Source of the DNA: Apilactobacillus apisilvae
GTDB lineage: Bacteria; Bacillota; Bacilli; Lactobacillales; Lactobacillaceae
DNA: 64,000 nt
Assembly: GCF_023380225.1 (NCBI RefSeq)
Contig: NZ_CP093362.1
Location: forward strand, 186,001 to 250,000
Direction: 5' to 3'
A program made the translations under genes and the position numbers. Under the pieces are notes generated by a model. It did no database searches and was not told the DNA's origin. It saw nothing but the letters and a program-made list of their open reading frames with translations. Position 1 is the first letter of the stretch; every line of letters starts with the position of its first letter. This document shows positions 1 through 64,000 of this stretch, piece by piece.

Positions 1-1
1 G

Positions 2-1516
2 ATGGATAATCTAAAATCTACAAACCAAAAAGTTGTTAGTGGAAAAGATGCATTTAAACTTTATGATACCTATGGTTTCCCATTAGAAATGACTAGAGAA
101 TATTTAAATGATGAAGGATATTCTGTTGATGAAGATGGATTTAAAGTAGAAATGCAAAAACAAAAAGATCGTGCTCGTAACGCTCGTGGTGATAAAAAAT
201 CAATGGGGGTTCAACGTGATTTACTGCTTGAAATTAAAACACCAAGTAAATATGTTGGTTACACTCAGCTAAATGTTTCTAATGCTAAATTACTTGATAT
301 TATTGTTAATGAAAAATTAGTAGATTCTGTAGCTCGTGGCGATGCTGAATTTATTTTCGATGAAACCCCATTTTATGCTGAAATGGGTGGCCAAGTTGCT
401 GATCAAGGAGTTATTAAAAATTCTAACGGTGAAATTTGTGCAAAGGTAACCGATGTTCAAAGTGCACCTAATGGTCAAAATTTACACACTGTTGAAGTTT
501 TAAAACCTATGAATAAAGGTGAAAAATATGAACTAGATGTTGATCGCCAATTCCATAGTAAAGTAGAAAAGAATCATACAGCTACTCATTTGCTTGATCA
601 ATCATTAAGAAATGTTTTAGGTGATCACACCCAACAAGCTGGTTCCTTAGTTGAACCTAACTATTTAAGATTTGATTTTACTCATTTTGGATCTGTAACT
701 GAAGCAGATTTACACAAGGTTGAAGCTTTAGTTAATGAACAGATCTTTAAAGAACTACCAGTTCAAACAATTGAAACTGATCAAGCAACCGGTAAAAAAA
801 TGGGTGCAATTGCTTTATTTGATAATAAATATGGTGATAAAGTTCGAGTAGTTAGCGCTGGTGACTTCTCAGTAGAATTTTGTGGTGGAGACCATGTGAA
901 AAATACTAATGAACTAGGACTATTTAAGATTACTTCTGAATCTGGTGTTGGTGCCGGTGTAAGAAGAATTGAGGCAGTTACTTCTGAAGATGCTTTTAAT
1001 TATTTAAATAATGAAGAAAGTATTTTAAAACAAGTTGCAAGTGCAACTAAGACACATAAAGTAGAAGAAGTTCCAGAAAAAATTAGTCAAATTCAAAATG
1101 AAATTAAAGAATTACAACAAAAACAGGAAAAATTAGAAACGAAGGTTGCTAACCAACAAGCTAATTCAGTATTTGAAAACGTGCAAGAAGTCGGTGGCCT
1201 AAAGGTTATTACTGGTGTTATTAAAGTTTCTGGTATGGGTCAATTAAGACAATTAGCTGATACTTGGCGTAATAAGTCATTGTCAGATGTGTTAGTATTA
1301 GGTACAGAAAGTAAAGGTAAAGCCAACTTAATGGTTGCAGTTAGCGATGATCAAGTTAAAGCTGGAATTAAATCCGGTGATTTGATTAAAACCATTTCAA
1401 AAGAAATTAACGGTGGCGGTGGTGGCCGTCCCAATATGGCTCAAGCTGGTGGATCCAATCCAGCTGGTCTTTCAAAAGCAATGGATGCTGCTGTTAATTA
1501 TTTAGAAGAATTATAA
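2..1516 (+). CDS. alaS: Alanyl-tRNA synthetase, C-terminal part (5' end outside window)
   Basis: Charges tRNA-Ala with alanine in the cytoplasm and hydrolyses mischarged Ser/Gly-tRNA-Ala. The window opens inside the gene, so the catalytic N-terminus is missing; the 504 visible residues hold the end of the tRNA-binding part, the editing domain and the C-Ala domain. The editing-site zinc ligands are visible as HTATHLL (about residue 193) and CGGDH (about residue 298). The second motif is usually CGGTH, but the Cys and His ligands are kept. A Gln/Glu/Lys-rich coiled coil follows at about residues 345-390, then the glycine-rich C-Ala motif GGGGGRPNMAQAGG near the end. The family identification is certain. 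The apparent ATG at the left edge is only an internal methionine. Confidence 0.97.
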   Translation: MDNLKSTNQKVVSGKDAFKLYDTYGFPLEMTREYLNDEGYSVDEDGFKVEMQKQKDRARNARGDKKSMGVQRDLLLEIKTPSKYVGYTQLNVSNAKLLDIIVNEKLVDSVARGDAEFIFDETPFYAEMGGQVADQGVIKNSNGEICAKVTDVQSAPNGQNLHTVEVLKPMNKGEKYELDVDRQFHSKVEKNHTATHLLDQSLRNVLGDHTQQAGSLVEPNYLRFDFTHFGSVTEADLHKVEALVNEQIFKELPVQTIETDQATGKKMGAIALFDNKYGDKVRVVSAGDFSVEFCGGDHVKNTNELGLFKITSESGVGAGVRRIEAVTSEDAFNYLNNEESILKQVASATKTHKVEEVPEKISQIQNEIKELQQKQEKLETKVANQQANSVFENVQEVGGLKVITGVIKVSGMGQLRQLADTWRNKSLSDVLVLGTESKGKANLMVAVSDDQVKAGIKSGDLIKTISKEINGGGGGRPNMAQAGGSNPAGLSKAMDAAVNYLEEL

Positions 1517-1585
1517 TGATTGCAGTTTCTTTAATATTTTAGTAAACTTGTGATATCTTATATCAATATATAGAGGTGTTTTGTA

Positions 1586-1855
1586 ATGAGTGCTTCAGAT
1601 AAAACAATGTATTTTGATTTTAATAATAATGCTCCTAAAGATGTACATGACACTCTATTGTTAGTATATAAAGCTTTAGAAGAAAAAGGATACAGTCCTT
1701 ACAATCAAATTGTAGGATATCTGATTTCAGGAGATCCTGCTTATATTCCTCGCTTTAAGGATGCAAGAAATTTAATTCGCCGTTACGAGCGAGACGAAAT
1801 TATTGAAGAATTAGTTCGTTTTTATTTAGTTAAAAATAGTAGTGAGGATAAATAA
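1586..1855 (+). CDS. ireB: IreB family regulatory phosphoprotein (DUF965)
   Basis: Small cytosolic protein of 89 residues, the usual family length. In Enterococcus faecalis IreB is phosphorylated by the Ser/Thr kinase IreK and lowers cephalosporin resistance; in Bacillus the orthologue is YrzL. The sequence shows the family features: an N-terminal stretch with threonines, a central [18 protein letters not shown] segment, and a charged C-terminus. The GAGGTG Shine-Dalgarno lies 7 bases before the ATG. It sits between alaS and ruvX, the conserved order in Firmicutes, and the three genes that follow are tightly spaced. The cephalosporin role here is inferred from the family only. Confidence 0.93.
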
Positions 1856-1858
1856 GTT

Positions 1859-2293
1859 ATGAGATTAATGGGGATGGATGTTGGCTCTAGAACAGTTGGC
1901 ATTTCAGTCAGTGATTTATTGGGATGGACTGCTCAGGGAGTTGAAATCATTCCAATTAAAGAAGAAGAAGAGCAATTTGGATTGGACCGTGTGTCTGAAT
2001 TGGTTGATAAGTATGGTGTAGATGGTTTTGTTTTAGGATTACCCAAAAATATGAATAATACTTCTGGCCCTAGAGTAGATGCATCTAAGCACTATGGTGA
2101 ATTGCTGAAAGAAAAGTTTGGCCTACCAGTTGATTTTGAAGATGAAAGATTAACTACTGTTGAAGCTGAAAGAATGCTAATTGAAAAAGCTGATACATCT
2201 AGAAAAGGTCGTAAAAAGGTAATTGATAAGATTGCTTCAGAATTAATTTTACAAACTTATTTAGACCGTAAAGGTAAACTAACAAATATATAG
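1859..2293 (+). CDS. ruvX: YqgF/RuvX family putative pre-16S rRNA nuclease
   Basis: RNase H-fold nuclease of 144 residues that in other bacteria processes the 5' end of 16S rRNA and was earlier proposed as a Holliday junction resolvase. Visible motifs are the N-terminal [15 protein letters not shown] with the first catalytic Asp, the [11 protein letters not shown] segment in the middle, and the [10 protein letters not shown] motif carrying the second acidic site. It starts only 3 bases after the ireB stop, so the two are very likely co-translated. Length and motifs are complete. Confidence 0.95.
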
Positions 2294-2308
2294 TAAAGAG
2301 GGAAAATT

Positions 2309-2611
2309 ATGAGTAAAGAAGAACCACAAACACAACAAATTACAATGGTTGACGAAAATGGTAATGAAGAATTATATGATGTATTATTCACTTTCCAATC
2401 AGAAGATTATGGTAAGTCATATATTTTACTTTATCCAGTTGGAAAATCTGATGATGAAGAAGTAAATATTGAAGCTTACGTATTACCAGATGATGATGAT
2501 CCTACAGATCCTCAAGGTGGAGATTTAAAGACTATCGATTCTGATGAAGAATGGGATATGGTTGAATCTGTTCTAAACACATTTTTATCAAAAGATGAAG
2601 ATGGAAAATAA
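2309..2611 (+). CDS. DUF1292 domain protein (YrzB-like)
   Basis: Acidic cytosolic protein of 100 residues with the DUF1292 fold: a beta-rich segment (TMVDENGNEELYDVLFTFQS...KSYILLYP) followed by a very acidic DDDDPTDPQGGD stretch and a short C-terminal helix. Its function is unknown in all species. The position after ireB-ruvX is conserved from Bacillus to Lactobacillus. The Shine-Dalgarno AGAGGG precedes the ATG, and the gene is closed by a terminator 26 bases downstream, so it ends the alaS-ireB-ruvX transcription unit. Confidence 0.93.
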   Translation: MSKEEPQTQQITMVDENGNEELYDVLFTFQSEDYGKSYILLYPVGKSDDEEVNIEAYVLPDDDDPTDPQGGDLKTIDSDEEWDMVESVLNTFLSKDEDGK

Positions 2612-2636
2612 TAGATATTATTGATTAAATGAAATG

Positions 2637-2663
2637 GAGTGCCTGATTAGGTACTCTTTTTTA
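2637..2663 (+). terminator. Rho-independent terminator after the DUF1292 gene
   Basis: Stem GAGTGCCT / AGGTACTC with a GATT loop and one G-T pair, followed directly by a run of six T. It separates the alaS operon from zapA. Confidence 0.85.
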
Positions 2664-2731
2664 TTACTAACTGTTTTAAAGTCGTTTTTCATGCTAAAAT
2701 AGTTGTTGAATGACTGGGAGGGTTTATTATA

Positions 2732-2980
2732 ATGGCTACAAATCAGCGCTTTAAAACTAGTATAGGTAATAAAAAATATACTTTTGTAGGAAAAAGTTCT
2801 GTTGAACATATGAAAACTGTTACTGATTTAATGAATGAACAACTAAAACAATTAAAAGAATTATCACCCAATATCAGCAAAGAGGATGCCTCAATTTTGT
2901 TGGCATTTAATGCTTTTTCGGAACAAGTTAAGTTACAAAAAGAACTTAACAAGCTAGAAAAAAAGGAAAATAAAAAATAA
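2732..2980 (+). CDS. zapA: Cell division protein ZapA
   Basis: FtsZ-ring associated protein of 82 residues that bundles FtsZ filaments at midcell. It shows the usual ZapA layout: a short beta N-terminus (RFKTSIGNKKYTFVG), a central amphipathic region and a long C-terminal coiled coil ending in a Lys/Glu-rich tail. The start is set by GGGAGGG about 12 bases before the ATG. Its stop overlaps the start of cvpA by one base (TAATG), so the pair is translationally coupled. The order zapA-cvpA-mutS2 is conserved in Firmicutes. Confidence 0.9.
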   Translation: MATNQRFKTSIGNKKYTFVGKSSVEHMKTVTDLMNEQLKQLKELSPNISKEDASILLAFNAFSEQVKLQKELNKLEKKENKK

Positions 2981-3465
2981 TGCTTTTTACAATTATTATA
3001 TCTTTAATACTTTTATTCAGTATCTATAATGGGTATAGAAAAGGTTTAGCTCAGGAAATAATAAGAATTATTGGTTTCTTATTAACATTGTTATTTTCAT
3101 TAATATATTCTAGAACTTTAACAAATGTGTTATTTGCTCACACTAATATTATTAATAATCGTTTATTATGTAATAGTATTAGTTTTTTTATAATCTTTAT
3201 ATTCTTATGGATAATTGTGCGAGTTATCATCAGATTAATCGATCAATTTACTTCAATTCCCGTAATTCATGAATTGAACTCATTTGGTGGCGGTTTAATG
3301 AGCTTTATAATTTCATATCTTATGATATTTTTAATTTTGAATATTATTTTGGTATTACCAGATGATAACTTAAAAAAACAATATTATGACTCAAAAGCTG
3401 CAACCTTTATAGTAAATAAAACTCCACTATTATCACATGATTTATATAAAAAATGGTTAAGATAA
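2980..3465 (+). CDS. cvpA: CvpA family membrane protein
   Basis: Integral membrane protein of 161 residues with four hydrophobic segments (about residues 1-17, 25-43, 60-80 and 107-127). The family is named for colicin V production in E. coli; its biochemical role is unresolved. The typical GYRKGL motif follows the first membrane segment. It is coupled to zapA by a one-base overlap and lies 15 bases before mutS2 with a strong AAGGAGG between them. This matches the Bacillus yshA-yshB-mutSB order. Confidence 0.9.
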   Translation: MLFTIIISLILLFSIYNGYRKGLAQEIIRIIGFLLTLLFSLIYSRTLTNVLFAHTNIINNRLLCNSISFFIIFIFLWIIVRVIIRLIDQFTSIPVIHELNSFGGGLMSFIISYLMIFLILNIILVLPDDNLKKQYYDSKAATFIVNKTPLLSHDLYKKWLR

Positions 3466-3480
3466 GGAGGCAATGATTTA

Positions 3481-5835
3481 ATGGAAACTAAAGTCTTTGA
3501 TACTTTAGAATATAATAAAATTAAAAATTCAATTTACCAATATTTGACAACAAAAAATGGAAAAAATGAACTACAAATATTAAAACCTACTAATAATGAT
3601 AAAACAATCAATATATGGCTAGATGAAACTGATGATGGAATGCATATTTTAAGACTAGATAAAGAAATATCAATTCCTAAATTGGATGATATTAGCCCGT
3701 ATATTAAAAGACTTAAAATTGATGCTAATTTAAATGGAATTGAACTTTCAAAAATTAATAAAGTTTTGAAGTCTGTTAATTATTTAGTTAACTTTTTTGA
3801 TAAGTTAAATGATGAACAAGTATCGCTTAAAAAACTTTATGATATTGTAAACGAATTTCAAACGATACCCGGTATTTCCAAACGATTATCATTTTCTATT
3901 GATGATGAAGGTAATATTTTAAATTCTGCTTCTAAAGAATTAAATGCTGTCCGTAAAAGAATTGATAAAGTTAAAAGTGATATTCGCGGTATTATGAACG
4001 GCTATACTAAAAAACAATCTAAATATTTGACTGAACCAATTGTTACCATTAGAGAAGATCGAATGGTAGTTCCAGTAAAAGCTGAATATAAAAACAAATT
4101 TGGCGGAATTGTTCACGATCGTAGTTCATCAGGGCAAACTTTGTATATTGAACCTAGTTCTGTAATTGGTCTAAACAATGAATTAAGACAAAATCAAATT
4201 GCTGAAAGACAAGAAGAAAGACGTATTTTAATTGAATTGTCTGATTTAATCAGACCATACCAATGGGAGATTGTTCACAATTCTAAAATACTGGGTCACT
4301 TAGATCTAATTAATGCTAAAGCTAAGTATGCAAGAAAAATGAAAGCAACTAGACCATTTGTTTCCAAAGAAAATCTTGTTAATTTAAGAAAAGCTCGTCA
4401 TCCTTTAATTGATCAAAACAAAGTGGTTGCTAATGATTTACAATTAGGTAATCCAAATAGAGCAATTGTTATCACTGGACCTAATACTGGTGGTAAAACT
4501 ATTACTATCAAAACCTTAGGCCTTTTACAATTAATGGGACAATCTGGACTTTTTATTACGGCTAACGAAGAATCACAGATTGGTGTATTTGATAATATTT
4601 TTGCCGATATTGGTGATGAACAATCAATTGAACAAAATTTAAGTACATTCTCATCACATATGGATAATATTGTTGATATTTTAAAAAAGATAACTAAGCA
4701 TAGTTTAATATTATTAGATGAATTAGGGGCAGGAACAGATCCTAAAGAAGGTGCTTCTTTAGCAATGGCCATTTTAGATAATATTGGTGAAACTGATGCT
4801 GAAGTGGTTGCTACTACTCATTATCCAGAGCTTAAAGTTTATGCTTATAATCGTGTTAAAACTGCAAATGCATCGATGGAATTTGATGTTGAAACATTAA
4901 AACCCACTTATCATTTGTTAATGGGAGTACCAGGACAAAGTAACGGTCTAAATATTGCTGAGCGTTTAGGGCTTTCTTCACAAATTATTAACGAAGCACG
5001 TTCGTTAACTGATCAGGATAGTCAAGATTTAAATAATATGATCGTTGAACTAACTAACCAAACTAAATTAGCTCGTGAACATGCTGAGCACTTAAATCAA
5101 CAATTAGAAGATGCAACTAAACTTCATGATGAATTAAGCGACAAATTTAATAAGTATCAAAATCAAAAAGAACGTTTAGTAGCTGAAGCTAAAGAAAAAG
5201 CGAATGAAATTGCTAAAGATACCAAAGTAAAAGCTGACCGTATTATTTCTGAATTGCATAAAAAGCAAAAACAGATTGGTAAGGTGTCAGTAAAAGAAAA
5301 TGAACTAATCGATGCTCAAGGTGAAGTAAATTCTCTAAAGCAAGATGTTAGTTTATCTAATAATCGAGTTCTTAAACGTGAAAAAGCCAAACATGATTTC
5401 CATAAGGGCGATGATGTATTGGTTAAGTCTTATGGACAACGTGGAGTATTAATGAATGATTTAGGCAATCATAATTGGGAAGTTCAATTAGGTATCTTAA
5501 AAATGAAAATCAATGAAGATGACTTAAAAAAAGTTAAGGCTGAAAAAGAACAACATTTTACTACTCGCGTTAAAAGGACAGGTTCTTCAGGTTTATCTAC
5601 AACTTTAGATTTGAGAGGTCATCGTTACGAAAATGCCATGCATGAAGTTGATCAATATTTAGATTCAGCTGTTTTGGCTGGCTATCCTTCAATAACTATT
5701 ATTCATGGTAAAGGTACTGGTGCTTTGCGGACTGGTGTCACTAATTTATTAAAACGCGATCGTCGTGTATCTGACTTTGGATATTCTGCACCTAATGCTG
5801 GTGGTGATGGATCAACAATTGTTAAATTAAAATAA
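3481..5835 (+). CDS. mutS2: Endonuclease MutS2
   Basis: MutS paralogue of 784 residues that lacks the mismatch-binding domain; in other Firmicutes it suppresses recombination or splits collided ribosomes. An N-terminal helical core is followed by the ATPase domain with Walker A GPNTGGKT (about residue 333) and Walker B LILLDELGAGTDP (about residue 409), then a long Lys/Glu coiled coil (about residues 515-625). The C-terminal Smr nuclease domain carries DLRGHRYENA (about residue 710) and HGKGTGALR (about residue 741). AAGGAGG lies 6 bases before the ATG. The protein is full length and intact. Confidence 0.97.
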   Translation: METKVFDTLEYNKIKNSIYQYLTTKNGKNELQILKPTNNDKTINIWLDETDDGMHILRLDKEISIPKLDDISPYIKRLKIDANLNGIELSKINKVLKSVNYLVNFFDKLNDEQVSLKKLYDIVNEFQTIPGISKRLSFSIDDEGNILNSASKELNAVRKRIDKVKSDIRGIMNGYTKKQSKYLTEPIVTIREDRMVVPVKAEYKNKFGGIVHDRSSSGQTLYIEPSSVIGLNNELRQNQIAERQEERRILIELSDLIRPYQWEIVHNSKILGHLDLINAKAKYARKMKATRPFVSKENLVNLRKARHPLIDQNKVVANDLQLGNPNRAIVITGPNTGGKTITIKTLGLLQLMGQSGLFITANEESQIGVFDNIFADIGDEQSIEQNLSTFSSHMDNIVDILKKITKHSLILLDELGAGTDPKEGASLAMAILDNIGETDAEVVATTHYPELKVYAYNRVKTANASMEFDVETLKPTYHLLMGVPGQSNGLNIAERLGLSSQIINEARSLTDQDSQDLNNMIVELTNQTKLAREHAEHLNQQLEDATKLHDELSDKFNKYQNQKERLVAEAKEKANEIAKDTKVKADRIISELHKKQKQIGKVSVKENELIDAQGEVNSLKQDVSLSNNRVLKREKAKHDFHKGDDVLVKSYGQRGVLMNDLGNHNWEVQLGILKMKINEDDLKKVKAEKEQHFTTRVKRTGSSGLSTTLDLRGHRYENAMHEVDQYLDSAVLAGYPSITIIHGKGTGALRTGVTNLLKRDRRVSDFGYSAPNAGGDGSTIVKLK

Positions 5836-5917
5836 TACATCTTACAAAACATATTATTTGCATTTTGTTTTTAACCTGCTAAACTTATTTTTAGTAAGAA
5901 TTCAAGGAGGTTTTATA

Positions 5918-6229
5918 ATGGTTTCTGAAACTACAGATAAGACATTTGAAAAAGACACTTCTACTGGTGTTACTTTGACAGATTTTTGGGCAACTTGGTG
6001 TGGACCATGTCGTATGCAATCACCTGTTGTTGATCAATTATCAGAAGATATGGGAGACCAAGTTACTTTTAACAAAATGGATGTTGACCAAAATCCGGAA
6101 ACTCCTCAAAAATTTGGCATTATGAGTATCCCAACTTTATTAGTTAAAAAGGATGGTAAAGTGGTGGATAGTATCGTTGGCTATCATAGCAAAGAACAAT
6201 TAGCTAAAATTTTAAAAGAATATTTATAA
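5918..6229 (+). CDS. trxA: Thioredoxin
   Basis: Cytosolic thiol-disulfide reductase of 103 residues with the canonical active site WCGPC (about residue 28) and the conserved cis-proline in SIPTLLV (about residue 70). The start was placed at the ATG behind AAGGAGG, which gives the exact family length; a longer upstream reading would add an unsupported hydrophobic leader. It follows mutS2, as in Bacillus and Lactobacillus. Its last codons overlap on the other strand with the tail of the neighbouring IS1182 transposase frame, because that frame has no stop of its own. Confidence 0.96.
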   Translation: MVSETTDKTFEKDTSTGVTLTDFWATWCGPCRMQSPVVDQLSEDMGDQVTFNKMDVDQNPETPQKFGIMSIPTLLVKKDGKVVDSIVGYHSKEQLAKILKEYL

Positions 6230-7859
6230 TTAGATAAAAAAAGGGGCTGTGACATAAGTCTCTACAAAAATAGGATTTACGTTTTAAATTTAACGTAAAT
6301 CCTATTTTTTTATATAACTTTATAAAATTAATGACTTTCGTCATTAACTTTCTTATATTTAATGCCATTATAGTAAACCCAGCTTCCTTTTTAACCTTAT
6401 CGATTCCCCTAACGGAGAATCGATTGAAACGCAAAGAAGCCTTTAGTCTACCAAAAACCGATTCAACATCTATCTTTCTTTTTGCGTAAATATCACTTGT
6501 TTTTGGTGCCAAAAGCAATGCTTGTTGTTTGTTTTTAAAATATTCCCATGCATAAGTAATACTAATTTTTCTAGTGTTACCAGACTTAGTTAGAGCATAT
6601 GAATTAATGTCTTGATTAAGATCATACTTTTCAGCTTTATATTCTTTAAAATCACGAGTGAATTTATATTTATCAGTTCTTTTACGATAACCATTAAAAT
6701 TAAATCTGATGCCTTTGGGATCAATATAATAATCATCTTTTGAATTATAATACCAATTCATGACCTTACGGTCATCACTTTTCCATTTACGACTTTGTTC
6801 TTTTAACATTGTTCCATAGGGAATTAAAGGAATGTGATTAGTTAGTTTGTCTTCTATAAAACGATAATTACTTTCAGATCCATAACCAGCATCGGCAACA
6901 ATATATTTACCTAAACTATTATTCTTAATTTGTTTATTTAAGAACGGAATTAAAGTACGAGTATCAGTGGGATTTTGATAAATGTCAAAATTAGTTATGA
7001 ATTGTCCACTAGTGGCAATTTGTAAATTATAAGCAGGTTTAAGTTGTCCATTTAACATGGGGTCTTCCTTAATACGCATAAAAGTAGCATCATGATCAGT
7101 CTTAGAATAACTATTACGATTGGAAAATATTTTATTACTTTTTTGATATTCTATTTGTTTACATTTACGAAAACGAAGTTTTCTTTTAATGGCTTTTAAC
7201 TTACGACGCTTTTGTTTATGGGGATTAGGTGATAGTTTTTTATTCTGTTTAATTTGATTATTTAAATCTGCTAAACAATTTTCTAAATGGATGATGATTT
7301 CATCTAACTCACTTGTTGAAATATCAGAGTCATCTGGGAGTTCACCCACATATTTAACATCATTCATGTCATGTAGTAATTTTATAATCGCTTCGCGATT
7401 TAATTTATCGAATCTGATTATATTTTTACGCCAAACAAAAGAATACTTATTAGCATTTGCTAGTATTTTAGTTCCATCAATAAAACTTACATCATCAATA
7501 TAATTATTTTTTCTTAGATATTTAGTTAATTGATTCATGCATTTACTAATTAAATTTTCTGCTTCATCTGAAATCCTAAATCGACAGACTGTTCTATATG
7601 AAGGAAATGAATTCTTAGTTAACCAACGTGCAGGTAAATTTTCTTCTGCCAGCTCACTAATTTGGCGACTACTAAAAATTCCTTTAGAATAGGCAAACAA
7701 GGTTAACTTTAATAGTGACCGTAGGTCGTATTTTCGTGGCCTACCAAATATGTATTTTTCTTCTAAATCAATCATTTCAACAATTTGATTGATAATTTTT
7801 ACTTGATGATTATTTTTAGGTTGCCAATTTTGAATATTTAAAATATAATTAGTACTCAT
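6204..7859 (-). CDS. IS1182-family DDE transposase, without its own stop codon
   Basis: Transposase of about 551 residues catalysing cut or copy of the element. The N-terminal part has the FGRPRKYDLRSLLKLTLFAYS helix-turn-helix region. The DDE residues can be placed in SFIDGTKILANANKYS, VADAGYGSESNYRF and KIDVESVFGRLKASLRF. The ATG behind GAAAGGAAA was chosen over an upstream TTG that overlaps that ribosome binding site. The frame runs through the terminal inverted repeat (read as DLCHSP) and stops only 37 bases outside the element, inside the 3' end of trxA. This copy has no frameshift and may be active. Confidence 0.9.
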   Translation of the reverse strand: MSTNYILNIQNWQPKNNHQVKIINQIVEMIDLEEKYIFGRPRKYDLRSLLKLTLFAYSKGIFSSRQISELAEENLPARWLTKNSFPSYRTVCRFRISDEAENLISKCMNQLTKYLRKNNYIDDVSFIDGTKILANANKYSFVWRKNIIRFDKLNREAIIKLLHDMNDVKYVGELPDDSDISTSELDEIIIHLENCLADLNNQIKQNKKLSPNPHKQKRRKLKAIKRKLRFRKCKQIEYQKSNKIFSNRNSYSKTDHDATFMRIKEDPMLNGQLKPAYNLQIATSGQFITNFDIYQNPTDTRTLIPFLNKQIKNNSLGKYIVADAGYGSESNYRFIEDKLTNHIPLIPYGTMLKEQSRKWKSDDRKVMNWYYNSKDDYYIDPKGIRFNFNGYRKRTDKYKFTRDFKEYKAEKYDLNQDINSYALTKSGNTRKISITYAWEYFKNKQQALLLAPKTSDIYAKRKIDVESVFGRLKASLRFNRFSVRGIDKVKKEAGFTIMALNIRKLMTKVINFIKLYKKIGFTLNLKRKSYFCRDLCHSPFFYLIINILLKF

Positions 7860-8003
7860 TAGTTTTAAGTTTCCTTTCAAGGAGATTTATTTAAACGATA
7901 TCGGTTGGTTCGATATCGTTTTTTATTATACATAAATAACGCTCGTTGGAAAAATTAAATTCCAACGAGCGTTATTTTTTAGAGACTTATGTCACAGTCC
8001 CTT
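6241..8003 (-). mobile_element. IS1182-family insertion sequence, intact copy 1
   Basis: About 1.76 kb bounded by inverted repeats of some 23 bases: AAGGGGCTGTGACATAAGTC on the left and, read on the other strand, AAGGGACTGTGACATAAGTC on the right, with one mismatch. The flanking A-run and T-run make the exact edges uncertain by a few bases. It encodes one transposase on the minus strand and has large palindromes just inside both ends. It lies between the convergent genes trxA and yslB. A second copy with opposite orientation is at 23692-25490. Assignment to IS1182 rests on the size and single DDE transposase layout. Confidence 0.9.
7892..7977. repeat. Two subterminal palindromes of the IS1182 element
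   Basis: Palindrome one is AAACGATATCG...CGATATCGTTT (7892-7922). Palindrome two has 17-base arms, AAATAACGCTCGTTGGA (7934-7950) and its complement (7961-7977), followed by T-runs. A third palindrome near the other end (AATAGGATTTACG...CGTAAATCCTATT, about 6270-6308) lies within the transposase reading frame. They could insulate the transposase from outside transcription or serve as transposase recognition structures. The same palindromes occur in the second copy. Confidence 0.8.
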
Positions 8004-8004
8004 T

Positions 8005-8493
8005 TTATTCTGAATACAAATCAAAGTTTTCTATACGATCATAATCGTTTGCAGGACTTTTAGGATCCATATGTACTCTAATGATAACTTTTCCATTCTT
8101 ATCTTCTTTAGGATTCATTTCAGCTTCAGCAATTACACCTAATTGTTGTTGAGCAATTTGTGCTAATATACCCGCTTCAAACATAAAATCATTATCAGAC
8201 GAAGATTCAATTCTTGCTTTTATAATTTCGCCACTTAAAACCCATTTTATTTCATGTTTATTTTCTGAGATAATTGATAAATCACCCAGGCCGGATTGCT
8301 TAAAAAACAAACTTACATCTAAAGCATCTTTAAGCGGGAATCTTCTTGCAATTTTTTTACCGGCCCAATAAAGAATGCTGTGATTATCATCACCTAATAG
8401 ATCATTAATTAAAATATCCCTTAACAATTCTTGTCCCCAGTAATTACTAGTCTCTTTGTTACCCATTATTTTTTTATAAAGATTATTATTCAT
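8005..8493 (-). CDS. yslB: YslB-like DUF2507 protein
   Basis: Cytosolic protein of 162 residues of the DUF2507 family, function unknown. The family pattern is recognisable: YWGQELLRDILINDLLGDD near the N-terminus, WAGKKIARRFPL, then the C-terminal FMFEAGILAQIAQQQLGVIAEAE region. The ATG behind GAGGTT was chosen; an in-frame TTG five codons upstream is part of that ribosome binding site. The stop codon lies at the very edge of the IS1182 element. In related lactobacilli the gene lies near trxA and murI, so the context fits. Confidence 0.85.
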   Translation of the reverse strand: MNNNLYKKIMGNKETSNYWGQELLRDILINDLLGDDNHSILYWAGKKIARRFPLKDALDVSLFFKQSGLGDLSIISENKHEIKWVLSGEIIKARIESSSDNDFMFEAGILAQIAQQQLGVIAEAEMNPKEDKNGKVIIRVHMDPKSPANDYDRIENFDLYSE

Positions 8494-8666
8494 AGATATT
8501 AACCTCAATTCTTTCTATACACTTTATTATATTATAATTTTTAATAGATTTACATATTTTATGAAATAAATTTTTTGTTGTTAAAATATTAATAAATTTA
8601 TTAATTAAATTATTGTAAAAAATGATACTATATATTTAAAGACTTTTTTGAAAGAAGGTTAACTAA

Positions 8667-9479
8667 TTGGATAGACGTGCAATTGGTTTTATGGATTCAG
8701 GTGTAGGTGGACTAACAGTTGTTAAGGAAGCTTTACACCAACTACCTAATGAAAATGTTATTTTCTTAGGAGATGAAGCCAGATTACCATACGGAGAAAA
8801 ATCTCCTAAAGAAATTAAGAAGTTTGCTCTACAAATTTCTAGATTTTTAGTTAATAAGGGAATTAAAACTTTAGTTATTGCTTGTAATACTGCGACTGCC
8901 CATGCACTAAAACTATTGCAGCATAATTTAGACATTCCTGTAATAGGGGTTATTTATCCGGGTAGTTTAACAGCAGTTCGTTCATCTAAGGGTAGAAGAA
9001 TAGGTATTATTGCTACTAATGGTACAATTAAGAGTAAAGCATATGAAAAAACAATTAAGTCCATTAGTGATGACACTACATTATTTGGCCTTGGATGCCC
9101 TAGATTTATACCAATGGTTGAAGCAGGAAAAGATAAAAGTGAAGAAGATCAAAAAATAGTTAATCATGATTTGCTTCCTATAAAAAAAGATAATGTTGAT
9201 ACTTTAATAATGGGATGTACTCATTATCCAATTATGAGAAATTTAATTCAAAATGCAGTAGGTTTTAATGTCCATTTAGTGGATCCTGGAGTGGCGGTTA
9301 TTGATGATTTGAAAAAAGTGCTAAAAGATAATGACTTAATTAATAGTAGTTTAAATAAAAGTAAATTAGAATTTTATACAACTGGTTCTGTTCATGAATT
9401 TAAACATGTTGCGGAAGAATGGTTAAATTTAAGTATTGAAGTAAAACATATTTCAATTTCTACTTTAGAGGAGGCTTAA
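8667..9479 (+). CDS. murI: Glutamate racemase
   Basis: Makes D-glutamate for peptidoglycan from L-glutamate. It has 270 residues, with the substrate loop GFMDSGVGGLTVVKEA at the N-terminus and the two catalytic cysteines in ACNTATAH (about residue 74) and GCTHYPI (about residue 185). It starts with TTG behind AAGAAGG; the start is fixed by the family N-terminus. rdgB begins 2 bases after its stop, so the pair is an operon. It is distinct from the second Cys-Cys racemase at 58543, which looks aspartate specific. Confidence 0.96.
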   Translation: MDRRAIGFMDSGVGGLTVVKEALHQLPNENVIFLGDEARLPYGEKSPKEIKKFALQISRFLVNKGIKTLVIACNTATAHALKLLQHNLDIPVIGVIYPGSLTAVRSSKGRRIGIIATNGTIKSKAYEKTIKSISDDTTLFGLGCPRFIPMVEAGKDKSEEDQKIVNHDLLPIKKDNVDTLIMGCTHYPIMRNLIQNAVGFNVHLVDPGVAVIDDLKKVLKDNDLINSSLNKSKLEFYTTGSVHEFKHVAEEWLNLSIEVKHISISTLEEA

Positions 9480-9481
9480 AC

Positions 9482-10072
9482 TTGGATAAAATAATTATTG
9501 CAACTAATAATGAAAATAAAGCTGCTGAATTCAGAGAAATGTTTGTCGGTAAAAATATCGAATTTAAGACTCTTAAAGATTTTCCTCAAATTCATAATAT
9601 AAAAGAAGATGGAAAAACTTTTGAAGAAAATGCTACTATTAAGGCCAAAACAGTTCATAAAATAACAAATTTACCCGTTCTTGCTGATGATTCTGGCTTA
9701 GAAGTTCATTCTATTAATGATGAACCTGGTGTTTATTCTGCTAGATACGCTGGAGATCATGACGATGTTGCCAATAATAAGAAGTTACTAAAAAAATTAT
9801 CAAATAAGAACGATAGAAGTGCTACTTTTAAAACTTGTTTAGTATTAATTAAAAATAGTAATAAAAAATTAGTAGTTAATGGTCTTTTGAATGGTCAAAT
9901 TTTAAAAGAACCAAAGGGAAATAATGGATTTGGATATGATCCATTATTTTATATACCTAGTATGCATAAATCATTAGCTGAAATGTCTGAAGCAGATAAA
10001 AATAAAATCAGTCATCGTGGTCAAGCTATTAAAAAATTATTTAAAGATTTCGATAATTGGTGGATTAATTAA
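9482..10072 (+). CDS. rdgB: Non-canonical purine NTP pyrophosphatase (RdgB/HAM1)
   Basis: House-cleaning enzyme of 196 residues that hydrolyses dITP, ITP and XTP to monophosphates and keeps them out of DNA. Motifs are IIIATNNENKAAEF at the N-terminus, LADDSGLEV with the catalytic acid residues (about residue 66), and the C-terminal NGFGYDPLFY and SHRGQA. It starts with TTG behind GAGGAGG. It overlaps no other gene and is tightly coupled to murI, the usual arrangement in lactobacilli. Confidence 0.96.
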   Translation: MDKIIIATNNENKAAEFREMFVGKNIEFKTLKDFPQIHNIKEDGKTFEENATIKAKTVHKITNLPVLADDSGLEVHSINDEPGVYSARYAGDHDDVANNKKLLKKLSNKNDRSATFKTCLVLIKNSNKKLVVNGLLNGQILKEPKGNNGFGYDPLFYIPSMHKSLAEMSEADKNKISHRGQAIKKLFKDFDNWWIN

Positions 10073-10144
10073 AAATTAACTAATTGTAAAAAAATTAGTA
10101 AAATGCTATTCTAAATATATAGTATGAAAAGGGGGAGGAATTGT

Positions 10145-10525
10145 ATGACAATAGGAGCTTTAGCAGGTTTAATTGCTGCAATTGCATTTTTAATTTTGGC
10201 TGTAAGTGCCGCAGTAGTATTAATTAAACTTTCAAAAACTGTTGATGAGGTTAATAAAAATCTTAGCTCAATTTCTCAAGATGTTGATGTATTATCAAAA
10301 CAAACTGAAGAAATTATGATTAGTTCAAACACTATGATTAAAGATCTAAACGAAAAGGTAAATACATTAGATCCAGTATATAAGGCCGCTGCTGACGTTG
10401 GTCAAAGTGTTTCTGATTTAAATAACGCTACTCAAAACTTAACTAAACGTTTTCAAGAAAGAAACAAACCAACTTTCATGGAAAAAGCTGCAAGTGTAGG
10501 TTTTAAATTATTTAAAAAGAAATAA
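10145..10525 (+). CDS. DUF948 membrane-anchored protein
   Basis: Protein of 126 residues with one N-terminal membrane helix (residues 1-27, Ala/Ile/Leu-rich) followed by a long soluble amphipathic coiled-coil region with regular Ser/Asn/Asp spacing, as in the DUF948 family (Bacillus YtxG). That family is linked to general stress. The ATG was chosen behind AAGGGGGAGG rather than the upstream ATG that lies before that ribosome binding site. The next gene (YtxH type) starts 13 bases downstream, the conserved ytxG-ytxH pairing. The molecular function is unknown. Confidence 0.88.
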   Translation: MTIGALAGLIAAIAFLILAVSAAVVLIKLSKTVDEVNKNLSSISQDVDVLSKQTEEIMISSNTMIKDLNEKVNTLDPVYKAAADVGQSVSDLNNATQNLTKRFQERNKPTFMEKAASVGFKLFKKK

Positions 10526-10538
10526 GGAGAGTGTTTTT

Positions 10539-10958
10539 ATGAAAAAGACAGGATTGTTTTTTATGGGTTTAACTGCTGGGGCAGCTGCCGCAGCTTACTT
10601 TGGATATCGTAAATTAGATGATGAAAAAGCTAAAAAAATAGTAGATAATACTAAACAAACTGCTAATAGTCTTAAGGATCGTGCGTTAGACTATGCCTTT
10701 TATGCAATGGATTCAATGGATAATGCGAAAGAATCATTACAGTCTAAGACCTCAGATGCAACATCTAAGATTAAAGATGTTGCTAGTAAAACTAATGATA
10801 ATGTAGTAAATAAAGCTCAATACTATTATGATGAAGGTAGTACTCAGTTTCATAAATCAGCCAATAATTTAAGATCAAAGGCTAAGAATAATGAAGACAA
10901 TGATAATGAAGATGTTGTTGTTGATCCAGATTTCTTATCTAAGGAAAATGAAAAGTAG
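10539..10958 (+). CDS. YtxH-domain protein
   Basis: Protein of 139 residues with a short hydrophobic Ala/Gly-rich N-terminus (GLFFMGLTAGAAAAAYFGYRK), which is the YtxH signature, then a low-complexity Lys/Asp/Ser/Asn helical tail ending in an acidic patch. Bacillus YtxH is a general stress protein of unknown action. AAGGAGAG lies before the ATG. It forms an operon with the DUF948 gene and is closed by a clear terminator, so ccpA is a separate unit. Confidence 0.85.
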   Translation: MKKTGLFFMGLTAGAAAAAYFGYRKLDDEKAKKIVDNTKQTANSLKDRALDYAFYAMDSMDNAKESLQSKTSDATSKIKDVASKTNDNVVNKAQYYYDEGSTQFHKSANNLRSKAKNNEDNDNEDVVVDPDFLSKENEK

Positions 10959-10970
10959 TTTTATAAAAAA

Positions 10971-11000
10971 GACTTGAAGTTATAGCTTCAAGTCTTTTTT
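10971..11000 (+). terminator. Rho-independent terminator after the YtxH gene
   Basis: Perfect ten-base stem GACTTGAAGT... / ...GCTTCAAGTC around a short loop, followed by six T. Confidence 0.9.
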
Positions 11001-11046
11001 ATATACTTGTTATTTATATATTAATCTGCTATATTTATATTCATAA

Positions 11047-11060
11047 TGAAAGCGCTATAA
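11047..11060 (+). promoter_or_regulatory. cre-like site upstream of ccpA
   Basis: TGAAAGCGCTATAA matches the catabolite-responsive element consensus TGWAANCGNTNWCA at 13 of 14 positions, including the central CG. It lies 37 bases before the ccpA start, a position suited to autoregulation by CcpA, which is known in other Firmicutes. Binding is inferred. Confidence 0.6.
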
Positions 11061-11096
11061 AACTTTCTGTTGATATATTTAAGAAGGGATTAATCT

Positions 11097-12101
11097 ATGG
11101 ATAAACAAAGCGTAACAATCTATGATGTTGCTAGAGAATCAAAAGTTTCTATGGCTACAGTTTCAAGAGTCTTAAATGGTAATTCAAACGTTAGACCTGC
11201 TACAAAACAAAAAGTAATGGATGTTATTAATAAAATGGAATACCGTCCTAATGCTGTTGCTAGAGGCTTAGCTAGTAAGAAGACAACTACTGTTGGAGTT
11301 ATTATTCCAGATGTAACCGATGAATATTTTGCTTCTCTTGCAAGAGGAATTGATGATATTGCTTCTATGTATAAATATAATATAATTTTAGCTAATTCTG
11401 ATGACAATCCTGATAAACAGATTAAAGTTTTAAATAATTTATTAAGTAAACAAGTTGACGGTATTATTTTTATGGGAAATGAAATTAGTGATGAACTGAT
11501 TATTGAATTCAAACGTTCTAATGCTCCTATTGTTTTAGCTGGATCTATTGATGATTCTGGATCTGTTCCTAGTGTAAACATTGATTATACTGATGCAGTA
11601 ATGGATGAAACAATTCAATTAATAAAACATTCTAATCGGAAAATTGCATTCATTTCTGGTTCTTTGAATCAAACTATAAATAAAAAATATCGATTAAAAG
11701 GATACCGAAAAGCTTTAAAAAAATATAACTATAAATTTGATGATAAAATGATTTTTGAAACTAATTCTAGTTATGAAGACGGCTATAAATTAGCTAATAA
11801 ACTGATTAATGAAAAAGTCAAAGCAGCGATTGTTACTAATGATGAACTGGCTGCAGGAGTTATGAATGGCTTAACAGATTCTGGTATAAATATTCCTAAT
11901 GATTTTGAAATATTTACAAGTAATAATACTAAATTATCAAAGATGGTTAGACCACAGTTATCTTCAATAACCCAGCCATTATATGATATTGGGGCAGTTT
12001 CCATGAGATTATTAACTAAGATAATGAACAATGAACCAATTAATGAAAAACAGGTTTTATTAAACTATGATATTTTACAAAGAGATTCAACAAAGGTTTA
12101 A
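11097..12101 (+). CDS. ccpA: Catabolite control protein A (LacI family)
   Basis: Global regulator of carbon catabolite repression, 334 residues. The LacI-type helix-turn-helix is at the N-terminus (TIYDVARESKVSMATVSRVLNGN) with the hinge PNAVARGLA, followed by the periplasmic-binding-protein-like domain that contacts HPr-Ser-P. The N-terminal sequence is the CcpA type rather than a sugar-specific repressor, and the location near a cre-like site and upstream of ackA fits. An AAGAAGG ribosome binding site precedes the ATG. It is a single-gene unit with a possible autoregulatory operator. Confidence 0.92.
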   Translation: MDKQSVTIYDVARESKVSMATVSRVLNGNSNVRPATKQKVMDVINKMEYRPNAVARGLASKKTTTVGVIIPDVTDEYFASLARGIDDIASMYKYNIILANSDDNPDKQIKVLNNLLSKQVDGIIFMGNEISDELIIEFKRSNAPIVLAGSIDDSGSVPSVNIDYTDAVMDETIQLIKHSNRKIAFISGSLNQTINKKYRLKGYRKALKKYNYKFDDKMIFETNSSYEDGYKLANKLINEKVKAAIVTNDELAAGVMNGLTDSGINIPNDFEIFTSNNTKLSKMVRPQLSSITQPLYDIGAVSMRLLTKIMNNEPINEKQVLLNYDILQRDSTKV

Positions 12102-12188
12102 TTAACTTGATTAACTAAATTCATATTGATATACTTAATATGTTTGCAATTAAAAGAATTTGACTTAGACGAGAGGAGTGCTGAGATC

Positions 12189-12923
12189 ATGTCAGGACAT
12201 TCAAAATGGCATAACATACAGGGTCGTAAAGGTGCCCAAGATAAAAAACGTGGTAAGATTTTTCAAAAAATTTCACGTGACTTATACCAAGCAGCTAAAG
12301 CTGGAGGTGCTGAAGCAGATGGAAATCCTCAATTACGTTTAGTTATTGATAAGGCCCATGCTGCTAATATGCCTAAAGATAATATCCAACGTGCGCTAGA
12401 TAAAGCAACTGGTGTTGGTGGAGCCAATTATGAAGAAATCACTTATGAAGGATACGGTCCAGCGGGTACAGCTATTATGGTTTCTTGTTTAACAGATAAC
12501 AAGAATCGTACAGCTGCAGCTATTCGTTCCGCATTTACTCATCATGGTGGCTCATTAGGTTCAAATGGTTCTGTTTCATACATGTTTGATCGTAAGGGCT
12601 ACATCGTTATTTTACGTGACGGATTAGATGTTGATGAAGATAGTATGCTAATGGACGCACTTGAAGCTGGTGCCGATGATATGAAGGCTAGTGATGATAA
12701 ATTTGAAATTTTTGTTACTCCTTCAGATTTAAACACTGTTCGTGATGAATTACAAAAGAAATATACTTTGGATACTGCTGAAGTAACTATGTTTCCACAA
12801 ACTACTACTGAAGTACCTAGTGACAAAGTATCACAATACACGGGCCTAATCGATGAACTAGATGAAAATGATGATGTTCAAGATGTTTATGAAGCTGTTA
12901 AACTACCAGCTGATGCTGAATAA
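12189..12923 (+). CDS. YebC/PmpR family regulatory protein
   Basis: Protein of 244 residues with the family opening [23 protein letters not shown] and the [14 protein letters not shown] and [13 protein letters not shown] motifs. YebC-family proteins act as transcriptional regulators and, from more recent work, as translation factors relieving stalling at proline stretches. The ATG behind GAGAGGAG was chosen because it gives the exact conserved N-terminus; an upstream in-frame methionine adds an unconserved leader. A terminator follows directly, and the comG operon starts next. Confidence 0.95.
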
Positions 12924-12941
12924 TTTAAAATTTTTTTAATG

Positions 12942-12972
12942 GATGTGCAATGTTATTGCACATCTTTTTTTT
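12942..12972 (+). terminator. Rho-independent terminator after the YebC gene
   Basis: Ten-base perfect stem GATGTGCAAT / ATTGCACATC with GTT loop, followed by eight T. It separates the YebC gene from comGA. Confidence 0.92.
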
Positions 12973-13027
12973 ATTGTCTAAAAATAAATTAACCTTTATT
13001 ACGAATATATATATTGGAGGGTATTTT

Positions 13028-13921
13028 ATGAAGATGATGGATTATTTTCAAATTTTGATTAATCATGCAATTGAAATTAAAGCTAATGATATATACATTT
13101 TTCCTAACAGTGAAAATTTTGCAATAAAAATGCATTCTAATTTAGAAATTATTGATTATGAAATATTGAAAAATGATTTTGCTGATAAATTGTTTAATTA
13201 TTGTAAATATATATCAAGTATGTCAATTAGTGAAAAAAGGAGGCCACAATTAGGATCATATTTATATCAGCATAATAACATTAACTATTATTTGCGTTTT
13301 TCTTCGGTTGGTAATTTTGATAATAAAGAGTCGATGGTTATTAGGATTATTTATTCAATTAATGACCAGTCGATAAAATATATTGATAATAATCAACTAT
13401 TATCTTTAGAAAAAAATGCACATAAAGGTGGAATGATTTTATTTGCTGGAACCACAGGATCTGGTAAAACTACATCTGTTTATAAATTGGCTAATATGTT
13501 AGGGAGAAACAAAGTTGTAATGAGTATAGAAGATCCAGTCGAAATAGTTAATGAATCATTTTTGCAACTTCAAGTTAATGATAATGCTGGAATGGGGTAT
13601 AACGAACTCATAAAAGTTGGGTTAAGACATCGTCCTGATATTTTTATTATTGGAGAAATTAGAGATAATAGAACTGCTAGTGCAGCAATCAGAGCAGCGT
13701 TATCTGGCCATTTAGTTTTAAGTACTATTCATGCTAATAATGCTGAAAGTGTATTAAATAGAATTCATCAATTAGATATTAACTTATCAGATATTGAACA
13801 ATCAATTAATACAATTGTATATCAGCAGTTAGTTAAAGATAATAGTTATAATAATTCGGCTAGTTTAACCATTATTGAGAATCCATCTAAAAAAATGGAG
13901 AAAATAAATGATATTTTTTAA
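13028..13921 (+). CDS. comGA: Competence pseudopilus assembly ATPase ComGA
   Basis: Cytoplasmic GspE/PilB-type ATPase of 297 residues that powers assembly of the competence pseudopilus for DNA uptake. Walker A is FAGTTGSGKTTS (about residue 140), followed by the Asp box and Walker B region RPDIFIIGEIRD (about residue 213) and the His box HLVLSTIHANN. The ATG after GGAGGG is chosen; it lies at the expected family N-terminus. It overlaps comGB by 14 bases. It is the first gene of a seven-gene operon. Motifs are intact, so the motor is probably functional. Confidence 0.95.
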   Translation: MKMMDYFQILINHAIEIKANDIYIFPNSENFAIKMHSNLEIIDYEILKNDFADKLFNYCKYISSMSISEKRRPQLGSYLYQHNNINYYLRFSSVGNFDNKESMVIRIIYSINDQSIKYIDNNQLLSLEKNAHKGGMILFAGTTGSGKTTSVYKLANMLGRNKVVMSIEDPVEIVNESFLQLQVNDNAGMGYNELIKVGLRHRPDIFIIGEIRDNRTASAAIRAALSGHLVLSTIHANNAESVLNRIHQLDINLSDIEQSINTIVYQQLVKDNSYNNSASLTIIENPSKKMEKINDIF

Positions 13922-14897
13922 AAACAGGAAGAAAATGACCTCAATTCAGCAACAAAATTTTTTTAAGATACTGAGTGAAATGTTGGAATCGGGGTTTAAT
14001 TTAAAAGAGTCATTACTTTTTATTAAGCAAACAAATAAAAAGTTTATAATTATTGACGATATTTTAACTAATTTAGAAAATGGTAAATATTTTAGTCATA
14101 GTATTAGATGTTATATTAACGGTGAACTTTATAATCAAATTTATTTAAGTGAAAAAAATGGTAATTTAATTGAATGTCTTAAAGAAATAAGTAAGTATAT
14201 AAATATTAAAAATAAACAAAATAAAAAGATAAAAGAAATATTGGCTTATCCAATTTTCTTAATTATGCTGCTTTTATTTGGTGTAGCGGGTATTAATAAG
14301 ATATTAATGCCTCAAATTAATAATATTGCCTATAAAGAGGAGTATAACTTCCAATTTTTTTATTTTTTAACATTTCTATTAGTATTTGCTTTATTTCTTA
14401 TTATAATATTTTATATAAAACAACCATTTTTAAAGAAAAGAGAACTTATTATTAAGCTTCCTTTTTTAGGAAAAATTTATAAAAGTTATCTAAATTATTA
14501 CTTATCGTATAGTCTTTATTTAATGCTAAAAAATGGAATTGATATCAAAGATATTTTAAATATTATGAATTGTTTTCAGAAGGGGACAATAAATTATCAT
14601 TTGAGTTTTGAAATTAAACATCAAATTGAAAATGGATGTAATTATTCCAAGATTATTAATAAATATAATTTTATTCCTAATGAATTTAATTTATTTTTTT
14701 CACAGGGCAATTCCAGAGATAATTTATTAAGAAATTTATTTATGTTCTCAAAATTACAATTTGAAGAAATGATTAATAAAACTAATCGACTTATAAATCT
14801 TATTCAACCAATCTTATTTTTAATTATTGGAGTTGGAATAGTATTCTCATATTTATCAATATTAATGCCAATATATAAATCATTAAGGGGAATTTAA
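13908..14897 (+). CDS. comGB: Competence type II secretion-like membrane protein ComGB
   Basis: Polytopic GspF/PilC-like inner membrane platform protein of 329 residues. Three strong hydrophobic segments are visible (about residues 115-135, 150-172 and 300-325), and the repeated GspF-type domains flank them. It partners with ComGA to assemble the ComGC pseudopilus. It begins inside comGA and ends one base before comGC, so translation is coupled throughout. The sequence is very Ile/Asn/Lys rich, in line with the AT-rich genome. Confidence 0.93.
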   Translation: MIFFKNRKKMTSIQQQNFFKILSEMLESGFNLKESLLFIKQTNKKFIIIDDILTNLENGKYFSHSIRCYINGELYNQIYLSEKNGNLIECLKEISKYINIKNKQNKKIKEILAYPIFLIMLLLFGVAGINKILMPQINNIAYKEEYNFQFFYFLTFLLVFALFLIIIFYIKQPFLKKRELIIKLPFLGKIYKSYLNYYLSYSLYLMLKNGIDIKDILNIMNCFQKGTINYHLSFEIKHQIENGCNYSKIINKYNFIPNEFNLFFSQGNSRDNLLRNLFMFSKLQFEEMINKTNRLINLIQPILFLIIGVGIVFSYLSILMPIYKSLRGI

Positions 14898-14898
14898 A

Positions 14899-15207
14899 AT
14901 GACAATTAAGAAGAAAAAACCAGCGTTTACATTAATAGAAATGACAATAGTGTTATTTATTATTTCATTATTGATTTTAATTATTGTTCCTAATTTGACC
15001 GGTCAAAGAAAACGAGCAGAATCTGTTCATAGTAATGCAATGACTTCACTAATTCAAAGCCAAATTGATGCATATTTAATTGATAATGATGATGGTAGTG
15101 TTACTTATGAATCTTTAAAAAATAAAAATTATCTAAGTGACGTTCAGATTAAACGTGCCGAAAAGCAAGGAATTAGAATTGAAGATAATCAAGCTATTAA
15201 AAAATAA
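14899..15207 (+). CDS. comGC: Major competence pseudopilin ComGC
   Basis: Type IV pilin-like protein of 102 residues and the main pseudopilus subunit. The prepilin motif KKKKPA|FTLIEMTIVLFIISLL has a basic leader, cleavage before Phe and the conserved Glu at mature position 5. A hydrophobic assembly helix and a small soluble domain follow. The leader has Pro-Ala before the cleavage site instead of Gly; Ala at -1 is tolerated by many prepilin peptidases. It is followed by comGD, whose start lies within its 3' end. Confidence 0.93.
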   Translation: MTIKKKKPAFTLIEMTIVLFIISLLILIIVPNLTGQRKRAESVHSNAMTSLIQSQIDAYLIDNDDGSVTYESLKNKNYLSDVQIKRAEKQGIRIEDNQAIKK

Positions 15208-15637
15208 AACTGATGGATTTACCAGTATTGAAATGATTATAGTAATGGCCTTAACAGCAACATTTCTTTCTTTTACTATTTTTATTTATCAAACTACTAA
15301 TAGTTACCATCGTAATGATGAGTCTGCATTTTGGAATGCCTTTAAGCATCAATGGGATAGTGTACTAACTGCTACTAAATTAACTACTCATGCCAATGTA
15401 ACTAGCAGCATTGTGGTAACTAAGGATGAAGTTAATTTTTACTATTGGAATAATATCAAAAAGAAAATTAAAGTCCCTGAAACGTTAGAGATATACAGTT
15501 CTTCTTATAAAATAAATATAAAAAGTGGTGGATATGTTGCTCCATCAACTTATCGATGGAAGTCTAAAATTAGTGGGGATATTTATAAACAAACTTTTCA
15601 ATTAGGTTGGGGGATATATCATTTGGAAAAAGAGTAA
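15179..15637 (+). CDS. comGD: Minor competence pseudopilin ComGD
   Basis: Minor pseudopilin of about 152 residues with the prepilin signature KNKTDG|FTSIEMIIVMALTATFL (Gly at -1, Glu at +5) and a soluble C-terminal domain. The start was placed at a TTG behind AAGGA within the end of comGC, which gives a 13-residue basic leader of the usual length. A GTG at 15137 is in frame but has no ribosome binding site. It is the fourth gene of the comG operon and overlaps comGC by 29 bases and comGE by about 17. Confidence 0.85.
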   Translation: MKIIKLLKNKTDGFTSIEMIIVMALTATFLSFTIFIYQTTNSYHRNDESAFWNAFKHQWDSVLTATKLTTHANVTSSIVVTKDEVNFYYWNNIKKKIKVPETLEIYSSSYKINIKSGGYVAPSTYRWKSKISGDIYKQTFQLGWGIYHLEKE

Positions 15638-15800
15638 TAAATCTGCGTTTATTATGTTAGATAGTTTAATAGCAATCACCTTAATTTCTTCAGGAATTTT
15701 ATTATATTTACAATGTGATCAATTGATGAATAAATCTATTAAAAAATATGAATATAGATTAAGTCAGAGTAGAGAAAAATATGAACAGAAATTTAAATAA
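15621..15800 (+). CDS. comGE: Small minor pseudopilin ComGE with a probable ATT start
   Basis: Reading frame of 59 residues with a prepilin-type N-terminus: a basic leader (WKKSNKSA), then FIMLDSLIAITLISSGILLYL, with Asp where Glu is usual at mature position 5, and a short Lys/Glu-rich tail. Its place between comGD and comGF is the comGE position. No ATG, GTG or TTG precedes the prepilin motif: a TAG stop closes the frame at 15603-15605. The likely start is ATT at 15621, 6 bases behind GGGGGA. The first ATG (15654) would remove the leader. It is shorter than most ComGE proteins, so it may be decaying. Confidence 0.7.
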   Translation: MWKKSNKSAFIMLDSLIAITLISSGILLYLQCDQLMNKSIKKYEYRLSQSREKYEQKFK

Positions 15801-16209
15801 ACAAGCGTTTACTATCATTGAAACTATTATTGGATTAATATTGGTTGCTTCAATTGCTCTTTTGATTAATAATTCAATTCCATATTTAAATTATGAAAAT
15901 AAAACAAACAATGATAATTTAATTAATTATCATATCTTTTTAAAAACTATCGAGTCTAAAAAACTAAATTTAAAAGTATTAAATGCTAATGATGACACGG
16001 CTAATTTTATTAATTATGACACTCAAAAAAGATATAGGATTTCTTTGTATAAGAACATGTTAAGATTGTCTGGTGATAAAAATGGTCATGTTCCTTTACT
16101 GGATAATGTAACTAATATCGAATTTAAAATAGTTAATCATCACCTACATTTAATAGTGATTTTAAAAGAAAATCAAAAATTTGAAAGTGTGAGCTCAATT
16201 GAAAGTTAA
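15781..16209 (+). CDS. comGF: Minor competence pseudopilin ComGF
   Basis: Protein of 142 residues with a prepilin-like start NKQA|FTIIETIIGLILVASIALL (Glu at +5) and a soluble ComGF-type domain with beta strands near the C-terminus (NVTNIEFKIVNHHLHLIV). It begins 20 bases inside comGE and ends overlapping the start of the tiny comGG frame. Identification rests on the motif, length and position in the operon. Confidence 0.88.
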   Translation: MNRNLNKQAFTIIETIIGLILVASIALLINNSIPYLNYENKTNNDNLINYHIFLKTIESKKLNLKVLNANDDTANFINYDTQKRYRISLYKNMLRLSGDKNGHVPLLDNVTNIEFKIVNHHLHLIVILKENQKFESVSSIES

Positions 16210-16336
16210 ATGTGAAGCTTCAGCCACAATGATAGCAATTATTTTTTTAACAATTTTATCTTTTATTTTATTAATAAAGTTTTCTAACTATAATGCTGAA
16301 ATTACTACCATTAAAGAATTGATAAAAAACTATTAG
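16199..16336 (+). CDS. comGG: Very small ComGG-like pseudopilin
   Basis: Frame of 45 residues beginning with TTG inside the end of comGF: a basic/Cys leader KVKCEASA followed by a hydrophobic helix TMIAIIFLTILSFILLIKF and a short polar tail. Its place at the end of the comG operon and its single N-terminal helix fit ComGG, which in Bacillus is about 120 residues. Here only the membrane-anchoring part is left. It could be a minimal functional subunit or a remnant. Sequence evidence alone is limited. Confidence 0.55.
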   Translation: MKVKCEASATMIAIIFLTILSFILLIKFSNYNAEITTIKELIKNY

Positions 16337-16424
16337 CTATATATATTTAAGTAATTTTTAGTTTATCTTGAATTAATTAATAATAATCTGGTAGTATGAA
16401 CTATGTAATAAATCTTTTAAGGGA

Positions 16425-17453
16425 GTGAGTATACTGGCTGAAAAAGATACAGAAACTTTGTTTAGTGTTTTAGATAAATCAACAGAAATTTTGAAAAATG
16501 AACTATCAATCTCATTTTTAGATGCATTTATTGAAACTGGTGATAATATCCTTAATTCTAATCAAGTGCATATTGAAAATGGACAACCTAGTGAAAGCAC
16601 TGTTTCTAAACTTGAAAAGCTGTATAATGAAATAGATTATAATTCTATGGATGCTGAGTCAATTAGGAAAGCTATCCAGATTATAATGATTAAAGCAACT
16701 AAAGAAGATGCTGTACAAGCAAATCATCAAATAACTCCTGATACAATTGCATCTATTATGGGTTACTTAATTATTAGATTATATAATGGCAAACCTAACA
16801 TTAATATATTAGATTTATCAGTTGGAACTGGTAATTTATTAAGTACCGTTATGAATCAATTGACAGATGAAATTAAAACTAAAGTTCATGGTGTCGGTGT
16901 TGATAATGATGATTCGATGTTAGCTATTGCTAGTTTGAATTTTCAAATGCAAAATAAAACAGATAATATGGACTTAATTCATCAAGACTCTGTCGATAAT
17001 TTATTTGTTGATGATTCAGACTTGGTTATTTCTGATTTACCAGTGGGCTATTATCCAATAGACGAAAACACTAAAAATTATAAAACCAGATCTAAAGATG
17101 GCCATTCATATGCTCACCATTTATTAATTGAACAAGGGATGAACCATGTTAAGCCTAACGGTTTTGGTGTCTTTTTAGTACCAAGTAATCTATTTAATAC
17201 TCCCGCTGCTAAGGAATTATTAAAATGGATCCAAGATAATGCTTATATGCAAGGTTTATTAAACTTACCTAAGGAATTATTTGCTAATTCAAATGCTCAA
17301 AAAGCCATTCTAATTTTACAAAAGCATGGTGATCAAGCTAAACAAGCAGATAAAATAATGTTAGGGGAATTTCCTTCCTTTAAGAATCCTTCAGCTTTTC
17401 AAAAATATTTAGCTGAAATTGTTGAATGGGAAGAAAATAATCTATTGAAATAA
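16425..17453 (+). CDS. ytxK: Class I SAM-dependent DNA methyltransferase-like protein (YtxK type)
   Basis: Protein of up to 342 residues with a HsdM-like N6-adenine methyltransferase fold: SAM-binding motif I ILDLSVGTGNLL (about residue 122) and catalytic motif IV SDLPVGYYP (about residue 200), the YtxK variant of NPPY. It is conserved between the comG genes and ackA in lactobacilli; the substrate is unknown. The GTG used here lies one base behind AAGGGA, which is too close. A CTG three codons later (16434) is better spaced and matches the family N-terminus, so the true start may be CTG. Confidence 0.88.
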   Translation: MSILAEKDTETLFSVLDKSTEILKNELSISFLDAFIETGDNILNSNQVHIENGQPSESTVSKLEKLYNEIDYNSMDAESIRKAIQIIMIKATKEDAVQANHQITPDTIASIMGYLIIRLYNGKPNINILDLSVGTGNLLSTVMNQLTDEIKTKVHGVGVDNDDSMLAIASLNFQMQNKTDNMDLIHQDSVDNLFVDDSDLVISDLPVGYYPIDENTKNYKTRSKDGHSYAHHLLIEQGMNHVKPNGFGVFLVPSNLFNTPAAKELLKWIQDNAYMQGLLNLPKELFANSNAQKAILILQKHGDQAKQADKIMLGEFPSFKNPSAFQKYLAEIVEWEENNLLK

Positions 17454-17472
17454 AAAAGTAGGGAGAACTATT

Positions 17473-18663
17473 ATGGGAAAATCAATTGCTATTAATGCCG
17501 GAAGTTCTACATTAAAATTCAAATTATTCGAAATGCCTTCAGAAAAATTAATTTCAAGTGGTGCGATCGATCGTATTGGCTTAACTAAGTCAGATGTTGC
17601 AATTAAATATGGTGATGGCCAAAAATTTCATAAAACTATGGATATTGAAAATCATGAAGAAGCTATTAAGCTAGTTTTAGATAAATTACTAAGCTTGGAT
17701 ATCATTGATGACTACAACGAAATTACAGGTGTAGGACACCGTGTTGTAGCTGGTGGTGAATACTTTACTGATTCTGTTGTAATTACTGATGATGTTTTAG
17801 ACAAGCTTGAATCTTTATCAGAATTAGCACCATTACATGAACCAGCTAATATTCTTGGAATTAAAGCTTTTAAGAAAATTTTGCCTGATGTTATCAGTAT
17901 TGCTGTATTCGATACTTCATTCCATACATCAATGCCTGAAGAAAACTATATGTATGCTTTACCATATAAATATTACCGTGAACATAAAGCTCGTAAATAT
18001 GGAGCTCATGGTACTAGTTATCGTTATGTTTCAGGCCGTGCAGCCGACATGTTAGGCAAACCATTAGAAGATTTAAAACTTGTTGTAATGCATTTAGGTG
18101 CAGGTGCTTCTATTTGTGCAATTGATCATGGTAAATCACTTGATACATCAATGGGATTTACTCCAGTAACTGGTGTTATGATGGCTACTCGTTCAGGAGA
18201 TGTTGATCCTTCTTTACTTGCTTACATTATGGAAAAAGAAGGCATTAGTGATGTTAATGAAATGATTAATGTTTTAAATAAAAAATCAGGTTTATTAGGT
18301 GTTTCTGAAGTATCTGCTGATATGCGTGATTTGGAAGCTGTTAAAGCTGACAATCATCAAGCAGAATTAGCTCGTAATATGTACATGAATCGTATTATTA
18401 GATATGTAGGTCAATATGTTGCTGAAATGAATGGTGTTGATGCAATTGTATTTACTGCCGGTGTTGGTGAAAATGATATTGGTATTAGACAAGAAGTTGC
18501 TGATAAATTAAGCTACTTTGGTGTGGGTGTTGATCCTGAAAAGAATCATATTCGTGCAGTTGAAAGAGATATTAGTTCAGAAAATTCATCAATTAAAACA
18601 TTATTAATACCTACTAACGAAGAATTAATGATTGTTAAAGATATTGAAAGATTACGTAAATAA
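17473..18663 (+). CDS. ackA: Acetate kinase
   Basis: Interconverts acetyl phosphate plus ADP and acetate plus ATP; in heterofermenters it gives extra ATP when acetyl phosphate is not reduced to ethanol. It has 396 residues. Motifs are the N-terminal INAGSSTLKFKLF, FDTSFHTSMP, the phosphate loop MHLGAGASICAIDHGKS, and FTAGVGENDIGIR. GGGAGAAC precedes the ATG. It follows ytxK by 19 bases, a conserved pair, and is closed by a terminator. Confidence 0.97.
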   Translation: MGKSIAINAGSSTLKFKLFEMPSEKLISSGAIDRIGLTKSDVAIKYGDGQKFHKTMDIENHEEAIKLVLDKLLSLDIIDDYNEITGVGHRVVAGGEYFTDSVVITDDVLDKLESLSELAPLHEPANILGIKAFKKILPDVISIAVFDTSFHTSMPEENYMYALPYKYYREHKARKYGAHGTSYRYVSGRAADMLGKPLEDLKLVVMHLGAGASICAIDHGKSLDTSMGFTPVTGVMMATRSGDVDPSLLAYIMEKEGISDVNEMINVLNKKSGLLGVSEVSADMRDLEAVKADNHQAELARNMYMNRIIRYVGQYVAEMNGVDAIVFTAGVGENDIGIRQEVADKLSYFGVGVDPEKNHIRAVERDISSENSSIKTLLIPTNEELMIVKDIERLRK

Positions 18664-18670
18664 TTAAACT

Positions 18671-18700
18671 AAGAGCTCTTTTAAGGGCTCTTTTTTTTTT
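18671..18700 (+). terminator. Rho-independent terminator after ackA
   Basis: Stem AAGAGC / GCTCTT with a loop that includes a second partial pairing, followed by ten T. The spacer from here to 18858 is AT-rich and presumably holds the permease promoter; I could not assign one with confidence. Confidence 0.85.
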
Positions 18701-18858
18701 CATTGATAAATGAAAAAAATTCATCTTAAATAATTAATCATGAATAAATGTTGAATTTACAACCTTTATTTATAATGAAGAAACCATAATTTAAATTTTA
18801 AATTTACCTTATAATTTATAATTATGTATAATTATTGGTAAAGGGAGTGTATAAGAAC

Positions 18859-20238
18859 ATGGAAAAAACACCTAATAATGATAATAGTCAATTATCAAAA
18901 GGTTTAAAAAATCGTCATGTCCAGCTAATTGCTCTTGGAGGAACAATTGGAACAGGTTTATTTTTAGGAGCTGGAGAATCAATCCAATTTGCAGGTCCCT
19001 CCATTATATTAGCTTACTTAATAGCTGGAATAGCCGGTTTCTTTATTATGAGATCGCTGGGTGAACTTTTATTATCAGATGTTAATTGTCATTCTTATAT
19101 TGAATTTATTGATAAATATTTAGGTAAACGATTAGGATTTGTCGCGGGGTGGACTTATTGGGCTTGCTGGATTTCTATAGCAATGGCCGAAATTACTGCT
19201 GCTGGTTTATATATACATTACTGGTTTCCTGCTATTCCACAGTGGGTTACAGGTTTGTTTTTACTTATAATATTATTTTTAACTAATTCGATTAATGTAT
19301 CAGCTTTTGGTGAAACCGAATTTTGGTTTGCTTTGATTAAGGTAGTGGCTATTTTAACTTTAATTGCTACTGGTGTGGTTTTAGTTGTAATTAACTATAA
19401 AACACCAGTTGGACATGCTAGTATTAGTAATTTATTTGGAAGCTCGATGTTTGCTCATGGCTTTAGTGGATTTTTATTGAGTTTTCAAATGGTTATTTTT
19501 AGTTTTGCTGGGATTGAAATGATTGGGATGACTGCTTCAGAAACAAATGATCCAGAAGTTGTAATTCCAAAGGCAATTAATGAAGTTCCATCTAGAATTT
19601 TAATTTTTTATATTGGATCATTAGTTGCATTGATGTGCATTTATCCTTGGGAACATATTAATGCTACCTCTAGTCCATTTGTTCAAGTATTCCAAAATAT
19701 TGGAATTACTGCTGCTGCTTCAATTATTAATTTTGTTGTTTTGACTGCTGCAGTTTCTGCATGTAACTCTGCTATTTTTACTACTGGTAGAATGATTTAT
19801 TCATTAACATATGGATCTAAAAAATATATGGGAAAACAATTGGGATCTTTAAATAAGCATCAAATTCCTTCAAAGGGTATTTTATTTTCAATCGCTGTCA
19901 TTGCAGTTTCATTAATTTTAAATGCTTATATGCCAGATGGCGTATTCCAGTTAATATCTAGTGTTTCCACAACTTGCTTCTTATTCATATGGGGATTAAT
20001 TGTTTTAGCTCATATTAAGTATAGAAAAGTTGTTAGTGATAATAATGATGATGATAAATTAACTTTTAAAATGCCATTATTTCCATTTTCTAACTACTTT
20101 GTTTTAGCATTTTTAATTTTTGTTGCTGTTATTATGTTATTTAGATTTAATACCCTAATTGCATTGATAGGTTCAATAATTTGGATTGCTTGTTTATACT
20201 TTATTAAGTTAATAACTGATGAATTTGAAAAAAGATAA
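18859..20238 (+). CDS. Amino acid permease (APC superfamily)
   Basis: Cytoplasmic membrane transporter of 459 residues with about 12 hydrophobic segments. The opening RHVQLIALGGTIGTGLFLGAGESIQFAGPSIIL is the amino acid transporter family consensus (helix 1 with the GTIGTG substrate motif). FSFAGIEMIGMTASETNDP follows helix 6 and marks the AAT group (AroP, GabP, LysP relatives). The substrate cannot be told from sequence alone. The ATG 8 bases after AAGGGAGTG was chosen. It is a single-gene unit. Confidence 0.9.
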   Translation: MEKTPNNDNSQLSKGLKNRHVQLIALGGTIGTGLFLGAGESIQFAGPSIILAYLIAGIAGFFIMRSLGELLLSDVNCHSYIEFIDKYLGKRLGFVAGWTYWACWISIAMAEITAAGLYIHYWFPAIPQWVTGLFLLIILFLTNSINVSAFGETEFWFALIKVVAILTLIATGVVLVVINYKTPVGHASISNLFGSSMFAHGFSGFLLSFQMVIFSFAGIEMIGMTASETNDPEVVIPKAINEVPSRILIFYIGSLVALMCIYPWEHINATSSPFVQVFQNIGITAAASIINFVVLTAAVSACNSAIFTTGRMIYSLTYGSKKYMGKQLGSLNKHQIPSKGILFSIAVIAVSLILNAYMPDGVFQLISSVSTTCFLFIWGLIVLAHIKYRKVVSDNNDDDKLTFKMPLFPFSNYFVLAFLIFVAVIMLFRFNTLIALIGSIIWIACLYFIKLITDEFEKR

Positions 20239-20264
20239 TTTCTTAATTGAAATTATCTTTTTTG
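20229..20264 (+). terminator. Rho-independent terminator overlapping the permease stop codon
   Basis: Stem AAAGATAATTTC / GAAATTATCTTT with a six-base loop, then T-run. The stop codon TAA lies inside the left arm. Confidence 0.85.
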
Positions 20265-20359
20265 TTTTATATTTTATTTTGTTAGGATTATTATTATAAA
20301 GAGAGTAATTTAAATGGTTTAGATTAATATATATATAATTATTAAAGGAGGTAATCTAA

Positions 20360-21748
20360 TTGTCAGATAAAATCGCAATTTTGCATACCAATGATTTGCA
20401 TTCTCATTTTGAAAATTGGCCTAAAATTGTTAGATATTTATATGAAGAAAAGAGAAAGTTACAAAATCAAGGCTATTTTGTTATTACAGTCGATTTAGGA
20501 GATGCATTAGATCGTGCTCATCCATTAACTGAAGCAACTAATGGCAAAGCTAATGTTAAATTGTTAAATGAAGTACACTATGATGCAGTTACTATCGGTA
20601 ATAATGAAGGGTTAACTAATAGTAAGCAACAATTAGATCATCTTTACGATGACGCTAATTTTGATGTTATATTAGACAACTTAGTTGACTTAAAAACAGG
20701 TAATCAACCTGATTGGTCTAAAAAATATAAAATAATAACGACTACTAATAATACTAAGATAAAATTATTAGGTTTAACTGCACCATATCATTCTACTTAT
20801 GAGTTAGAAAATTGGAATCCAATTGATGATCAAAAAATGATTCCAGATTTACTTAAAGATAATTCAAAAAGTTACGATGTATTAGTTTTACTATCACACT
20901 TGGGAGTGACTCAAGATCGACTTACAGCCAATAAGTTTCCCCAATTTGATATTATTATTGGTAGTCATACTCATCACTTATTTGAACATGGTGAATATGA
21001 TAATCAAACTTTGTTGGCTGCTGCTGGGAAGTATGGCCATTATGTGGGTGAAATTAAGCTGGATGTTGACAATGGAGAAGTTGTTAATAAAACAGCGTCT
21101 GTAGTTAAAACATCAGACTTAAAAACATTATCATCAGATGAAAAATATATTAAGGAATTAGAGCAACGTGGTGAAGCCATATTATCTAAATCTAAGATAG
21201 CTAATATACCATATACTATGCATACATCTTTACGTGGAGAACCTTCAATTGTTAAAGAAGGTTTGGAAGCAATGAAGAAAAAGGCTGGAACTGATGCTGC
21301 AATTATTAATGATGGACTATTTCTTGATGATTTATCTAAGGGGATTGTTGATAAAAATCAATTGCATAAAATTTTACCGCATTCTATGCATGTTACTAAA
21401 ACAACTTTAAGTGGTAGTGATTTATGGCGTATGATAATGGAAATGGAAAAAAACCGTAAGTTTCTAGTAAATTTTGAACAAAAAGGAATGGGTTTTCGCG
21501 GTAAATATTTTGGTGAATTAAACTATTCTGGAATTAGTATCGATATAGGAACTAAAGAAGTTTACTATAATGATAAATTAGTTAAAGATAATGAAAAATA
21601 TAGTATAGCAATATTAGATCATTATTTATTTATTCCATTTTTTCCAACAATTGATATTATGGGAGATAATCGTATTTTATATGATGAAACATTACGGGAT
21701 GTTTTTGCTGATCATTTATCAAGAAAATATCCTTTGAATAATAATTAG
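20360..21748 (+). CDS. yunD: Bifunctional metallophosphatase/5'-nucleotidase (YunD type)
   Basis: Protein of 462 residues with the calcineurin-like metallophosphatase core: AILHTNDLHSHFENW (metal ligands), DLGDALDRAHP, IGNNEG and IIGSHTHHLFEHG, followed by the C-terminal 5'-nucleotidase substrate domain. There is no signal peptide, so it is cytosolic, unlike exported UshA. It starts with TTG behind AAAGGAGGT. It is the first of four closely spaced genes (yunD-yutD-yutF-DUF1461), the usual order in lactobacilli. The natural nucleotide substrate is not known. Confidence 0.93.
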   Translation: MSDKIAILHTNDLHSHFENWPKIVRYLYEEKRKLQNQGYFVITVDLGDALDRAHPLTEATNGKANVKLLNEVHYDAVTIGNNEGLTNSKQQLDHLYDDANFDVILDNLVDLKTGNQPDWSKKYKIITTTNNTKIKLLGLTAPYHSTYELENWNPIDDQKMIPDLLKDNSKSYDVLVLLSHLGVTQDRLTANKFPQFDIIIGSHTHHLFEHGEYDNQTLLAAAGKYGHYVGEIKLDVDNGEVVNKTASVVKTSDLKTLSSDEKYIKELEQRGEAILSKSKIANIPYTMHTSLRGEPSIVKEGLEAMKKKAGTDAAIINDGLFLDDLSKGIVDKNQLHKILPHSMHVTKTTLSGSDLWRMIMEMEKNRKFLVNFEQKGMGFRGKYFGELNYSGISIDIGTKEVYYNDKLVKDNEKYSIAILDHYLFIPFFPTIDIMGDNRILYDETLRDVFADHLSRKYPLNNN

Positions 21749-21759
21749 GAGAATGTTAT

Positions 21760-22296
21760 TTGGATCGTAAAACTATTGAAGAAAAAGTAGAAGAATTAAG
21801 AAATAAAAAAAGGCCTTTAGCCAAAATATCTCAAGAAAATGAACATAAATTGCTTATTAATGGTCATGATTATGAAATAATTACTAATATAGATAACTGC
21901 TTTGATTTAGAATTGTTTAAGCAACAATATAATCCAATCTTCAGTAGATATAATTATATTGTTGGAGATTATGGATATGGCATTTTGAGACTTAAAGGTT
22001 TTTTTAATGATGAAAGTAGTGTAAATCCACAATTTCAATTTAGTTCAATTGAAGACTATATATATGAATATGCCAATATTGGGGCTAAATATTTTGTTAT
22101 TCACAATTTGGAAGCTCATAATAATTTTAATAATAAAGGAAATCGTACTAGTTTTCGTAAACGTAAAAATAGACGTCATGGGTTTGAAGAAAAAATAACT
22201 AAACAAAAACGTCCAATTAATAAACGTAAAAATATGAAAATTACTAAAAGCGATGGTAAAGGTAAACGTCATTTTATAATCAAGGAAGGTAACTAA
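21760..22296 (+). CDS. yutD: YutD family protein (DUF1027)
   Basis: Cytosolic protein of 178 residues of unknown function. The family core is visible: YEIITNIDNCFDLELFKQQYNPIFSRYNYIVGDYGYGILRLKGF and the IEDYIYEYANIGAKYFVIHN segment. After about residue 125 comes a very basic, low-complexity tail (Arg/Lys/Asn rich) that suggests RNA or DNA contact. It starts with TTG after AGGAGAATG and lies 11 bases after yunD and 1 base before yutF. Confidence 0.9.
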   Translation: MDRKTIEEKVEELRNKKRPLAKISQENEHKLLINGHDYEIITNIDNCFDLELFKQQYNPIFSRYNYIVGDYGYGILRLKGFFNDESSVNPQFQFSSIEDYIYEYANIGAKYFVIHNLEAHNNFNNKGNRTSFRKRKNRRHGFEEKITKQKRPINKRKNMKITKSDGKGKRHFIIKEGN

Positions 22297-22297
22297 G

Positions 22298-23074
22298 ATG
22301 CAAAAATATAAGGGCTATTTCATTGATTTAGATGGAACAATATATGCAGGTAATAAACGTATACCTGCTGCTAAAAGATTTATTGAAAAATTACAAAAAA
22401 ATAACATTAAATTTTTATTTGTCACTAACAATACTACCAAAATGCCAATTGATGTTGTTAAGAATCTTTCTTATAATCATGATATTCATGTTAATGAGGA
22501 TAACGTATACACTGCTGGTTTGGCTACTGCTGATTATATGAATAAAATCGCTGATGAAAAACATCGTAAAGTTTATATTGTTGGTGAAAAAGGATTAATT
22601 ACGGCTTTAAGAAATAAAAATTTTCAAATTGTTGATAATGAACAACCTGATTATGTGGTTGTAGGACTAGACTCTGATGTGACCTATGAAAAACTAAGTA
22701 AAGCAGTTTTATATATTAGAGCTGGTGCTAAATTTATTGGGACTAATCCAGATAGTAATATTCCTAATGAGAAGGGGATGCTCCCAGGAGCGGGTGCCTT
22801 AGTTGACTTAGTTAGATATGCTACCCAAAAGGAACCGACATTTATTGGTAAACCTGAAAGTATTATTTTGGAAAATGCTTTAGATCGGATTCATTTGCAT
22901 AAAGATGATGTTGTTATGGTAGGGGATAATTATATGACTGATATTTCTGCAGGAATTAATTTTGGAATTGATACTTTGCTGGTTTATTCAGGATTATCTA
23001 CTAAAAAACAGGTATCACAAATGAATGTTAAACCTACTAATGAAATTGATTCATTAGATGATTGGCAGCTTTAG
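22298..23074 (+). CDS. yutF: HAD-superfamily phosphatase, NagD/YutF type
   Basis: Haloacid dehalogenase-type phosphatase of 258 residues. Motif I GYFIDLDGTIYAG (nucleophile Asp), motif II FVTNNTTK, motif III with Lys in FIGKP, and motif IV VMVGDNYMTDISAG are all present. The cap is the C2a type found in NagD, pNPPase and TIGR01457 members. It probably dephosphorylates small phosphorylated metabolites or nucleotides. AAGGAAGG precedes the ATG. The DUF1461 gene follows immediately. Confidence 0.94.
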   Translation: MQKYKGYFIDLDGTIYAGNKRIPAAKRFIEKLQKNNIKFLFVTNNTTKMPIDVVKNLSYNHDIHVNEDNVYTAGLATADYMNKIADEKHRKVYIVGEKGLITALRNKNFQIVDNEQPDYVVVGLDSDVTYEKLSKAVLYIRAGAKFIGTNPDSNIPNEKGMLPGAGALVDLVRYATQKEPTFIGKPESIILENALDRIHLHKDDVVMVGDNYMTDISAGINFGIDTLLVYSGLSTKKQVSQMNVKPTNEIDSLDDWQL

Positions 23075-23075
23075 T

Positions 23076-23690
23076 ATGTTAAAGTGGTACATTAAATTAC
23101 TATTAATTATTATATGTGTAATTAGTGCAGGGATATTTATTATAATTAATGTCCCTTTTTTATATCGGATAATAATCTCATTTTTTGATATAAATTTTCA
23201 TACACATAAGTCTGTTAATATTTTAATGAATAACTATAATAACGTTATTACTTATTTACAATCACCATTTATTACTAATATGCAAACTAGTTTTTTAATG
23301 AATCAAAATGGATTTAATCATTTTAGGGATGTCAAAAATTTAATACTAATAAATAATTTGGTTATGTTTATTTCGTTACCAATAAGTATAAAATTCTATA
23401 TTTCTTTTAAACGTAAAAAATATAGATGGATATTTATTCGCCCCCTAAAAACTTTAAACTATTTAATTTTATTTTTTGGATTGTTTATTCTTTTAGATTT
23501 CAATGATTTTTTTATAAAGTTTCACCAAATTTTTTTCAGAAATAATAATTGGGTTTTTGATGCTAAAAGCAATCCCATTATTTTAGCCTTTCCGGATGAA
23601 TATTTTTTGATTTGTACCGTTTTAATTTTTGTTCTTTTTTTGTTTAGTTGCTTTTATCTTATAAATCGTGGATATAAAGACTTAAAATAA
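23076..23690 (+). CDS. TIGR01906/DUF1461 integral membrane protein
   Basis: Membrane protein of 204 residues with about four hydrophobic segments (residues 5-27, 87-105, 120-140 and 175-198). An extracellular stretch between the first two carries aromatic and Asn residues, as in the DUF1461 family. Function unknown. The start ATG lies one base after the yutF stop, typical of coupled translation; an in-frame ATG 18 bases earlier is possible. It closes the yunD operon, and an IS1182 copy begins right after its stop. Confidence 0.82.
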   Translation: MLKWYIKLLLIIICVISAGIFIIINVPFLYRIIISFFDINFHTHKSVNILMNNYNNVITYLQSPFITNMQTSFLMNQNGFNHFRDVKNLILINNLVMFISLPISIKFYISFKRKKYRWIFIRPLKTLNYLILFFGLFILLDFNDFFIKFHQIFFRNNNWVFDAKSNPIILAFPDEYFLICTVLIFVLFLFSCFYLINRGYKDLK

Positions 23691-23691
23691 A

Positions 23692-25490
23692 AAGGGACTG
23701 TGACATAAGTCTCTAAAAAAATAACGCTCGTTGGAATTTAATTTTTCCAACGAGCGTTATTTATGTATAATAAAAAACGATATCGAACCAACCGATATCG
23801 TTTAAATAAATCTCCTTGAAAGGAAACTTAAAACTAATGAGTACTAATTATATTTTAAATATTCAAAATTGGCAACCTAAAAATAATCATCAAGTAAAAA
23901 TTATCAATCAAATTGTTGAAATGATTGGTTTAGAAGAAAAATACATATTTGGTAGGCCACGAAAATACGACCTACGGTCACTATTTGGTAGGCCACGAAA
24001 ATACGACCTACGGTCACTATTAAAGTTAACCTTGTTTGCTTATTCTAAAGGGATTTTTAGTAGTCGCCAAATTAGTGAGCTGGCAGAAGAAAATTTACCT
24101 GCACGTTGTTTAACTAAAAATTCATTTCCTTCATACAGAACAGTCTGTCGATTTAGGATTTCAGATGAAGCAGAAAATTTAATTAGTAAATGCATGAATC
24201 AATTAACTAAATATCTAAGAAAAAATAATTATATTGATGATGTAAGTTTTATTGATGGAACTAAAATACTAGCGAATGCTAATAAGTATTCTTTTGTTTG
24301 GCGTAAAAATATAATCAGATTCGATAAATTAAATCGCGAAGCGATTATAAAATTACTACATGACATGAATGATGTTAAATATGTGGGTGAACTCCCAGAT
24401 GACTCTGATATTTCAACAAGTGAGTTAGATGAAATCATCATCCATTTAGAAAATTGTTTAGCAGATTTAAATGATCAAATTAAACAGAATAAAAAACTAT
24501 CACCTAATCCCCATAAAAAAAGCGTCGTAAGTTAAAAGCCATTAAAAGAAAACTTCGTTTTCGTAAATGCAAACAAATAGAATATCAAAAAAGTAATAAA
24601 ATATTTTCCAATCGTAATAGTTATTCTAAGACTGATCATGATGCTACTTTTATGCGTATTAAGGAAGACCCCATGTTAAATGGACAACTTAAACCTGCTT
24701 ATAATTTACAAATTGCCACTAGTGGACAATTCATAACTAATTTTGACATTTATCAAAATCCCACTGATACTCGTACTTTAATTCCGTTCTTAAATAAACA
24801 AATTAAGAATAATAGTTTAGGTAAATATATTGTTGCCGATGCTGGTTATGGATCTGAAAGTAATTATCGTTTTATAGAAGACAAACTAACTAATAACATT
24901 CCTTTAATTCCCTATGGAACAATGTTAAAAGAACAAAGTCGTAAATGGAAAAGTGATGACCGTAAGGTCATGAATTGGTATTATAATTCAAAAGATGATT
25001 ATTATATTGATCCCAAAGGCATCAGATTTAATTTTAATGGTTATCGTAAAAGAACTGATAAATATAAATTCACTCGTGATTTTAAAGAATATAAAGCTGA
25101 AAAGTATGATCTTAATCAAGACATTAATTCATATGCTCTAACTAAGTCTGGTAACACTAGAAAAATCAGTATTAATTATGCATGGGAATATTTTAAAAAC
25201 AAACAACAAGCATTGCTTTTGGCACCAAAAACAAGTGATATTTACGCAAAAAGAAAGATAGATGTTGAATCGGTTTTTGGTAGACTAAAGGCTTCTTTGC
25301 GTTTCAATCGATTCTCCGTTAGGGGAATCGATAAGGTTAAAAAGGAAGCTGGGTTTACTATAATGGCATTAAATATAAGAAAGTTAATGACGAAAGTCAT
25401 TAATTTTATAAAGTTATATACAAAAATAGGATTTACGTTAAATTTAAAACGTAAATCCTATTTTTGTATAGACTTATGTCACAGTCCCTT
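23692..25490 (+). mobile_element. IS1182-family insertion sequence, defective copy 2
   Basis: About 1.80 kb, nearly identical to the copy at 6241-8003 but in opposite orientation. The left end reads AAGGGACTGTGACATAAGTC; the right end is its complement. The palindromes of copy 1 are present (for example AAATAACGCTCG near 23720). It differs by a 36-base tandem duplication and a one-base deletion in the transposase gene. It lies between the convergent DUF1461 gene and dedA. Confidence 0.92.
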
Positions 25491-25539
25491 TTTATTTATT
25501 TCTTCTTTCCTTTATGAAAGCAACTATTCCAGGAATTAA
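23837..25539 (+). pseudogene. IS1182 transposase, frameshifted with internal duplication
   Basis: Compared with copy 1, the segment encoding FGRPRKYDLRSL is tandemly duplicated (about 23950-24021, 12 residues each). One base is also lost at about 24511-24520, where CATAAACAAAAGCG has become CATAAAAAAAGCG, ending the first part at 24535. The second part resumes in the correct frame and is recognisable from 24652 on. As in copy 1, the frame has no stop inside the element and runs to 25539 inside the end of dedA. It is probably inactive unless ribosomes slip on the A-run. Confidence 0.88.
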
Positions 25540-26130
25540 AGTAACTAATATAATTCCAATTACTACAATTGAAAAATGTTCTTGAACAAATGGAATATTA
25601 CCAAAGAAATAACCTGCACCACAACATAATCCTACCCATACAATACAAGCAGATAAATTATATTTTATAAATTTTTCATATTTATAACCACTAGTTGCAG
25701 CTATAAATGGTGCTAATGTCCTAATTATAGGCATAAATCTTGCTATAAAAATAGCTAAAATTCCATATTTATCAAAAAAAGCTTTAGCTTGATCTAGCTG
25801 TTTGGGCTTGATAACTTTAGCTACCAATTTCATTTTGGTAATTCGATAACCAATTTTATCTCCTAAATAAAAGTTTAACGTATCGCCTAAAAATGATGCT
25901 AACAGAAAAATTAGTATAAATATCCATATATTTAGGTGATATTGTGGATTTGCTGATATAGCAGAAGCAGCAAATAGTAATGAGTCTCCTGGTAAAAACG
26001 GCATAATTACTATGCCGGTTTCTATAAATATAACAGCAAATAATAATAGATATGTCCAATCACCAAAGTATGTTACTAAGTTAATTATGTGTTTATCAAT
26101 GTGTAATATAAAATCAATTAAAGTATTCAT
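25492..26130 (-). CDS. dedA: DedA family membrane protein
   Basis: Protein of 212 residues with the VTT/SNARE-associated domain. Signatures are FIETGIVIMPFLPGDSLLFAA (helix 2), FLGDTLNFYLGDKIG, and FIARFMPIIRTLAPFIAATSGYKYEKF with the conserved arginine pair. DedA proteins support membrane homeostasis and undecaprenyl phosphate or phospholipid recycling across the membrane. The start follows AAGGAG. The 3' end abuts the IS1182 copy. Its promoter region is shared divergently with the cyclophilin gene. Confidence 0.93.
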   Translation of the reverse strand: MNTLIDFILHIDKHIINLVTYFGDWTYLLLFAVIFIETGIVIMPFLPGDSLLFAASAISANPQYHLNIWIFILIFLLASFLGDTLNFYLGDKIGYRITKMKLVAKVIKPKQLDQAKAFFDKYGILAIFIARFMPIIRTLAPFIAATSGYKYEKFIKYNLSACIVWVGLCCGAGYFFGNIPFVQEHFSIVVIGIILVTLIPGIVAFIKERRNK

Positions 26131-26290
26131 TTTGAACTCCTTAAGTATTTGTTTTTCATAATTTTAACAAAATTATATTTACAATATATATAAATTATAA
26201 AATAAAATAGTAAAAAAGACTTATCATTTTACTAAATTTATTTTATTATATTATATGGTTACTAATATAAATCAAATGGAGGAGTTTATT

Positions 26291-26878
26291 ATTAATTATC
26301 CGCAGTTAAATTTAGATAAAGAGAATGGCCCGTTAGCCCTTATTAAAACTAATTATGGTGATATTGAAATTAGATTATTTCCTGAACAAGCACCAATGGC
26401 TGTTGAAAACTTTATTAAGCTATCTGAAGTAGGATACTATGATGGGATCTGTTTTCATAGAATTATTAAAGATTTTATGATCCAATCAGGTGATCCAACT
26501 GATACAGGTGCCGGTGGAGAGAGTATATGGAATCAACCATTTGATGATGAGTTTTCTGAATATTTATATAATTTTAGAGGCGCTTTATCAATGGCTAATG
26601 CAGGACCTAACACCAATGGAAGTCAATTTTTTATTGTTCAAAACAATCATTTAGAAGATAACTTAATTGATCCTATGAAAAAATCTAAATTTTCTGAAAA
26701 AGTTATTAATGCTTATAGAGAATATGGTGGAGCTCCTTGGTTAGATTTTAGACATACTGTTTTTGGTCAAACTATAAAAGGAATGGACGTTGTAGATCAA
26801 ATTGCTAATGCTAAAGTTGATAATAGTGATCGTCCTTTAGGTAATGTAACTATTAATAAAATCGAAATTTTAAAATAA
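26291..26878 (+). CDS. Cyclophilin-type peptidyl-prolyl isomerase with a probable ATT start
   Basis: Cytosolic PPIase of about 195 residues. Motifs are the ALIKTNYGDIEIRLFPEQAP strand pair, FHRIIKDFMIQSGDPTDTG with the catalytic Arg, and MANAGPNTNGSQFFI. Family members in lactobacilli begin with a MxYPQLDL-like segment; here INYPQLNL starts with ATT at 26291, 6 bases behind a strong GGAGGAG. The in-frame ATGs at 26255 and 26276 have no ribosome binding site; the latter partly overlaps GGAGGAG. ATT initiation is therefore the best reading, though a weak ATG start with a longer N-terminus (up to 207 residues) is possible. Confidence 0.85.
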   Translation: MNYPQLNLDKENGPLALIKTNYGDIEIRLFPEQAPMAVENFIKLSEVGYYDGICFHRIIKDFMIQSGDPTDTGAGGESIWNQPFDDEFSEYLYNFRGALSMANAGPNTNGSQFFIVQNNHLEDNLIDPMKKSKFSEKVINAYREYGGAPWLDFRHTVFGQTIKGMDVVDQIANAKVDNSDRPLGNVTINKIEILK

Positions 26879-27042
26879 AGTATTGACTATTAATTTTGTT
26901 TTTGATAAGATTATTTTTGTTGTTGAGAAATATTAATTTCTTAAAACAATGAGGTGTTAAATTTTAATTGACATACTATTTCTTTATTGTTATTATATTC
27001 GAGTGATGTTAAATAAAGTAAATAATTTAATTAAAAAAGTTG

Positions 27043-27071
27043 TTGACTTTTACTTGTAAAGATGGCATAAT
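27043..27071 (+). promoter_or_regulatory. rRNA promoter P1
   Basis: TTGACT, 17-base spacer ending in GATGG, then CATAAT. Near-consensus sigma-A promoter in tandem with a second one 87 bases downstream. Confidence 0.85.
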
Positions 27072-27129
27072 AATTATTGTTGCGTTGCTGATAAAGCAAA
27101 CGGCAATAAAAAATAATTATAAAAAGTTG

Positions 27130-27158
27130 TTGACGTTAAGTTGTTAACATGGTATAAT
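27130..27158 (+). promoter_or_regulatory. rRNA promoter P2
   Basis: TTGACG, 17-base spacer, then a perfect TATAAT. It resembles P1 in the spacer end (CATGG versus GATGG), which suggests duplication. Confidence 0.9.
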
Positions 27159-27335
27159 TAAAAAAGCTGCTCAATGAGGCAGATAACTAATAAGTAGATC
27201 TTTGAAAACTGAACAAGATTGATAATCGATGATGTGTAAGGATTCTTATAATTTAGATTATAAGAAATTAAAACACAGCGAAGTCAATTCGCTTTTAAAA
27301 ACAATTAATTTGATGAGCTAGAAAAGCTTTTCATC

Positions 27336-32055
<4,720 letters not shown>

Positions 32056-32125
32056 AGTAAGGTTGTTCTCATTTAGAAATGATAATATCTAGTTTTGAAA
32101 GAACGAAGTTCTTTTAGAAAAATAG

Positions 32126-32242
32126 TGTGGTGGCGATAGCTAGAAGGATACACCTGTTCCCATGCCGAACACAGTAGTTAAGCTTCTAAACGCCGAGAGT
32201 AGTTAGAGGATCGCCTCTTGCAAGGGTAGGAAGTTGCCGCGC
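32126..32242 (+). rRNA. rrf: 5S ribosomal RNA
   Basis: About 117 bases starting TGTGGTGGCGATAGC, with the typical loop segment CCCATGCCGAACACAG and ending GCCGCGC. It follows the 23S gene by about 70 bases. Confidence 0.95.
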
Positions 32243-32249
32243 TTATTAT

Positions 32250-32322
32250 TCCGAATTAGCTCAGTTGGTAGAGCACCTGACTGTTAATCAGGTTGTCGTC
32301 AGTTCGAGTCTGACATTCGGAG
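32250..32322 (+). tRNA. tRNA-Asn (GTT)
   Basis: 73 bases; acceptor TCCGAAT pairs fully with ATTCGGA. Anticodon GTT lies in CTGTTAA. First tRNA of the ten-gene array behind 5S rRNA. Confidence 0.95.
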
Positions 32323-32336
32323 TTAGTTATGGTTTT

Positions 32337-32428
32337 GGAGAGTTGTCCGAGTTGGCCGAAGGAGCATCATTGGAAATGATGTAAACGGGTCAAAGCCTGT
32401 TTCAAGGGTTCGAATCCCTTACTCTCCG
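32337..32428 (+). tRNA. tRNA-Ser (GGA)
   Basis: Class II tRNA of 92 bases with long variable arm; acceptor GGAGAGT pairs with ACTCTCC. Anticodon GGA lies in TTGGAAA. Confidence 0.95.
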
Positions 32429-32446
32429 TTATAACTTTATTGGTAT

Positions 32447-32520
32447 GACCCGTTGGTCAAGTGGTTTAGGACGCCTGCCTGTCACGCAGGAGGTCACGAG
32501 TTCGAGTCTCGTACGAACCG
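32447..32520 (+). tRNA. tRNA-Asp (GTC), acceptor stem disrupted
   Basis: D arm, anticodon arm (CCTGC-CTGTCAC-GCAGG) and T arm (ACGAG-TTCGAGT-CTCGT) are intact, anticodon GTC. The 5' acceptor GACCCGT opposes ACGAACC, leaving three adjacent mismatches at pairs 2:71, 3:70 and 4:69. The three-base sequence GGT that would restore part of the stem lies 5 bases upstream, which could mean a small rearrangement. It may be poorly functional or a pseudogene unless another tRNA-Asp exists. Confidence 0.8.
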
Positions 32521-32575
32521 TTGTTGTTTTATACAACATATAATTAAATAATCTATAGCATAACATAAATGGTTT

Positions 32576-32648
32576 GGCTCGGTAGCTCAGTTGGTAGAGC
32601 AACGGATTGAAGCTCCGTGTGTCGGCAGTTCGATTCTGTCCCGCGCCA
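32576..32648 (+). tRNA. tRNA-Phe (GAA)
   Basis: 73 bases; anticodon GAA in the loop TTGAAGC. Acceptor GGCTCGG against CCGCGCC has one mismatch (U4 opposite C69); a G at position 4 would make it perfect. The T stem has a G-U pair. Confidence 0.9.
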
Positions 32649-32653
32649 TTTAT

Positions 32654-32736
32654 GGAGGAGTAGCGAAGTCTGGCTAAACGCGGCGGACTGTAAATCCGCT
32701 CCTTCGGGTTCGGTGGTTCAAATCCACTCTCCTCCA
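32654..32736 (+). tRNA. tRNA-Tyr (GTA)
   Basis: Class II tRNA of 83 bases; acceptor GGAGGAG pairs with CTCCTCC. Anticodon GTA in CTGTAAA. Confidence 0.95.
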
Positions 32737-32744
32737 TTTTAAAT

Positions 32745-32815
32745 AGGGATATAGTTCAATGGTAGAATACCGGTCTCCAAAACCGTTGATGTGGGTTCAA
32801 CTCCTACTATCCCTG
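32745..32815 (+). tRNA. tRNA-Trp (CCA)
   Basis: 71 bases; acceptor AGGGATA pairs with TATCCCT. Anticodon CCA in CTCCAAA. Confidence 0.95.
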
Positions 32816-32827
32816 TTATGTTGCTAT

Positions 32828-32901
32828 GGCGGTAGTGGTGAAGTGGTTAACACATCGGTTTGTGGATCCGACACGCGTGGGTTCGATTCCCACCTACCGC
32901 C
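32828..32901 (+). tRNA. tRNA-His (GTG)
   Basis: 74 bases including the extra G at position -1 opposite C73; acceptor GCGGTAG pairs with CTACCGC. Anticodon GTG in TTGTGGA. Confidence 0.95.
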
Positions 32902-32910
32902 CTTTTTAAT

Positions 32911-32982
32911 TGGGTTATAGCCAAGTGGTAAGGCAATGGACTTTGACTCCATCACGCGCTGGTTCGAATCCAGCTAGCCCAG
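32911..32982 (+). tRNA. tRNA-Gln (TTG)
   Basis: 72 bases; acceptor TGGGTTA pairs with TAGCCCA (one G-U). Anticodon TTG in CTTTGAC. Confidence 0.95.
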
Positions 32983-33000
32983 TTGAATATAATATTAAAT

Positions 33001-33071
<71 letters not shown>

Positions 33072-33096
33072 TTAATTATTCATTAATATATATTTT

Positions 33097-33181
33097 GCCG
33101 GAGTGGCGGAATTGGCAGACGCGCTGGACTCAAAATCCAGTGATCGTTAAGATCGTGTGGGTTCGAACCCCACCTCCGGTA
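33097..33181 (+). tRNA. tRNA-Leu (CAA)
   Basis: Class II tRNA of 85 bases; acceptor GCCGGAG against CTCCGGT leaves a G1-U72 wobble at the end. Anticodon CAA in CTCAAAA. Last tRNA of the array. Confidence 0.93.
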
Positions 33182-33211
33182 TAATTAATAATCGAATAAA
33201 TCTTAATGTTG

Positions 33212-33247
33212 AAACGATAAGTATTTAATACTTATCGTTTATTTTTT
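33212..33247 (+). terminator. Terminator of the rRNA-tRNA operon
   Basis: Stem AAACGATAAGTATT / AATACTTATCGTTT with almost no loop, followed by a T-rich tail. It lies 31 bases after tRNA-Leu. Confidence 0.85.
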
Positions 33248-33302
33248 GTAATACGTTCTTTTCAATATTTTTATTTTGTGATATGCTTATAAAAGTTATG
33301 AG

Positions 33303-33366
33303 CGTATTCCCGATAGGATTCACCTAGTAGTGAAGATGCCTTGTAACCAAAAAAGTAGGGGGAATA
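33303..33366 (+). promoter_or_regulatory. SMK box (SAM-III) riboswitch of metK
   Basis: Matches the SAM-III consensus: ATTCCCGATAGGAT, a variable hairpin TTCAC-CTAGTA-GTGAA, GATGCCTTGTAACC, an A-rich linker, and the Shine-Dalgarno AGGGGGAATA. TATTCCC can pair with GGGAATA, so SAM binding would sequester the ribosome binding site 5 bases before the metK ATG and block translation. This class is established for metK in Lactobacillales. I see no terminator, consistent with translational control. Confidence 0.95.
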
Positions 33367-33371
33367 ATTAA

Positions 33372-34568
33372 ATGCAAGAAAGACATTTATTTACATCAGA
33401 ATCTGTTTCGGAAGGACATCCTGATAAAATAGCAGATCAAATTAGTGATGCTATTTTAGATGAAATGTTAAAACAAGACCCTGATTCTAGAGTAGCCTGT
33501 GAATGTTCCGTTACAACAGGTTTGGTTTTAGTCTTTGGTGAAATTACTACCAAAGCTTATGTTAATATTCAAAAAGTTGTTAGAGAAACCATTAAAAATA
33601 TTGGATATGACAATAATAAATATGGATTTGATGGCAATACTTGTGCAGTCTTGGTAGCTATCGATGAACAATCACCCGATATTGCTCAAGGTGTAGATGA
33701 TTCTATAGAGACTAAAGAAAATAGTACTGATGTTTTAGATAAAATCGGTGCTGGTGATCAAGGTTTAATGTTTGGTTATGCTGTTGATGAGACTCCTGAA
33801 TTAATGCCACTACCTATTTCATTAAGTCACAATTTAATGCGAAAAATTACTGAATTAAGAAAAAATGGTGAAATTACATATCTAAGACCTGATGCTAAAG
33901 CTGAAGTAACTGTTGAATATGATGACAATAATTCTCCATTTTTTGTTGATACAATTGTCTTAAGTACTCAACATGATCCTGATGTTAAATTAGAAAAAAT
34001 AAGAGAAGATGTAATTAATAAGGTCATTAAAACAACAATACCTGAAAAATTTTTAAGTGAAAAAACTAAATATTATATTAATCCTACTGGTCGATTTGTT
34101 ATTGGTGGTCCTCAAGGGGATGCTGGATTAACTGGACGTAAAATTATCGTTGATACTTATGGTGGTGCGGCTCATCATGGTGGTGGTGCATTTTCAGGTA
34201 AGGATTCAACTAAAGTTGATCGTTCCGCTAGTTACGCAGCTAGATATATTGCCAAAAATATAGTGGCCGCTAAGTTAGCAAAAAAAGTTGAAGTTCAAAT
34301 TGCATATGCAATTGGAGTTGCTGAACCAGTATCTATATCAATAGATACTTTTGGTACATCTGAATATTTAGAAGAAGATTTGATAAGTGCAGTAAGAACA
34401 ATATTTGATTTGAGACCAGCTGGTATTATCAAGATGCTTAATTTAAAACGCCCAATTTATAAACAAACTGCTGTTTATGGACATTTTGGTAGAACTGATA
34501 TTGATTTGCCTTGGGAAAAAACTGATAAAGTTAGCGAATTGAATAACTTTTTAAAAAATAATGCTTAA
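33372..34568 (+). CDS. metK: S-adenosylmethionine synthetase
   Basis: Makes SAM from methionine and ATP in the cytoplasm. It has 398 residues, with [20 protein letters not shown] at the N-terminus, the [12 protein letters not shown] hexapeptide region (about residue 124), the P-loop-like [14 protein letters not shown] (about residue 257) and [25 protein letters not shown]. All three domains are complete. Its translation is under the SMK box directly upstream, giving feedback by SAM. It is a single-gene unit between terminators. Confidence 0.97.
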
Positions 34569-34572
34569 TAAA

Positions 34573-34612
34573 AAAACGATTTATTTTCAAAAAAATAAAT
34601 CGTTTTTTTTAT
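34573..34612 (+). terminator. Rho-independent terminator after metK
   Basis: Stem AAACGATTTATT / AATAAATCGTTT around an A-rich loop, followed by eight T. Confidence 0.9.
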
Positions 34613-34630
34613 TTTATTTATGGGGGAAAT

Positions 34631-36097
34631 ATGATAAAAAATATTAATAATCGTCATATGATTATGTTAGCGTTATTTATGATGACGTTTGTGGGAGAAA
34701 TGGATGTTACTATAGTTTCTACAGCTTTTCCTTCTATTATAGGAGAAATTCATGGTGTATCACTTATGAATTGGATATTTTCTATTTTCTTATTAACCAA
34801 TGCAGTTTCTATACCTATATATGGCAAATTATCTGATCAATTTGGTAGAAAGAAAATACTTATAATTGGACTAACTATCTTTTTGTTAGGAACTATATTC
34901 GCTGGAATTTCTAATAATATAGAAACTTTAATAATATTTCGAGCTATTCAAGGAATTGGTGCTGGATCCATTATGCCACTATCTTATACTATTATTGCAG
35001 ATATCTACTGTATGAATAAAAAGTCTAAAATGATAGGAATAAATGGTGCAATATGGGGAATATCTTTAACCTTAGCGCCTTTATTAGGTGGTCTAATAGT
35101 TGATATTTTTAATTGGCGTTGGATATTTTTTTGGACAGTTCCAATTATATTAATGTCAATCATATTAATTAGTTTTAATTTAAATGAAAATTCTAATTAT
35201 ATTAAACAAAAAGTAGATTATTTAGGCATAATATATTTATCTATTTTATTGTTTTCTGTTATGAATTTGATTCAGTTTATTGATTCTTTGTCTGTTAAGA
35301 TGGATGAAACATATTATTTAATTATTATATCAATTATTTCCTTTATTTTGTTTATTAGAACCGAATATAAATCGAAGAATCCAATTATTCCAATGTCATT
35401 ATTTCATAACAAGACTTTTATTATACAAAATATAGTTTCTCTTTTAATTAGTGGATTTGTTTTTAGTTTAGAAATATATTTACCAATATGGATACAAGGT
35501 ATTATGCGACTATCTGCATCTATATCTGGATTGGTTATTACTCCAATATCTATTTTTTGGATTGCTGGTTCCTTTCTATCTGGTTGGCTATTATCTAAAA
35601 CAAATGCGTTTTACGTAACAATTACCGGTCTAACATGTCTTTTGATATCAGCAATCTTATTATTAAACTTATCAATTTATTTAAGTTTAATAAACTTTGC
35701 AGTTATTTCTGGAATTTGTGGAATCGGTTTTGGATTAACGATAACTAATAGTACTGTTATTTCTCAAAATATTGTTGATAATGATAAATTAGGGGTGGCA
35801 ACTTCTTTTAACAGTTTAAGCAGAATTATTGGTCAAACCTTAATACTTTCTGTTTTAGAAATGGTCACAAATAGAGAAATTAAAATTGGCTCTTTGCATT
35901 CTGATTTAGTAAATGCATCTTCTGTTAATGAACTTATGTACTATAAATCTGACCATCAATTATCTTCAAAAACAATATCGTCTTTTAAAGAGATTTTACT
36001 TAATTCTCTACATTTAGTATTTTTTGTTTGTTTATTGTTGGTTGTTTTAGCATTAATAATTAATTTCTTAGATAAAAAAGTAAAAAGACGTAGCTAA
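34631..36097 (+). CDS. MFS drug exporter, DHA2 (EmrB/QacA) family
   Basis: Cytoplasmic membrane protein of 488 residues with about 14 hydrophobic segments, the DHA2 layout. Motif D1-like FVGEMDVTIVSTAFPSI lies in helix 1, motif A as YGKLSDQFGRKKIL between helices 2 and 3, and the antiporter motif C region GGLIVDIFNWRWIF after helix 5. It probably exports toxic or lipophilic compounds by proton exchange; the substrate is unknown. GGGGGAAAT is the ribosome binding site. It is convergent with ytqB, and the two share one terminator. Confidence 0.88.
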   Translation: MIKNINNRHMIMLALFMMTFVGEMDVTIVSTAFPSIIGEIHGVSLMNWIFSIFLLTNAVSIPIYGKLSDQFGRKKILIIGLTIFLLGTIFAGISNNIETLIIFRAIQGIGAGSIMPLSYTIIADIYCMNKKSKMIGINGAIWGISLTLAPLLGGLIVDIFNWRWIFFWTVPIILMSIILISFNLNENSNYIKQKVDYLGIIYLSILLFSVMNLIQFIDSLSVKMDETYYLIIISIISFILFIRTEYKSKNPIIPMSLFHNKTFIIQNIVSLLISGFVFSLEIYLPIWIQGIMRLSASISGLVITPISIFWIAGSFLSGWLLSKTNAFYVTITGLTCLLISAILLLNLSIYLSLINFAVISGICGIGFGLTITNSTVISQNIVDNDKLGVATSFNSLSRIIGQTLILSVLEMVTNREIKIGSLHSDLVNASSVNELMYYKSDHQLSSKTISSFKEILLNSLHLVFFVCLLLVVLALIINFLDKKVKRRS

Positions 36098-36116
36098 ATT
36101 AGCCACATCTTTTTAC
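36080..36116. terminator. Bidirectional terminator between the MFS gene and ytqB
   Basis: Stem GTAAAAAGACGTAGCTAA / TTAGCCACATCTTTTTAC with two mismatches, flanked by A-run on the left and T-run on the right, so it can act on both strands. This is one of only two convergent junctions in the window not occupied by an IS. Confidence 0.85.
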
Positions 36117-36670
36117 TTTTTTTGTATAGCTATGAGAATAGGTGGTTCGTTAATCTGATTGATAAACTTATATTCTAATACAGAATATTGTTTTTGATTT
36201 AAATTTTTTACAAAACTCAATACACTATTTTTTTCCTCTTTGCCACCTTGATGTCCATAATAAAGCACTAAAACAACTATACCATTTTGTTCTAACAAAT
36301 ATAAACAATCTTTAATGGCTTTTAGTGTAGTATTTGGTTTTGTAATAATATTCTTATTTCCACCTGGTAAATATCCTAAATTAAAAATTGCTGCACTAAT
36401 GTTTTCTTTTACATATTTTTTAATATTTTCATGTCCAGTATTAAATAGTTGAACGTTTTTTAAATCGTTTTCATCTAATCGATTCTGAGTGATTTGAATA
36501 GCTTCTTTTTGTAAATCAAATCCATAAACTTTACCTTTATTTTTAACTAACCTAGCTAAAAATGCAGTATCGTTACCCTTACCAACGGTTGCATCAACAA
36601 CTATGTTACCAGGTTGAACAATGTTTTTTAATAATTGATGGCTATATCTTAGTGATGGTTGTAATTTGAT
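36113..36670 (-). CDS. ytqB: rRNA methyltransferase-like SAM-dependent protein YtqB, no standard start codon
   Basis: Intact frame of about 185 residues of the YtqB family. Motifs are LRYSHQLLKNIVQPG, the SAM site VVDATVGKGNDTAFLARL, YGFDLQKEAI, the catalytic-type motif FNLGYLPGGNKNIITKP, and a C-terminal YYGHQGGKEE. No ATG, GTG or TTG exists in frame before residue 125. The ribosome binding site AAAGGAG (36680-36686) is followed by ATC, ATA and, 9 bases on, ATC at 36670. Starting there gives MKLQPSLRYSHQLLK, which aligns with MKLK-type N-termini in the family. ATA at 36676 is the alternative. Confidence 0.85.
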   Translation of the reverse strand: MKLQPSLRYSHQLLKNIVQPGNIVVDATVGKGNDTAFLARLVKNKGKVYGFDLQKEAIQITQNRLDENDLKNVQLFNTGHENIKKYVKENISAAIFNLGYLPGGNKNIITKPNTTLKAIKDCLYLLEQNGIVVLVLYYGHQGGKEEKNSVLSFVKNLNQKQYSVLEYKFINQINEPPILIAIQKK

Positions 36671-36745
36671 TTTTATGATCTCCTTTAACTAAATGTTGAT
36701 TAAATTATATCATTTTATAATATATTAAGATTATTTTATGTAGTC

Positions 36746-36774
36746 TTGATTTTAAATTTATATACTGGTATATT
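36746..36774 (+). promoter_or_regulatory. Promoter of the leuS T-box leader
   Basis: TTGATT, 17-base spacer ending ACTGG, then TATATT. It lies at the right distance before the Leu T-box leader. Confidence 0.65.
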
Positions 36775-36799
36775 ATAAATAATTAAACTATTAAATAAT

Positions 36800-37040
36800 A
36801 AATTGCTGATACGAACTAGTAAATTAATTGATATATTAAGAAACTAAATGGTTGCTGTGAATTTAGATATGAATTTTTTGAACTCATCGTTGAAATTTTA
36901 ACTGAAATTATTAGGTTAAAACGTTTTCCGCGTTATGGATACTACAAGGGGTTTTGTATTTTATACAAAAAATTTAGGTGGTACCGCGGAATCTTTTCGT
37001 CCTATAAGTATTTTTCATATTTACTTATAGGACTTTTTTA
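36800..37040 (+). promoter_or_regulatory. T-box leader of leuS (tRNA-Leu responsive)
   Basis: The spacer between ytqB and leuS holds a T-box: the antiterminator element AGGTGGTACCGCGGA (36976-36990) followed by the terminator hairpin GTCCTATAAGTA / TACTTATAGGAC with T-run (36999-37040). A plausible specifier codon CTC occurs in TTGAACTCATCG (about 36878-36889), fitting leucine. Uncharged tRNA-Leu would stabilise the antiterminator and allow leuS transcription. The 5' edge and specifier are estimated by eye. Confidence 0.88.
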
Positions 37041-37072
37041 TTATTTAATAAACTTTATAGGAGGAATTTATA

Positions 37073-39493
37073 ATGCCTTATGATCATCTTAAAATAGAAC
37101 AAAAATGGCAAAAATTTTGGGAAAATAACAAAACTTTCAAAACAACTAATGATGCTAATAAAGAAAATTACTATGCTTTAGATATGTTTCCATATCCTTC
37201 AGGACAAGGCTTACACGTTGGACATCCAGAAGGTTACACTGCTACTGACATTATGTCCAGAATGAAAAGAATGCAAGGCAAAAATGTTTTGCATCCAATT
37301 GGCTTCGATGCTTTTGGACTACCAGCAGAACAGTATGCTTTGAAAACGGGTCATCATCCTGGAAGCTTTACTGAAAAAAACATCGAACATTTTAGAGAAC
37401 AAATTAAATCTTTAGGTTTTTCATATGATTGGGATCGTGAAGTAAATACTACCGATCCTAAATACTACAAATGGACTCAATGGATTTTTGAACAACTTTA
37501 TAAAAAAGGTCTTGCTTATGAAGATAAGATTGAAGTTAACTGGGCTCCTGATTTTATGGGGGGAACCGTCGTTGCCAATGAAGAAGTTAAAGATGGCAAA
37601 ACTGAACGAGGTGGATATCCAGTATATCGAGTTCCAATGACTCAATGGGTTCTAAAAATCACTGCTTATGCTGATCGTTTAATTGATGATTTGGATGATT
37701 TAGATTGGCCTGAAAGTATCAAAGAAATGCAAAGAAATTGGATTGGTCGTTCTAAGGGTGCAAGTGTATTTTTCGCTGTTGATGGCCATAAAGATGAAAA
37801 AGTTGAAGTATTTACCACTAGACCAGATACATTATTTGGTGCTTCTTATATGGTTCTTGCTCCTGAACATGACTTAGTAGATAAGATTACTACTGATGAT
37901 CAAAAAGAAGCAGTTAAGGCTTATCAGAAAGAAGTTGCTACTAAGTCTGATTTGGAAAGAACTGATTTGAATAAAGATAAATCAGGTGTATTTACAGGAG
38001 CATATGGAATTAATCCAATTAATGGAGAAAAACTACCAATTTGGATTGGTGATTATGTACTATCATCATATGGAACTGGTGCTATTATGGCTGTTCCTGC
38101 TCATGATGACCGTGATTATGAATTTGCTACTAAGTTTAATTTGTCAATTAAACCGGTTATTGAAGGTGGCGATGTTTCTAAGGAAGCATACACTGGTGAC
38201 GGTAAACATGTTAACTCCGAATTCTTAGATGGCATGGGTAAAAAGGAAGCTATTGAAGCAGCAATTAGTTGGCTGGAAGAACATAAAGCAGGTCATTCTA
38301 AGACTAATTACCGTTTAAGAGATTGGATTTTCTCACGTCAAAGATATTGGGGAGAACCAATTCCAGTTATTCATTGGGAAGATGGCAGTACTTCATTGGT
38401 TCCAGAAGATGAATTGCCATTAAAATTACCTGAAGCGAAAAATATTGAACCTTCTGGTACCGGTGAATCTCCATTAGCTAATATTGATGATTGGGTAAAT
38501 GTTGTTGATAAAAATGGACGTAAAGGTAAGCGTGAAACTAACACAATGCCACAATGGGCAGGTAGTTCATGGTATTATCTAAGGTATATTGATGCTCATA
38601 ACGATAAGCAACTTGCTGATCCAGAATTATTAAAACAGTGGTTACCAGTTGATTTATATATTGGTGGAGCTGAACACGCTGTTCTTCACTTACTATATGC
38701 TAGATTTTGGCATAAGGTACTTTATGATTTAGGAATTGTACCAACTAAGGAACCATTCCAAAAATTAGTTAACCAAGGGATGATTTTAGGTACTAATCAT
38801 GAAAAAATGTCTAAATCTAAAGGTAATGTTGTTAATCCAGATGAAATTGTTGAAAAATATGGTGCTGACACTCTGAGATTATACGAAATGTTTATGGGGC
38901 CATTAACTGAAGCAAAACCATGGAGTACTGATGGATTAAATGGTGCTAATAGATGGATTAAGCGTGTATGGCGTTTAATCATGGATGATAATAACCAATT
39001 ACGCGATCGTATTGTTACTGTTAATGATGGAAAACTAGATAAAATTTATAATAAAACTGTTAAAACAGTTACTGATGACTACGAGAACTTAAGATTTAAT
39101 GTTGCTATTTCAAGTATGATGGTATTTGTTAATGAATGTTATAAACAAAATACTTTATATCTAGATTATATGGAAGGCTTCATTAAACTACTTGCACCAA
39201 TTGTTCCTCATATGGCTGAAGAATTATGGAATAAGATGGGCCATGATGAATCCATTACTTATGCTAAGTGGCCAGATTATGATGAAAGCAAAATGATTGA
39301 TGACGAAATTCAAATGGTAGTACAGGTTAATGGTAAAGTTAGAGCACATATTAAAGTTGCCAAAGATATGTCAAAAGAAGATATTGAAAAAGTTGCTTTA
39401 AATGACGATAAGGTTATTGAATTTACTAATGGTAAAAATGTTCGTAAAGTTATTGTTATTCCAGGTAAAATTGTTAACATTGTTGCTAACTAA
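37073..39493 (+). CDS. leuS: Leucyl-tRNA synthetase
   Basis: Class I synthetase of 806 residues charging tRNA-Leu, cytoplasmic. The HIGH-type motif is seen in [16 protein letters not shown] (about residue 42), the CP1 editing domain with [15 protein letters not shown] (about residue 245), and [15 protein letters not shown] (about residue 578). The C-terminal domain ends with [22 protein letters not shown] is the ribosome binding site. Expression is controlled by the Leu T-box leader. Confidence 0.98.
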
Positions 39494-39505
39494 TTTTAAA
39501 AATAA

Positions 39506-39530
39506 AAAGAGACTTTGTCTCTTTTTTTTA
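39506..39530 (+). terminator. Rho-independent terminator after leuS
   Basis: Stem AAAAGAGAC / GTCTCTTTT with a TTT loop and T-run. Confidence 0.9.
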
Positions 39531-39604
39531 TTACTAAAGTTGCTTACTTTATAAATTTTGATTAAAATGAATAGGTCAGACAAATTTGAAAGTAGGACTA
39601 TTAA

Positions 39605-41260
39605 ATGCAAGAAAGTAAAGAAAAAATAAATAGCGATCGCCAAACGCAAAGCAAAATGTTAAAAGGGTCTTCATGGATGACTGCTGGTAGCATTTTGTCA
39701 AGAATCTTAGGTGCAATTTACATTATTCCTTGGAGTATTTGGTTTGGTAATCTATATTTTCAAGCCAATGCTTTATACGTTCAAGGATACAATGTTTACA
39801 GTATGTTTTTAATTATATCAATTGCTGGAGTTCCATCGGCAATTGCTAAAGAAGTTGCCCATTATAATGCCCTTAATGAATACGGAATAAGTGTTCGACT
39901 GTATAAGCGGGGGTTGGTTTTATCTGTAACAACTGGAATCTTATGCGCGTTATTTCTCTATTTCGGTGCACCATTATTAGATAATGGTAATCCTAATGTA
40001 ATTCCTGTAATGCATTCATTGTCATGGGCTGTATTAATCATACCAACAATGAGTTTAACTCGTGGTTATTTTCAAGGATTTCAGGATATGGCACCATCAG
40101 CAATATCACAATTTGCGGAACAATTATTTAGAGTTATTTATATGTTAGTTACAGCATTTTTTATAATGAAAGTTGTACATGGTAGCTGGATAACTGCTGT
40201 TACACAATCAACTTTTGCTGCATTTATTGGTTCTGTTGCTGGACTTTTAATACTAGGTGCTTATTATTTAAAACGTAAAGACTATTATAATCACTTAGTA
40301 GAAAATAGTAATAATAAAATTCATGTTAATGCTAATCATCTATATAAAGAAATAGTTAGTCAAGCAGTTCCATTCATCATTTTAGGTGCTGGAATTACTA
40401 TTTTTCAGTTAATTGATCAATATACTTTCTTTGATATTATGAAGATAGCTACTGATTATCCAATGAGTGTTTTAAACAAACTTTATGCTATCTTTGCTGG
40501 TAACGCTAATAAACTAATCATGATTACGATTTCTTTAGCTTCAGCTTTAGCAATTACTGTGGTTCCTTTATTATCAGAAGCCTTTACTAAGAAAGATAAA
40601 GATGGAATTAGTCGTCAATTATCGAATGGATTTGTTTTATTTTCCTTTATTATGATTCCGGCTGCTCTTGGGATGACCGCAGTTGCTGGTCCATTAAATC
40701 GATTATTTTATGGAACTGGATACAATCATTTATCTGCTAACATATTAGCTTTTTCTTCTGTTATTTCTATCTTATTTGGATTATTTACCGTTATTTCAGC
40801 TATGATGCAAGGAATTTCGCAGAATAAATTAGCAGTTAAATATTTTATATACGGAACAATTGCTAAAATAGTTTTCCAAATCCCAATGGTTTTACTATTT
40901 GGAACTTTTGGTCCATTAATTTCATCCGCAATTGGATTCTTAGTTGCCGATGGATTAATTATTCGTTCATTAGATAAACAATTTGGTGTTAGAAGTTATG
41001 AAATGCTAGAAAAAATTAACTGGATTTTGATATTTTCACTGGTTACCTATATTGTAGCTTTAGCATTTGTTTATTTGGGCAATACAGTTGTTGGTCTATT
41101 AATGGAGCCATATGGTAGAGTAGGCAGTGGATTTGTTGTTTCATTAGCAGTGTTAGCGGGAGGCTTTGTATATGTATATCTTGCTTTAAAGAGCCGAGTT
41201 GCTGATTACGTTATTGGACATCAATCTGAAAACTTAAGAAATAAATTACACATTAAATAA
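39605..41260 (+). CDS. Polysaccharide/lipid II flippase-like membrane protein (YtgP type, MOP superfamily)
   Basis: Integral membrane protein of 551 residues with about 14 hydrophobic segments. The N-terminal motif KMLKGSSWMTAGSILSRILGAIYIIPW is that of the YtgP/MurJ-type flippases, and TRGYFQGFQDMAPSAISQFAEQLFRVIY is a second family hallmark. In Bacillus YtgP (MurJ) and Amj are the lipid II flippases, so transport of peptidoglycan precursor is likely but not proven here. The gene lies behind leuS, a common lactobacillus order, and is convergent with nnrD; an IS3 element lies between them. Confidence 0.88.
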   Translation: MQESKEKINSDRQTQSKMLKGSSWMTAGSILSRILGAIYIIPWSIWFGNLYFQANALYVQGYNVYSMFLIISIAGVPSAIAKEVAHYNALNEYGISVRLYKRGLVLSVTTGILCALFLYFGAPLLDNGNPNVIPVMHSLSWAVLIIPTMSLTRGYFQGFQDMAPSAISQFAEQLFRVIYMLVTAFFIMKVVHGSWITAVTQSTFAAFIGSVAGLLILGAYYLKRKDYYNHLVENSNNKIHVNANHLYKEIVSQAVPFIILGAGITIFQLIDQYTFFDIMKIATDYPMSVLNKLYAIFAGNANKLIMITISLASALAITVVPLLSEAFTKKDKDGISRQLSNGFVLFSFIMIPAALGMTAVAGPLNRLFYGTGYNHLSANILAFSSVISILFGLFTVISAMMQGISQNKLAVKYFIYGTIAKIVFQIPMVLLFGTFGPLISSAIGFLVADGLIIRSLDKQFGVRSYEMLEKINWILIFSLVTYIVALAFVYLGNTVVGLLMEPYGRVGSGFVVSLAVLAGGFVYVYLALKSRVADYVIGHQSENLRNKLHIK

Positions 41261-41341
41261 AAAGGTTAAATCCTAAATAGGATTTTGAAGTGACCCCCAA
41301 AAGTTGGACAAGAAATTGTTCGATATTTGGAGGTCATTTTT

Positions 41342-41668
41342 TTGGTTAAATTTAATAGCGAGTTTAAATTAAAATTAGTATTAAAATATTTATCAGGAAT
41401 AGGTTCAACTTCGTTGAACCATGAATATGGTATTAAAGGCAGTGCAACATTACTTTCATGGGTACAAATGTATCAAAAATATGGATTTAAAGGTTTAATT
41501 GTGAAAAACAGTAAACAATCATATTCTTATATGTATAAATTAAAAGTGCTGAACTGGATGAAACTCCACAAAAGTTAATATCCAGAAACAGCACTTCACT
41601 TTAATATATCTTCGCCATCTGCCATATTTATATGGGAATGAAGACTAGAAAACGGGACGCTTAATAAC
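41342..41668 (+). pseudogene. IS3 element A OrfA, broken by two stop codons
   Basis: Helix-turn-helix DNA-binding subunit. The frame starts with TTG behind GGAGGT (VKFNSEFKLKLVLKYLSGIGS) and stops after KLHKS at 41576-41578 (TAA). In the same frame YPETALHFNISSPSAIFIWE continues to a TGA and then RLENGTLNNM runs into the downstream frame. Two nonsense codons thus interrupt the protein; the first looks like a single-base change. Confidence 0.8.
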
Positions 41669-42664
41669 ATGAAAATCAAACATCCACTTAAAAAGAATCT
41701 CACAAAAGACAATATAAAGCAAATAAGAATTTTGGAAAACAAGAATTTGGAATTATCAATAAAGCTAAAATATAAGACTATTATAGATAAACATGGTCAA
41801 ACTACAACTATAAAAATAATAAATAGTTTATTTAAAACAACGACACTATCTAAAATTTTAGACATTTTAGGCATTTCAAGAAGCAGTTATTATTATCATA
41901 GGAAAGCTACGCTTTCTTCTTTTAAACAAGACATTGAATTAAAAGTTAAGCAAGCAGTAAATGAACATAAGACCTATGGATATCGCAGAATTACTGCATA
42001 TTTAAATAACAATGGAAAACATGTAAATCATAAGTGTGTACAAAGAATTATGCAGAAGTATAGTCTACAATGTACTCTATTTAGTAAAAGGAAACGCAAA
42101 TATAATTCATACAAGGGACAAGTAGGACATATAGCATCTAATTTATTGAATGGAAAGTTTAAGTCACAACATTTTGGTCATAAAATAACTACTGATGTCA
42201 GTGAGTTTAGATATGGTCATAATTTAATAAATCAAAAGGTTTATTTATCACCAGTAATGGATCTTTATTCAGATCAAATCATTGCATATAATATTAGTGC
42301 ACATCCAACAGTTAAATTTACTTTAGTGGCTTTAAACAAAGCGTTAAATATTATTAATAATAAAGAAATACAAACTATTGTCCACAGTGATCAAGGGATC
42401 CAATATCAAAGTCATGAATGGGTAAACACGATAAAATCATATAATGCGATTCAATCCATGTCCCGTAAAGGGACATGTTTAGACAATGCACAAATGGAAT
42501 CATTCTTTCACATTATGAAAAGTGAAATGATGAATGTACATTATGATACAAAAGAATCCTTAATCCATGCCATGAAAGCTTGGATTAAGGATTATAATGA
42601 AAATAGAATTAAAGAAAAACTAGGATACCAATCACCAAATCAATATTTGGGATTAATATCCTAG
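41669..42664 (+). CDS. IS3-family transposase OrfB (element A)
   Basis: Catalytic subunit of about 331 residues in the same frame as the broken OrfA. A leucine-zipper-like segment (IKQIRILENKNLELSIKLKYK) is followed by a HTH_21-type region (ISRSSYYYHRK) and the rve integrase core with catalytic residues in ITTDVSEFRYG, VHSDQGIQYQ and QMESFFHIMKSE. The core itself is intact, but without OrfA the element is unlikely to move by itself. Confidence 0.9.
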   Translation: MKIKHPLKKNLTKDNIKQIRILENKNLELSIKLKYKTIIDKHGQTTTIKIINSLFKTTTLSKILDILGISRSSYYYHRKATLSSFKQDIELKVKQAVNEHKTYGYRRITAYLNNNGKHVNHKCVQRIMQKYSLQCTLFSKRKRKYNSYKGQVGHIASNLLNGKFKSQHFGHKITTDVSEFRYGHNLINQKVYLSPVMDLYSDQIIAYNISAHPTVKFTLVALNKALNIINNKEIQTIVHSDQGIQYQSHEWVNTIKSYNAIQSMSRKGTCLDNAQMESFFHIMKSEMMNVHYDTKESLIHAMKAWIKDYNENRIKEKLGYQSPNQYLGLIS

Positions 42665-42698
42665 AAAAATGTTGTCCAACTTTTGGGGGTCAGATCAT

Positions 42699-43529
42699 TT
42701 AACCCTTTTTTTCGTATTTTTTCATAAATTCGGGAATTCTTTGAATAATATGAGTTGGTAAAACTACATATTGATTTTTAGCTAATTCATCGGCAATTGC
42801 ACTATGTAAAAATACAGCTGATAATACTGCATTATATTCATTAGAAAACTGTGCCACAAAGCCGCCAATCATACCAGCTAAAGTATCACCCATACCTCCG
42901 GTTGCTTGTGCTGGAGTACCTCCAGGATTTTTAAAAACTTTTTCTTTATTATAAATTTCAGTGTGATGTGATTTTAATACAACAATACTATCTAACTTAT
43001 TAACAACTTTCATGTTATTATCTTCATTTTGGTCACTTATTTTAATACCTGAAAGTCGTTGCCATTCCATTTGATGGGGAGTAAAAATAATTTGATTATC
43101 AGGTAATGTTAAATCATATTGATTAATCATTGTAATTGCAGAACTATCGATAACTAAAATTTGCTTATTATTAACTAGTTTAAAAACTTTACTTATTATT
43201 TTTAAACTATTTTTATTAGTTCCAAGTCCAGGTCCAATTACTATTACATTAAAAGTAGGAATAAGCTTTTCTAGTTCACTATCATCATTATAGTTAGCGA
43301 ACATTGCTTCTGGAGCATGGTCGTGAAGACTAGTTAAATTAACAGGATCAGTCAAAGTTGTAATTAATCCTGCCCCAGAGTTTAACGCAGCCTCAGTTGC
43401 CATAATAATAGCTCCACCAAAATTAGTATTACCACCGATCAAGCCAACTTTACCATAAGTACCCTTATAACTATCATTAGGACGAACTCTTATAGTATTT
43501 TTAACCACAGACAAATCTATATTTTTCAT
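42699..43529 (-). CDS. nnrD: ADP-dependent NAD(P)H-hydrate dehydratase
   Basis: Metabolite-repair enzyme of 276 residues that converts damaged NAD(P)HX back to NAD(P)H. It shows KGTYGKVGLIGGNTNFGGAIIMATEAALNSGAGL, TPHQMEWQRLSG and the ribokinase-like GGTPAQATGGMGDTLAGMIGGFVAQ. The usual NnrE epimerase domain is absent, as in other stand-alone lactobacillus proteins. GGAGGAT precedes the ATG. The stop codon lies in the arm of the terminator split by the IS3 element. Confidence 0.93.
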   Translation of the reverse strand: MKNIDLSVVKNTIRVRPNDSYKGTYGKVGLIGGNTNFGGAIIMATEAALNSGAGLITTLTDPVNLTSLHDHAPEAMFANYNDDSELEKLIPTFNVIVIGPGLGTNKNSLKIISKVFKLVNNKQILVIDSSAITMINQYDLTLPDNQIIFTPHQMEWQRLSGIKISDQNEDNNMKVVNKLDSIVVLKSHHTEIYNKEKVFKNPGGTPAQATGGMGDTLAGMIGGFVAQFSNEYNAVLSAVFLHSAIADELAKNQYVVLPTHIIQRIPEFMKKYEKKG

Positions 43530-43635
43530 TCTGTATCCTCCTAATTAAAACTAATAATTTAATTATAGCATTCTATATTTGTAAAGTTCACTGATAACCG
43601 CTAAGATGTAGTTATTAACACTAGGGGGTATATGC

Positions 43636-45045
43636 ATGATAAACTGGAAGAAACAAGCTAAAAAATATAAAGATGATTATTTAAATGATTTGAAAACATT
43701 AATTTCTATCGATAGTGAACGTGATGATAATAATAGTAGCAAAGATTTCCCACTAGGAAAGGGACCTGCTGATGCTTTAAAAAAATATTTATCGTTTGGT
43801 GAACGTGATGGTTTTAAAACCAAAAATTTAGATAATTTAGTAGGTTATATTGAATACGGTGAAGGTGATAAGACTTTTGCAATTTTAGCTCATGCTGACG
43901 TCATGCCTGCTGGTGAAGGCTGGGATACTAATCCGTTTGAAATGGTTGTTAAAGATGGTAATGCTTATGGTCGTGGTGTCTCTGATGACAAGGGACCGGG
44001 ATTAGCAGCTTATTATGGATTGAAAATTATGAAAGATAATAATATTAAACCTAATTGTAAAATTAGATTTATAGTAGGTACTGATGAAGAAAGTAATTGG
44101 ACAGGAATGAAACATTACTTTGATTTAGAACCCGAGCCTGATTTTGGTTTTTCACCTGATGCTGAATTTCCAGTAATTAATGGTGAAAAGGGTAATACTA
44201 CTTTTGAAAATACTTTTAATAATAATCAATCTCAAAATGCAAGTTGTGTATTAAAAAATTTTGATTCTGGATTACGTGAAAATATGGTACCTCGTGATGC
44301 TTATGCTGATATTTTAGTAAATGATAAAGACGAAATTAATTCCCAATTCACTACTTTTATGGAAGATAATGATTTAAAAGGAAATTCAGAAATCACTGAA
44401 AATGGGATTAAACTACATTTAATTGGTAAATCAGCACATGGAATGGAACCTAAAAATGGAGTTAACTCCGGAACTTATTTAGCAACATTTTTAAGTGAAT
44501 TTTCATTTACTGAAGATGCCGATAATTTCTTAACGTTTATTTCTAAATATTTGCATAACGACTCAAGAGCTAATCATTTAGCAACAAATTATCATGATAA
44601 AATTATGGGTGATTTAACAATGAATGTTGGAATTATGAAATTTAGTCAAACAGACGGTGGATTTATTAATACCAATTTTAGATACCCTAAGGGAATTTCA
44701 GTAGAAAATATTGAAGAGCATTTAAACAATGCAATTTCTAAATTTTCAGGTGTTGTAAAAAATACTGATAATATGGTTCCTCATTATGTGGATCCTGCTG
44801 ATCCAATTGTAAATCGTTTAATTAGTATTTATCGTGATCAGACTGGTGTTAAGAAAGCAGAACCTGAAGTTGTTGGTGGTGGAACTTACGGTAGAATGAT
44901 GAAGCGTGGAGTTGCATTTGGTGCTTTATTTCCATGGACCGAAGATACCATGCATCAAGCTAATGAGTTTCAACCGATCGATGATTTAATATTAGCGATG
45001 TCAATTTATTCTCAATCTATTACAGATTTATCAACTGATAAATAA
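43636..45045 (+). CDS. pepV: Dipeptidase PepV
   Basis: Cytosolic zinc M20-family dipeptidase of 469 residues that cleaves dipeptides from imported peptides. Metal and catalytic motifs are AILAHADVMPAGEGWDTNPF, RGVSDDKGPG, GTDEESNWTGMKHYF, SPDAEFPVINGEKG and, near the end, EDTMHQANEF. AGGGGGT precedes the ATG. It is a single gene, convergent with the deoxynucleoside kinase, with an IS3 element between. Confidence 0.96.
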   Translation: MINWKKQAKKYKDDYLNDLKTLISIDSERDDNNSSKDFPLGKGPADALKKYLSFGERDGFKTKNLDNLVGYIEYGEGDKTFAILAHADVMPAGEGWDTNPFEMVVKDGNAYGRGVSDDKGPGLAAYYGLKIMKDNNIKPNCKIRFIVGTDEESNWTGMKHYFDLEPEPDFGFSPDAEFPVINGEKGNTTFENTFNNNQSQNASCVLKNFDSGLRENMVPRDAYADILVNDKDEINSQFTTFMEDNDLKGNSEITENGIKLHLIGKSAHGMEPKNGVNSGTYLATFLSEFSFTEDADNFLTFISKYLHNDSRANHLATNYHDKIMGDLTMNVGIMKFSQTDGGFINTNFRYPKGISVENIEEHLNNAISKFSGVVKNTDNMVPHYVDPADPIVNRLISIYRDQTGVKKAEPEVVGGGTYGRMMKRGVAFGALFPWTEDTMHQANEFQPIDDLILAMSIYSQSITDLSTDK

Positions 45046-45058
45046 AAAAGGGAGCTAT

Positions 45059-46352
45059 GGAACTGAAGTTATAATATTGAACAGATAAATAAAAGCACTT
45101 TCGATAAAAGTATTATTTTAATTTGGTAAAATAATATAATTCGGAGGTGTTTTTTGTATGACTAATAATAAATATTCATATGAAACTAAACTAGAAGCCG
45201 TTCGGCTTCTTAATGAAGGTGTTCCTGGTAGAAAGATTTGTAAAATACTTGGTTTAAAGAGTGACGGCTTAATTTATACATGGCGGAAATATGTAAGAAA
45301 TGGTGATTATTATCGTTTGAATCAAAAGCCTGGCAAACAATATAAATATAATAAAGGCAATTTAGAAATACCTAGTGACGTCAGAAAAGATATGGAAATT
45401 AAACAAATGAAGTAAGAACTTGAAGTTATAAAAAAATATTTAATCATGGAAGGGCTGTGGTAAATCAAGCTACTATTAAATTAATCGATACTTTCACATC
45501 CAAAATACCTTTAGTTAGGATTTGTAAGTATCTCAATATATCTAGAAGTACCTATTACTATCATAAAACACATGCAGCTCATTTTAATTTAAGTCAGATT
45601 GAACAGGAGATTCAACAACTATGTATAAAAACAAAGTTTTTATATGGTTATCGTAAAATTTATGCACTAATTAATAAGCACTTAAAATGCAGTGTTAGTA
45701 AAGTTCAAAGAATTATGGCTAAATACAATTGGTGGTGTCGTATTAAACGTAAAAGATCTCATCGACCTGGTAATCCGTTCAAACAATTTGATAATATAAT
45801 TAATCGTGATTGGAACATTAGTTTACCAAATCGTAAATTAACCACTGATATCACTTATATTCCTTGCGGAAATAAAATGTTGTACCTCTCTACAATTATG
45901 GATAGTTTTAATTCGGAAATTATTGCTCATAAAATTTCTAATCATCCAAATACCCAATTGGCATTAGATACACTAAATCAATTAGGCTATTTAAGTGGTG
46001 CTATCATTCATAGTGATCAGGGTTCTACTTATACTTAGCGTGAATTTTTTGAATTAGCACGCAAAAAAGGCGCCATCAGAAGTATGTCCCGTAAAGGGAC
46101 GCCAGCTGATAACGCCATCATTGAATCATTTCACTCCAACCTAAAGACTGAAATGATATACACACAAGCTAAACCTAAAGGTTTAGCAGATACTATTAAG
46201 TGTGTGAATAATTATATCAAATTTTTGAATAATAAACGAATTTTAACAAAATTAAGCAACCAATCACCTGTAGAGTACAGGAAATCAGTTGCCCAATTAA
46301 ATAATTAGAAAGCTGCTTTTATTTATTTGTTCAAAATAATAGTTGCAGTTCC
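45059..46352 (+). mobile_element. IS3-family insertion sequence B
   Basis: 1294 bp with imperfect inverted ends (GGAACTGAAGTTATAATATT on the left; GGAACTGCAACTATTATTTT on the right, other strand). The flanks read TAT on both sides, a 3-bp target duplication typical of IS3. The host arms GGGAGCTAT (left) and TATTAGCTCTC (right), with outer A-run and T-run, form a terminator hairpin between pepV and the kinase gene; the element lies at its centre. Nearly identical to element C. Confidence 0.92.
45158..46308 (+). pseudogene. IS3 element B transposase OrfAB, broken
   Basis: OrfA (45158-45415, HTH protein opening TNNKYSYETKLEAVRLLNEG) ends early at a TAA where element C has GAA, removing the last 16 residues. 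OrfB continues from 45457 (GTG) with the integrase core (TTDITYI, HSDQGSTYT) and is cut by TAG at 46036-46038. The last part with catalytic Glu (NAIIESFHSNLKTE) follows in frame to 46308. Two nonsense codons make it inactive. Confidence 0.88.
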
Positions 46353-46367
46353 TATTAGCTCTCTTTT

Positions 46368-47003
46368 TTATTTTCTGATTTTCTTTAATTCATTATCAAT
46401 TTGATTTAATATAATTTCAACATTTTTTTCTTCTGATAAATCGTATTTTTGTAAATCAATTTTCATTTTTGGGCTTGCATCGTAATCTTCGTACCAATTT
46501 TTGTAAGCTGACCACATATTATAATAATAATCTTTTAATTTCGGATTATTATCAAATTGTTCATAATCACGACCACGTTTCTTAATTCTTTTTAAAATGG
46601 TTTCGAAATCAGTTTGCGCATATACCATTAAATCAGGGGCCTTCTTAGGTAAAGCTTCTAATTCTGACATCATACGGTCTAACAATGATAAATAAATCTT
46701 CAATTCTGAATCAGTGATGTTTCCTTCTACATTGTTTTGTTTGGTAAATAATGCATCTTCATAAATAGAGCGATCTAAAATATTATTATCATCAGACAAT
46801 GCCTTCTTGATCATTTCAAAACGTTTATTTAAAAAGTATATCTGTAACAAAAATCCGTATTGTTTTGGATCCTTGTAATATAAAGGCAGAACTGGATTTC
46901 CCCCAACTGGTTCGTAAAAAGCTTTAGTATCAAGATGTTTAGCAATCTTTTCAGTTAGTGTAGTTTTTCCCACGCCAATCATTCCTGCAGTAATTATCAC
47001 CAT
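46368..47003 (-). CDS. Deoxynucleoside kinase
   Basis: Cytosolic salvage enzyme of 211 residues phosphorylating deoxyadenosine or deoxyguanosine. P-loop ITAGMIGVGKTTLTEKIAK lies at the N-terminus, followed by FYEPVGGNPVLPLYY and the DRS motif ILDRSIYEDALF, with the lid-like KRIKKRGRDYEQ. The ATG behind AAGGAG was chosen over a TTG 21 bases upstream. The dAK versus dGK preference cannot be told. Only one gene is present here, whereas some lactobacilli carry a tandem dAK/dGK pair. Confidence 0.92.
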   Translation of the reverse strand: MVIITAGMIGVGKTTLTEKIAKHLDTKAFYEPVGGNPVLPLYYKDPKQYGFLLQIYFLNKRFEMIKKALSDDNNILDRSIYEDALFTKQNNVEGNITDSELKIYLSLLDRMMSELEALPKKAPDLMVYAQTDFETILKRIKKRGRDYEQFDNNPKLKDYYYNMWSAYKNWYEDYDASPKMKIDLQKYDLSEEKNVEIILNQIDNELKKIRK

Positions 47004-47059
47004 ATTAACTCCTTGTTTAAACAATAATATTAATATTCTATCATATTTGATATAAGCAC

Positions 47060-47092
47060 AAAAAAATACCTTGAATAAATTATCAAGGTATT
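47060..47092 (-). terminator. Rho-independent terminator after mscL
   Basis: Stem TACCTTGA / TCAAGGTA with outer A-run that reads as a T-run on the minus strand. It separates mscL from the kinase gene. Confidence 0.88.
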
Positions 47093-47099
47093 AATCCAA

Positions 47100-47465
47100 T
47101 TATTTATTTTCATTTTTTAATAGATCACGAATTTCACTAAGTAATACATCTGTTTTACTATCTTTAGCTGTTGTATCACGTTTAGTCAACTTGTTGAATG
47201 CTCTTACCATTAAGAAAATAATAAATGCAATAATGATAAAGTTTATGATTGCTTCAATGAATGAACCTACTTTAAATTGGGCACTTCCAACAGAGAAAAC
47301 CAATCCAGATAAATTAATTTGTCCCAAGAATAAACCTAAGAATGGATTAATCAGGTCAGTAGTAAGAGATTTAACGATTGCTGTAAAAGCAGAACCGATG
47401 ATAACACCAACAGCTAAATCAACTACACTACCTCTGGAAAGGAATGCTTTAAAATCTTTAAACAT
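47100..47465 (-). CDS. mscL: Large-conductance mechanosensitive channel MscL
   Basis: Homopentameric membrane channel of 121 residues that opens on hypo-osmotic shock. The N-terminal FKAFLSRGSVVDLAVGVIIGSAFTAIVKSLTTDLINP is the family hallmark (helix 1). A second helix FIEAIINFIIIAFIIFLMVRAFNKL and a short charged tail follow. GAGAGGTG precedes the ATG. It is divergent from the S53 peptidase gene. Confidence 0.96.
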   Translation of the reverse strand: MFKDFKAFLSRGSVVDLAVGVIIGSAFTAIVKSLTTDLINPFLGLFLGQINLSGLVFSVGSAQFKVGSFIEAIINFIIIAFIIFLMVRAFNKLTKRDTTAKDSKTDVLLSEIRDLLKNENK

Positions 47466-47604
47466 ATAAATAACACCTCTCTATACAAATCTTAGTTATT
47501 ATTATGATAACATAAAATTAATTAAATATAATTATAAATGTTATACTAACCATATATTAAGCAATATAAATAATTGATAAAGTACATTGAAGGGTGATTT
47601 TTGG

Positions 47605-49404
47605 ATGAATAGAAAAAGTAAAATTATTTTTGTATTATTTTTGGTGATTTTTCTTATTTGTTTACAAAATAATTTTTTCGTAACAAATGTAAGTGCTAAA
47701 GAAACATTAAAGTCTACAAAAATTAGTGATAATAATCATAATTTATCTACGACTAAAAATATGGATTTTTTAGTCGTAATGAAACCCAGACATAATGATG
47801 AACTAAGTAAATTTGTTTTAAAGTCAAACAATAAAAAATTCATTTCACCTGATGCTTTCAGCAAAAAATATGGTCAAAGTGGATATAAGATTAATAATAT
47901 AATAAAATACTTAAAAAAATATCATTTATCTACAAAATTATACAAAGGGAACATTGTGTTGAATGTCTCTGGTAGTATGCAAAATATAAAGAAGGCACTT
48001 CATTTTGAATCAAAAAATGTACATAAAGATGGAGTTGATATAACAGCTCCTAATCATAAATTGTCTTTACCAAAACGTTATAACAAATATATTATTGATA
48101 TCATTGGATTTAACAATTATGATAATATCAACAAGAAAGTTAATAACATTGATACTAATAAACCAGAACAATTAAAAAAGGGTGGACCTGATAAATTCAT
48201 TAATCAATATAATATATCGCCCTTATATAAAGATTATTCTAAAAATTCTTCTATTGGAATAATTTCTTTTGGCAGTTTTAATAAATCTGATGTTAGTCAT
48301 TTTTGGTCAAAAATGAAAGTTCCAAGTTCAAATAATCGTATTTATATTCATAAGCAAAAAAATAGTAAGATGATTAACAATAGTGATGAAACAGCAATGG
48401 ATTTAGAACAAGCAGGAACAATCGCACCAAAATCTAAAATAAACGTTTATTTATCATCACCCACAGTTTTTGGGATGTTAAATAGTTTATCTGAATCAAT
48501 TAGCGATAATAAGTCAGATACACTTTCATTAAGTTGGGGAATTAGTGAAGCAGAAATTCAAAAAGAAATTAAATTAGGCATTTTGAGCAAACATTATAAT
48601 AAAATTATTAACTTGATTTTGGAACAAGCTGCTGCTCAAGGTATTAGCTTTTTTAATGCATCGGGTGATAATGGAGCATATGACGGAATTTCTTCAGGAA
48701 TAACTAAACTAACTGTTGAAACGCCATCTTCATCTCCATACGTGACGTCAGTTGGTGCTACAAGTTTGCCAATTAATTATCGAGTTAACAATCAACAAAT
48801 ATCTATTGATAAAGAAAGAGCATGGTCTAATGACTTTTTGTATCCTTACTTTAATCTTTTAAAAATATATAATGAAAATAGCTCAATTTTTATTCCTAGT
48901 TATTTTGCTGGATCAGGTGGTGGATTTAGTGAGATGAATTCATTACCTAGTTATCAAAAAAATGTTAAGGGTGTCGGTACTTTTAATGCCAAAGACTATT
49001 GGAATATGAATAGTGGTTATGCTCAACAATATAGTACTCCTCAAACTGTCACTGGTAGAAAAACAGGAAGAAATTTGCCTGATATTGTGGCTAATGGAGA
49101 TCCGCAAACTGGTTATTTAGTTTATAATAACGGTAAATGGAACATTGATGGGGGTACCAGTATTGTTACTCCACAAATTGCTGGTGTTAATTCTTTAATG
49201 ATTTCCAAATCACATCATCGCATGGGACTTTGGAATCCTAAAATATACGATTATGCTAAGACTAGTAAAACGCCTTTTAAATCTATTAATGATAAAGATA
49301 ATAACAGTAATTTGTACTATACAGGACAGTCAAATACTATTTACAATCAAGCAACCGGTTTAGGAACGGCCGATTATTATAAATTATTTAAACTAATGAA
49401 ATAA
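47605..49404 (+). CDS. Secreted S53 family (sedolisin/kumamolisin) serine peptidase with pro-domain
   Basis: Exported protein of 599 residues. A signal peptide (basic NRKSK, hydrophobic core, VSA-K cleavage near residue 31) is followed by a pro-kumamolisin activation domain (about residues 45-155) and the peptidase domain. Catalytic motifs are DETAMDLEQAG (Glu and Asp about residues 261 and 265), FNASGDNGAYDG (oxyanion Asp, about 354) and DGGTSIVTPQIAG (Ser, about 517). Near the C-terminus NQATGLGTADYYKL holds the calcium-site type motif. The start ATG lies 6 bases behind AAGGGTGAT. Acidic-pH protein cleavage is expected from the family; the natural substrate is unknown. It is flanked by two direct IS3 copies with mscL and the kinase. 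Confidence 0.92.
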   Translation: MNRKSKIIFVLFLVIFLICLQNNFFVTNVSAKETLKSTKISDNNHNLSTTKNMDFLVVMKPRHNDELSKFVLKSNNKKFISPDAFSKKYGQSGYKINNIIKYLKKYHLSTKLYKGNIVLNVSGSMQNIKKALHFESKNVHKDGVDITAPNHKLSLPKRYNKYIIDIIGFNNYDNINKKVNNIDTNKPEQLKKGGPDKFINQYNISPLYKDYSKNSSIGIISFGSFNKSDVSHFWSKMKVPSSNNRIYIHKQKNSKMINNSDETAMDLEQAGTIAPKSKINVYLSSPTVFGMLNSLSESISDNKSDTLSLSWGISEAEIQKEIKLGILSKHYNKIINLILEQAAAQGISFFNASGDNGAYDGISSGITKLTVETPSSSPYVTSVGATSLPINYRVNNQQISIDKERAWSNDFLYPYFNLLKIYNENSSIFIPSYFAGSGGGFSEMNSLPSYQKNVKGVGTFNAKDYWNMNSGYAQQYSTPQTVTGRKTGRNLPDIVANGDPQTGYLVYNNGKWNIDGGTSIVTPQIAGVNSLMISKSHHRMGLWNPKIYDYAKTSKTPFKSINDKDNNSNLYYTGQSNTIYNQATGLGTADYYKLFKLMK

Positions 49405-49520
49405 AAAAGCAATGACAATTAGGAACTGAATTTATAATATTGAACAGATAAATAAAAGCACTTTCGATAAAAGTATTATTTTAATTTGGTAAAATAATAT
49501 AATTCGGAGGTGTTTTTTGT

Positions 49521-49826
49521 ATGACTAATAATAAATATTCATATGAAACTAAACTAGAAGCCGTTCGGCTTCTTAATGAAGGTGTTCCTGGTAGAAAGAT
49601 TTGTAAAATACTTGGTTTAAAGAGTGACGGCTTAATTTATACATGGCGGAAATATGTAAGAAATGGTGATTATTATCGTTTGAATCAAAAGCCTGGCAAA
49701 AAATATAAATATAATAAAGGCAATTTAGAAATACCTAGTGACGTCAGAAAAGATATGGAAATTAAACAAATGAAGGAAGAACTTGAAGTTATAAAAAAAT
49801 ATTTAATTATGGAAGGGCTGTGGTAA
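49521..49826 (+). CDS. IS3 element C OrfA
   Basis: Intact 101-residue helix-turn-helix subunit (SYETKLEAVRLLNEGVPGRKICKILGL) with a Lys/Glu coiled coil at the end (IKQMKEELEVIKKYLIMEGLW). GGAGGTG precedes the ATG. OrfB overlaps its last 7 bases, the usual IS3 arrangement where a -1 shift makes the fusion. Confidence 0.9.
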   Translation: MTNNKYSYETKLEAVRLLNEGVPGRKICKILGLKSDGLIYTWRKYVRNGDYYRLNQKPGKKYKYNKGNLEIPSDVRKDMEIKQMKEELEVIKKYLIMEGLW

Positions 49827-50671
49827 ATCAAGCTACTATTAAATTAATCGATACTTTCACATCCAAAATACCTTTAGTTAGGATTTGTCATTATCTCAAT
49901 ATATCTAGAAGTACCTATTACTATCATAAAACACATGCAGCTCATTTTAATTTAAGTCAGATTGAACAGGAGATTCAACAACTATGTATAAAAACAAAGT
50001 TTTTATATGGTTATCGTAAAATTTATGCACTAATTAATAAGCACTTAAAATGCAGTGTTAGTAAAGTTCAAAGGATTATGGCTAAATACAATTGGGGGTG
50101 TCGTATTAAACGTAAAAGATCTCATCGACCTGGTAATCCGTTCAAACAATTTGATAATATAATCAATCGTGATTGGAACATTAGTTTACCAAATCGTAAA
50201 TTAACCACTGATATCACTTATATTCCTTGCGGAAATAAAATGTTGTACCTCTCTACAATTATGGATAGTTTTAATTCGGAAATTATTGCTCATAAAATTT
50301 CTAATCATCCAAATACCCAATTGGCATTAGATACACTAAATCAATTAGGCTATTTAAGTGGTGCTATCATTCATAGTGATCAGGGTTCTACTTATACTTA
50401 GCGTGAATTTTTTGAATTAGCACGCAAAAAAGGCGCCATCAGAAGTATGTCCCGTAAAGGGACGCCAGCTGATAACGCCATCATTGAATCATTTCACTCC
50501 AACCTAAAGACTGAAATGATATACACACAAGCTAAACCTAAAGGTTTAGCAGATACTATTAAGTGTGTGAATAATTATATCAAATTTTTGAATAATAAAC
50601 GAATTTTAACAAAATTAAGCAACCAATCACCTGTAGAGTACAGGAAATCAGTTGCCCAATTAAATAATTAG
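49820..50671 (+). pseudogene. IS3 element C OrfB with in-frame amber codon
   Basis: GTG-started integrase subunit. The core holds KLTTDITYIPCG and IIHSDQGSTYT, then a TAG at 50399-50401, then REFFELARKKGAIRSMSRKGTPADNAIIESFHSNLKTE with the catalytic Glu in the same frame. One nonsense codon separates the second Asp from the Glu. The same TAG occurs in element B, so it predates the duplication or the codon is read through. Confidence 0.88.
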
Positions 50672-50733
50672 AAAGCTGCTTTTATTTATTTGTTCAAAAT
50701 AATAGTTGCAGTTCCTAATTGTCATTGCTTTTT

Positions 50734-51054
50734 TCATTGTTCATTTATTTTTTTCAACATAGATTCTGCAATTGCCCATCTTCTGGCTTTTTTACGAAGT
50801 TCCATATTAGTAATCTTATTTACAGTCATTTTTTCAAATGCAGCACTATAATCAATTGAAACCGTGTCTGCAGGAATCTTAATCGGTTCTAACATTCTAG
50901 TTTTGAAAGCTTTTTTAGAATCTTCCATTGCATCTTTGATTGATTCCATAGTTTCATCGTAGTTATGTGAAATTAAACTTTTAGCAAAATTTAATTCTGA
51001 TCCTTTGTATGAACTATAAATGAACATTACTAAGTTAAGTGTTTTTTCTTTCAT
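50734..51054 (-). CDS. Hypothetical protein, 106 residues
   Basis: I do not recognise this protein. It is mostly helical and soluble, opening MKEKTLNLVMFIYSSYKGSELNFAKSL, with repeated acidic-basic helices (ETMESIKDAMEDSKKAFKTRM) and a basic C-terminal helix MELRKKARRWAIAESMLKK. A ribosome binding site AAGAAGATG lies before the ATG. Its stop is next to the terminator arm that holds IS3 element C. Codon use resembles its neighbours, so it is likely a real gene of the lineage. Confidence 0.7.
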   Translation of the reverse strand: MKEKTLNLVMFIYSSYKGSELNFAKSLISHNYDETMESIKDAMEDSKKAFKTRMLEPIKIPADTVSIDYSAAFEKMTVNKITNMELRKKARRWAIAESMLKKINEQ

Positions 51055-51204
51055 TTTTTACATCTTCTTTCAAAAAAATTTACTTATTAGTTAAATTATA
51101 GCTTAAATATTGGTATATTTGCAATTTATAAATAGTTATTATTACTATTGGAGCATATAATTTTGTTACTATTAATTATATCAGTAATAAGGAGGAACTT
51201 TTTT

Positions 51205-53463
51205 ATGTTAGATAGAGACTTTATAGATGTTAAAGATGCTTATCAAAATAATTTAAAAAATTTAGACATTAAAATTCGAAAACATAAAATTACAGTTTTT
51301 ACGGGATTATCAGGTTCTGGTAAATCTTCATTGGTATTTGATACAATTGCCGCTGAATCTAGAAGGGAACTTAACGAAACATTTCCTAGTTTTACTCAAC
51401 AATATTTACCTAAATATGGGGTGCCTGATGTTGGACAGATTAATAATTTACCAGTTGCAATAGTTATTCAACAAAAAAAGGTGGGTAAAAATCCTAGATC
51501 AACTTTAGCAACATACACTGGCATCTATTCTTTGATTCGTTTGTTATTTGCCAGGGATGGTGAACCCTGGGTTGGATATTCTGATACATTTTCTTTTAAT
51601 TTACCGCAAGGAATGTGTGATAAATGTAACGGTCTTGGTTATATCGATAATATTAATCCTGATAAAATCATTGACTACAATAAGTCATTAAATGAAGGAG
51701 CAATTACTTTTACTAGTTTTGGTCCTGGAACATGGCGTTGGAATCGTTATGGACATACGGGTCTTTTTAATAATGATAAAAAAATTAAAGATTATGATGA
51801 ACATGAATTATATATGTTACTTTATGCACCACAACAACATTTAAAAAATGCACCTAAAATATGGCGTAGTTCAATTCTTTACGAAGGTGTTGTTCCCCGT
51901 ATTAAGCGTTCAATTATTGAAAGTAGAGAAGGACAACACCATAAAAAGGCAATTGCAGAAATTGTTAATCGCACTGTTTGCGATAAATGTGGTGGTAGTA
52001 AATTAAGACCAGAAGTTCTAAAATGTAAAATTAATAATTATAATATTGCCGATATTTTAAAAATGGACTTAATTCACGTGGTTAAATTTTTATCTGAAAT
52101 AAAGACACCACTGGTTCAAAATTTACTAAGAGAATTAACAACCAAGATCAATTCGCTGATTGATTTAGGACTAGGTTATTTAACTTTAGATAGGAGTACT
52201 GATACTTTATCTGGTGGTGAAACTCAAAGAATTAAAATTGCCAAATATATGAATAGTTCTTTATCTGATATGGTTTATATTTTAGATGAACCTAGTGTGG
52301 GTTTACATCCAGTTGACATAAAACTAATTATTAATGCCTTAAAAAAATTAAAAGATAAGGGAAATACTATTCTAGTAGTTGAGCATAATCCAGAGTTGAT
52401 CCCGGTTGCTGATTATGTTGTAGAAATAGGTCCAAAACCTGGTGCTGATGGTGGAAATATAACATTTCAAGGAACTTATAATGATTTGTTAAACAGTGAT
52501 ACACTTACTGGTAAATTAATAAAAGAACCACTTAAATTTAATCAAACCAAATCATTTGATAAGAAACTCTCTTTAAAAAATGTTAATATTCATAATTTAA
52601 AAAATGTTGATGTTCAAATTCCGATGAATGCTGAAACTGTTATTTCTGGAGTTGCTGGATCTGGAAAAAGTTCTTTGATTACAGCAGTAAAAAGTAAGCT
52701 AAAAAATGGTTATATTGATTTATCACAAGATTCAGTCGGAGTAAATATTCGTTCAACCTCAGCTACTTATTTAGACATATTAAATGAAATTAGAAAGATT
52801 TTCGGTAATTCTAACAATGTATCTAGACAACTATTTAGTTACAATGGTAAAGGTAAATGTCCTCTATGTAAGGGGCGCGGCGTTCAAATTACCAATATGT
52901 CTTTTATGGATCCTGTAATTCAAACTTGTGAGAAATGTCATGGAAAAAGATACAGTGATGAAGCTTTGCAATATAAATATAATGGCAAAGACATTAGTGA
53001 AGTTCTATCAATGTCGATTTCAGATGCTATTATTTTTTTCAAAGATCATAAAATTATTTATGATAAATTAATTAATATGCAAAAGGTTGGTTTAGATTAC
53101 TTATCTTTGGGACAATCTTTAGATACTTTATCTGGTGGAGAAGTACAAAGATTAAAATTAGCGGTTCAGTTAAATCAAACTGGAACTGTTTATTTACTAG
53201 ATGAACCTACTGCAGGTTTGCATATGAATGATGTACAAAATATGAATAATTTGTTTGCCGATTTAGTGAAAAAAGGAAATACAGTTATTATTGTAGAACA
53301 TAATTTATCCGTAATTAGTAAGGCTGATTGGATGATTGATGTTGGTCCGAATGCTGGTAGATATGGTGGTGAAATATTATATTGCGGAACTCCAGAAAAT
53401 TCTCTATCTAATCTAAAATCTGTTACCGGTCAAGCAATGGCAAATTATAATAAACTAAGATAA
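51205..53463 (+). CDS. UvrA-like ABC ATPase (short UvrA paralogue)
   Basis: Tandem ABC ATPase of 752 residues, shorter than repair UvrA (about 940). First half: Walker A GLSGSGKSSL (about residue 33), zinc-type CDKCNGLGY and CDKCGGSKL pairs, signature LSGGETQRIKIA and Walker B VYILDEPSVGLH. Second half: GVAGSGKSSL, CPLCKGRG and CEKCHGKRY, LSGGEVQRLKLA and VYLLDEPTAGLH. Such short paralogues are linked to drug tolerance or unknown DNA roles. The ATG behind AAGGAGGA was chosen. The missing length fits loss of the UvrB-binding part, so a role in standard excision repair is doubtful. Confidence 0.9.
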   Translation: MLDRDFIDVKDAYQNNLKNLDIKIRKHKITVFTGLSGSGKSSLVFDTIAAESRRELNETFPSFTQQYLPKYGVPDVGQINNLPVAIVIQQKKVGKNPRSTLATYTGIYSLIRLLFARDGEPWVGYSDTFSFNLPQGMCDKCNGLGYIDNINPDKIIDYNKSLNEGAITFTSFGPGTWRWNRYGHTGLFNNDKKIKDYDEHELYMLLYAPQQHLKNAPKIWRSSILYEGVVPRIKRSIIESREGQHHKKAIAEIVNRTVCDKCGGSKLRPEVLKCKINNYNIADILKMDLIHVVKFLSEIKTPLVQNLLRELTTKINSLIDLGLGYLTLDRSTDTLSGGETQRIKIAKYMNSSLSDMVYILDEPSVGLHPVDIKLIINALKKLKDKGNTILVVEHNPELIPVADYVVEIGPKPGADGGNITFQGTYNDLLNSDTLTGKLIKEPLKFNQTKSFDKKLSLKNVNIHNLKNVDVQIPMNAETVISGVAGSGKSSLITAVKSKLKNGYIDLSQDSVGVNIRSTSATYLDILNEIRKIFGNSNNVSRQLFSYNGKGKCPLCKGRGVQITNMSFMDPVIQTCEKCHGKRYSDEALQYKYNGKDISEVLSMSISDAIIFFKDHKIIYDKLINMQKVGLDYLSLGQSLDTLSGGEVQRLKLAVQLNQTGTVYLLDEPTAGLHMNDVQNMNNLFADLVKKGNTVIIVEHNLSVISKADWMIDVGPNAGRYGGEILYCGTPENSLSNLKSVTGQAMANYNKLR

Positions 53464-53466
53464 AAC

Positions 53467-53502
53467 AAAAGCACTAGAATAAATATTATCTAGTGCTTTT
53501 TA
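53467..53502 (+). terminator. Rho-independent terminator after the UvrA-like gene
   Basis: Stem AAAGCACTAGA / TCTAGTGCTTT with T-run, just before the minus-strand tRNA-Leu; it may also serve that tRNA in the other direction. Confidence 0.88.
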
Positions 53503-53505
53503 TTA

Positions 53506-53589
53506 TGCCCTAAAAGGGATTCGAACCCATACTTGGAAGTCCAAACAACGACCTGAACGTTGCGCGTCTGCCAATTCCGCCATTAGGGC
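53506..53589 (-). tRNA. tRNA-Leu (CAG)
   Basis: Class II tRNA of 84 bases on the minus strand; acceptor GCCCTAA pairs with TTAGGGC. Anticodon CAG in TTCAGGT. The T stem has one T-T mismatch (ATGGG against CCCTT). The region from here to 53836 is an AT-rich spacer of about 250 bases with no gene seen; it should hold the asnB promoter. Confidence 0.92.
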
Positions 53590-53836
53590 ATTTATTTCCA
53601 ATTATATACCTTTTAATACAATTTATTAAGTTAAAATCAAGAATATTATTCTTTACAGACTGCTATATACGTTTATACTTAATAATAGTTTGTGTACTAA
53701 ATATTATTAAACAAGAAATTTTATGATTTGTGGTCTATATGACTGAACTTTTGGTACAATATTATTAGTAACAAATTAAAAATAAAATAACCTATAAAAA
53801 AATTAATTATGTTTAATGAAAAGGGGAAAAATCGAC

Positions 53837-55720
53837 ATGTGTGGATTTTGTGGATATGTAAATCAAAAAGACGTTCCTAGCGATACTATCAGTAAAATGG
53901 CTGATCGAATTAAGCATCGTGGTCCCGATGATGAACAATATTTTCAAGATGAAAATGTATCAATGGGATTTAGAAGATTATCAATTATTGATTTAGCTCA
54001 TGGTGGCCAACCTTTATTTAGTAAAGATCAAAAAAAAGTTTTAACTTTTAATGGTGAAATTTACAACTATAAAGAAATTAGGAAAGAATTACAAGATCAA
54101 GGATACGAATTTGAAACTGATGTTGATTCAGAAGTTTTAATTCGTGGTTATGAAGCTTGGGGTTCTGGATTATTGAAAAAGCTTCGTGGAATGTATGCTT
54201 TTGTTATTTATGACAAAGCTAAAAATGAAGTTTTTGGTGCCCGTGATCATTTTGGTATCAAACCATTATATTATTATGATGATGGGGATGCTTTTATGTA
54301 TGGATCTGAAATAAAATCATTTTTAAGTAATCCAGCGTTTAATAAGCAATTAAATATTAGCTTGTTACCAATCCATTTAAGTTTTGAGTTTATTCCATCA
54401 GAAGAAACTATGTTTAAAAATGTATATAAAGTAATGCCTGGTACATACTTTATTCACCATATTGATAGCAAAAAAACAGAAACTCATCGTTACTATCAAT
54501 TTAATTATGACCACATCGATAATTCACAAAATGTTGAAGAAGATGCTAAAAAGATTGAAGGACTTGTAAAGGATTCTGTTAAAGCACATATGGTTGCTGA
54601 TGTTGAAGTTGGCAGCTTCTTATCTAGTGGTGTAGATTCTAGTTATGTATTAAATGAGGCATCTAAATTAAAACCTATCAAATCATTTTCTTTAGGTTTT
54701 GATAATTCAAAATATAGTGAACTTTCCTGGTCTACTGATTTTGCTAATCAAATTGGTCAAGAAAATACACCAATTAAAATTACTGATGAAGACTACTTTG
54801 ATTTCTTGCCAACAATGATGTATTACATGGATGAACCTCTTTCTAATCCATCTGCTATCCAATTATTCTACTTAGCTAAAGGAACTAGAAAACAAGTTAA
54901 AGTTGCATTATCTGGTGAAGGTGCTGATGAATTCTTTGGTGGATATAACACTTATCTTGAAGCTAAGCCATTTGAAAGATATCAAAAATATGTACCTGGA
55001 TTTATCAGAAATACATTAGCTAAAATGGTTACTAAAATGCCAAGATTCCATGGACGTCGTTTCTTAATTCGTGGAGCTCAACCTCTAAGTGAACGTTATT
55101 ATCGTGTAAATTATGTCTTTAATTATGATGATAGAAATCGTTTATTAAAGGATCAAAGTTTGAATCGAGATTCAGGTGCTTACTCAAAACATATTTTTGA
55201 TGAAGTTAAAGATAAAGACGAAATGACTCAAATGCAATATTTTGATATTAATACTTGGCTTCCATTTGATATTTTGCAAAAGGCTGATCGTATGAGTATG
55301 GCTAATTCATTAGAAGTTAGAACTCCTTTAGTTGATAAAGAGGTTGCTGAATTTGCATCTACTATGCCAATTAAAACTCGTATAAATAATGAGGGAACTA
55401 AGATTTCACTTAGAAAAGCTGCTGAGAATGCATTACCTGAAAAGGTTGCAATGAAAGAAAAACTTGGCTTCCCATCTCCAATTGCTTCATGGATTAGAGA
55501 ACCAAAATTCCATAAACGAATTGTTCGTGCATTTACTTCAGATGTAGCTCAAAAATTCTTTAATACAGATGAATTAATGAGAATCCTAAAAGAACATGAT
55601 GAGGGTAAGTCTAGTATGCAAAAGATTATGACACCTTACTTGTTTATCTTATGGTATGAAGTTTACTTCCCAGAAGATACTGATGCAGATACAATTAACA
55701 AAGTAGAATTACAAGCTTAA
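53837..55720 (+). CDS. asnB: Asparagine synthase (glutamine-hydrolysing) / AsnH-like amidotransferase
   Basis: Protein of 627 residues. The N-terminal class II glutaminase begins MCGFCGYV with catalytic Cys2, which fixes the start behind AAGGGGAAA. FNGEIYNYKEIR and the C-terminal ATP-binding synthetase domain SFLSSGVDSSYVL and SGEGADEFFGGY follow. It could make free asparagine, but here it precedes murE, a D-Asp-type ligase and an aspartate racemase. Amidation of cross-bridge D-Asp, as by AsnH of Lactococcus, is therefore equally likely. The choice between the two is inference. Confidence 0.9.
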   Translation: MCGFCGYVNQKDVPSDTISKMADRIKHRGPDDEQYFQDENVSMGFRRLSIIDLAHGGQPLFSKDQKKVLTFNGEIYNYKEIRKELQDQGYEFETDVDSEVLIRGYEAWGSGLLKKLRGMYAFVIYDKAKNEVFGARDHFGIKPLYYYDDGDAFMYGSEIKSFLSNPAFNKQLNISLLPIHLSFEFIPSEETMFKNVYKVMPGTYFIHHIDSKKTETHRYYQFNYDHIDNSQNVEEDAKKIEGLVKDSVKAHMVADVEVGSFLSSGVDSSYVLNEASKLKPIKSFSLGFDNSKYSELSWSTDFANQIGQENTPIKITDEDYFDFLPTMMYYMDEPLSNPSAIQLFYLAKGTRKQVKVALSGEGADEFFGGYNTYLEAKPFERYQKYVPGFIRNTLAKMVTKMPRFHGRRFLIRGAQPLSERYYRVNYVFNYDDRNRLLKDQSLNRDSGAYSKHIFDEVKDKDEMTQMQYFDINTWLPFDILQKADRMSMANSLEVRTPLVDKEVAEFASTMPIKTRINNEGTKISLRKAAENALPEKVAMKEKLGFPSPIASWIREPKFHKRIVRAFTSDVAQKFFNTDELMRILKEHDEGKSSMQKIMTPYLFILWYEVYFPEDTDADTINKVELQA

Positions 55721-55746
55721 ATTTTGATGTTAGGAAATGAATTTTA

Positions 55747-57288
55747 ATGTCACTTGGAATTAATGAAATAAAAATAATTTTATCTGAACATAACTTATTG
55801 AAAAAAATTGTTATTGGAGATCATGATACCTTTCATGATGTAACTTATGACTCTAGAAATGTTAAAAAAAATGCATTATTCTTCTGCAAGGGAAACTTTA
55901 AAACACAATATTTAAGTATGGCTAAAGATTCAGGAGCGTCTGGATATGTTTCTGAAAAGCAATATGATGAGGGGAATGGATTAACCCAAATTATTGTTAC
56001 TGATGTACAAAAAGCAATGTCTATTATAGGTGCTGCTTTTTATGGCTATCCTGAAAATAATTTATTTATTATTGCTTATACCGGTACTAAAGGTAAAACA
56101 ACATCATCTTATTTTGCTAAAAGCATTTTAGACTATACTACTAATAAAAAAACGGCTTTGTTATCAACAATTGATACTATTTTAGGAAATCAATCTGATC
56201 AAAAATTTAAATCTCATTTAACAACTCCTGAATCTTTAGATATTTTCAAATATATGAAAACAGCTGTTGATAATGGGATGACTCATATGGTGATGGAAGT
56301 ATCTTCCCAAGCATATAAAAAAAATCGGGTTTATGGATTAAAATATAATATTGGATTATTTTTAAATATATCCCCTGATCATATTGGACCAAATGAACAT
56401 CCAACTTTTGCTGACTATCTACATTGTAAGGAGCAGTTGTTAGTTAATTCAGATACTTGTATTATTAATGCAGATACTGACCACTTTTCAGATGTTTATA
56501 ATGCGGCAAAAGCAACGACTGAACCTGAAAATATTTATCTTTTTAGTGACCATGACAAAAAGTTATTGGATAATCGTCACCCAGACTTTATCTTTGATAG
56601 TGTTGCTGACACGATTAATGATAATAAAATAAAATTATTACCAAATAATGAAAAAGTTGCAAAAATGAATTTATCAGGTGAATATCGAATTGCAGTTGCA
56701 GGAGACTACAATGAATCAAATGCAACATCAGCTATAATTGCTACTGCGTTAGCTGGAGCTGATGCTCAAGATGTCAAAAATGGTCTAGAAAAAGTTTTCG
56801 TTCCTGGTAGAATGGAATCTTATAATGCAAACCAAAACGGTTTCGTTTATGTTGATTATGCCCATAACTATGCAAGCATGCATGCCTTGCTAAGCTTTTT
56901 GAAAAAGGGTAATCCAAATGGAAAAGTCATTGTAGTTGTAGGAAGTCCTGGAAATAAGGGCGAGGACCGTAGGAAAGGTTTTGGGATGGCACTAACTGAA
57001 AATGCTGATGAGGCATTTCTTACTACCGATGATCCTGCCTTTGAAAATCCTGAGGATATTATTGAAGAAATTGATTCATACATCGATCACAGTAAAGTTG
57101 ATGTGCATGTCCAATTAGATCGTCGGATGGCAATTAAGCAAGCAATTTTGTCAGGAAATAGCAATTCCATTATAGTGATAGCTGGTAAGGGACGCGATCC
57201 TTACCAAAAAATCAACGGTGTTGATACTCCTTACGAAACTGACTCCGTTGTAGTTAAAAATGTTTTGAAAGGGTTAGAAAATGAGTAA
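55747..57288 (+). CDS. murE: UDP-MurNAc-tripeptide synthetase MurE, probably L-lysine adding
   Basis: Cytoplasmic Mur ligase of 513 residues that adds the third amino acid to UDP-MurNAc-dipeptide. The P-loop TGTKGKTTSSYF (about residue 115), the TTPESLDIF region, VMEVSSQAYK and NISPDHIGPNEHP are clear. The mDAP-type DNPR motif is replaced by TTDDPAFENP, which fits L-Lys rather than mDAP. AGGAAATG precedes the ATG. It overlaps the following ligase by 8 bases. Confidence 0.93.
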   Translation: MSLGINEIKIILSEHNLLKKIVIGDHDTFHDVTYDSRNVKKNALFFCKGNFKTQYLSMAKDSGASGYVSEKQYDEGNGLTQIIVTDVQKAMSIIGAAFYGYPENNLFIIAYTGTKGKTTSSYFAKSILDYTTNKKTALLSTIDTILGNQSDQKFKSHLTTPESLDIFKYMKTAVDNGMTHMVMEVSSQAYKKNRVYGLKYNIGLFLNISPDHIGPNEHPTFADYLHCKEQLLVNSDTCIINADTDHFSDVYNAAKATTEPENIYLFSDHDKKLLDNRHPDFIFDSVADTINDNKIKLLPNNEKVAKMNLSGEYRIAVAGDYNESNATSAIIATALAGADAQDVKNGLEKVFVPGRMESYNANQNGFVYVDYAHNYASMHALLSFLKKGNPNGKVIVVVGSPGNKGEDRRKGFGMALTENADEAFLTTDDPAFENPEDIIEEIDSYIDHSKVDVHVQLDRRMAIKQAILSGNSNSIIVIAGKGRDPYQKINGVDTPYETDSVVVKNVLKGLENE

Positions 57289-58531
57289 TAATACATCTGA
57301 TTTTACAGTAGTACTTTTAGGTAGTGATTTTAATGCTTATGGGATGGCCAGATCTCTCTATGAAAAATATGGTCAACCAGTTAAAGCATATGCTGAAAAA
57401 GCATTAGCACCTACCAGATATACTAAAATTGTTGATTTATCTTTAATTGATGGTTTTAGTGAAGATCCAAAATGGATTGAAGAAATGCTTAAATTAAAGC
57501 AAGAATATGCTAAACATCCAGAACCAGTTATTTTGATTGGTTGTGGTGATGGTTATGCTGAGTTAATATCGAAGCATAAAGATGAATTGAATGATATTTT
57601 TGTTTGTCCATATGTTGACTACACATTAATTAAGAAACTAAATAGTAAAGAAAACTTTTATCAAGAATGTGAAAAATACGGTTTACCTTATCCTAAAACA
57701 AAAATTATTAGTAAAAAAGATTACGAAAGTAATGATGATATTGAACAACCTTTTGGTTATCCGGTAGCTTTAAAACCTACTAATAGTGTTGAATGGTTAG
57801 ATATTCATTTTGAAGGTCGTAAAAAAGCCTTTATTATTAAATCTGAAGAGGAATTTAAAGATATTGTTGGTAAAATTTATGATAATGGCTACACATCTGA
57901 TTTGATTTTACAAGACTTTATTCCTGGTGATGATAGTAATATGAGAACTTTAAATGCATATGTTGATAAGCACCATGAAGTCAAAATGATGTGTTTAGGT
58001 CATCCGTTACTAGAAGATCCTTCACCATCTTCAATTGGAAACTATGTAGCCATTTTACCTGAATACAATGAAAAATTATATTCAATGGTTAAAGCCTTTT
58101 TAGAAAAAATTAATTTTACAGGTTATGCTAATTTTGATATGAAATATGATATCAGGGATAATTCGTTTAAATTATTTGAAATCAATTTAAGACAAGGTAG
58201 AAGTAGTTTCTTTGTTAGTTTAAATGGCTACAATCTTGCCGATTGGGCTGTTCAAGATTATGCTTTTGATAGCTTAAAAGATAAAGAAACCGTCTATGCT
58301 AACAAGGATAAATCTAAATACTGGTTATGGCTAGGTGTTGGTAAAGAAGTATTCAAAAAGTATGCCAAGGATAACTCAGATAAAGATTATGCTTTAGAAC
58401 TTATCAATAAAGGACAATTTGGTACGACTTTTTGGTACGATAAAGATCGTAACTTTAAGCGTTGGATGTTAGTAACTTGGATGAAGCATATTTACGCTAA
58501 AAATTTCCAAACATATTTTAAAAATAAATAG
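57281..58531 (+). CDS. ATP-grasp carboxylate-amine ligase, probable D-aspartate ligase
   Basis: ATP-grasp protein of 416 residues. An N-terminal nucleotide-like domain (FTVVLLGSDFNAYGMARSLYEKYG) is followed by the grasp domain with FGYPVALKPTNSVEW, ILQDFIPGDDSNMRTLNAYVD and the Mg-binding FEINLRQGRSS. This pattern is that of the Enterococcus faecium Asl(fm) D-Asp ligase, which attaches D-Asp to the L-Lys side chain of the precursor. It overlaps murE and is followed 11 bases later by an aspartate racemase. The D-Asp assignment comes from family and context. Confidence 0.85.
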   Translation: MSNNTSDFTVVLLGSDFNAYGMARSLYEKYGQPVKAYAEKALAPTRYTKIVDLSLIDGFSEDPKWIEEMLKLKQEYAKHPEPVILIGCGDGYAELISKHKDELNDIFVCPYVDYTLIKKLNSKENFYQECEKYGLPYPKTKIISKKDYESNDDIEQPFGYPVALKPTNSVEWLDIHFEGRKKAFIIKSEEEFKDIVGKIYDNGYTSDLILQDFIPGDDSNMRTLNAYVDKHHEVKMMCLGHPLLEDPSPSSIGNYVAILPEYNEKLYSMVKAFLEKINFTGYANFDMKYDIRDNSFKLFEINLRQGRSSFFVSLNGYNLADWAVQDYAFDSLKDKETVYANKDKSKYWLWLGVGKEVFKKYAKDNSDKDYALELINKGQFGTTFWYDKDRNFKRWMLVTWMKHIYAKNFQTYFKNK

Positions 58532-58542
58532 GATATGATTTT

Positions 58543-59253
58543 ATGAGAAAGTTTTTTTCGATTATTGGCGGAATGGGGACTGAAGCAACTGAAAGTTACA
58601 TTCATGTTTTGAATCAAAGAACACCAGCTCATTCTGATCAAGAATATTTAAATTATATATTAGTAAATCATTCAACAATACCTGATCGAACTGAATATAT
58701 TTTAGATAATTCAAAACCTAATCCATTGATACCTTTGCTGGAAGATATTAAGCAACAAAGTCAGCTCAATCCGGAATTCTTTGTAATTCCTTGTAATACT
58801 GCTCACTATTTCTACAATCAGTTACAAGCTGCTACTAATATTCCCATTTTACACATGCCTAAAGAAGCAGTGAAAGAAATTAGTAATGTTTATCCTAATG
58901 CAAAAAAAGTAGGATTGATAGCAACTCGTGGTACTATTTATGATGGTATTTATGATGTGGAAATCAATAAAAGTAATTATGATTTGGTAAAACCAACCAA
59001 GCATATTGAAGATGAAACGATGGAACTGATTTATAAGTATATTAAAGAACAAAATAAAGTAAATGTTAGTTTATATCATCATATCTTGGAAGAAATGGTT
59101 AATGAGCTAAATTGTGATGTTGTTATACTTGGATGTACTGAACTTTCAGTTGCTCAAGAAAGGGCTGCTGATCATAACTATCCAGTAATAGATGCTCAAT
59201 CAGTATTAGTTGATCGGACTATTGATAATGCTTTAAACAATCGTAAATTATAA
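58543..59253 (+). CDS. Aspartate racemase
   Basis: Asp/Glu racemase of 236 residues with the two catalytic cysteines in VIPCNTAHYF (about residue 85) and VILGCTELSVA (about residue 195). The opening FFSIIGGMGTEATESYI is typical of aspartate rather than glutamate racemases. AGGATATGA precedes the ATG. As last gene of the asnB-murE-ligase operon it would supply D-Asp to the cross-bridge ligase. A separate MurI is encoded at 8667. Confidence 0.92.
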   Translation: MRKFFSIIGGMGTEATESYIHVLNQRTPAHSDQEYLNYILVNHSTIPDRTEYILDNSKPNPLIPLLEDIKQQSQLNPEFFVIPCNTAHYFYNQLQAATNIPILHMPKEAVKEISNVYPNAKKVGLIATRGTIYDGIYDVEINKSNYDLVKPTKHIEDETMELIYKYIKEQNKVNVSLYHHILEEMVNELNCDVVILGCTELSVAQERAADHNYPVIDAQSVLVDRTIDNALNNRKL

Positions 59254-59294
59254 AAATAGCGATACTTTCAAAATTAAGAAAGTATCGCTATTTT
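59253..59294. terminator. Bidirectional terminator between racemase and DUF1516-type gene
   Basis: Perfect 17-base stem AAAATAGCGATACTTTC / GAAAGTATCGCTATTTT with an eight-base loop. It overlaps the stop codons of both convergent genes. Not occupied by an IS. Confidence 0.93.
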
Positions 59295-59629
59295 AATACA
59301 ATGATTAAATTAAAAATTATTAAAGCTAAAATGCTTATTATTAATAGAGTTACATTGATGTTTTTTAGACTGCTTCGTTGTTTATTAGAATAATTTATTT
59401 CGACCATAATTGACGAACTTACTATTAGTAGGACTGTAATTAATGCTTCAATATTATTATTATGAAAAACTCTAAATGCTAAAATAATGTTGAACATAAA
59501 AAGTAAAATATAAGTTATTCGAGTATAAATTAGCCACTGAATAATTCTCTTAGCCGATAGTCTTGTTAGCCCAATTATGATATTAAGTATGTAGATACCT
59601 AATATTATATATACGATCGATACTAGCAT
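59288..59629 (-). CDS. Small four-helix membrane protein (DUF1516/YisL-like)
   Basis: Protein of 113 residues made of four hydrophobic helices (about residues 1-22, 30-52, 58-78 and 90-112) with few loops. Size and layout match the DUF1516 family (Bacillus YisL), function unknown. AGGAGGCG precedes the ATG. It is a single-gene unit divergent from hicD. Confidence 0.65.
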   Translation of the reverse strand: MLVSIVYIILGIYILNIIIGLTRLSAKRIIQWLIYTRITYILLFMFNIILAFRVFHNNNIEALITVLLIVSSSIMVEINYSNKQRSSLKNINVTLLIISILALIIFNLIIVLK

Positions 59630-59736
59630 AAAATAGCGCCTCCTTTTTTATAATTTTACCATAAGACCTTTGAATTATTGCAGTTTCAAAAAGTTAATGT
59701 TAGTATAATAAAAAAATAAAAAAGAAGTGGTTTGTT

Positions 59737-60660
59737 TTGACAAGAAAAATTGGTGTTATTGGGATGGGTCATGTTGGATCAACTGTGGCTCACTATATTG
59801 TAGCAAATGGATTTGCTGATGATTTAGTATTAATTGATAAAAATGAAAGTAAAGTTAAAGCTGATGCATTAGATTTTGAAGATGCAATGCCTAATTTACC
59901 ATTTCACACTAACATTTTTATTAATGACTATTCTTTATTAAAAGATGCTGATGTTATTATTTCTGCTTTAGGTAATATTGATTTAATTAAACAGGCAAAT
60001 GGTAATGACCGTTTTGCTGAACTATCAAATAATGTGAAAGCTGTTAAAGAAGTTGCCCCTAAAATTAAAAATAGTGGATTTAATGGTTTAATTGTTGCAA
60101 TTACTAATCCAGTTGATGTTATTACATCTATTTACCAACAAGAAACTGATTTGCCAAAAGAACATGTCATTGGAACTGGAACACTACTCGATTCTGCCAG
60201 AATGAAACGCGCTGTTGCAGCTAAATTAGATATTGATTCTAGATCAGTTAAAGGTTACAACTTAGGTGAACATGGTAATTCACAATTTACTGCTTGGTCG
60301 ACAGTTGAAGTCTTTGATGAACCAATTACTAAATTGGCTAAAGAAAATGGCTTGGACTTAGCAAATTTAGATAAAGATGCTAGAGATGGTGGATTCACAG
60401 TTTTCCAAGGTAAATTTTATACTAATTATGGCGTTGCTACTGCTGCTGTTAAATTAGCTAACGTCATTATGTCAGATTCTAAAACAGAATTAGTAGTTTC
60501 TAATTATCGCAAAGAATATGGTGTTTATTTATCTTATCCCGCTATCGTTGGCAGAAATGGGATTGAAAAACAAATTAATTTGGATTTAACTAAAGAAGAA
60601 TTGGAAAAATTACAGTATTCAGCTGATTTTATTAATCAAAAATTTGAAGAAAATAAATAA
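59737..60660 (+). CDS. L-2-hydroxyisocaproate dehydrogenase (LDH/MDH superfamily)
   Basis: NAD-dependent 2-hydroxyacid dehydrogenase of 307 residues, very similar along its length to the L-HicDH of Weissella confusa. Examples are RKIGVIGMGHVGSTVAHYI (Rossmann), DALDFEDAMPNL, VISALGNIDL, the catalytic GYNLGEHGNSQFTAWS with active His, and YLSYPAIVGRNG. It reduces branched 2-oxoacids and so re-oxidises NADH. It starts with TTG. It is distinct from the main lactate dehydrogenase. Confidence 0.9.
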   Translation: MTRKIGVIGMGHVGSTVAHYIVANGFADDLVLIDKNESKVKADALDFEDAMPNLPFHTNIFINDYSLLKDADVIISALGNIDLIKQANGNDRFAELSNNVKAVKEVAPKIKNSGFNGLIVAITNPVDVITSIYQQETDLPKEHVIGTGTLLDSARMKRAVAAKLDIDSRSVKGYNLGEHGNSQFTAWSTVEVFDEPITKLAKENGLDLANLDKDARDGGFTVFQGKFYTNYGVATAAVKLANVIMSDSKTELVVSNYRKEYGVYLSYPAIVGRNGIEKQINLDLTKEELEKLQYSADFINQKFEENK

Positions 60661-60749
60661 TTAATATTTATGGAAAAATATGCTTGCTATTGCATTACTT
60701 GTTTGATAATATCAATAACACAAAATTATTAATCAAGAGGTGAATGTAT

Positions 60750-60965
60750 ATGGCTGAACTAAAAATTGGAGATTATATTGCTGCTCCACGTTTTGGCTAT
60801 TTAAAACATGATTTTTCTGGAACTATTGATAAAATTTATGAAAACTCAGTAATGGTACTAATTAATGAACATCATCAAGATGATGACATAGTAGTTAATG
60901 AATATAACCAAAGAGCAATTGTAAGTAAAAAGCAAGCAAAACTAATTAAAAAACAAACCACTTAA
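60750..60965 (+). CDS. DUF2187 small protein
   Basis: Cytosolic protein of 71 residues with an SH3-like beta pattern (KIGDYIAAPRFGYLKHDFSGTIDKIYENSVMVLI) followed by the conserved NEYNQRAIVSKKQAKLI. The family is common in lactobacilli, function unknown. The ATG 7 bases behind AAGAGGTG was preferred to the ATG two codons earlier. Confidence 0.82.
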   Translation: MAELKIGDYIAAPRFGYLKHDFSGTIDKIYENSVMVLINEHHQDDDIVVNEYNQRAIVSKKQAKLIKKQTT

Positions 60966-61012
60966 TTATCAATGCACAATTTTGCAACGTATGATATAAT
61001 TAGTTTATATCT

Positions 61013-61083
61013 GCGGGTATAGTTTAGTGGTAAAATATAAGCTTCCCAAGCTTAAGTCGCGGGTCCGATTCCCGTTACCCGCT
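61013..61083 (+). tRNA. tRNA-Gly (CCC)
   Basis: 71 bases; acceptor GCGGGTA pairs with TACCCGC. Anticodon CCC in TTCCCAA. A TATAAT lies about 20 bases upstream (60995-61000). It is directly followed by the argS T-box leader without a clear terminator between. Confidence 0.93.
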
Positions 61084-61099
61084 TAGTGTTTATCACTTT

Positions 61100-61312
61100 T
61101 TAAGTAGATATTAGTATTCAGCGATAAAAGATTAGTAAGTATGTATTAATATTTAGCGACTTTGGAAATGGTGTAAGCCGAAGGTTATGCATATTGAATT
61201 CGTACTTTTTAGAATATTTTATAATAAAATAAGCGGATATTTTATATCAATTAGAGTGGTACCGCGGGTTATCTCGTCTCTTACAGTTGTTTTACTGTAA
61301 GAGACTTTTTTA
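61100..61312 (+). promoter_or_regulatory. T-box leader of argS (tRNA-Arg responsive)
   Basis: The T-box element AGAGTGGTACCGCGG (61253-61267) is followed by the terminator GTCTCTTACAGT / ACTGTAAGAGAC with T-run (61276-61312). The AG-bulge-like GGAAATGGTGTAAGCC is at about 61165. A CGT codon in GAATTCGTAC (about 61197) may be the Arg specifier. Uncharged tRNA-Arg would permit read-through into argS. Confidence 0.88.
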
Positions 61313-61328
61313 TTGGAGGAAATATAAA

Positions 61329-63020
61329 ATGGAAAATAAAGAATTAGTTGCTAAAGCTCTATCTGATGCTTTAGATGGTGAATTAAAAGCCGAAGACCTT
61401 GTAAATAAAATTGAACGTCCTAAAAATTCAACGATGGGTGACTTGGCTTTTCCAACGTTTATCTTAGCCAAAAAATTTAGAAAAGCCCCTCAACAAATTG
61501 CTACTGATATTGTAGAAAAAATTAATCAAGAAAATTTTGATCATGTTGAAGCAGCTGGTCCTTACGTTAACTTCTTTTTAGATAAATCTAAATATAGTGC
61601 TAATGTTATCGAAACTATTTTAAAAGAAAAAAATGATTATGGAAAAAATAATGATGGTAAAGGTGGAAACGTTACTATTGATATGTCTTCACCTAACATT
61701 GCTAAGCCTATTTCAATGGGTCATTTAAGATCAACTGTAATTGGTAATTCTGTAGCTAATATTTTAACTAAAAATGGTTATAAACCTATAAAAGATAATC
61801 ACTTAGGTGATTGGGGGACTCAATTTGGTAAATTAATTACTGCTTACTTAATGTGGGGTAATGAAGAAGATGTTAAAAAAGACCCAATCAATAATTTAGT
61901 TAAATATTATGTTAAGTTTCATAAAGTAGACAAAGAAAAACCTGAATTGGATGATGTAGCTCGTGATTGGTTTAGAAAGCTCGAAAATGGTGATGAAGAA
62001 GCTACTAAGTTATGGAAATGGTTCCGCGAAGTTTCAATTGATGCATTTGAAAAGATTTACAAAAAATTAGGTGTTTCATTTGATACTTATAATGGAGAAG
62101 CTTTTTATAATGATAAATTACAGGGTGTTGTTGATGACCTTGATAAAAAAGGTCTACTATCAAAATCACAAGGAGCTACAATTGTTGATTTAGATAAATA
62201 TAATCTAAACCCTGCTTTAATCTTAAAAAGTGATGGTGCTTCATTATATATCACTAGAGATATTGCAACCGCAATTTATAGAGACCAAACATACAAGCCA
62301 GCTATGAATTTATATGTTGTTGGATCTGAACAAACATACTACTTCAAACAATTAAAGGCTGTTTTAACTGAAATGGGAGTTCCTTCAGCTAAAGATTTAC
62401 ATCATATTCCATTTGGATTAATTACTGTTAATGGTAAAAAATTATCTACTAGATCTGGAAGAATTATTTTACTAGATGAAGTGTTAGATGATTCTATTGA
62501 AATCGCCAAAAAACAAATTGCTGATAAGAATCCTGATTTACCTAACAAAGATGAAGTTGCCAAAGAAGTTGGGGTTGGAGCAATTGTTTTTGGTGACCTA
62601 CAAAATGAAAAAATTAACAATATTGACTTTAATCTTGAAGATCAACTTCGCTTTGAAGGAGAAACAGGTCCTTATGTTCAATATGCCCGTGCCCGTGCAG
62701 AAAGTATCTTAAGAAAATCAGGTAACACTGACTTTTCTGCTTCTAAGAAACAATTGAACGACGCTGAATCATGGAATGTTATTAAACTACTTAATGACTT
62801 TCCACAGAGAGTTAAAATGGCTTGTGCAGAATTTGAACCTTCTGTTATTGCTAAATACTCATTGAGACTAGCCAAGGCATTTAACAAATATTATGCTCAT
62901 ACTAAGATCCTTGAAGATAATGATCAAAAAGATGCTCGCTTAGCTCTAGTTAAATCTGTATCAATTGTATTGAAAGAATCATTAAGTCTATTAGGTGTTA
63001 AATCTCCTGAAGAAATGTAA
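61329..63020 (+). CDS. argS: Arginyl-tRNA synthetase
   Basis: Class I synthetase of 563 residues. The HIGH-type motif is seen in SPNIAKPISMGHLRSTVIGN (about residue 121). The anticodon-binding helical domain is C-terminal (YVQYARARAESILRKSG onward). As in many ArgRS there is no standard KMSKS; the KLSTRSGRIILLDEVL segment stands in its place. The ATG behind TTGGAGGAA was chosen. It is controlled by the T-box leader upstream and closed by a terminator. Confidence 0.97.
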   Translation: MENKELVAKALSDALDGELKAEDLVNKIERPKNSTMGDLAFPTFILAKKFRKAPQQIATDIVEKINQENFDHVEAAGPYVNFFLDKSKYSANVIETILKEKNDYGKNNDGKGGNVTIDMSSPNIAKPISMGHLRSTVIGNSVANILTKNGYKPIKDNHLGDWGTQFGKLITAYLMWGNEEDVKKDPINNLVKYYVKFHKVDKEKPELDDVARDWFRKLENGDEEATKLWKWFREVSIDAFEKIYKKLGVSFDTYNGEAFYNDKLQGVVDDLDKKGLLSKSQGATIVDLDKYNLNPALILKSDGASLYITRDIATAIYRDQTYKPAMNLYVVGSEQTYYFKQLKAVLTEMGVPSAKDLHHIPFGLITVNGKKLSTRSGRIILLDEVLDDSIEIAKKQIADKNPDLPNKDEVAKEVGVGAIVFGDLQNEKINNIDFNLEDQLRFEGETGPYVQYARARAESILRKSGNTDFSASKKQLNDAESWNVIKLLNDFPQRVKMACAEFEPSVIAKYSLRLAKAFNKYYAHTKILEDNDQKDARLALVKSVSIVLKESLSLLGVKSPEEM

Positions 63021-63028
63021 TATAATAA

Positions 63029-63066
63029 AGAGCACAGTTTAACATACGTTAAATTGTGCTCTTTTT
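63029..63066 (+). terminator. Rho-independent terminator after argS
   Basis: Stem AGAGCACAGTTTAAC / GTTAAATTGTGCTCT (one mismatch) with an ATAC loop and T-run. Confidence 0.93.
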
Positions 63067-63140
63067 GCCCATAGATTATTCTTTTGGGGTAAAATAGAAG
63101 TATTATAATTTCCTACTATTTGGAGGAGAAAACTTAATAT

Positions 63141-64000
63141 ATGAAAGAAAAATATACTACTAAGCAAAAATTTAAAATTATATGGCAAAAATATCAAATT
63201 ACTAGATTAATCATTGTCTGTATTTTGTCTTTAATTTTTGTGGTTAGTGCTTATTGTACTTATATTGCTAAAACTACTAATGTGCGTGATTTACAGTCTT
63301 CATTAGAACAATCAACAATTATATATGATGCTTCTAATGATAAGGCAGGAAATATATATTCACAAAAAGGCACTTATGTTGGATATAAGAATATTTCTGC
63401 TAGTCTACCCAAGGCAATTTTATCGACTGAAGATCATAATTTTTATCATGAATATGGATTTTCAGCAAAGGGATTTGCTCGAGCCATGTTATCGGTGGCT
63501 AAAAATAAATTAATGCATCTAAACTATATTAGCGGAGGTGGGAGTACTTTAACTCAGCAATTAGTTAAAAATGCATATTTAACTCAGCAACAGACATTTA
63601 GTCGTAAACTAAAAGAACTATTTTTGTCTATTCAAGTTGAAAATATATATTCTAAAAAAGACATTATAACTATGTATATGAATAATGCATATTTTGGCAA
63701 TGGCGTTTATGGTGTCCAAGATGCTTCTAAACGTTATTTTGGGATGAATGCTAAAGATTTACCAATTCAAGATGCAGCTGTCTTAGCTGGAATGTTAACT
63801 AATCCAAGTGAATACAATCCTGTAGATCATCCTAATTGGGCTTTACAGCGTCGAAATACGGTTCTTCAATTAATGGTTGAAAACGGCAATTTAAATCAAA
63901 GCACTGCAAATAATTTGAAGAAAACGCCAATTAGAGTTGTGAATGATTATCAATACAAAAACGGTTATAAATATCCATATTACTTTGATTCTGTAATTGA
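63141..64000 (+). CDS. Class A penicillin-binding protein, N-terminal part (runs off the window)
   Basis: First 286 residues of a bifunctional transglycosylase/transpeptidase that polymerises and cross-links peptidoglycan. A cytoplasmic basic tail is followed by one membrane anchor (LIIVCILSLIFVVSAYCTYIA, about residues 24-44) and the GT51 domain with ILSTEDHNFYHEYGFS (catalytic Glu, about residue 97), GGGSTLTQQLVKNAYL, KELFLSIQVENIYSKKDI and YMNNAYFGNGVYGVQDAS. GGAGGAG lies 12 bases before the ATG. The 3' half with the SxxK motif lies outside. PBP2A-like by the N-terminal sequence. Confidence 0.92.
   Translation, partial: MKEKYTTKQKFKIIWQKYQITRLIIVCILSLIFVVSAYCTYIAKTTNVRDLQSSLEQSTIIYDASNDKAGNIYSQKGTYVGYKNISASLPKAILSTEDHNFYHEYGFSAKGFARAMLSVAKNKLMHLNYISGGGSTLTQQLVKNAYLTQQQTFSRKLKELFLSIQVENIYSKKDIITMYMNNAYFGNGVYGVQDASKRYFGMNAKDLPIQDAAVLAGMLTNPSEYNPVDHPNWALQRRNTVLQLMVENGNLNQSTANNLKKTPIRVVNDYQYKNGYKYPYYFDSVI

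What the first reader, a model, noticed from the sequence alone, without database searches (positions are those of the whole stretch)
6204..51054. All five IS elements sit between convergent genes, filling five of seven such junctions
The window has seven convergent junctions (trxA/yslB, DUF1461/dedA, MFS/ytqB, flippase/nnrD, pepV/kinase, S53/hypothetical, racemase/DUF1516). Five hold an IS, and no IS is found at the many co-directional or divergent gaps or inside genes. The elements belong to two families (IS1182 and IS3) and at least three types, so one element's habit does not explain it. Either these elements target terminator hairpins or selection has purged all other sites.
Basis: seen in the sequence. 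Interest (0 to 1): 0.75.

Follow-up and report, generated by a model that had tools for sequence, protein, structure and literature searches.

The report
Jumping genes that target transcription terminators
Most of the jumping genes in this lactic acid bacterium have landed inside the small DNA hairpins that end transcription, which explains why they lie between genes pointing at each other, and most kinds bring terminator-like hairpins of their own.

Summary
All five IS elements of the window lie in intrinsic terminators. The three IS3-type copies each split one hairpin: removing element and target duplication restores an A-tract/stem-loop/T-tract. The two IS1182 copies have replaced the hairpin, leaving its A- and T-tracts. 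Sister species have IS-free terminators at all five junctions.

Genome-wide (29 copies, 28 sites), 21 sites are convergent, although convergent gaps hold 7.3% of intergenic bases examined. A strict hairpin spans 15 of 21 IS3 insertion points, against 8.9% of intergenic DNA. Fourteen of the 21 IS3 copies belong to groups of identical copies; all fourteen lie in a terminator-like hairpin or another element's end. IS3-A/B/D sit 4-7.5 bp from the hairpin axis (11 of 12), IS3-C at it (4 of 5). So targeting, not purging, is the main cause. Four of five types carry inward-facing terminator-like hairpins at both ends. Many related IS3 elements in other genera and phyla behave alike.

Hairpin replacement by IS1182 elements (IS1272) and REP-palindrome targeting by IS3 elements are known; I found no report of IS3 elements targeting terminators. 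An extra preference for convergent over co-directional terminators is unexplained.

The parts
6243..8001 (-). IS1182-family element 1, between trxA and yslB (DUF2507); ends GGGGCTGTGACATAAGTC / GACTTATGTCACAGTCCC
   Evidence: 8 copies in genome
6236..6242 (.). A-tract left over from the replaced bidirectional terminator
   Evidence: sister species have A-tract, stem-loop, T-tract here
8002..8006 (.). T-tract left over from the replaced terminator
7934..7977 (-). Inward-facing terminator-like hairpin carried by IS1182 at its tnp-proximal end (18-bp stem)
   Evidence: element positions 25-68
6266..6309 (+). Inward-facing terminator-like hairpin carried by IS1182 at its other end (18-bp stem)
   Evidence: element positions 24-67
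23694..25488 (+). IS1182-family element 2, between Lit (DUF1461) and dedA; internal tandem duplication and split reading frame
23689..23693 (.). A-tract left of IS1182 copy 2
   Evidence: IS-free terminator in sister species (read by eye)
25489..25493 (.). T-tract right of IS1182 copy 2
41286..42697 (+). IS3-A element (TGAAGTGACCCCC...GGGGGTCAGATCA, TSD TTT), between flippase and nnrD
41259..41285 (+). Left part of the split terminator
42698..42709 (+). Right part of the split terminator, with TSD copy; overlaps the nnrD stop codon
41291..41336 (+). Inward-facing terminator-like hairpin at the left end of IS3-A
   Evidence: element positions 6-51
42555..42593 (-). Inward-facing terminator-like hairpin near the right end of IS3-A
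   Evidence: positions 105-143 from the right end
45059..46352 (+). IS3-C copy (GGAACTG...CAGTTCC, TSD TAT), between pepV and kinase; transposase frames interrupted
45040..45058 (+). 5' arm of the split terminator
46353..46373 (+). TSD copy and 3' arm of the split terminator
49422..50715 (+). IS3-C copy inserted in the loop (AATT duplicated if the tips are read as A..T; 2 bp by the script), between the S53-type protease and a hypothetical gene; TAG in orfB
49403..49421 (+). 5' arm of the split terminator; same stem sequence in a sister species
50716..50734 (+). 3' arm of the split terminator
36074..36123 (.). Unoccupied convergent junction MFS/ytqB: imperfect A..T hairpin
   Evidence: read by eye; weak fold
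59253..59294 (.). Unoccupied convergent junction racemase/DUF1516: strong bidirectional hairpin
   Evidence: MFE -23.0

Best explanation
The elements are hairpin-targeting insertion sequences whose main target in this genome is the intrinsic terminator. The transposase (or the folding of the target DNA) recognises the inverted repeat of a terminator by shape, since the targets share no stem sequence. IS3-C joins across the loop, IS3-A/B/D join in an arm about 4-7.5 bp from the dyad axis, each duplicating 3-4 bp; IS1182 removes the hairpin and takes its place between the A- and T-tracts. Convergent junctions are hit most, at least in part because their shared bidirectional terminators are longer A-stem-T palindromes. 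Four of the five element types carry inward-facing terminator-like hairpins at both ends, so both neighbours should still be terminated and the insertion should cost little. Shown: positions, duplications, restored hairpins, IS-free sites in sister species, hairpins with T-tracts in the element ends, recurrence in other taxa. Inferred: recognition of shape (cruciform or single-stranded hairpin), that the hairpins terminate transcription, preserved termination, low fitness cost.
For: Restored hairpins across the insertion point in 15 of 21 IS3 copies by a strict detector; such hairpins cover 0.81% of 518,936 nt of fetched non-IS DNA (P 2e-27) and 8.9% of intergenic DNA (P 6e-12). TSD of 3-4 bp in 19 of 21; one more if its ends are read one base longer. 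Distances from dyad: A/B/D 4.0-7.5 bp in 11 of 12 scored, C 0-1 in 4 of 5 scored. Identical copies: IS3-B 4 of 4, IS3-D/E groups of 6 and 2, IS3-C a pair. IS1182: 7 of 8 copies with both ends matched by pattern, the eighth split by IS3-B, all between A- and T-tracts. Sister-species terminators at all five window junctions. Relatives: hairpin score >=9 in 10 of 13 (Firmicutes/Mollicutes) and 15 of 26 (mostly Actinobacteria) copies with ends and TSD, random points in the same loci 1.0% and 0.6%; 3 of 3 IS3-C relatives with ends in a hairpin at offset -0.5 to 0.5; 15 of 28 copies in six other Lactobacillaceae genomes in the most stable 5% of same-locus random points. Inward hairpins with T-tracts at both ends of IS3-A, B, D, E and IS1182.
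Against: Of 21 IS3 copies, IS3-C at 1050296 (no TSD) and 1011625 lie in no clear hairpin; 1205928 is in a TetR-type gene at a weak palindrome; 145812 and 361518 lie in the ends of other IS elements; 956802 has a hairpin only with G-T pairs. By folding energy alone 12 of 20 sites are in the best 10% of intergenic controls, weaker than the stem count. The hairpin detector was written after I had seen the junctions. The random points include coding DNA, which flatters the contrast. Convergent bias exceeds terminator availability. IS3-C has no strong terminator-like hairpin at its ends, and no shuffled control was run for the hairpins of the other ends. Many relatives had no hairpin, or no recognisable ends or TSD. 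Empty sites were examined for 2 of 8 IS1182 copies only. No transposition was observed.
Confidence: 0.92

Rival explanations
1. Insertion is random and selection purged all copies except those at convergent 3' ends.
For: Convergent gaps are presumably the least harmful places; IS3 occupies 13 convergent and 0 co-directional hairpins with both tracts against 36 and 37 empty ones.
Against: Selection for harmless sites does not require the point of insertion to lie within the hairpin at a fixed distance from its dyad; sets of identical copies show it; about half of convergent intergenic DNA is outside hairpins.
Confidence: 0.05
2. Targeting first, then selection: elements hit all terminators, and insertions at co-directional terminators are lost more often.
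For: Strict hairpins: co-directional 74 empty, 0 occupied by IS3; convergent 38 empty, 14 occupied (Fisher 1.3e-6). In other genomes 20 convergent, 10 co-directional, no divergent and 9 unclear of 39 copies.
Against: Co-directional hairpins are weaker on average, so target quality may explain part; four co-directional sites exist in this genome. The stretches were chosen around IS copies.
Confidence: 0.5
3. The elements recognise the terminating RNA polymerase or its RNA hairpin, not the DNA palindrome.
For: Targets are mostly terminator-like; flanking A/T tracts are kept by IS1182.
Against: An IS-end-like hairpin (145812), an IS1182 end (361518) and a weak palindrome within a TetR-type gene (1205928) were also hit; Furi et al. 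report one of seven TnSha1 sites in a coding region, agrC (PMC4923244, passages).
Confidence: 0.15
4. The hairpins are parts of the IS ends, not of the target.
For: IS1182 ends themselves read A-tract/GGGACTGTG...CAGTCCC/T-tract.
Against: For IS3 elements the arms differ from copy to copy while the element is identical; sister species have IS-free terminators there.
Confidence: 0.01

Closest known systems
IS1272 / TnSha1 (IS1182 family), replacement of target inverted repeats
   Same: IS1182-family transposase, no target duplication, hairpin/terminator removed and replaced by the element (PMC5678879 and PMC4923244, passages read)
   Different: Here a Lactobacillaceae element whose 8 copies all sit between A- and T-tracts; the copy examined carries 18-bp-stem hairpins with T-tracts inside both ends
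IS1397, ISKpn1, ISPsy8 (IS3 family), insertion in REP/PU palindromes
   Same: IS3-family elements that insert within palindromes; ISPsy8 with a 3-bp repeat at the symmetry axis of a predicted hairpin (PMC1525189, passages read)
   Different: Targets here are terminator-like hairpins of unrelated sequence, not one repeated palindrome; IS3-A/B/D prefer an arm 4-7.5 bp from the axis; relatives with such sites are in Lactobacillaceae, Neobacillus, a Mycoplasmatota strain and Actinobacteria
IS150 (E. coli)
   Same: One of the named IS3 elements among the plasmid hits (about 37% identity)
   Different: Not known for terminator targeting (recalled); its sites were not examined here
Group IIC introns at terminators
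   Same: Mobile element using terminator hairpins as target (recalled)
   Different: Ribozyme retroelements; unrelated chemistry (recalled)

Membership tests
IS1182 family | Transposase matches the family model above cut-off | tested here: met
   NF033551 313.7 bits, cut-off 270; PF01609, PF13751, PF05598
IS1272-like hairpin replacement | Host inverted repeat absent after insertion, no TSD | tested here: met
   At both window sites the stem found in sister species is absent and only A/T tracts remain; 8 copies between A- and T-tracts without direct repeats at the tips. For the other 6 copies no empty site was examined
IS3 family | IS3 transposase model, rve (DDE) domain, 3-4 bp TSD | tested here: met
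   NF033516 263-293 bits for IS3-B, D and C orfB, cut-off 160; IS3-A by PF00665 only; TSD 3-4 bp in 19 of 21
REP-targeting IS3 (IS1397/ISPsy8 type) | Target is a repeated extragenic palindrome of shared sequence | tested here: not met
   The 21 targets differ in stem sequence; most are terminator-like hairpins of individual genes
REP-targeting IS3 (IS1397/ISPsy8 type) | Transposase groups with IS1397/ISKpn1 | not tested
   No IS1397 sequence was fetched and no tree was built
Terminator-targeting IS | Targeted hairpins terminate transcription in vivo | not testable with these tools
   No RNA data; judged by form and position only (A-tract, stem-loop, T-tract next to 3' ends)

The most novel reading that the evidence does not exclude
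A large lineage of IS3 elements, spread over Firmicutes, Mollicutes and Actinobacteria, specialises on intrinsic terminators by reading the DNA hairpin's shape, with a set distance between the joining site and the hairpin axis, and practises terminator exchange: each insertion destroys one bidirectional terminator and supplies two new inward-facing ones. Unrelated IS1182 elements have converged on the same niche, so that nearly the whole known IS load of a genome sits in terminators at little cost.
Probability: 0.6. Interest if true: 0.75.

Novelty: new variant of a known kind. Interest (0 to 1): 0.6.

Why it matters
It gives a clear rule for where a genome's mobile elements land and why they may be tolerated, seen in two unrelated transposase families at once. 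It predicts insertion sites from sequence, suggests shape-reading by ordinary DDE transposases, and could offer natural tools for inserting DNA between genes without breaking them. It also warns that IS density at convergent junctions should not be read as the product of selection alone.

Tried and rejected
Purging alone was rejected (insertion points lie within hairpins at a set distance; identical copies). The idea that the palindromes belong to the IS ends was rejected for IS3 (arms differ between identical copies). Plain folding energy of 70-nt windows separates sites from controls less well than a stem count (12 of 20 in the best 10%; the nested copy 361518 was left out). A contrast set of other IS3 elements failed as designed: ends were found for 5 of 18 loci and a TSD for 1 (that one in a hairpin). 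Multi-copy loci were then compared with each other; many of these also lay in hairpins, so I have no clean negative control among IS3 elements; the controls are random points. The group fetched as 'IS3 G215' (7 loci) has other ends and a 1.6-kb shared segment and was left out; two G139 loci with other ends (L325, L326) also. IS1182 relatives: of 22 given, 7 showed ends close to GGGGCTGTGACATAAG, the others had different or doubtful ends; 20 further copies were compared; no empty sites were examined, so I make no claim on their targets. Plasmid hits from clinical isolates were not followed. Rows dropped: partial or remnant copies in the own genome (near 389.4, 390.5, 602.8, 739.8, 1041-1043, 1123.1, 1166.9, 1452.8-1453.1 kb and shorter matches) were not classed; 17 of the 80 loci were not analysed (mostly cut by contig ends or partial; L152 was tried without convincing ends). 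The census covers rve and DDE_Tnp_1 transposases and finds no ISL3 or IS256 type; other families were not searched. The 698- and 718-nt gaps at flippase/nnrD in two sister genomes were not read, and one S53/hypothetical junction was not located. Loci L303-L306 were fetched and not used.
Full report
What is there. The window is part of a 1.55-Mb genome, G000:C1:186001-250000. Its genus is Apilactobacillus: contigs of congeners G014, G008 and G007 match in length records of A. xinyiensis, A. ozensis and A. nanyangensis. The five IS elements of the finding are real: two IS1182-family (6243-8001 and 23694-25488) and three IS3-family elements (41286-42697, 45059-46352, 49422-50715), of three types in all. 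Each lies between convergent genes. The convergent junctions without an IS also have hairpins: strong at racemase/DUF1516 and at UvrA-like/tRNA-Leu (an eighth junction), imperfect at MFS/ytqB.

The exact insertion points. Reading the junctions shows that each IS3-type copy of the window interrupts a hairpin. At 49422 the flanks are AAAAAAGCAATGAC-AATT on the left and AATT-GTCATTGCTTTTTT on the right; at 45059 AAAAAAGGGAGC-TAT and TAT-TAGCTCTCTTTTTT; at 41286 the joined flanks give AAAAAGGTTAAATCCTAAATAGGATTTAACCCTTTTTTT. The duplicated bases are the loop, or lie in an arm. The two IS1182 copies have no duplication; they lie between an A-tract and a T-tract.

Sister species. In six congeners the three IS3 junctions were looked up: pepV/kinase has a terminator-like hairpin and no IS in 6 of 6; S53/hypothetical in 5 of 6 (one not located); flippase/nnrD in 4 of 6 (two have about 700-nt gaps that I did not read). 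At S53/hypothetical, G006 has the same stem (AAAAAAGCAATGACATTTTAGTCATTGCTTTTT). For IS1182, trxA/yslB has an A-stem-T terminator in 7 of 7 congeners looked up (folded) and Lit/dedA in 3 of 3 (read by eye). In the own genome those stems are gone: the element has replaced them.

Genome-wide count. I examined 21 full IS3-type copies (1 A, 4 B, 8 C, 8 D/E) and 8 IS1182 copies. One IS3-B copy lies within an IS1182 end, which leaves 28 sites. A TSD of 3-4 bp is present in 19 of 21 IS3 copies; 49422 scores 2 bp, or 4 if its tips are read one base longer; 1050296 has none. A strict hairpin detector (stem score >=9, A- or T-tract) finds a hairpin across the insertion point in 15 of 21; such hairpins cover 0.81% of the non-IS fetched DNA and 8.9% of intergenic DNA. 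The other six: 956802 (hairpin with G-T pairs), 145812 (hairpin of an IS-end-like remnant that itself seems to sit in a terminator), 361518 (IS1182 end), 1205928 (weak palindrome in a TetR-type gene), 1011625 and 1050296 (no clear hairpin). The detector was written after I had seen the junctions. Plain folding energy gives a weaker contrast: 12 of 20 in the best 10% of 1,500 intergenic controls.

Convergence. With the IS excised and genes called by a home-made script, 20 sites score convergent, 4 co-directional, 2 divergent and 2 in genes. One of the 'in gene' sites is the window's 41286, where the hairpin overlaps the nnrD stop by 2 nt, so I count 21 of 28. Convergent gaps make up 7.3% of intergenic bases. 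The four co-directional sites are 5-32 nt from a gene's 3' end. Terminator targeting does not explain everything: strict hairpins without IS are 38 convergent and 74 co-directional, IS3-occupied ones 14 and 0 (Fisher 1.3e-6); among hairpins with both tracts 13: 0 occupied against 36: 37 empty (P = 4e-4, and 0.07 at the highest stem score). The stretches were chosen around IS copies, so these ratios describe about a third of the genome. In other genomes 20 convergent, 10 co-directional and 9 unclear were counted (39 copies).

Targeting or purging. Three facts favour targeting. The joining site has a set distance from the hairpin axis that depends on the element: IS3-A/B/D 4.0-7.5 bp in 11 of 12 scored, the twelfth 14.5; IS3-C 0, 0.5, 0.5, 1 and 5 (Mann-Whitney 0.005); selection for harmless places would not set this. 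Copies without a single difference show it: IS3-B 4 of 4, IS3-D/E groups of six and two, and an IS3-C pair, fourteen in all, each in a terminator-like hairpin or in the end of another IS element. And the behaviour follows the elements into other hosts.

Other hosts. One scan of genome contigs with the IS3-B/D transposases gave 80 loci. Of 22 Firmicutes/Mollicutes loci tried (21 from that scan, one), ends and TSD were found in 13, and 10 of these have a hairpin of score >=9 at the site (random points in the same loci 1.0%); the 10 are in Apilactobacillus, Lactiplantibacillus, Paucilactobacillus, Loigolactobacillus, Neobacillus and the Mycoplasmatota strain zrk6. Of 42 more distant loci (mostly Actinobacteria), 26 had ends and TSD and 15 of 26 a hairpin (random points 0.6%). 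Three of four close IS3-C relatives had recognisable ends, all three in a hairpin at offsets -0.5, 0 and 0.5. In six other Lactobacillaceae genomes, 31 multi-copy IS3 loci were tried, 28 matched the ends, 23 had a TSD, and 15 of 28 were in the most stable 5% of same-locus random points. These random points include coding DNA, so the contrast is partly one of intergenic against coding.

What the elements bring. IS3-A, B, D, E and IS1182 all carry an inward-facing hairpin with a T-tract near both ends (within about 145 bp); IS3-C has none of comparable strength (one copy of each type, no shuffled control). I infer that both neighbours remain terminated after insertion, and that read-through into the transposase is blocked. 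This is a prediction, not a measurement.

Known relatives. Replacement of terminator hairpins by IS1272/TnSha1 of the IS1182 family is in print (PMC4923244 and PMC5678879, passages read; PMC4923244 states that five target hairpins were confirmed as terminators by RNA-seq). IS3-family elements that insert in REP palindromes, ISPsy8 at the symmetry axis, are in print (PMC1525189, passages read; it cites IS1397 and ISKpn1, and two of those papers were not held). Ten searches of the open-access library (listings seen, three papers opened) gave no report of IS3 elements that target intrinsic terminators; subscription papers and the ISfinder notes were out of reach. So the IS1182 half is a new member of a known kind and the IS3 half a new variant.

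Verdict. The most likely picture is targeting of terminator hairpins by shape, followed perhaps by extra loss at co-directional sites. How the transposase reads the hairpin, and why convergent ones are preferred beyond their number, remain open.

Noticed in passing
window 46038 and 50401; G000:C1:1050296: Three of eight IS3-C copies share an in-frame TAG in orfB, so broken copies seem to have spread, perhaps helped in trans by intact ones.
   Followed up: no
G000:C1:145812 and 361518 (L092, L094): Two identical IS3-B copies are nested in the ends of other IS elements, one in an IS-end-like remnant that seems to sit inside a terminator, one in the left end of an IS1182.
   Followed up: partly
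window 23816-25539: IS1182 copy 2 carries a short tandem duplication near the start and a split transposase frame.
   Followed up: no
G215 loci L307-L313: A 1.6-kb multi-copy element with an IS3-type transposase has ends like GGAGCTGGGTCA...TGTCACACTCCC that resemble IS1182 ends, next to A/T tracts in some copies.
   Followed up: no
window 23058-23690: The gene called DUF1461 matches Lit, lipoprotein intramolecular transacylase (PF07314).
   Followed up: no
window 36113-36298: Only the C-terminal 61 aa of a YtqB-type rRNA methylase (PF06962) are listed as an ORF; the upstream part may be in another frame or lack a listed start.
   Followed up: no
G000:C1:1205928 (L110:15429): The one clear gene disruption among the 28 sites is a TetR-type regulator next to a CbiQ-type transporter gene.
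   Followed up: partly
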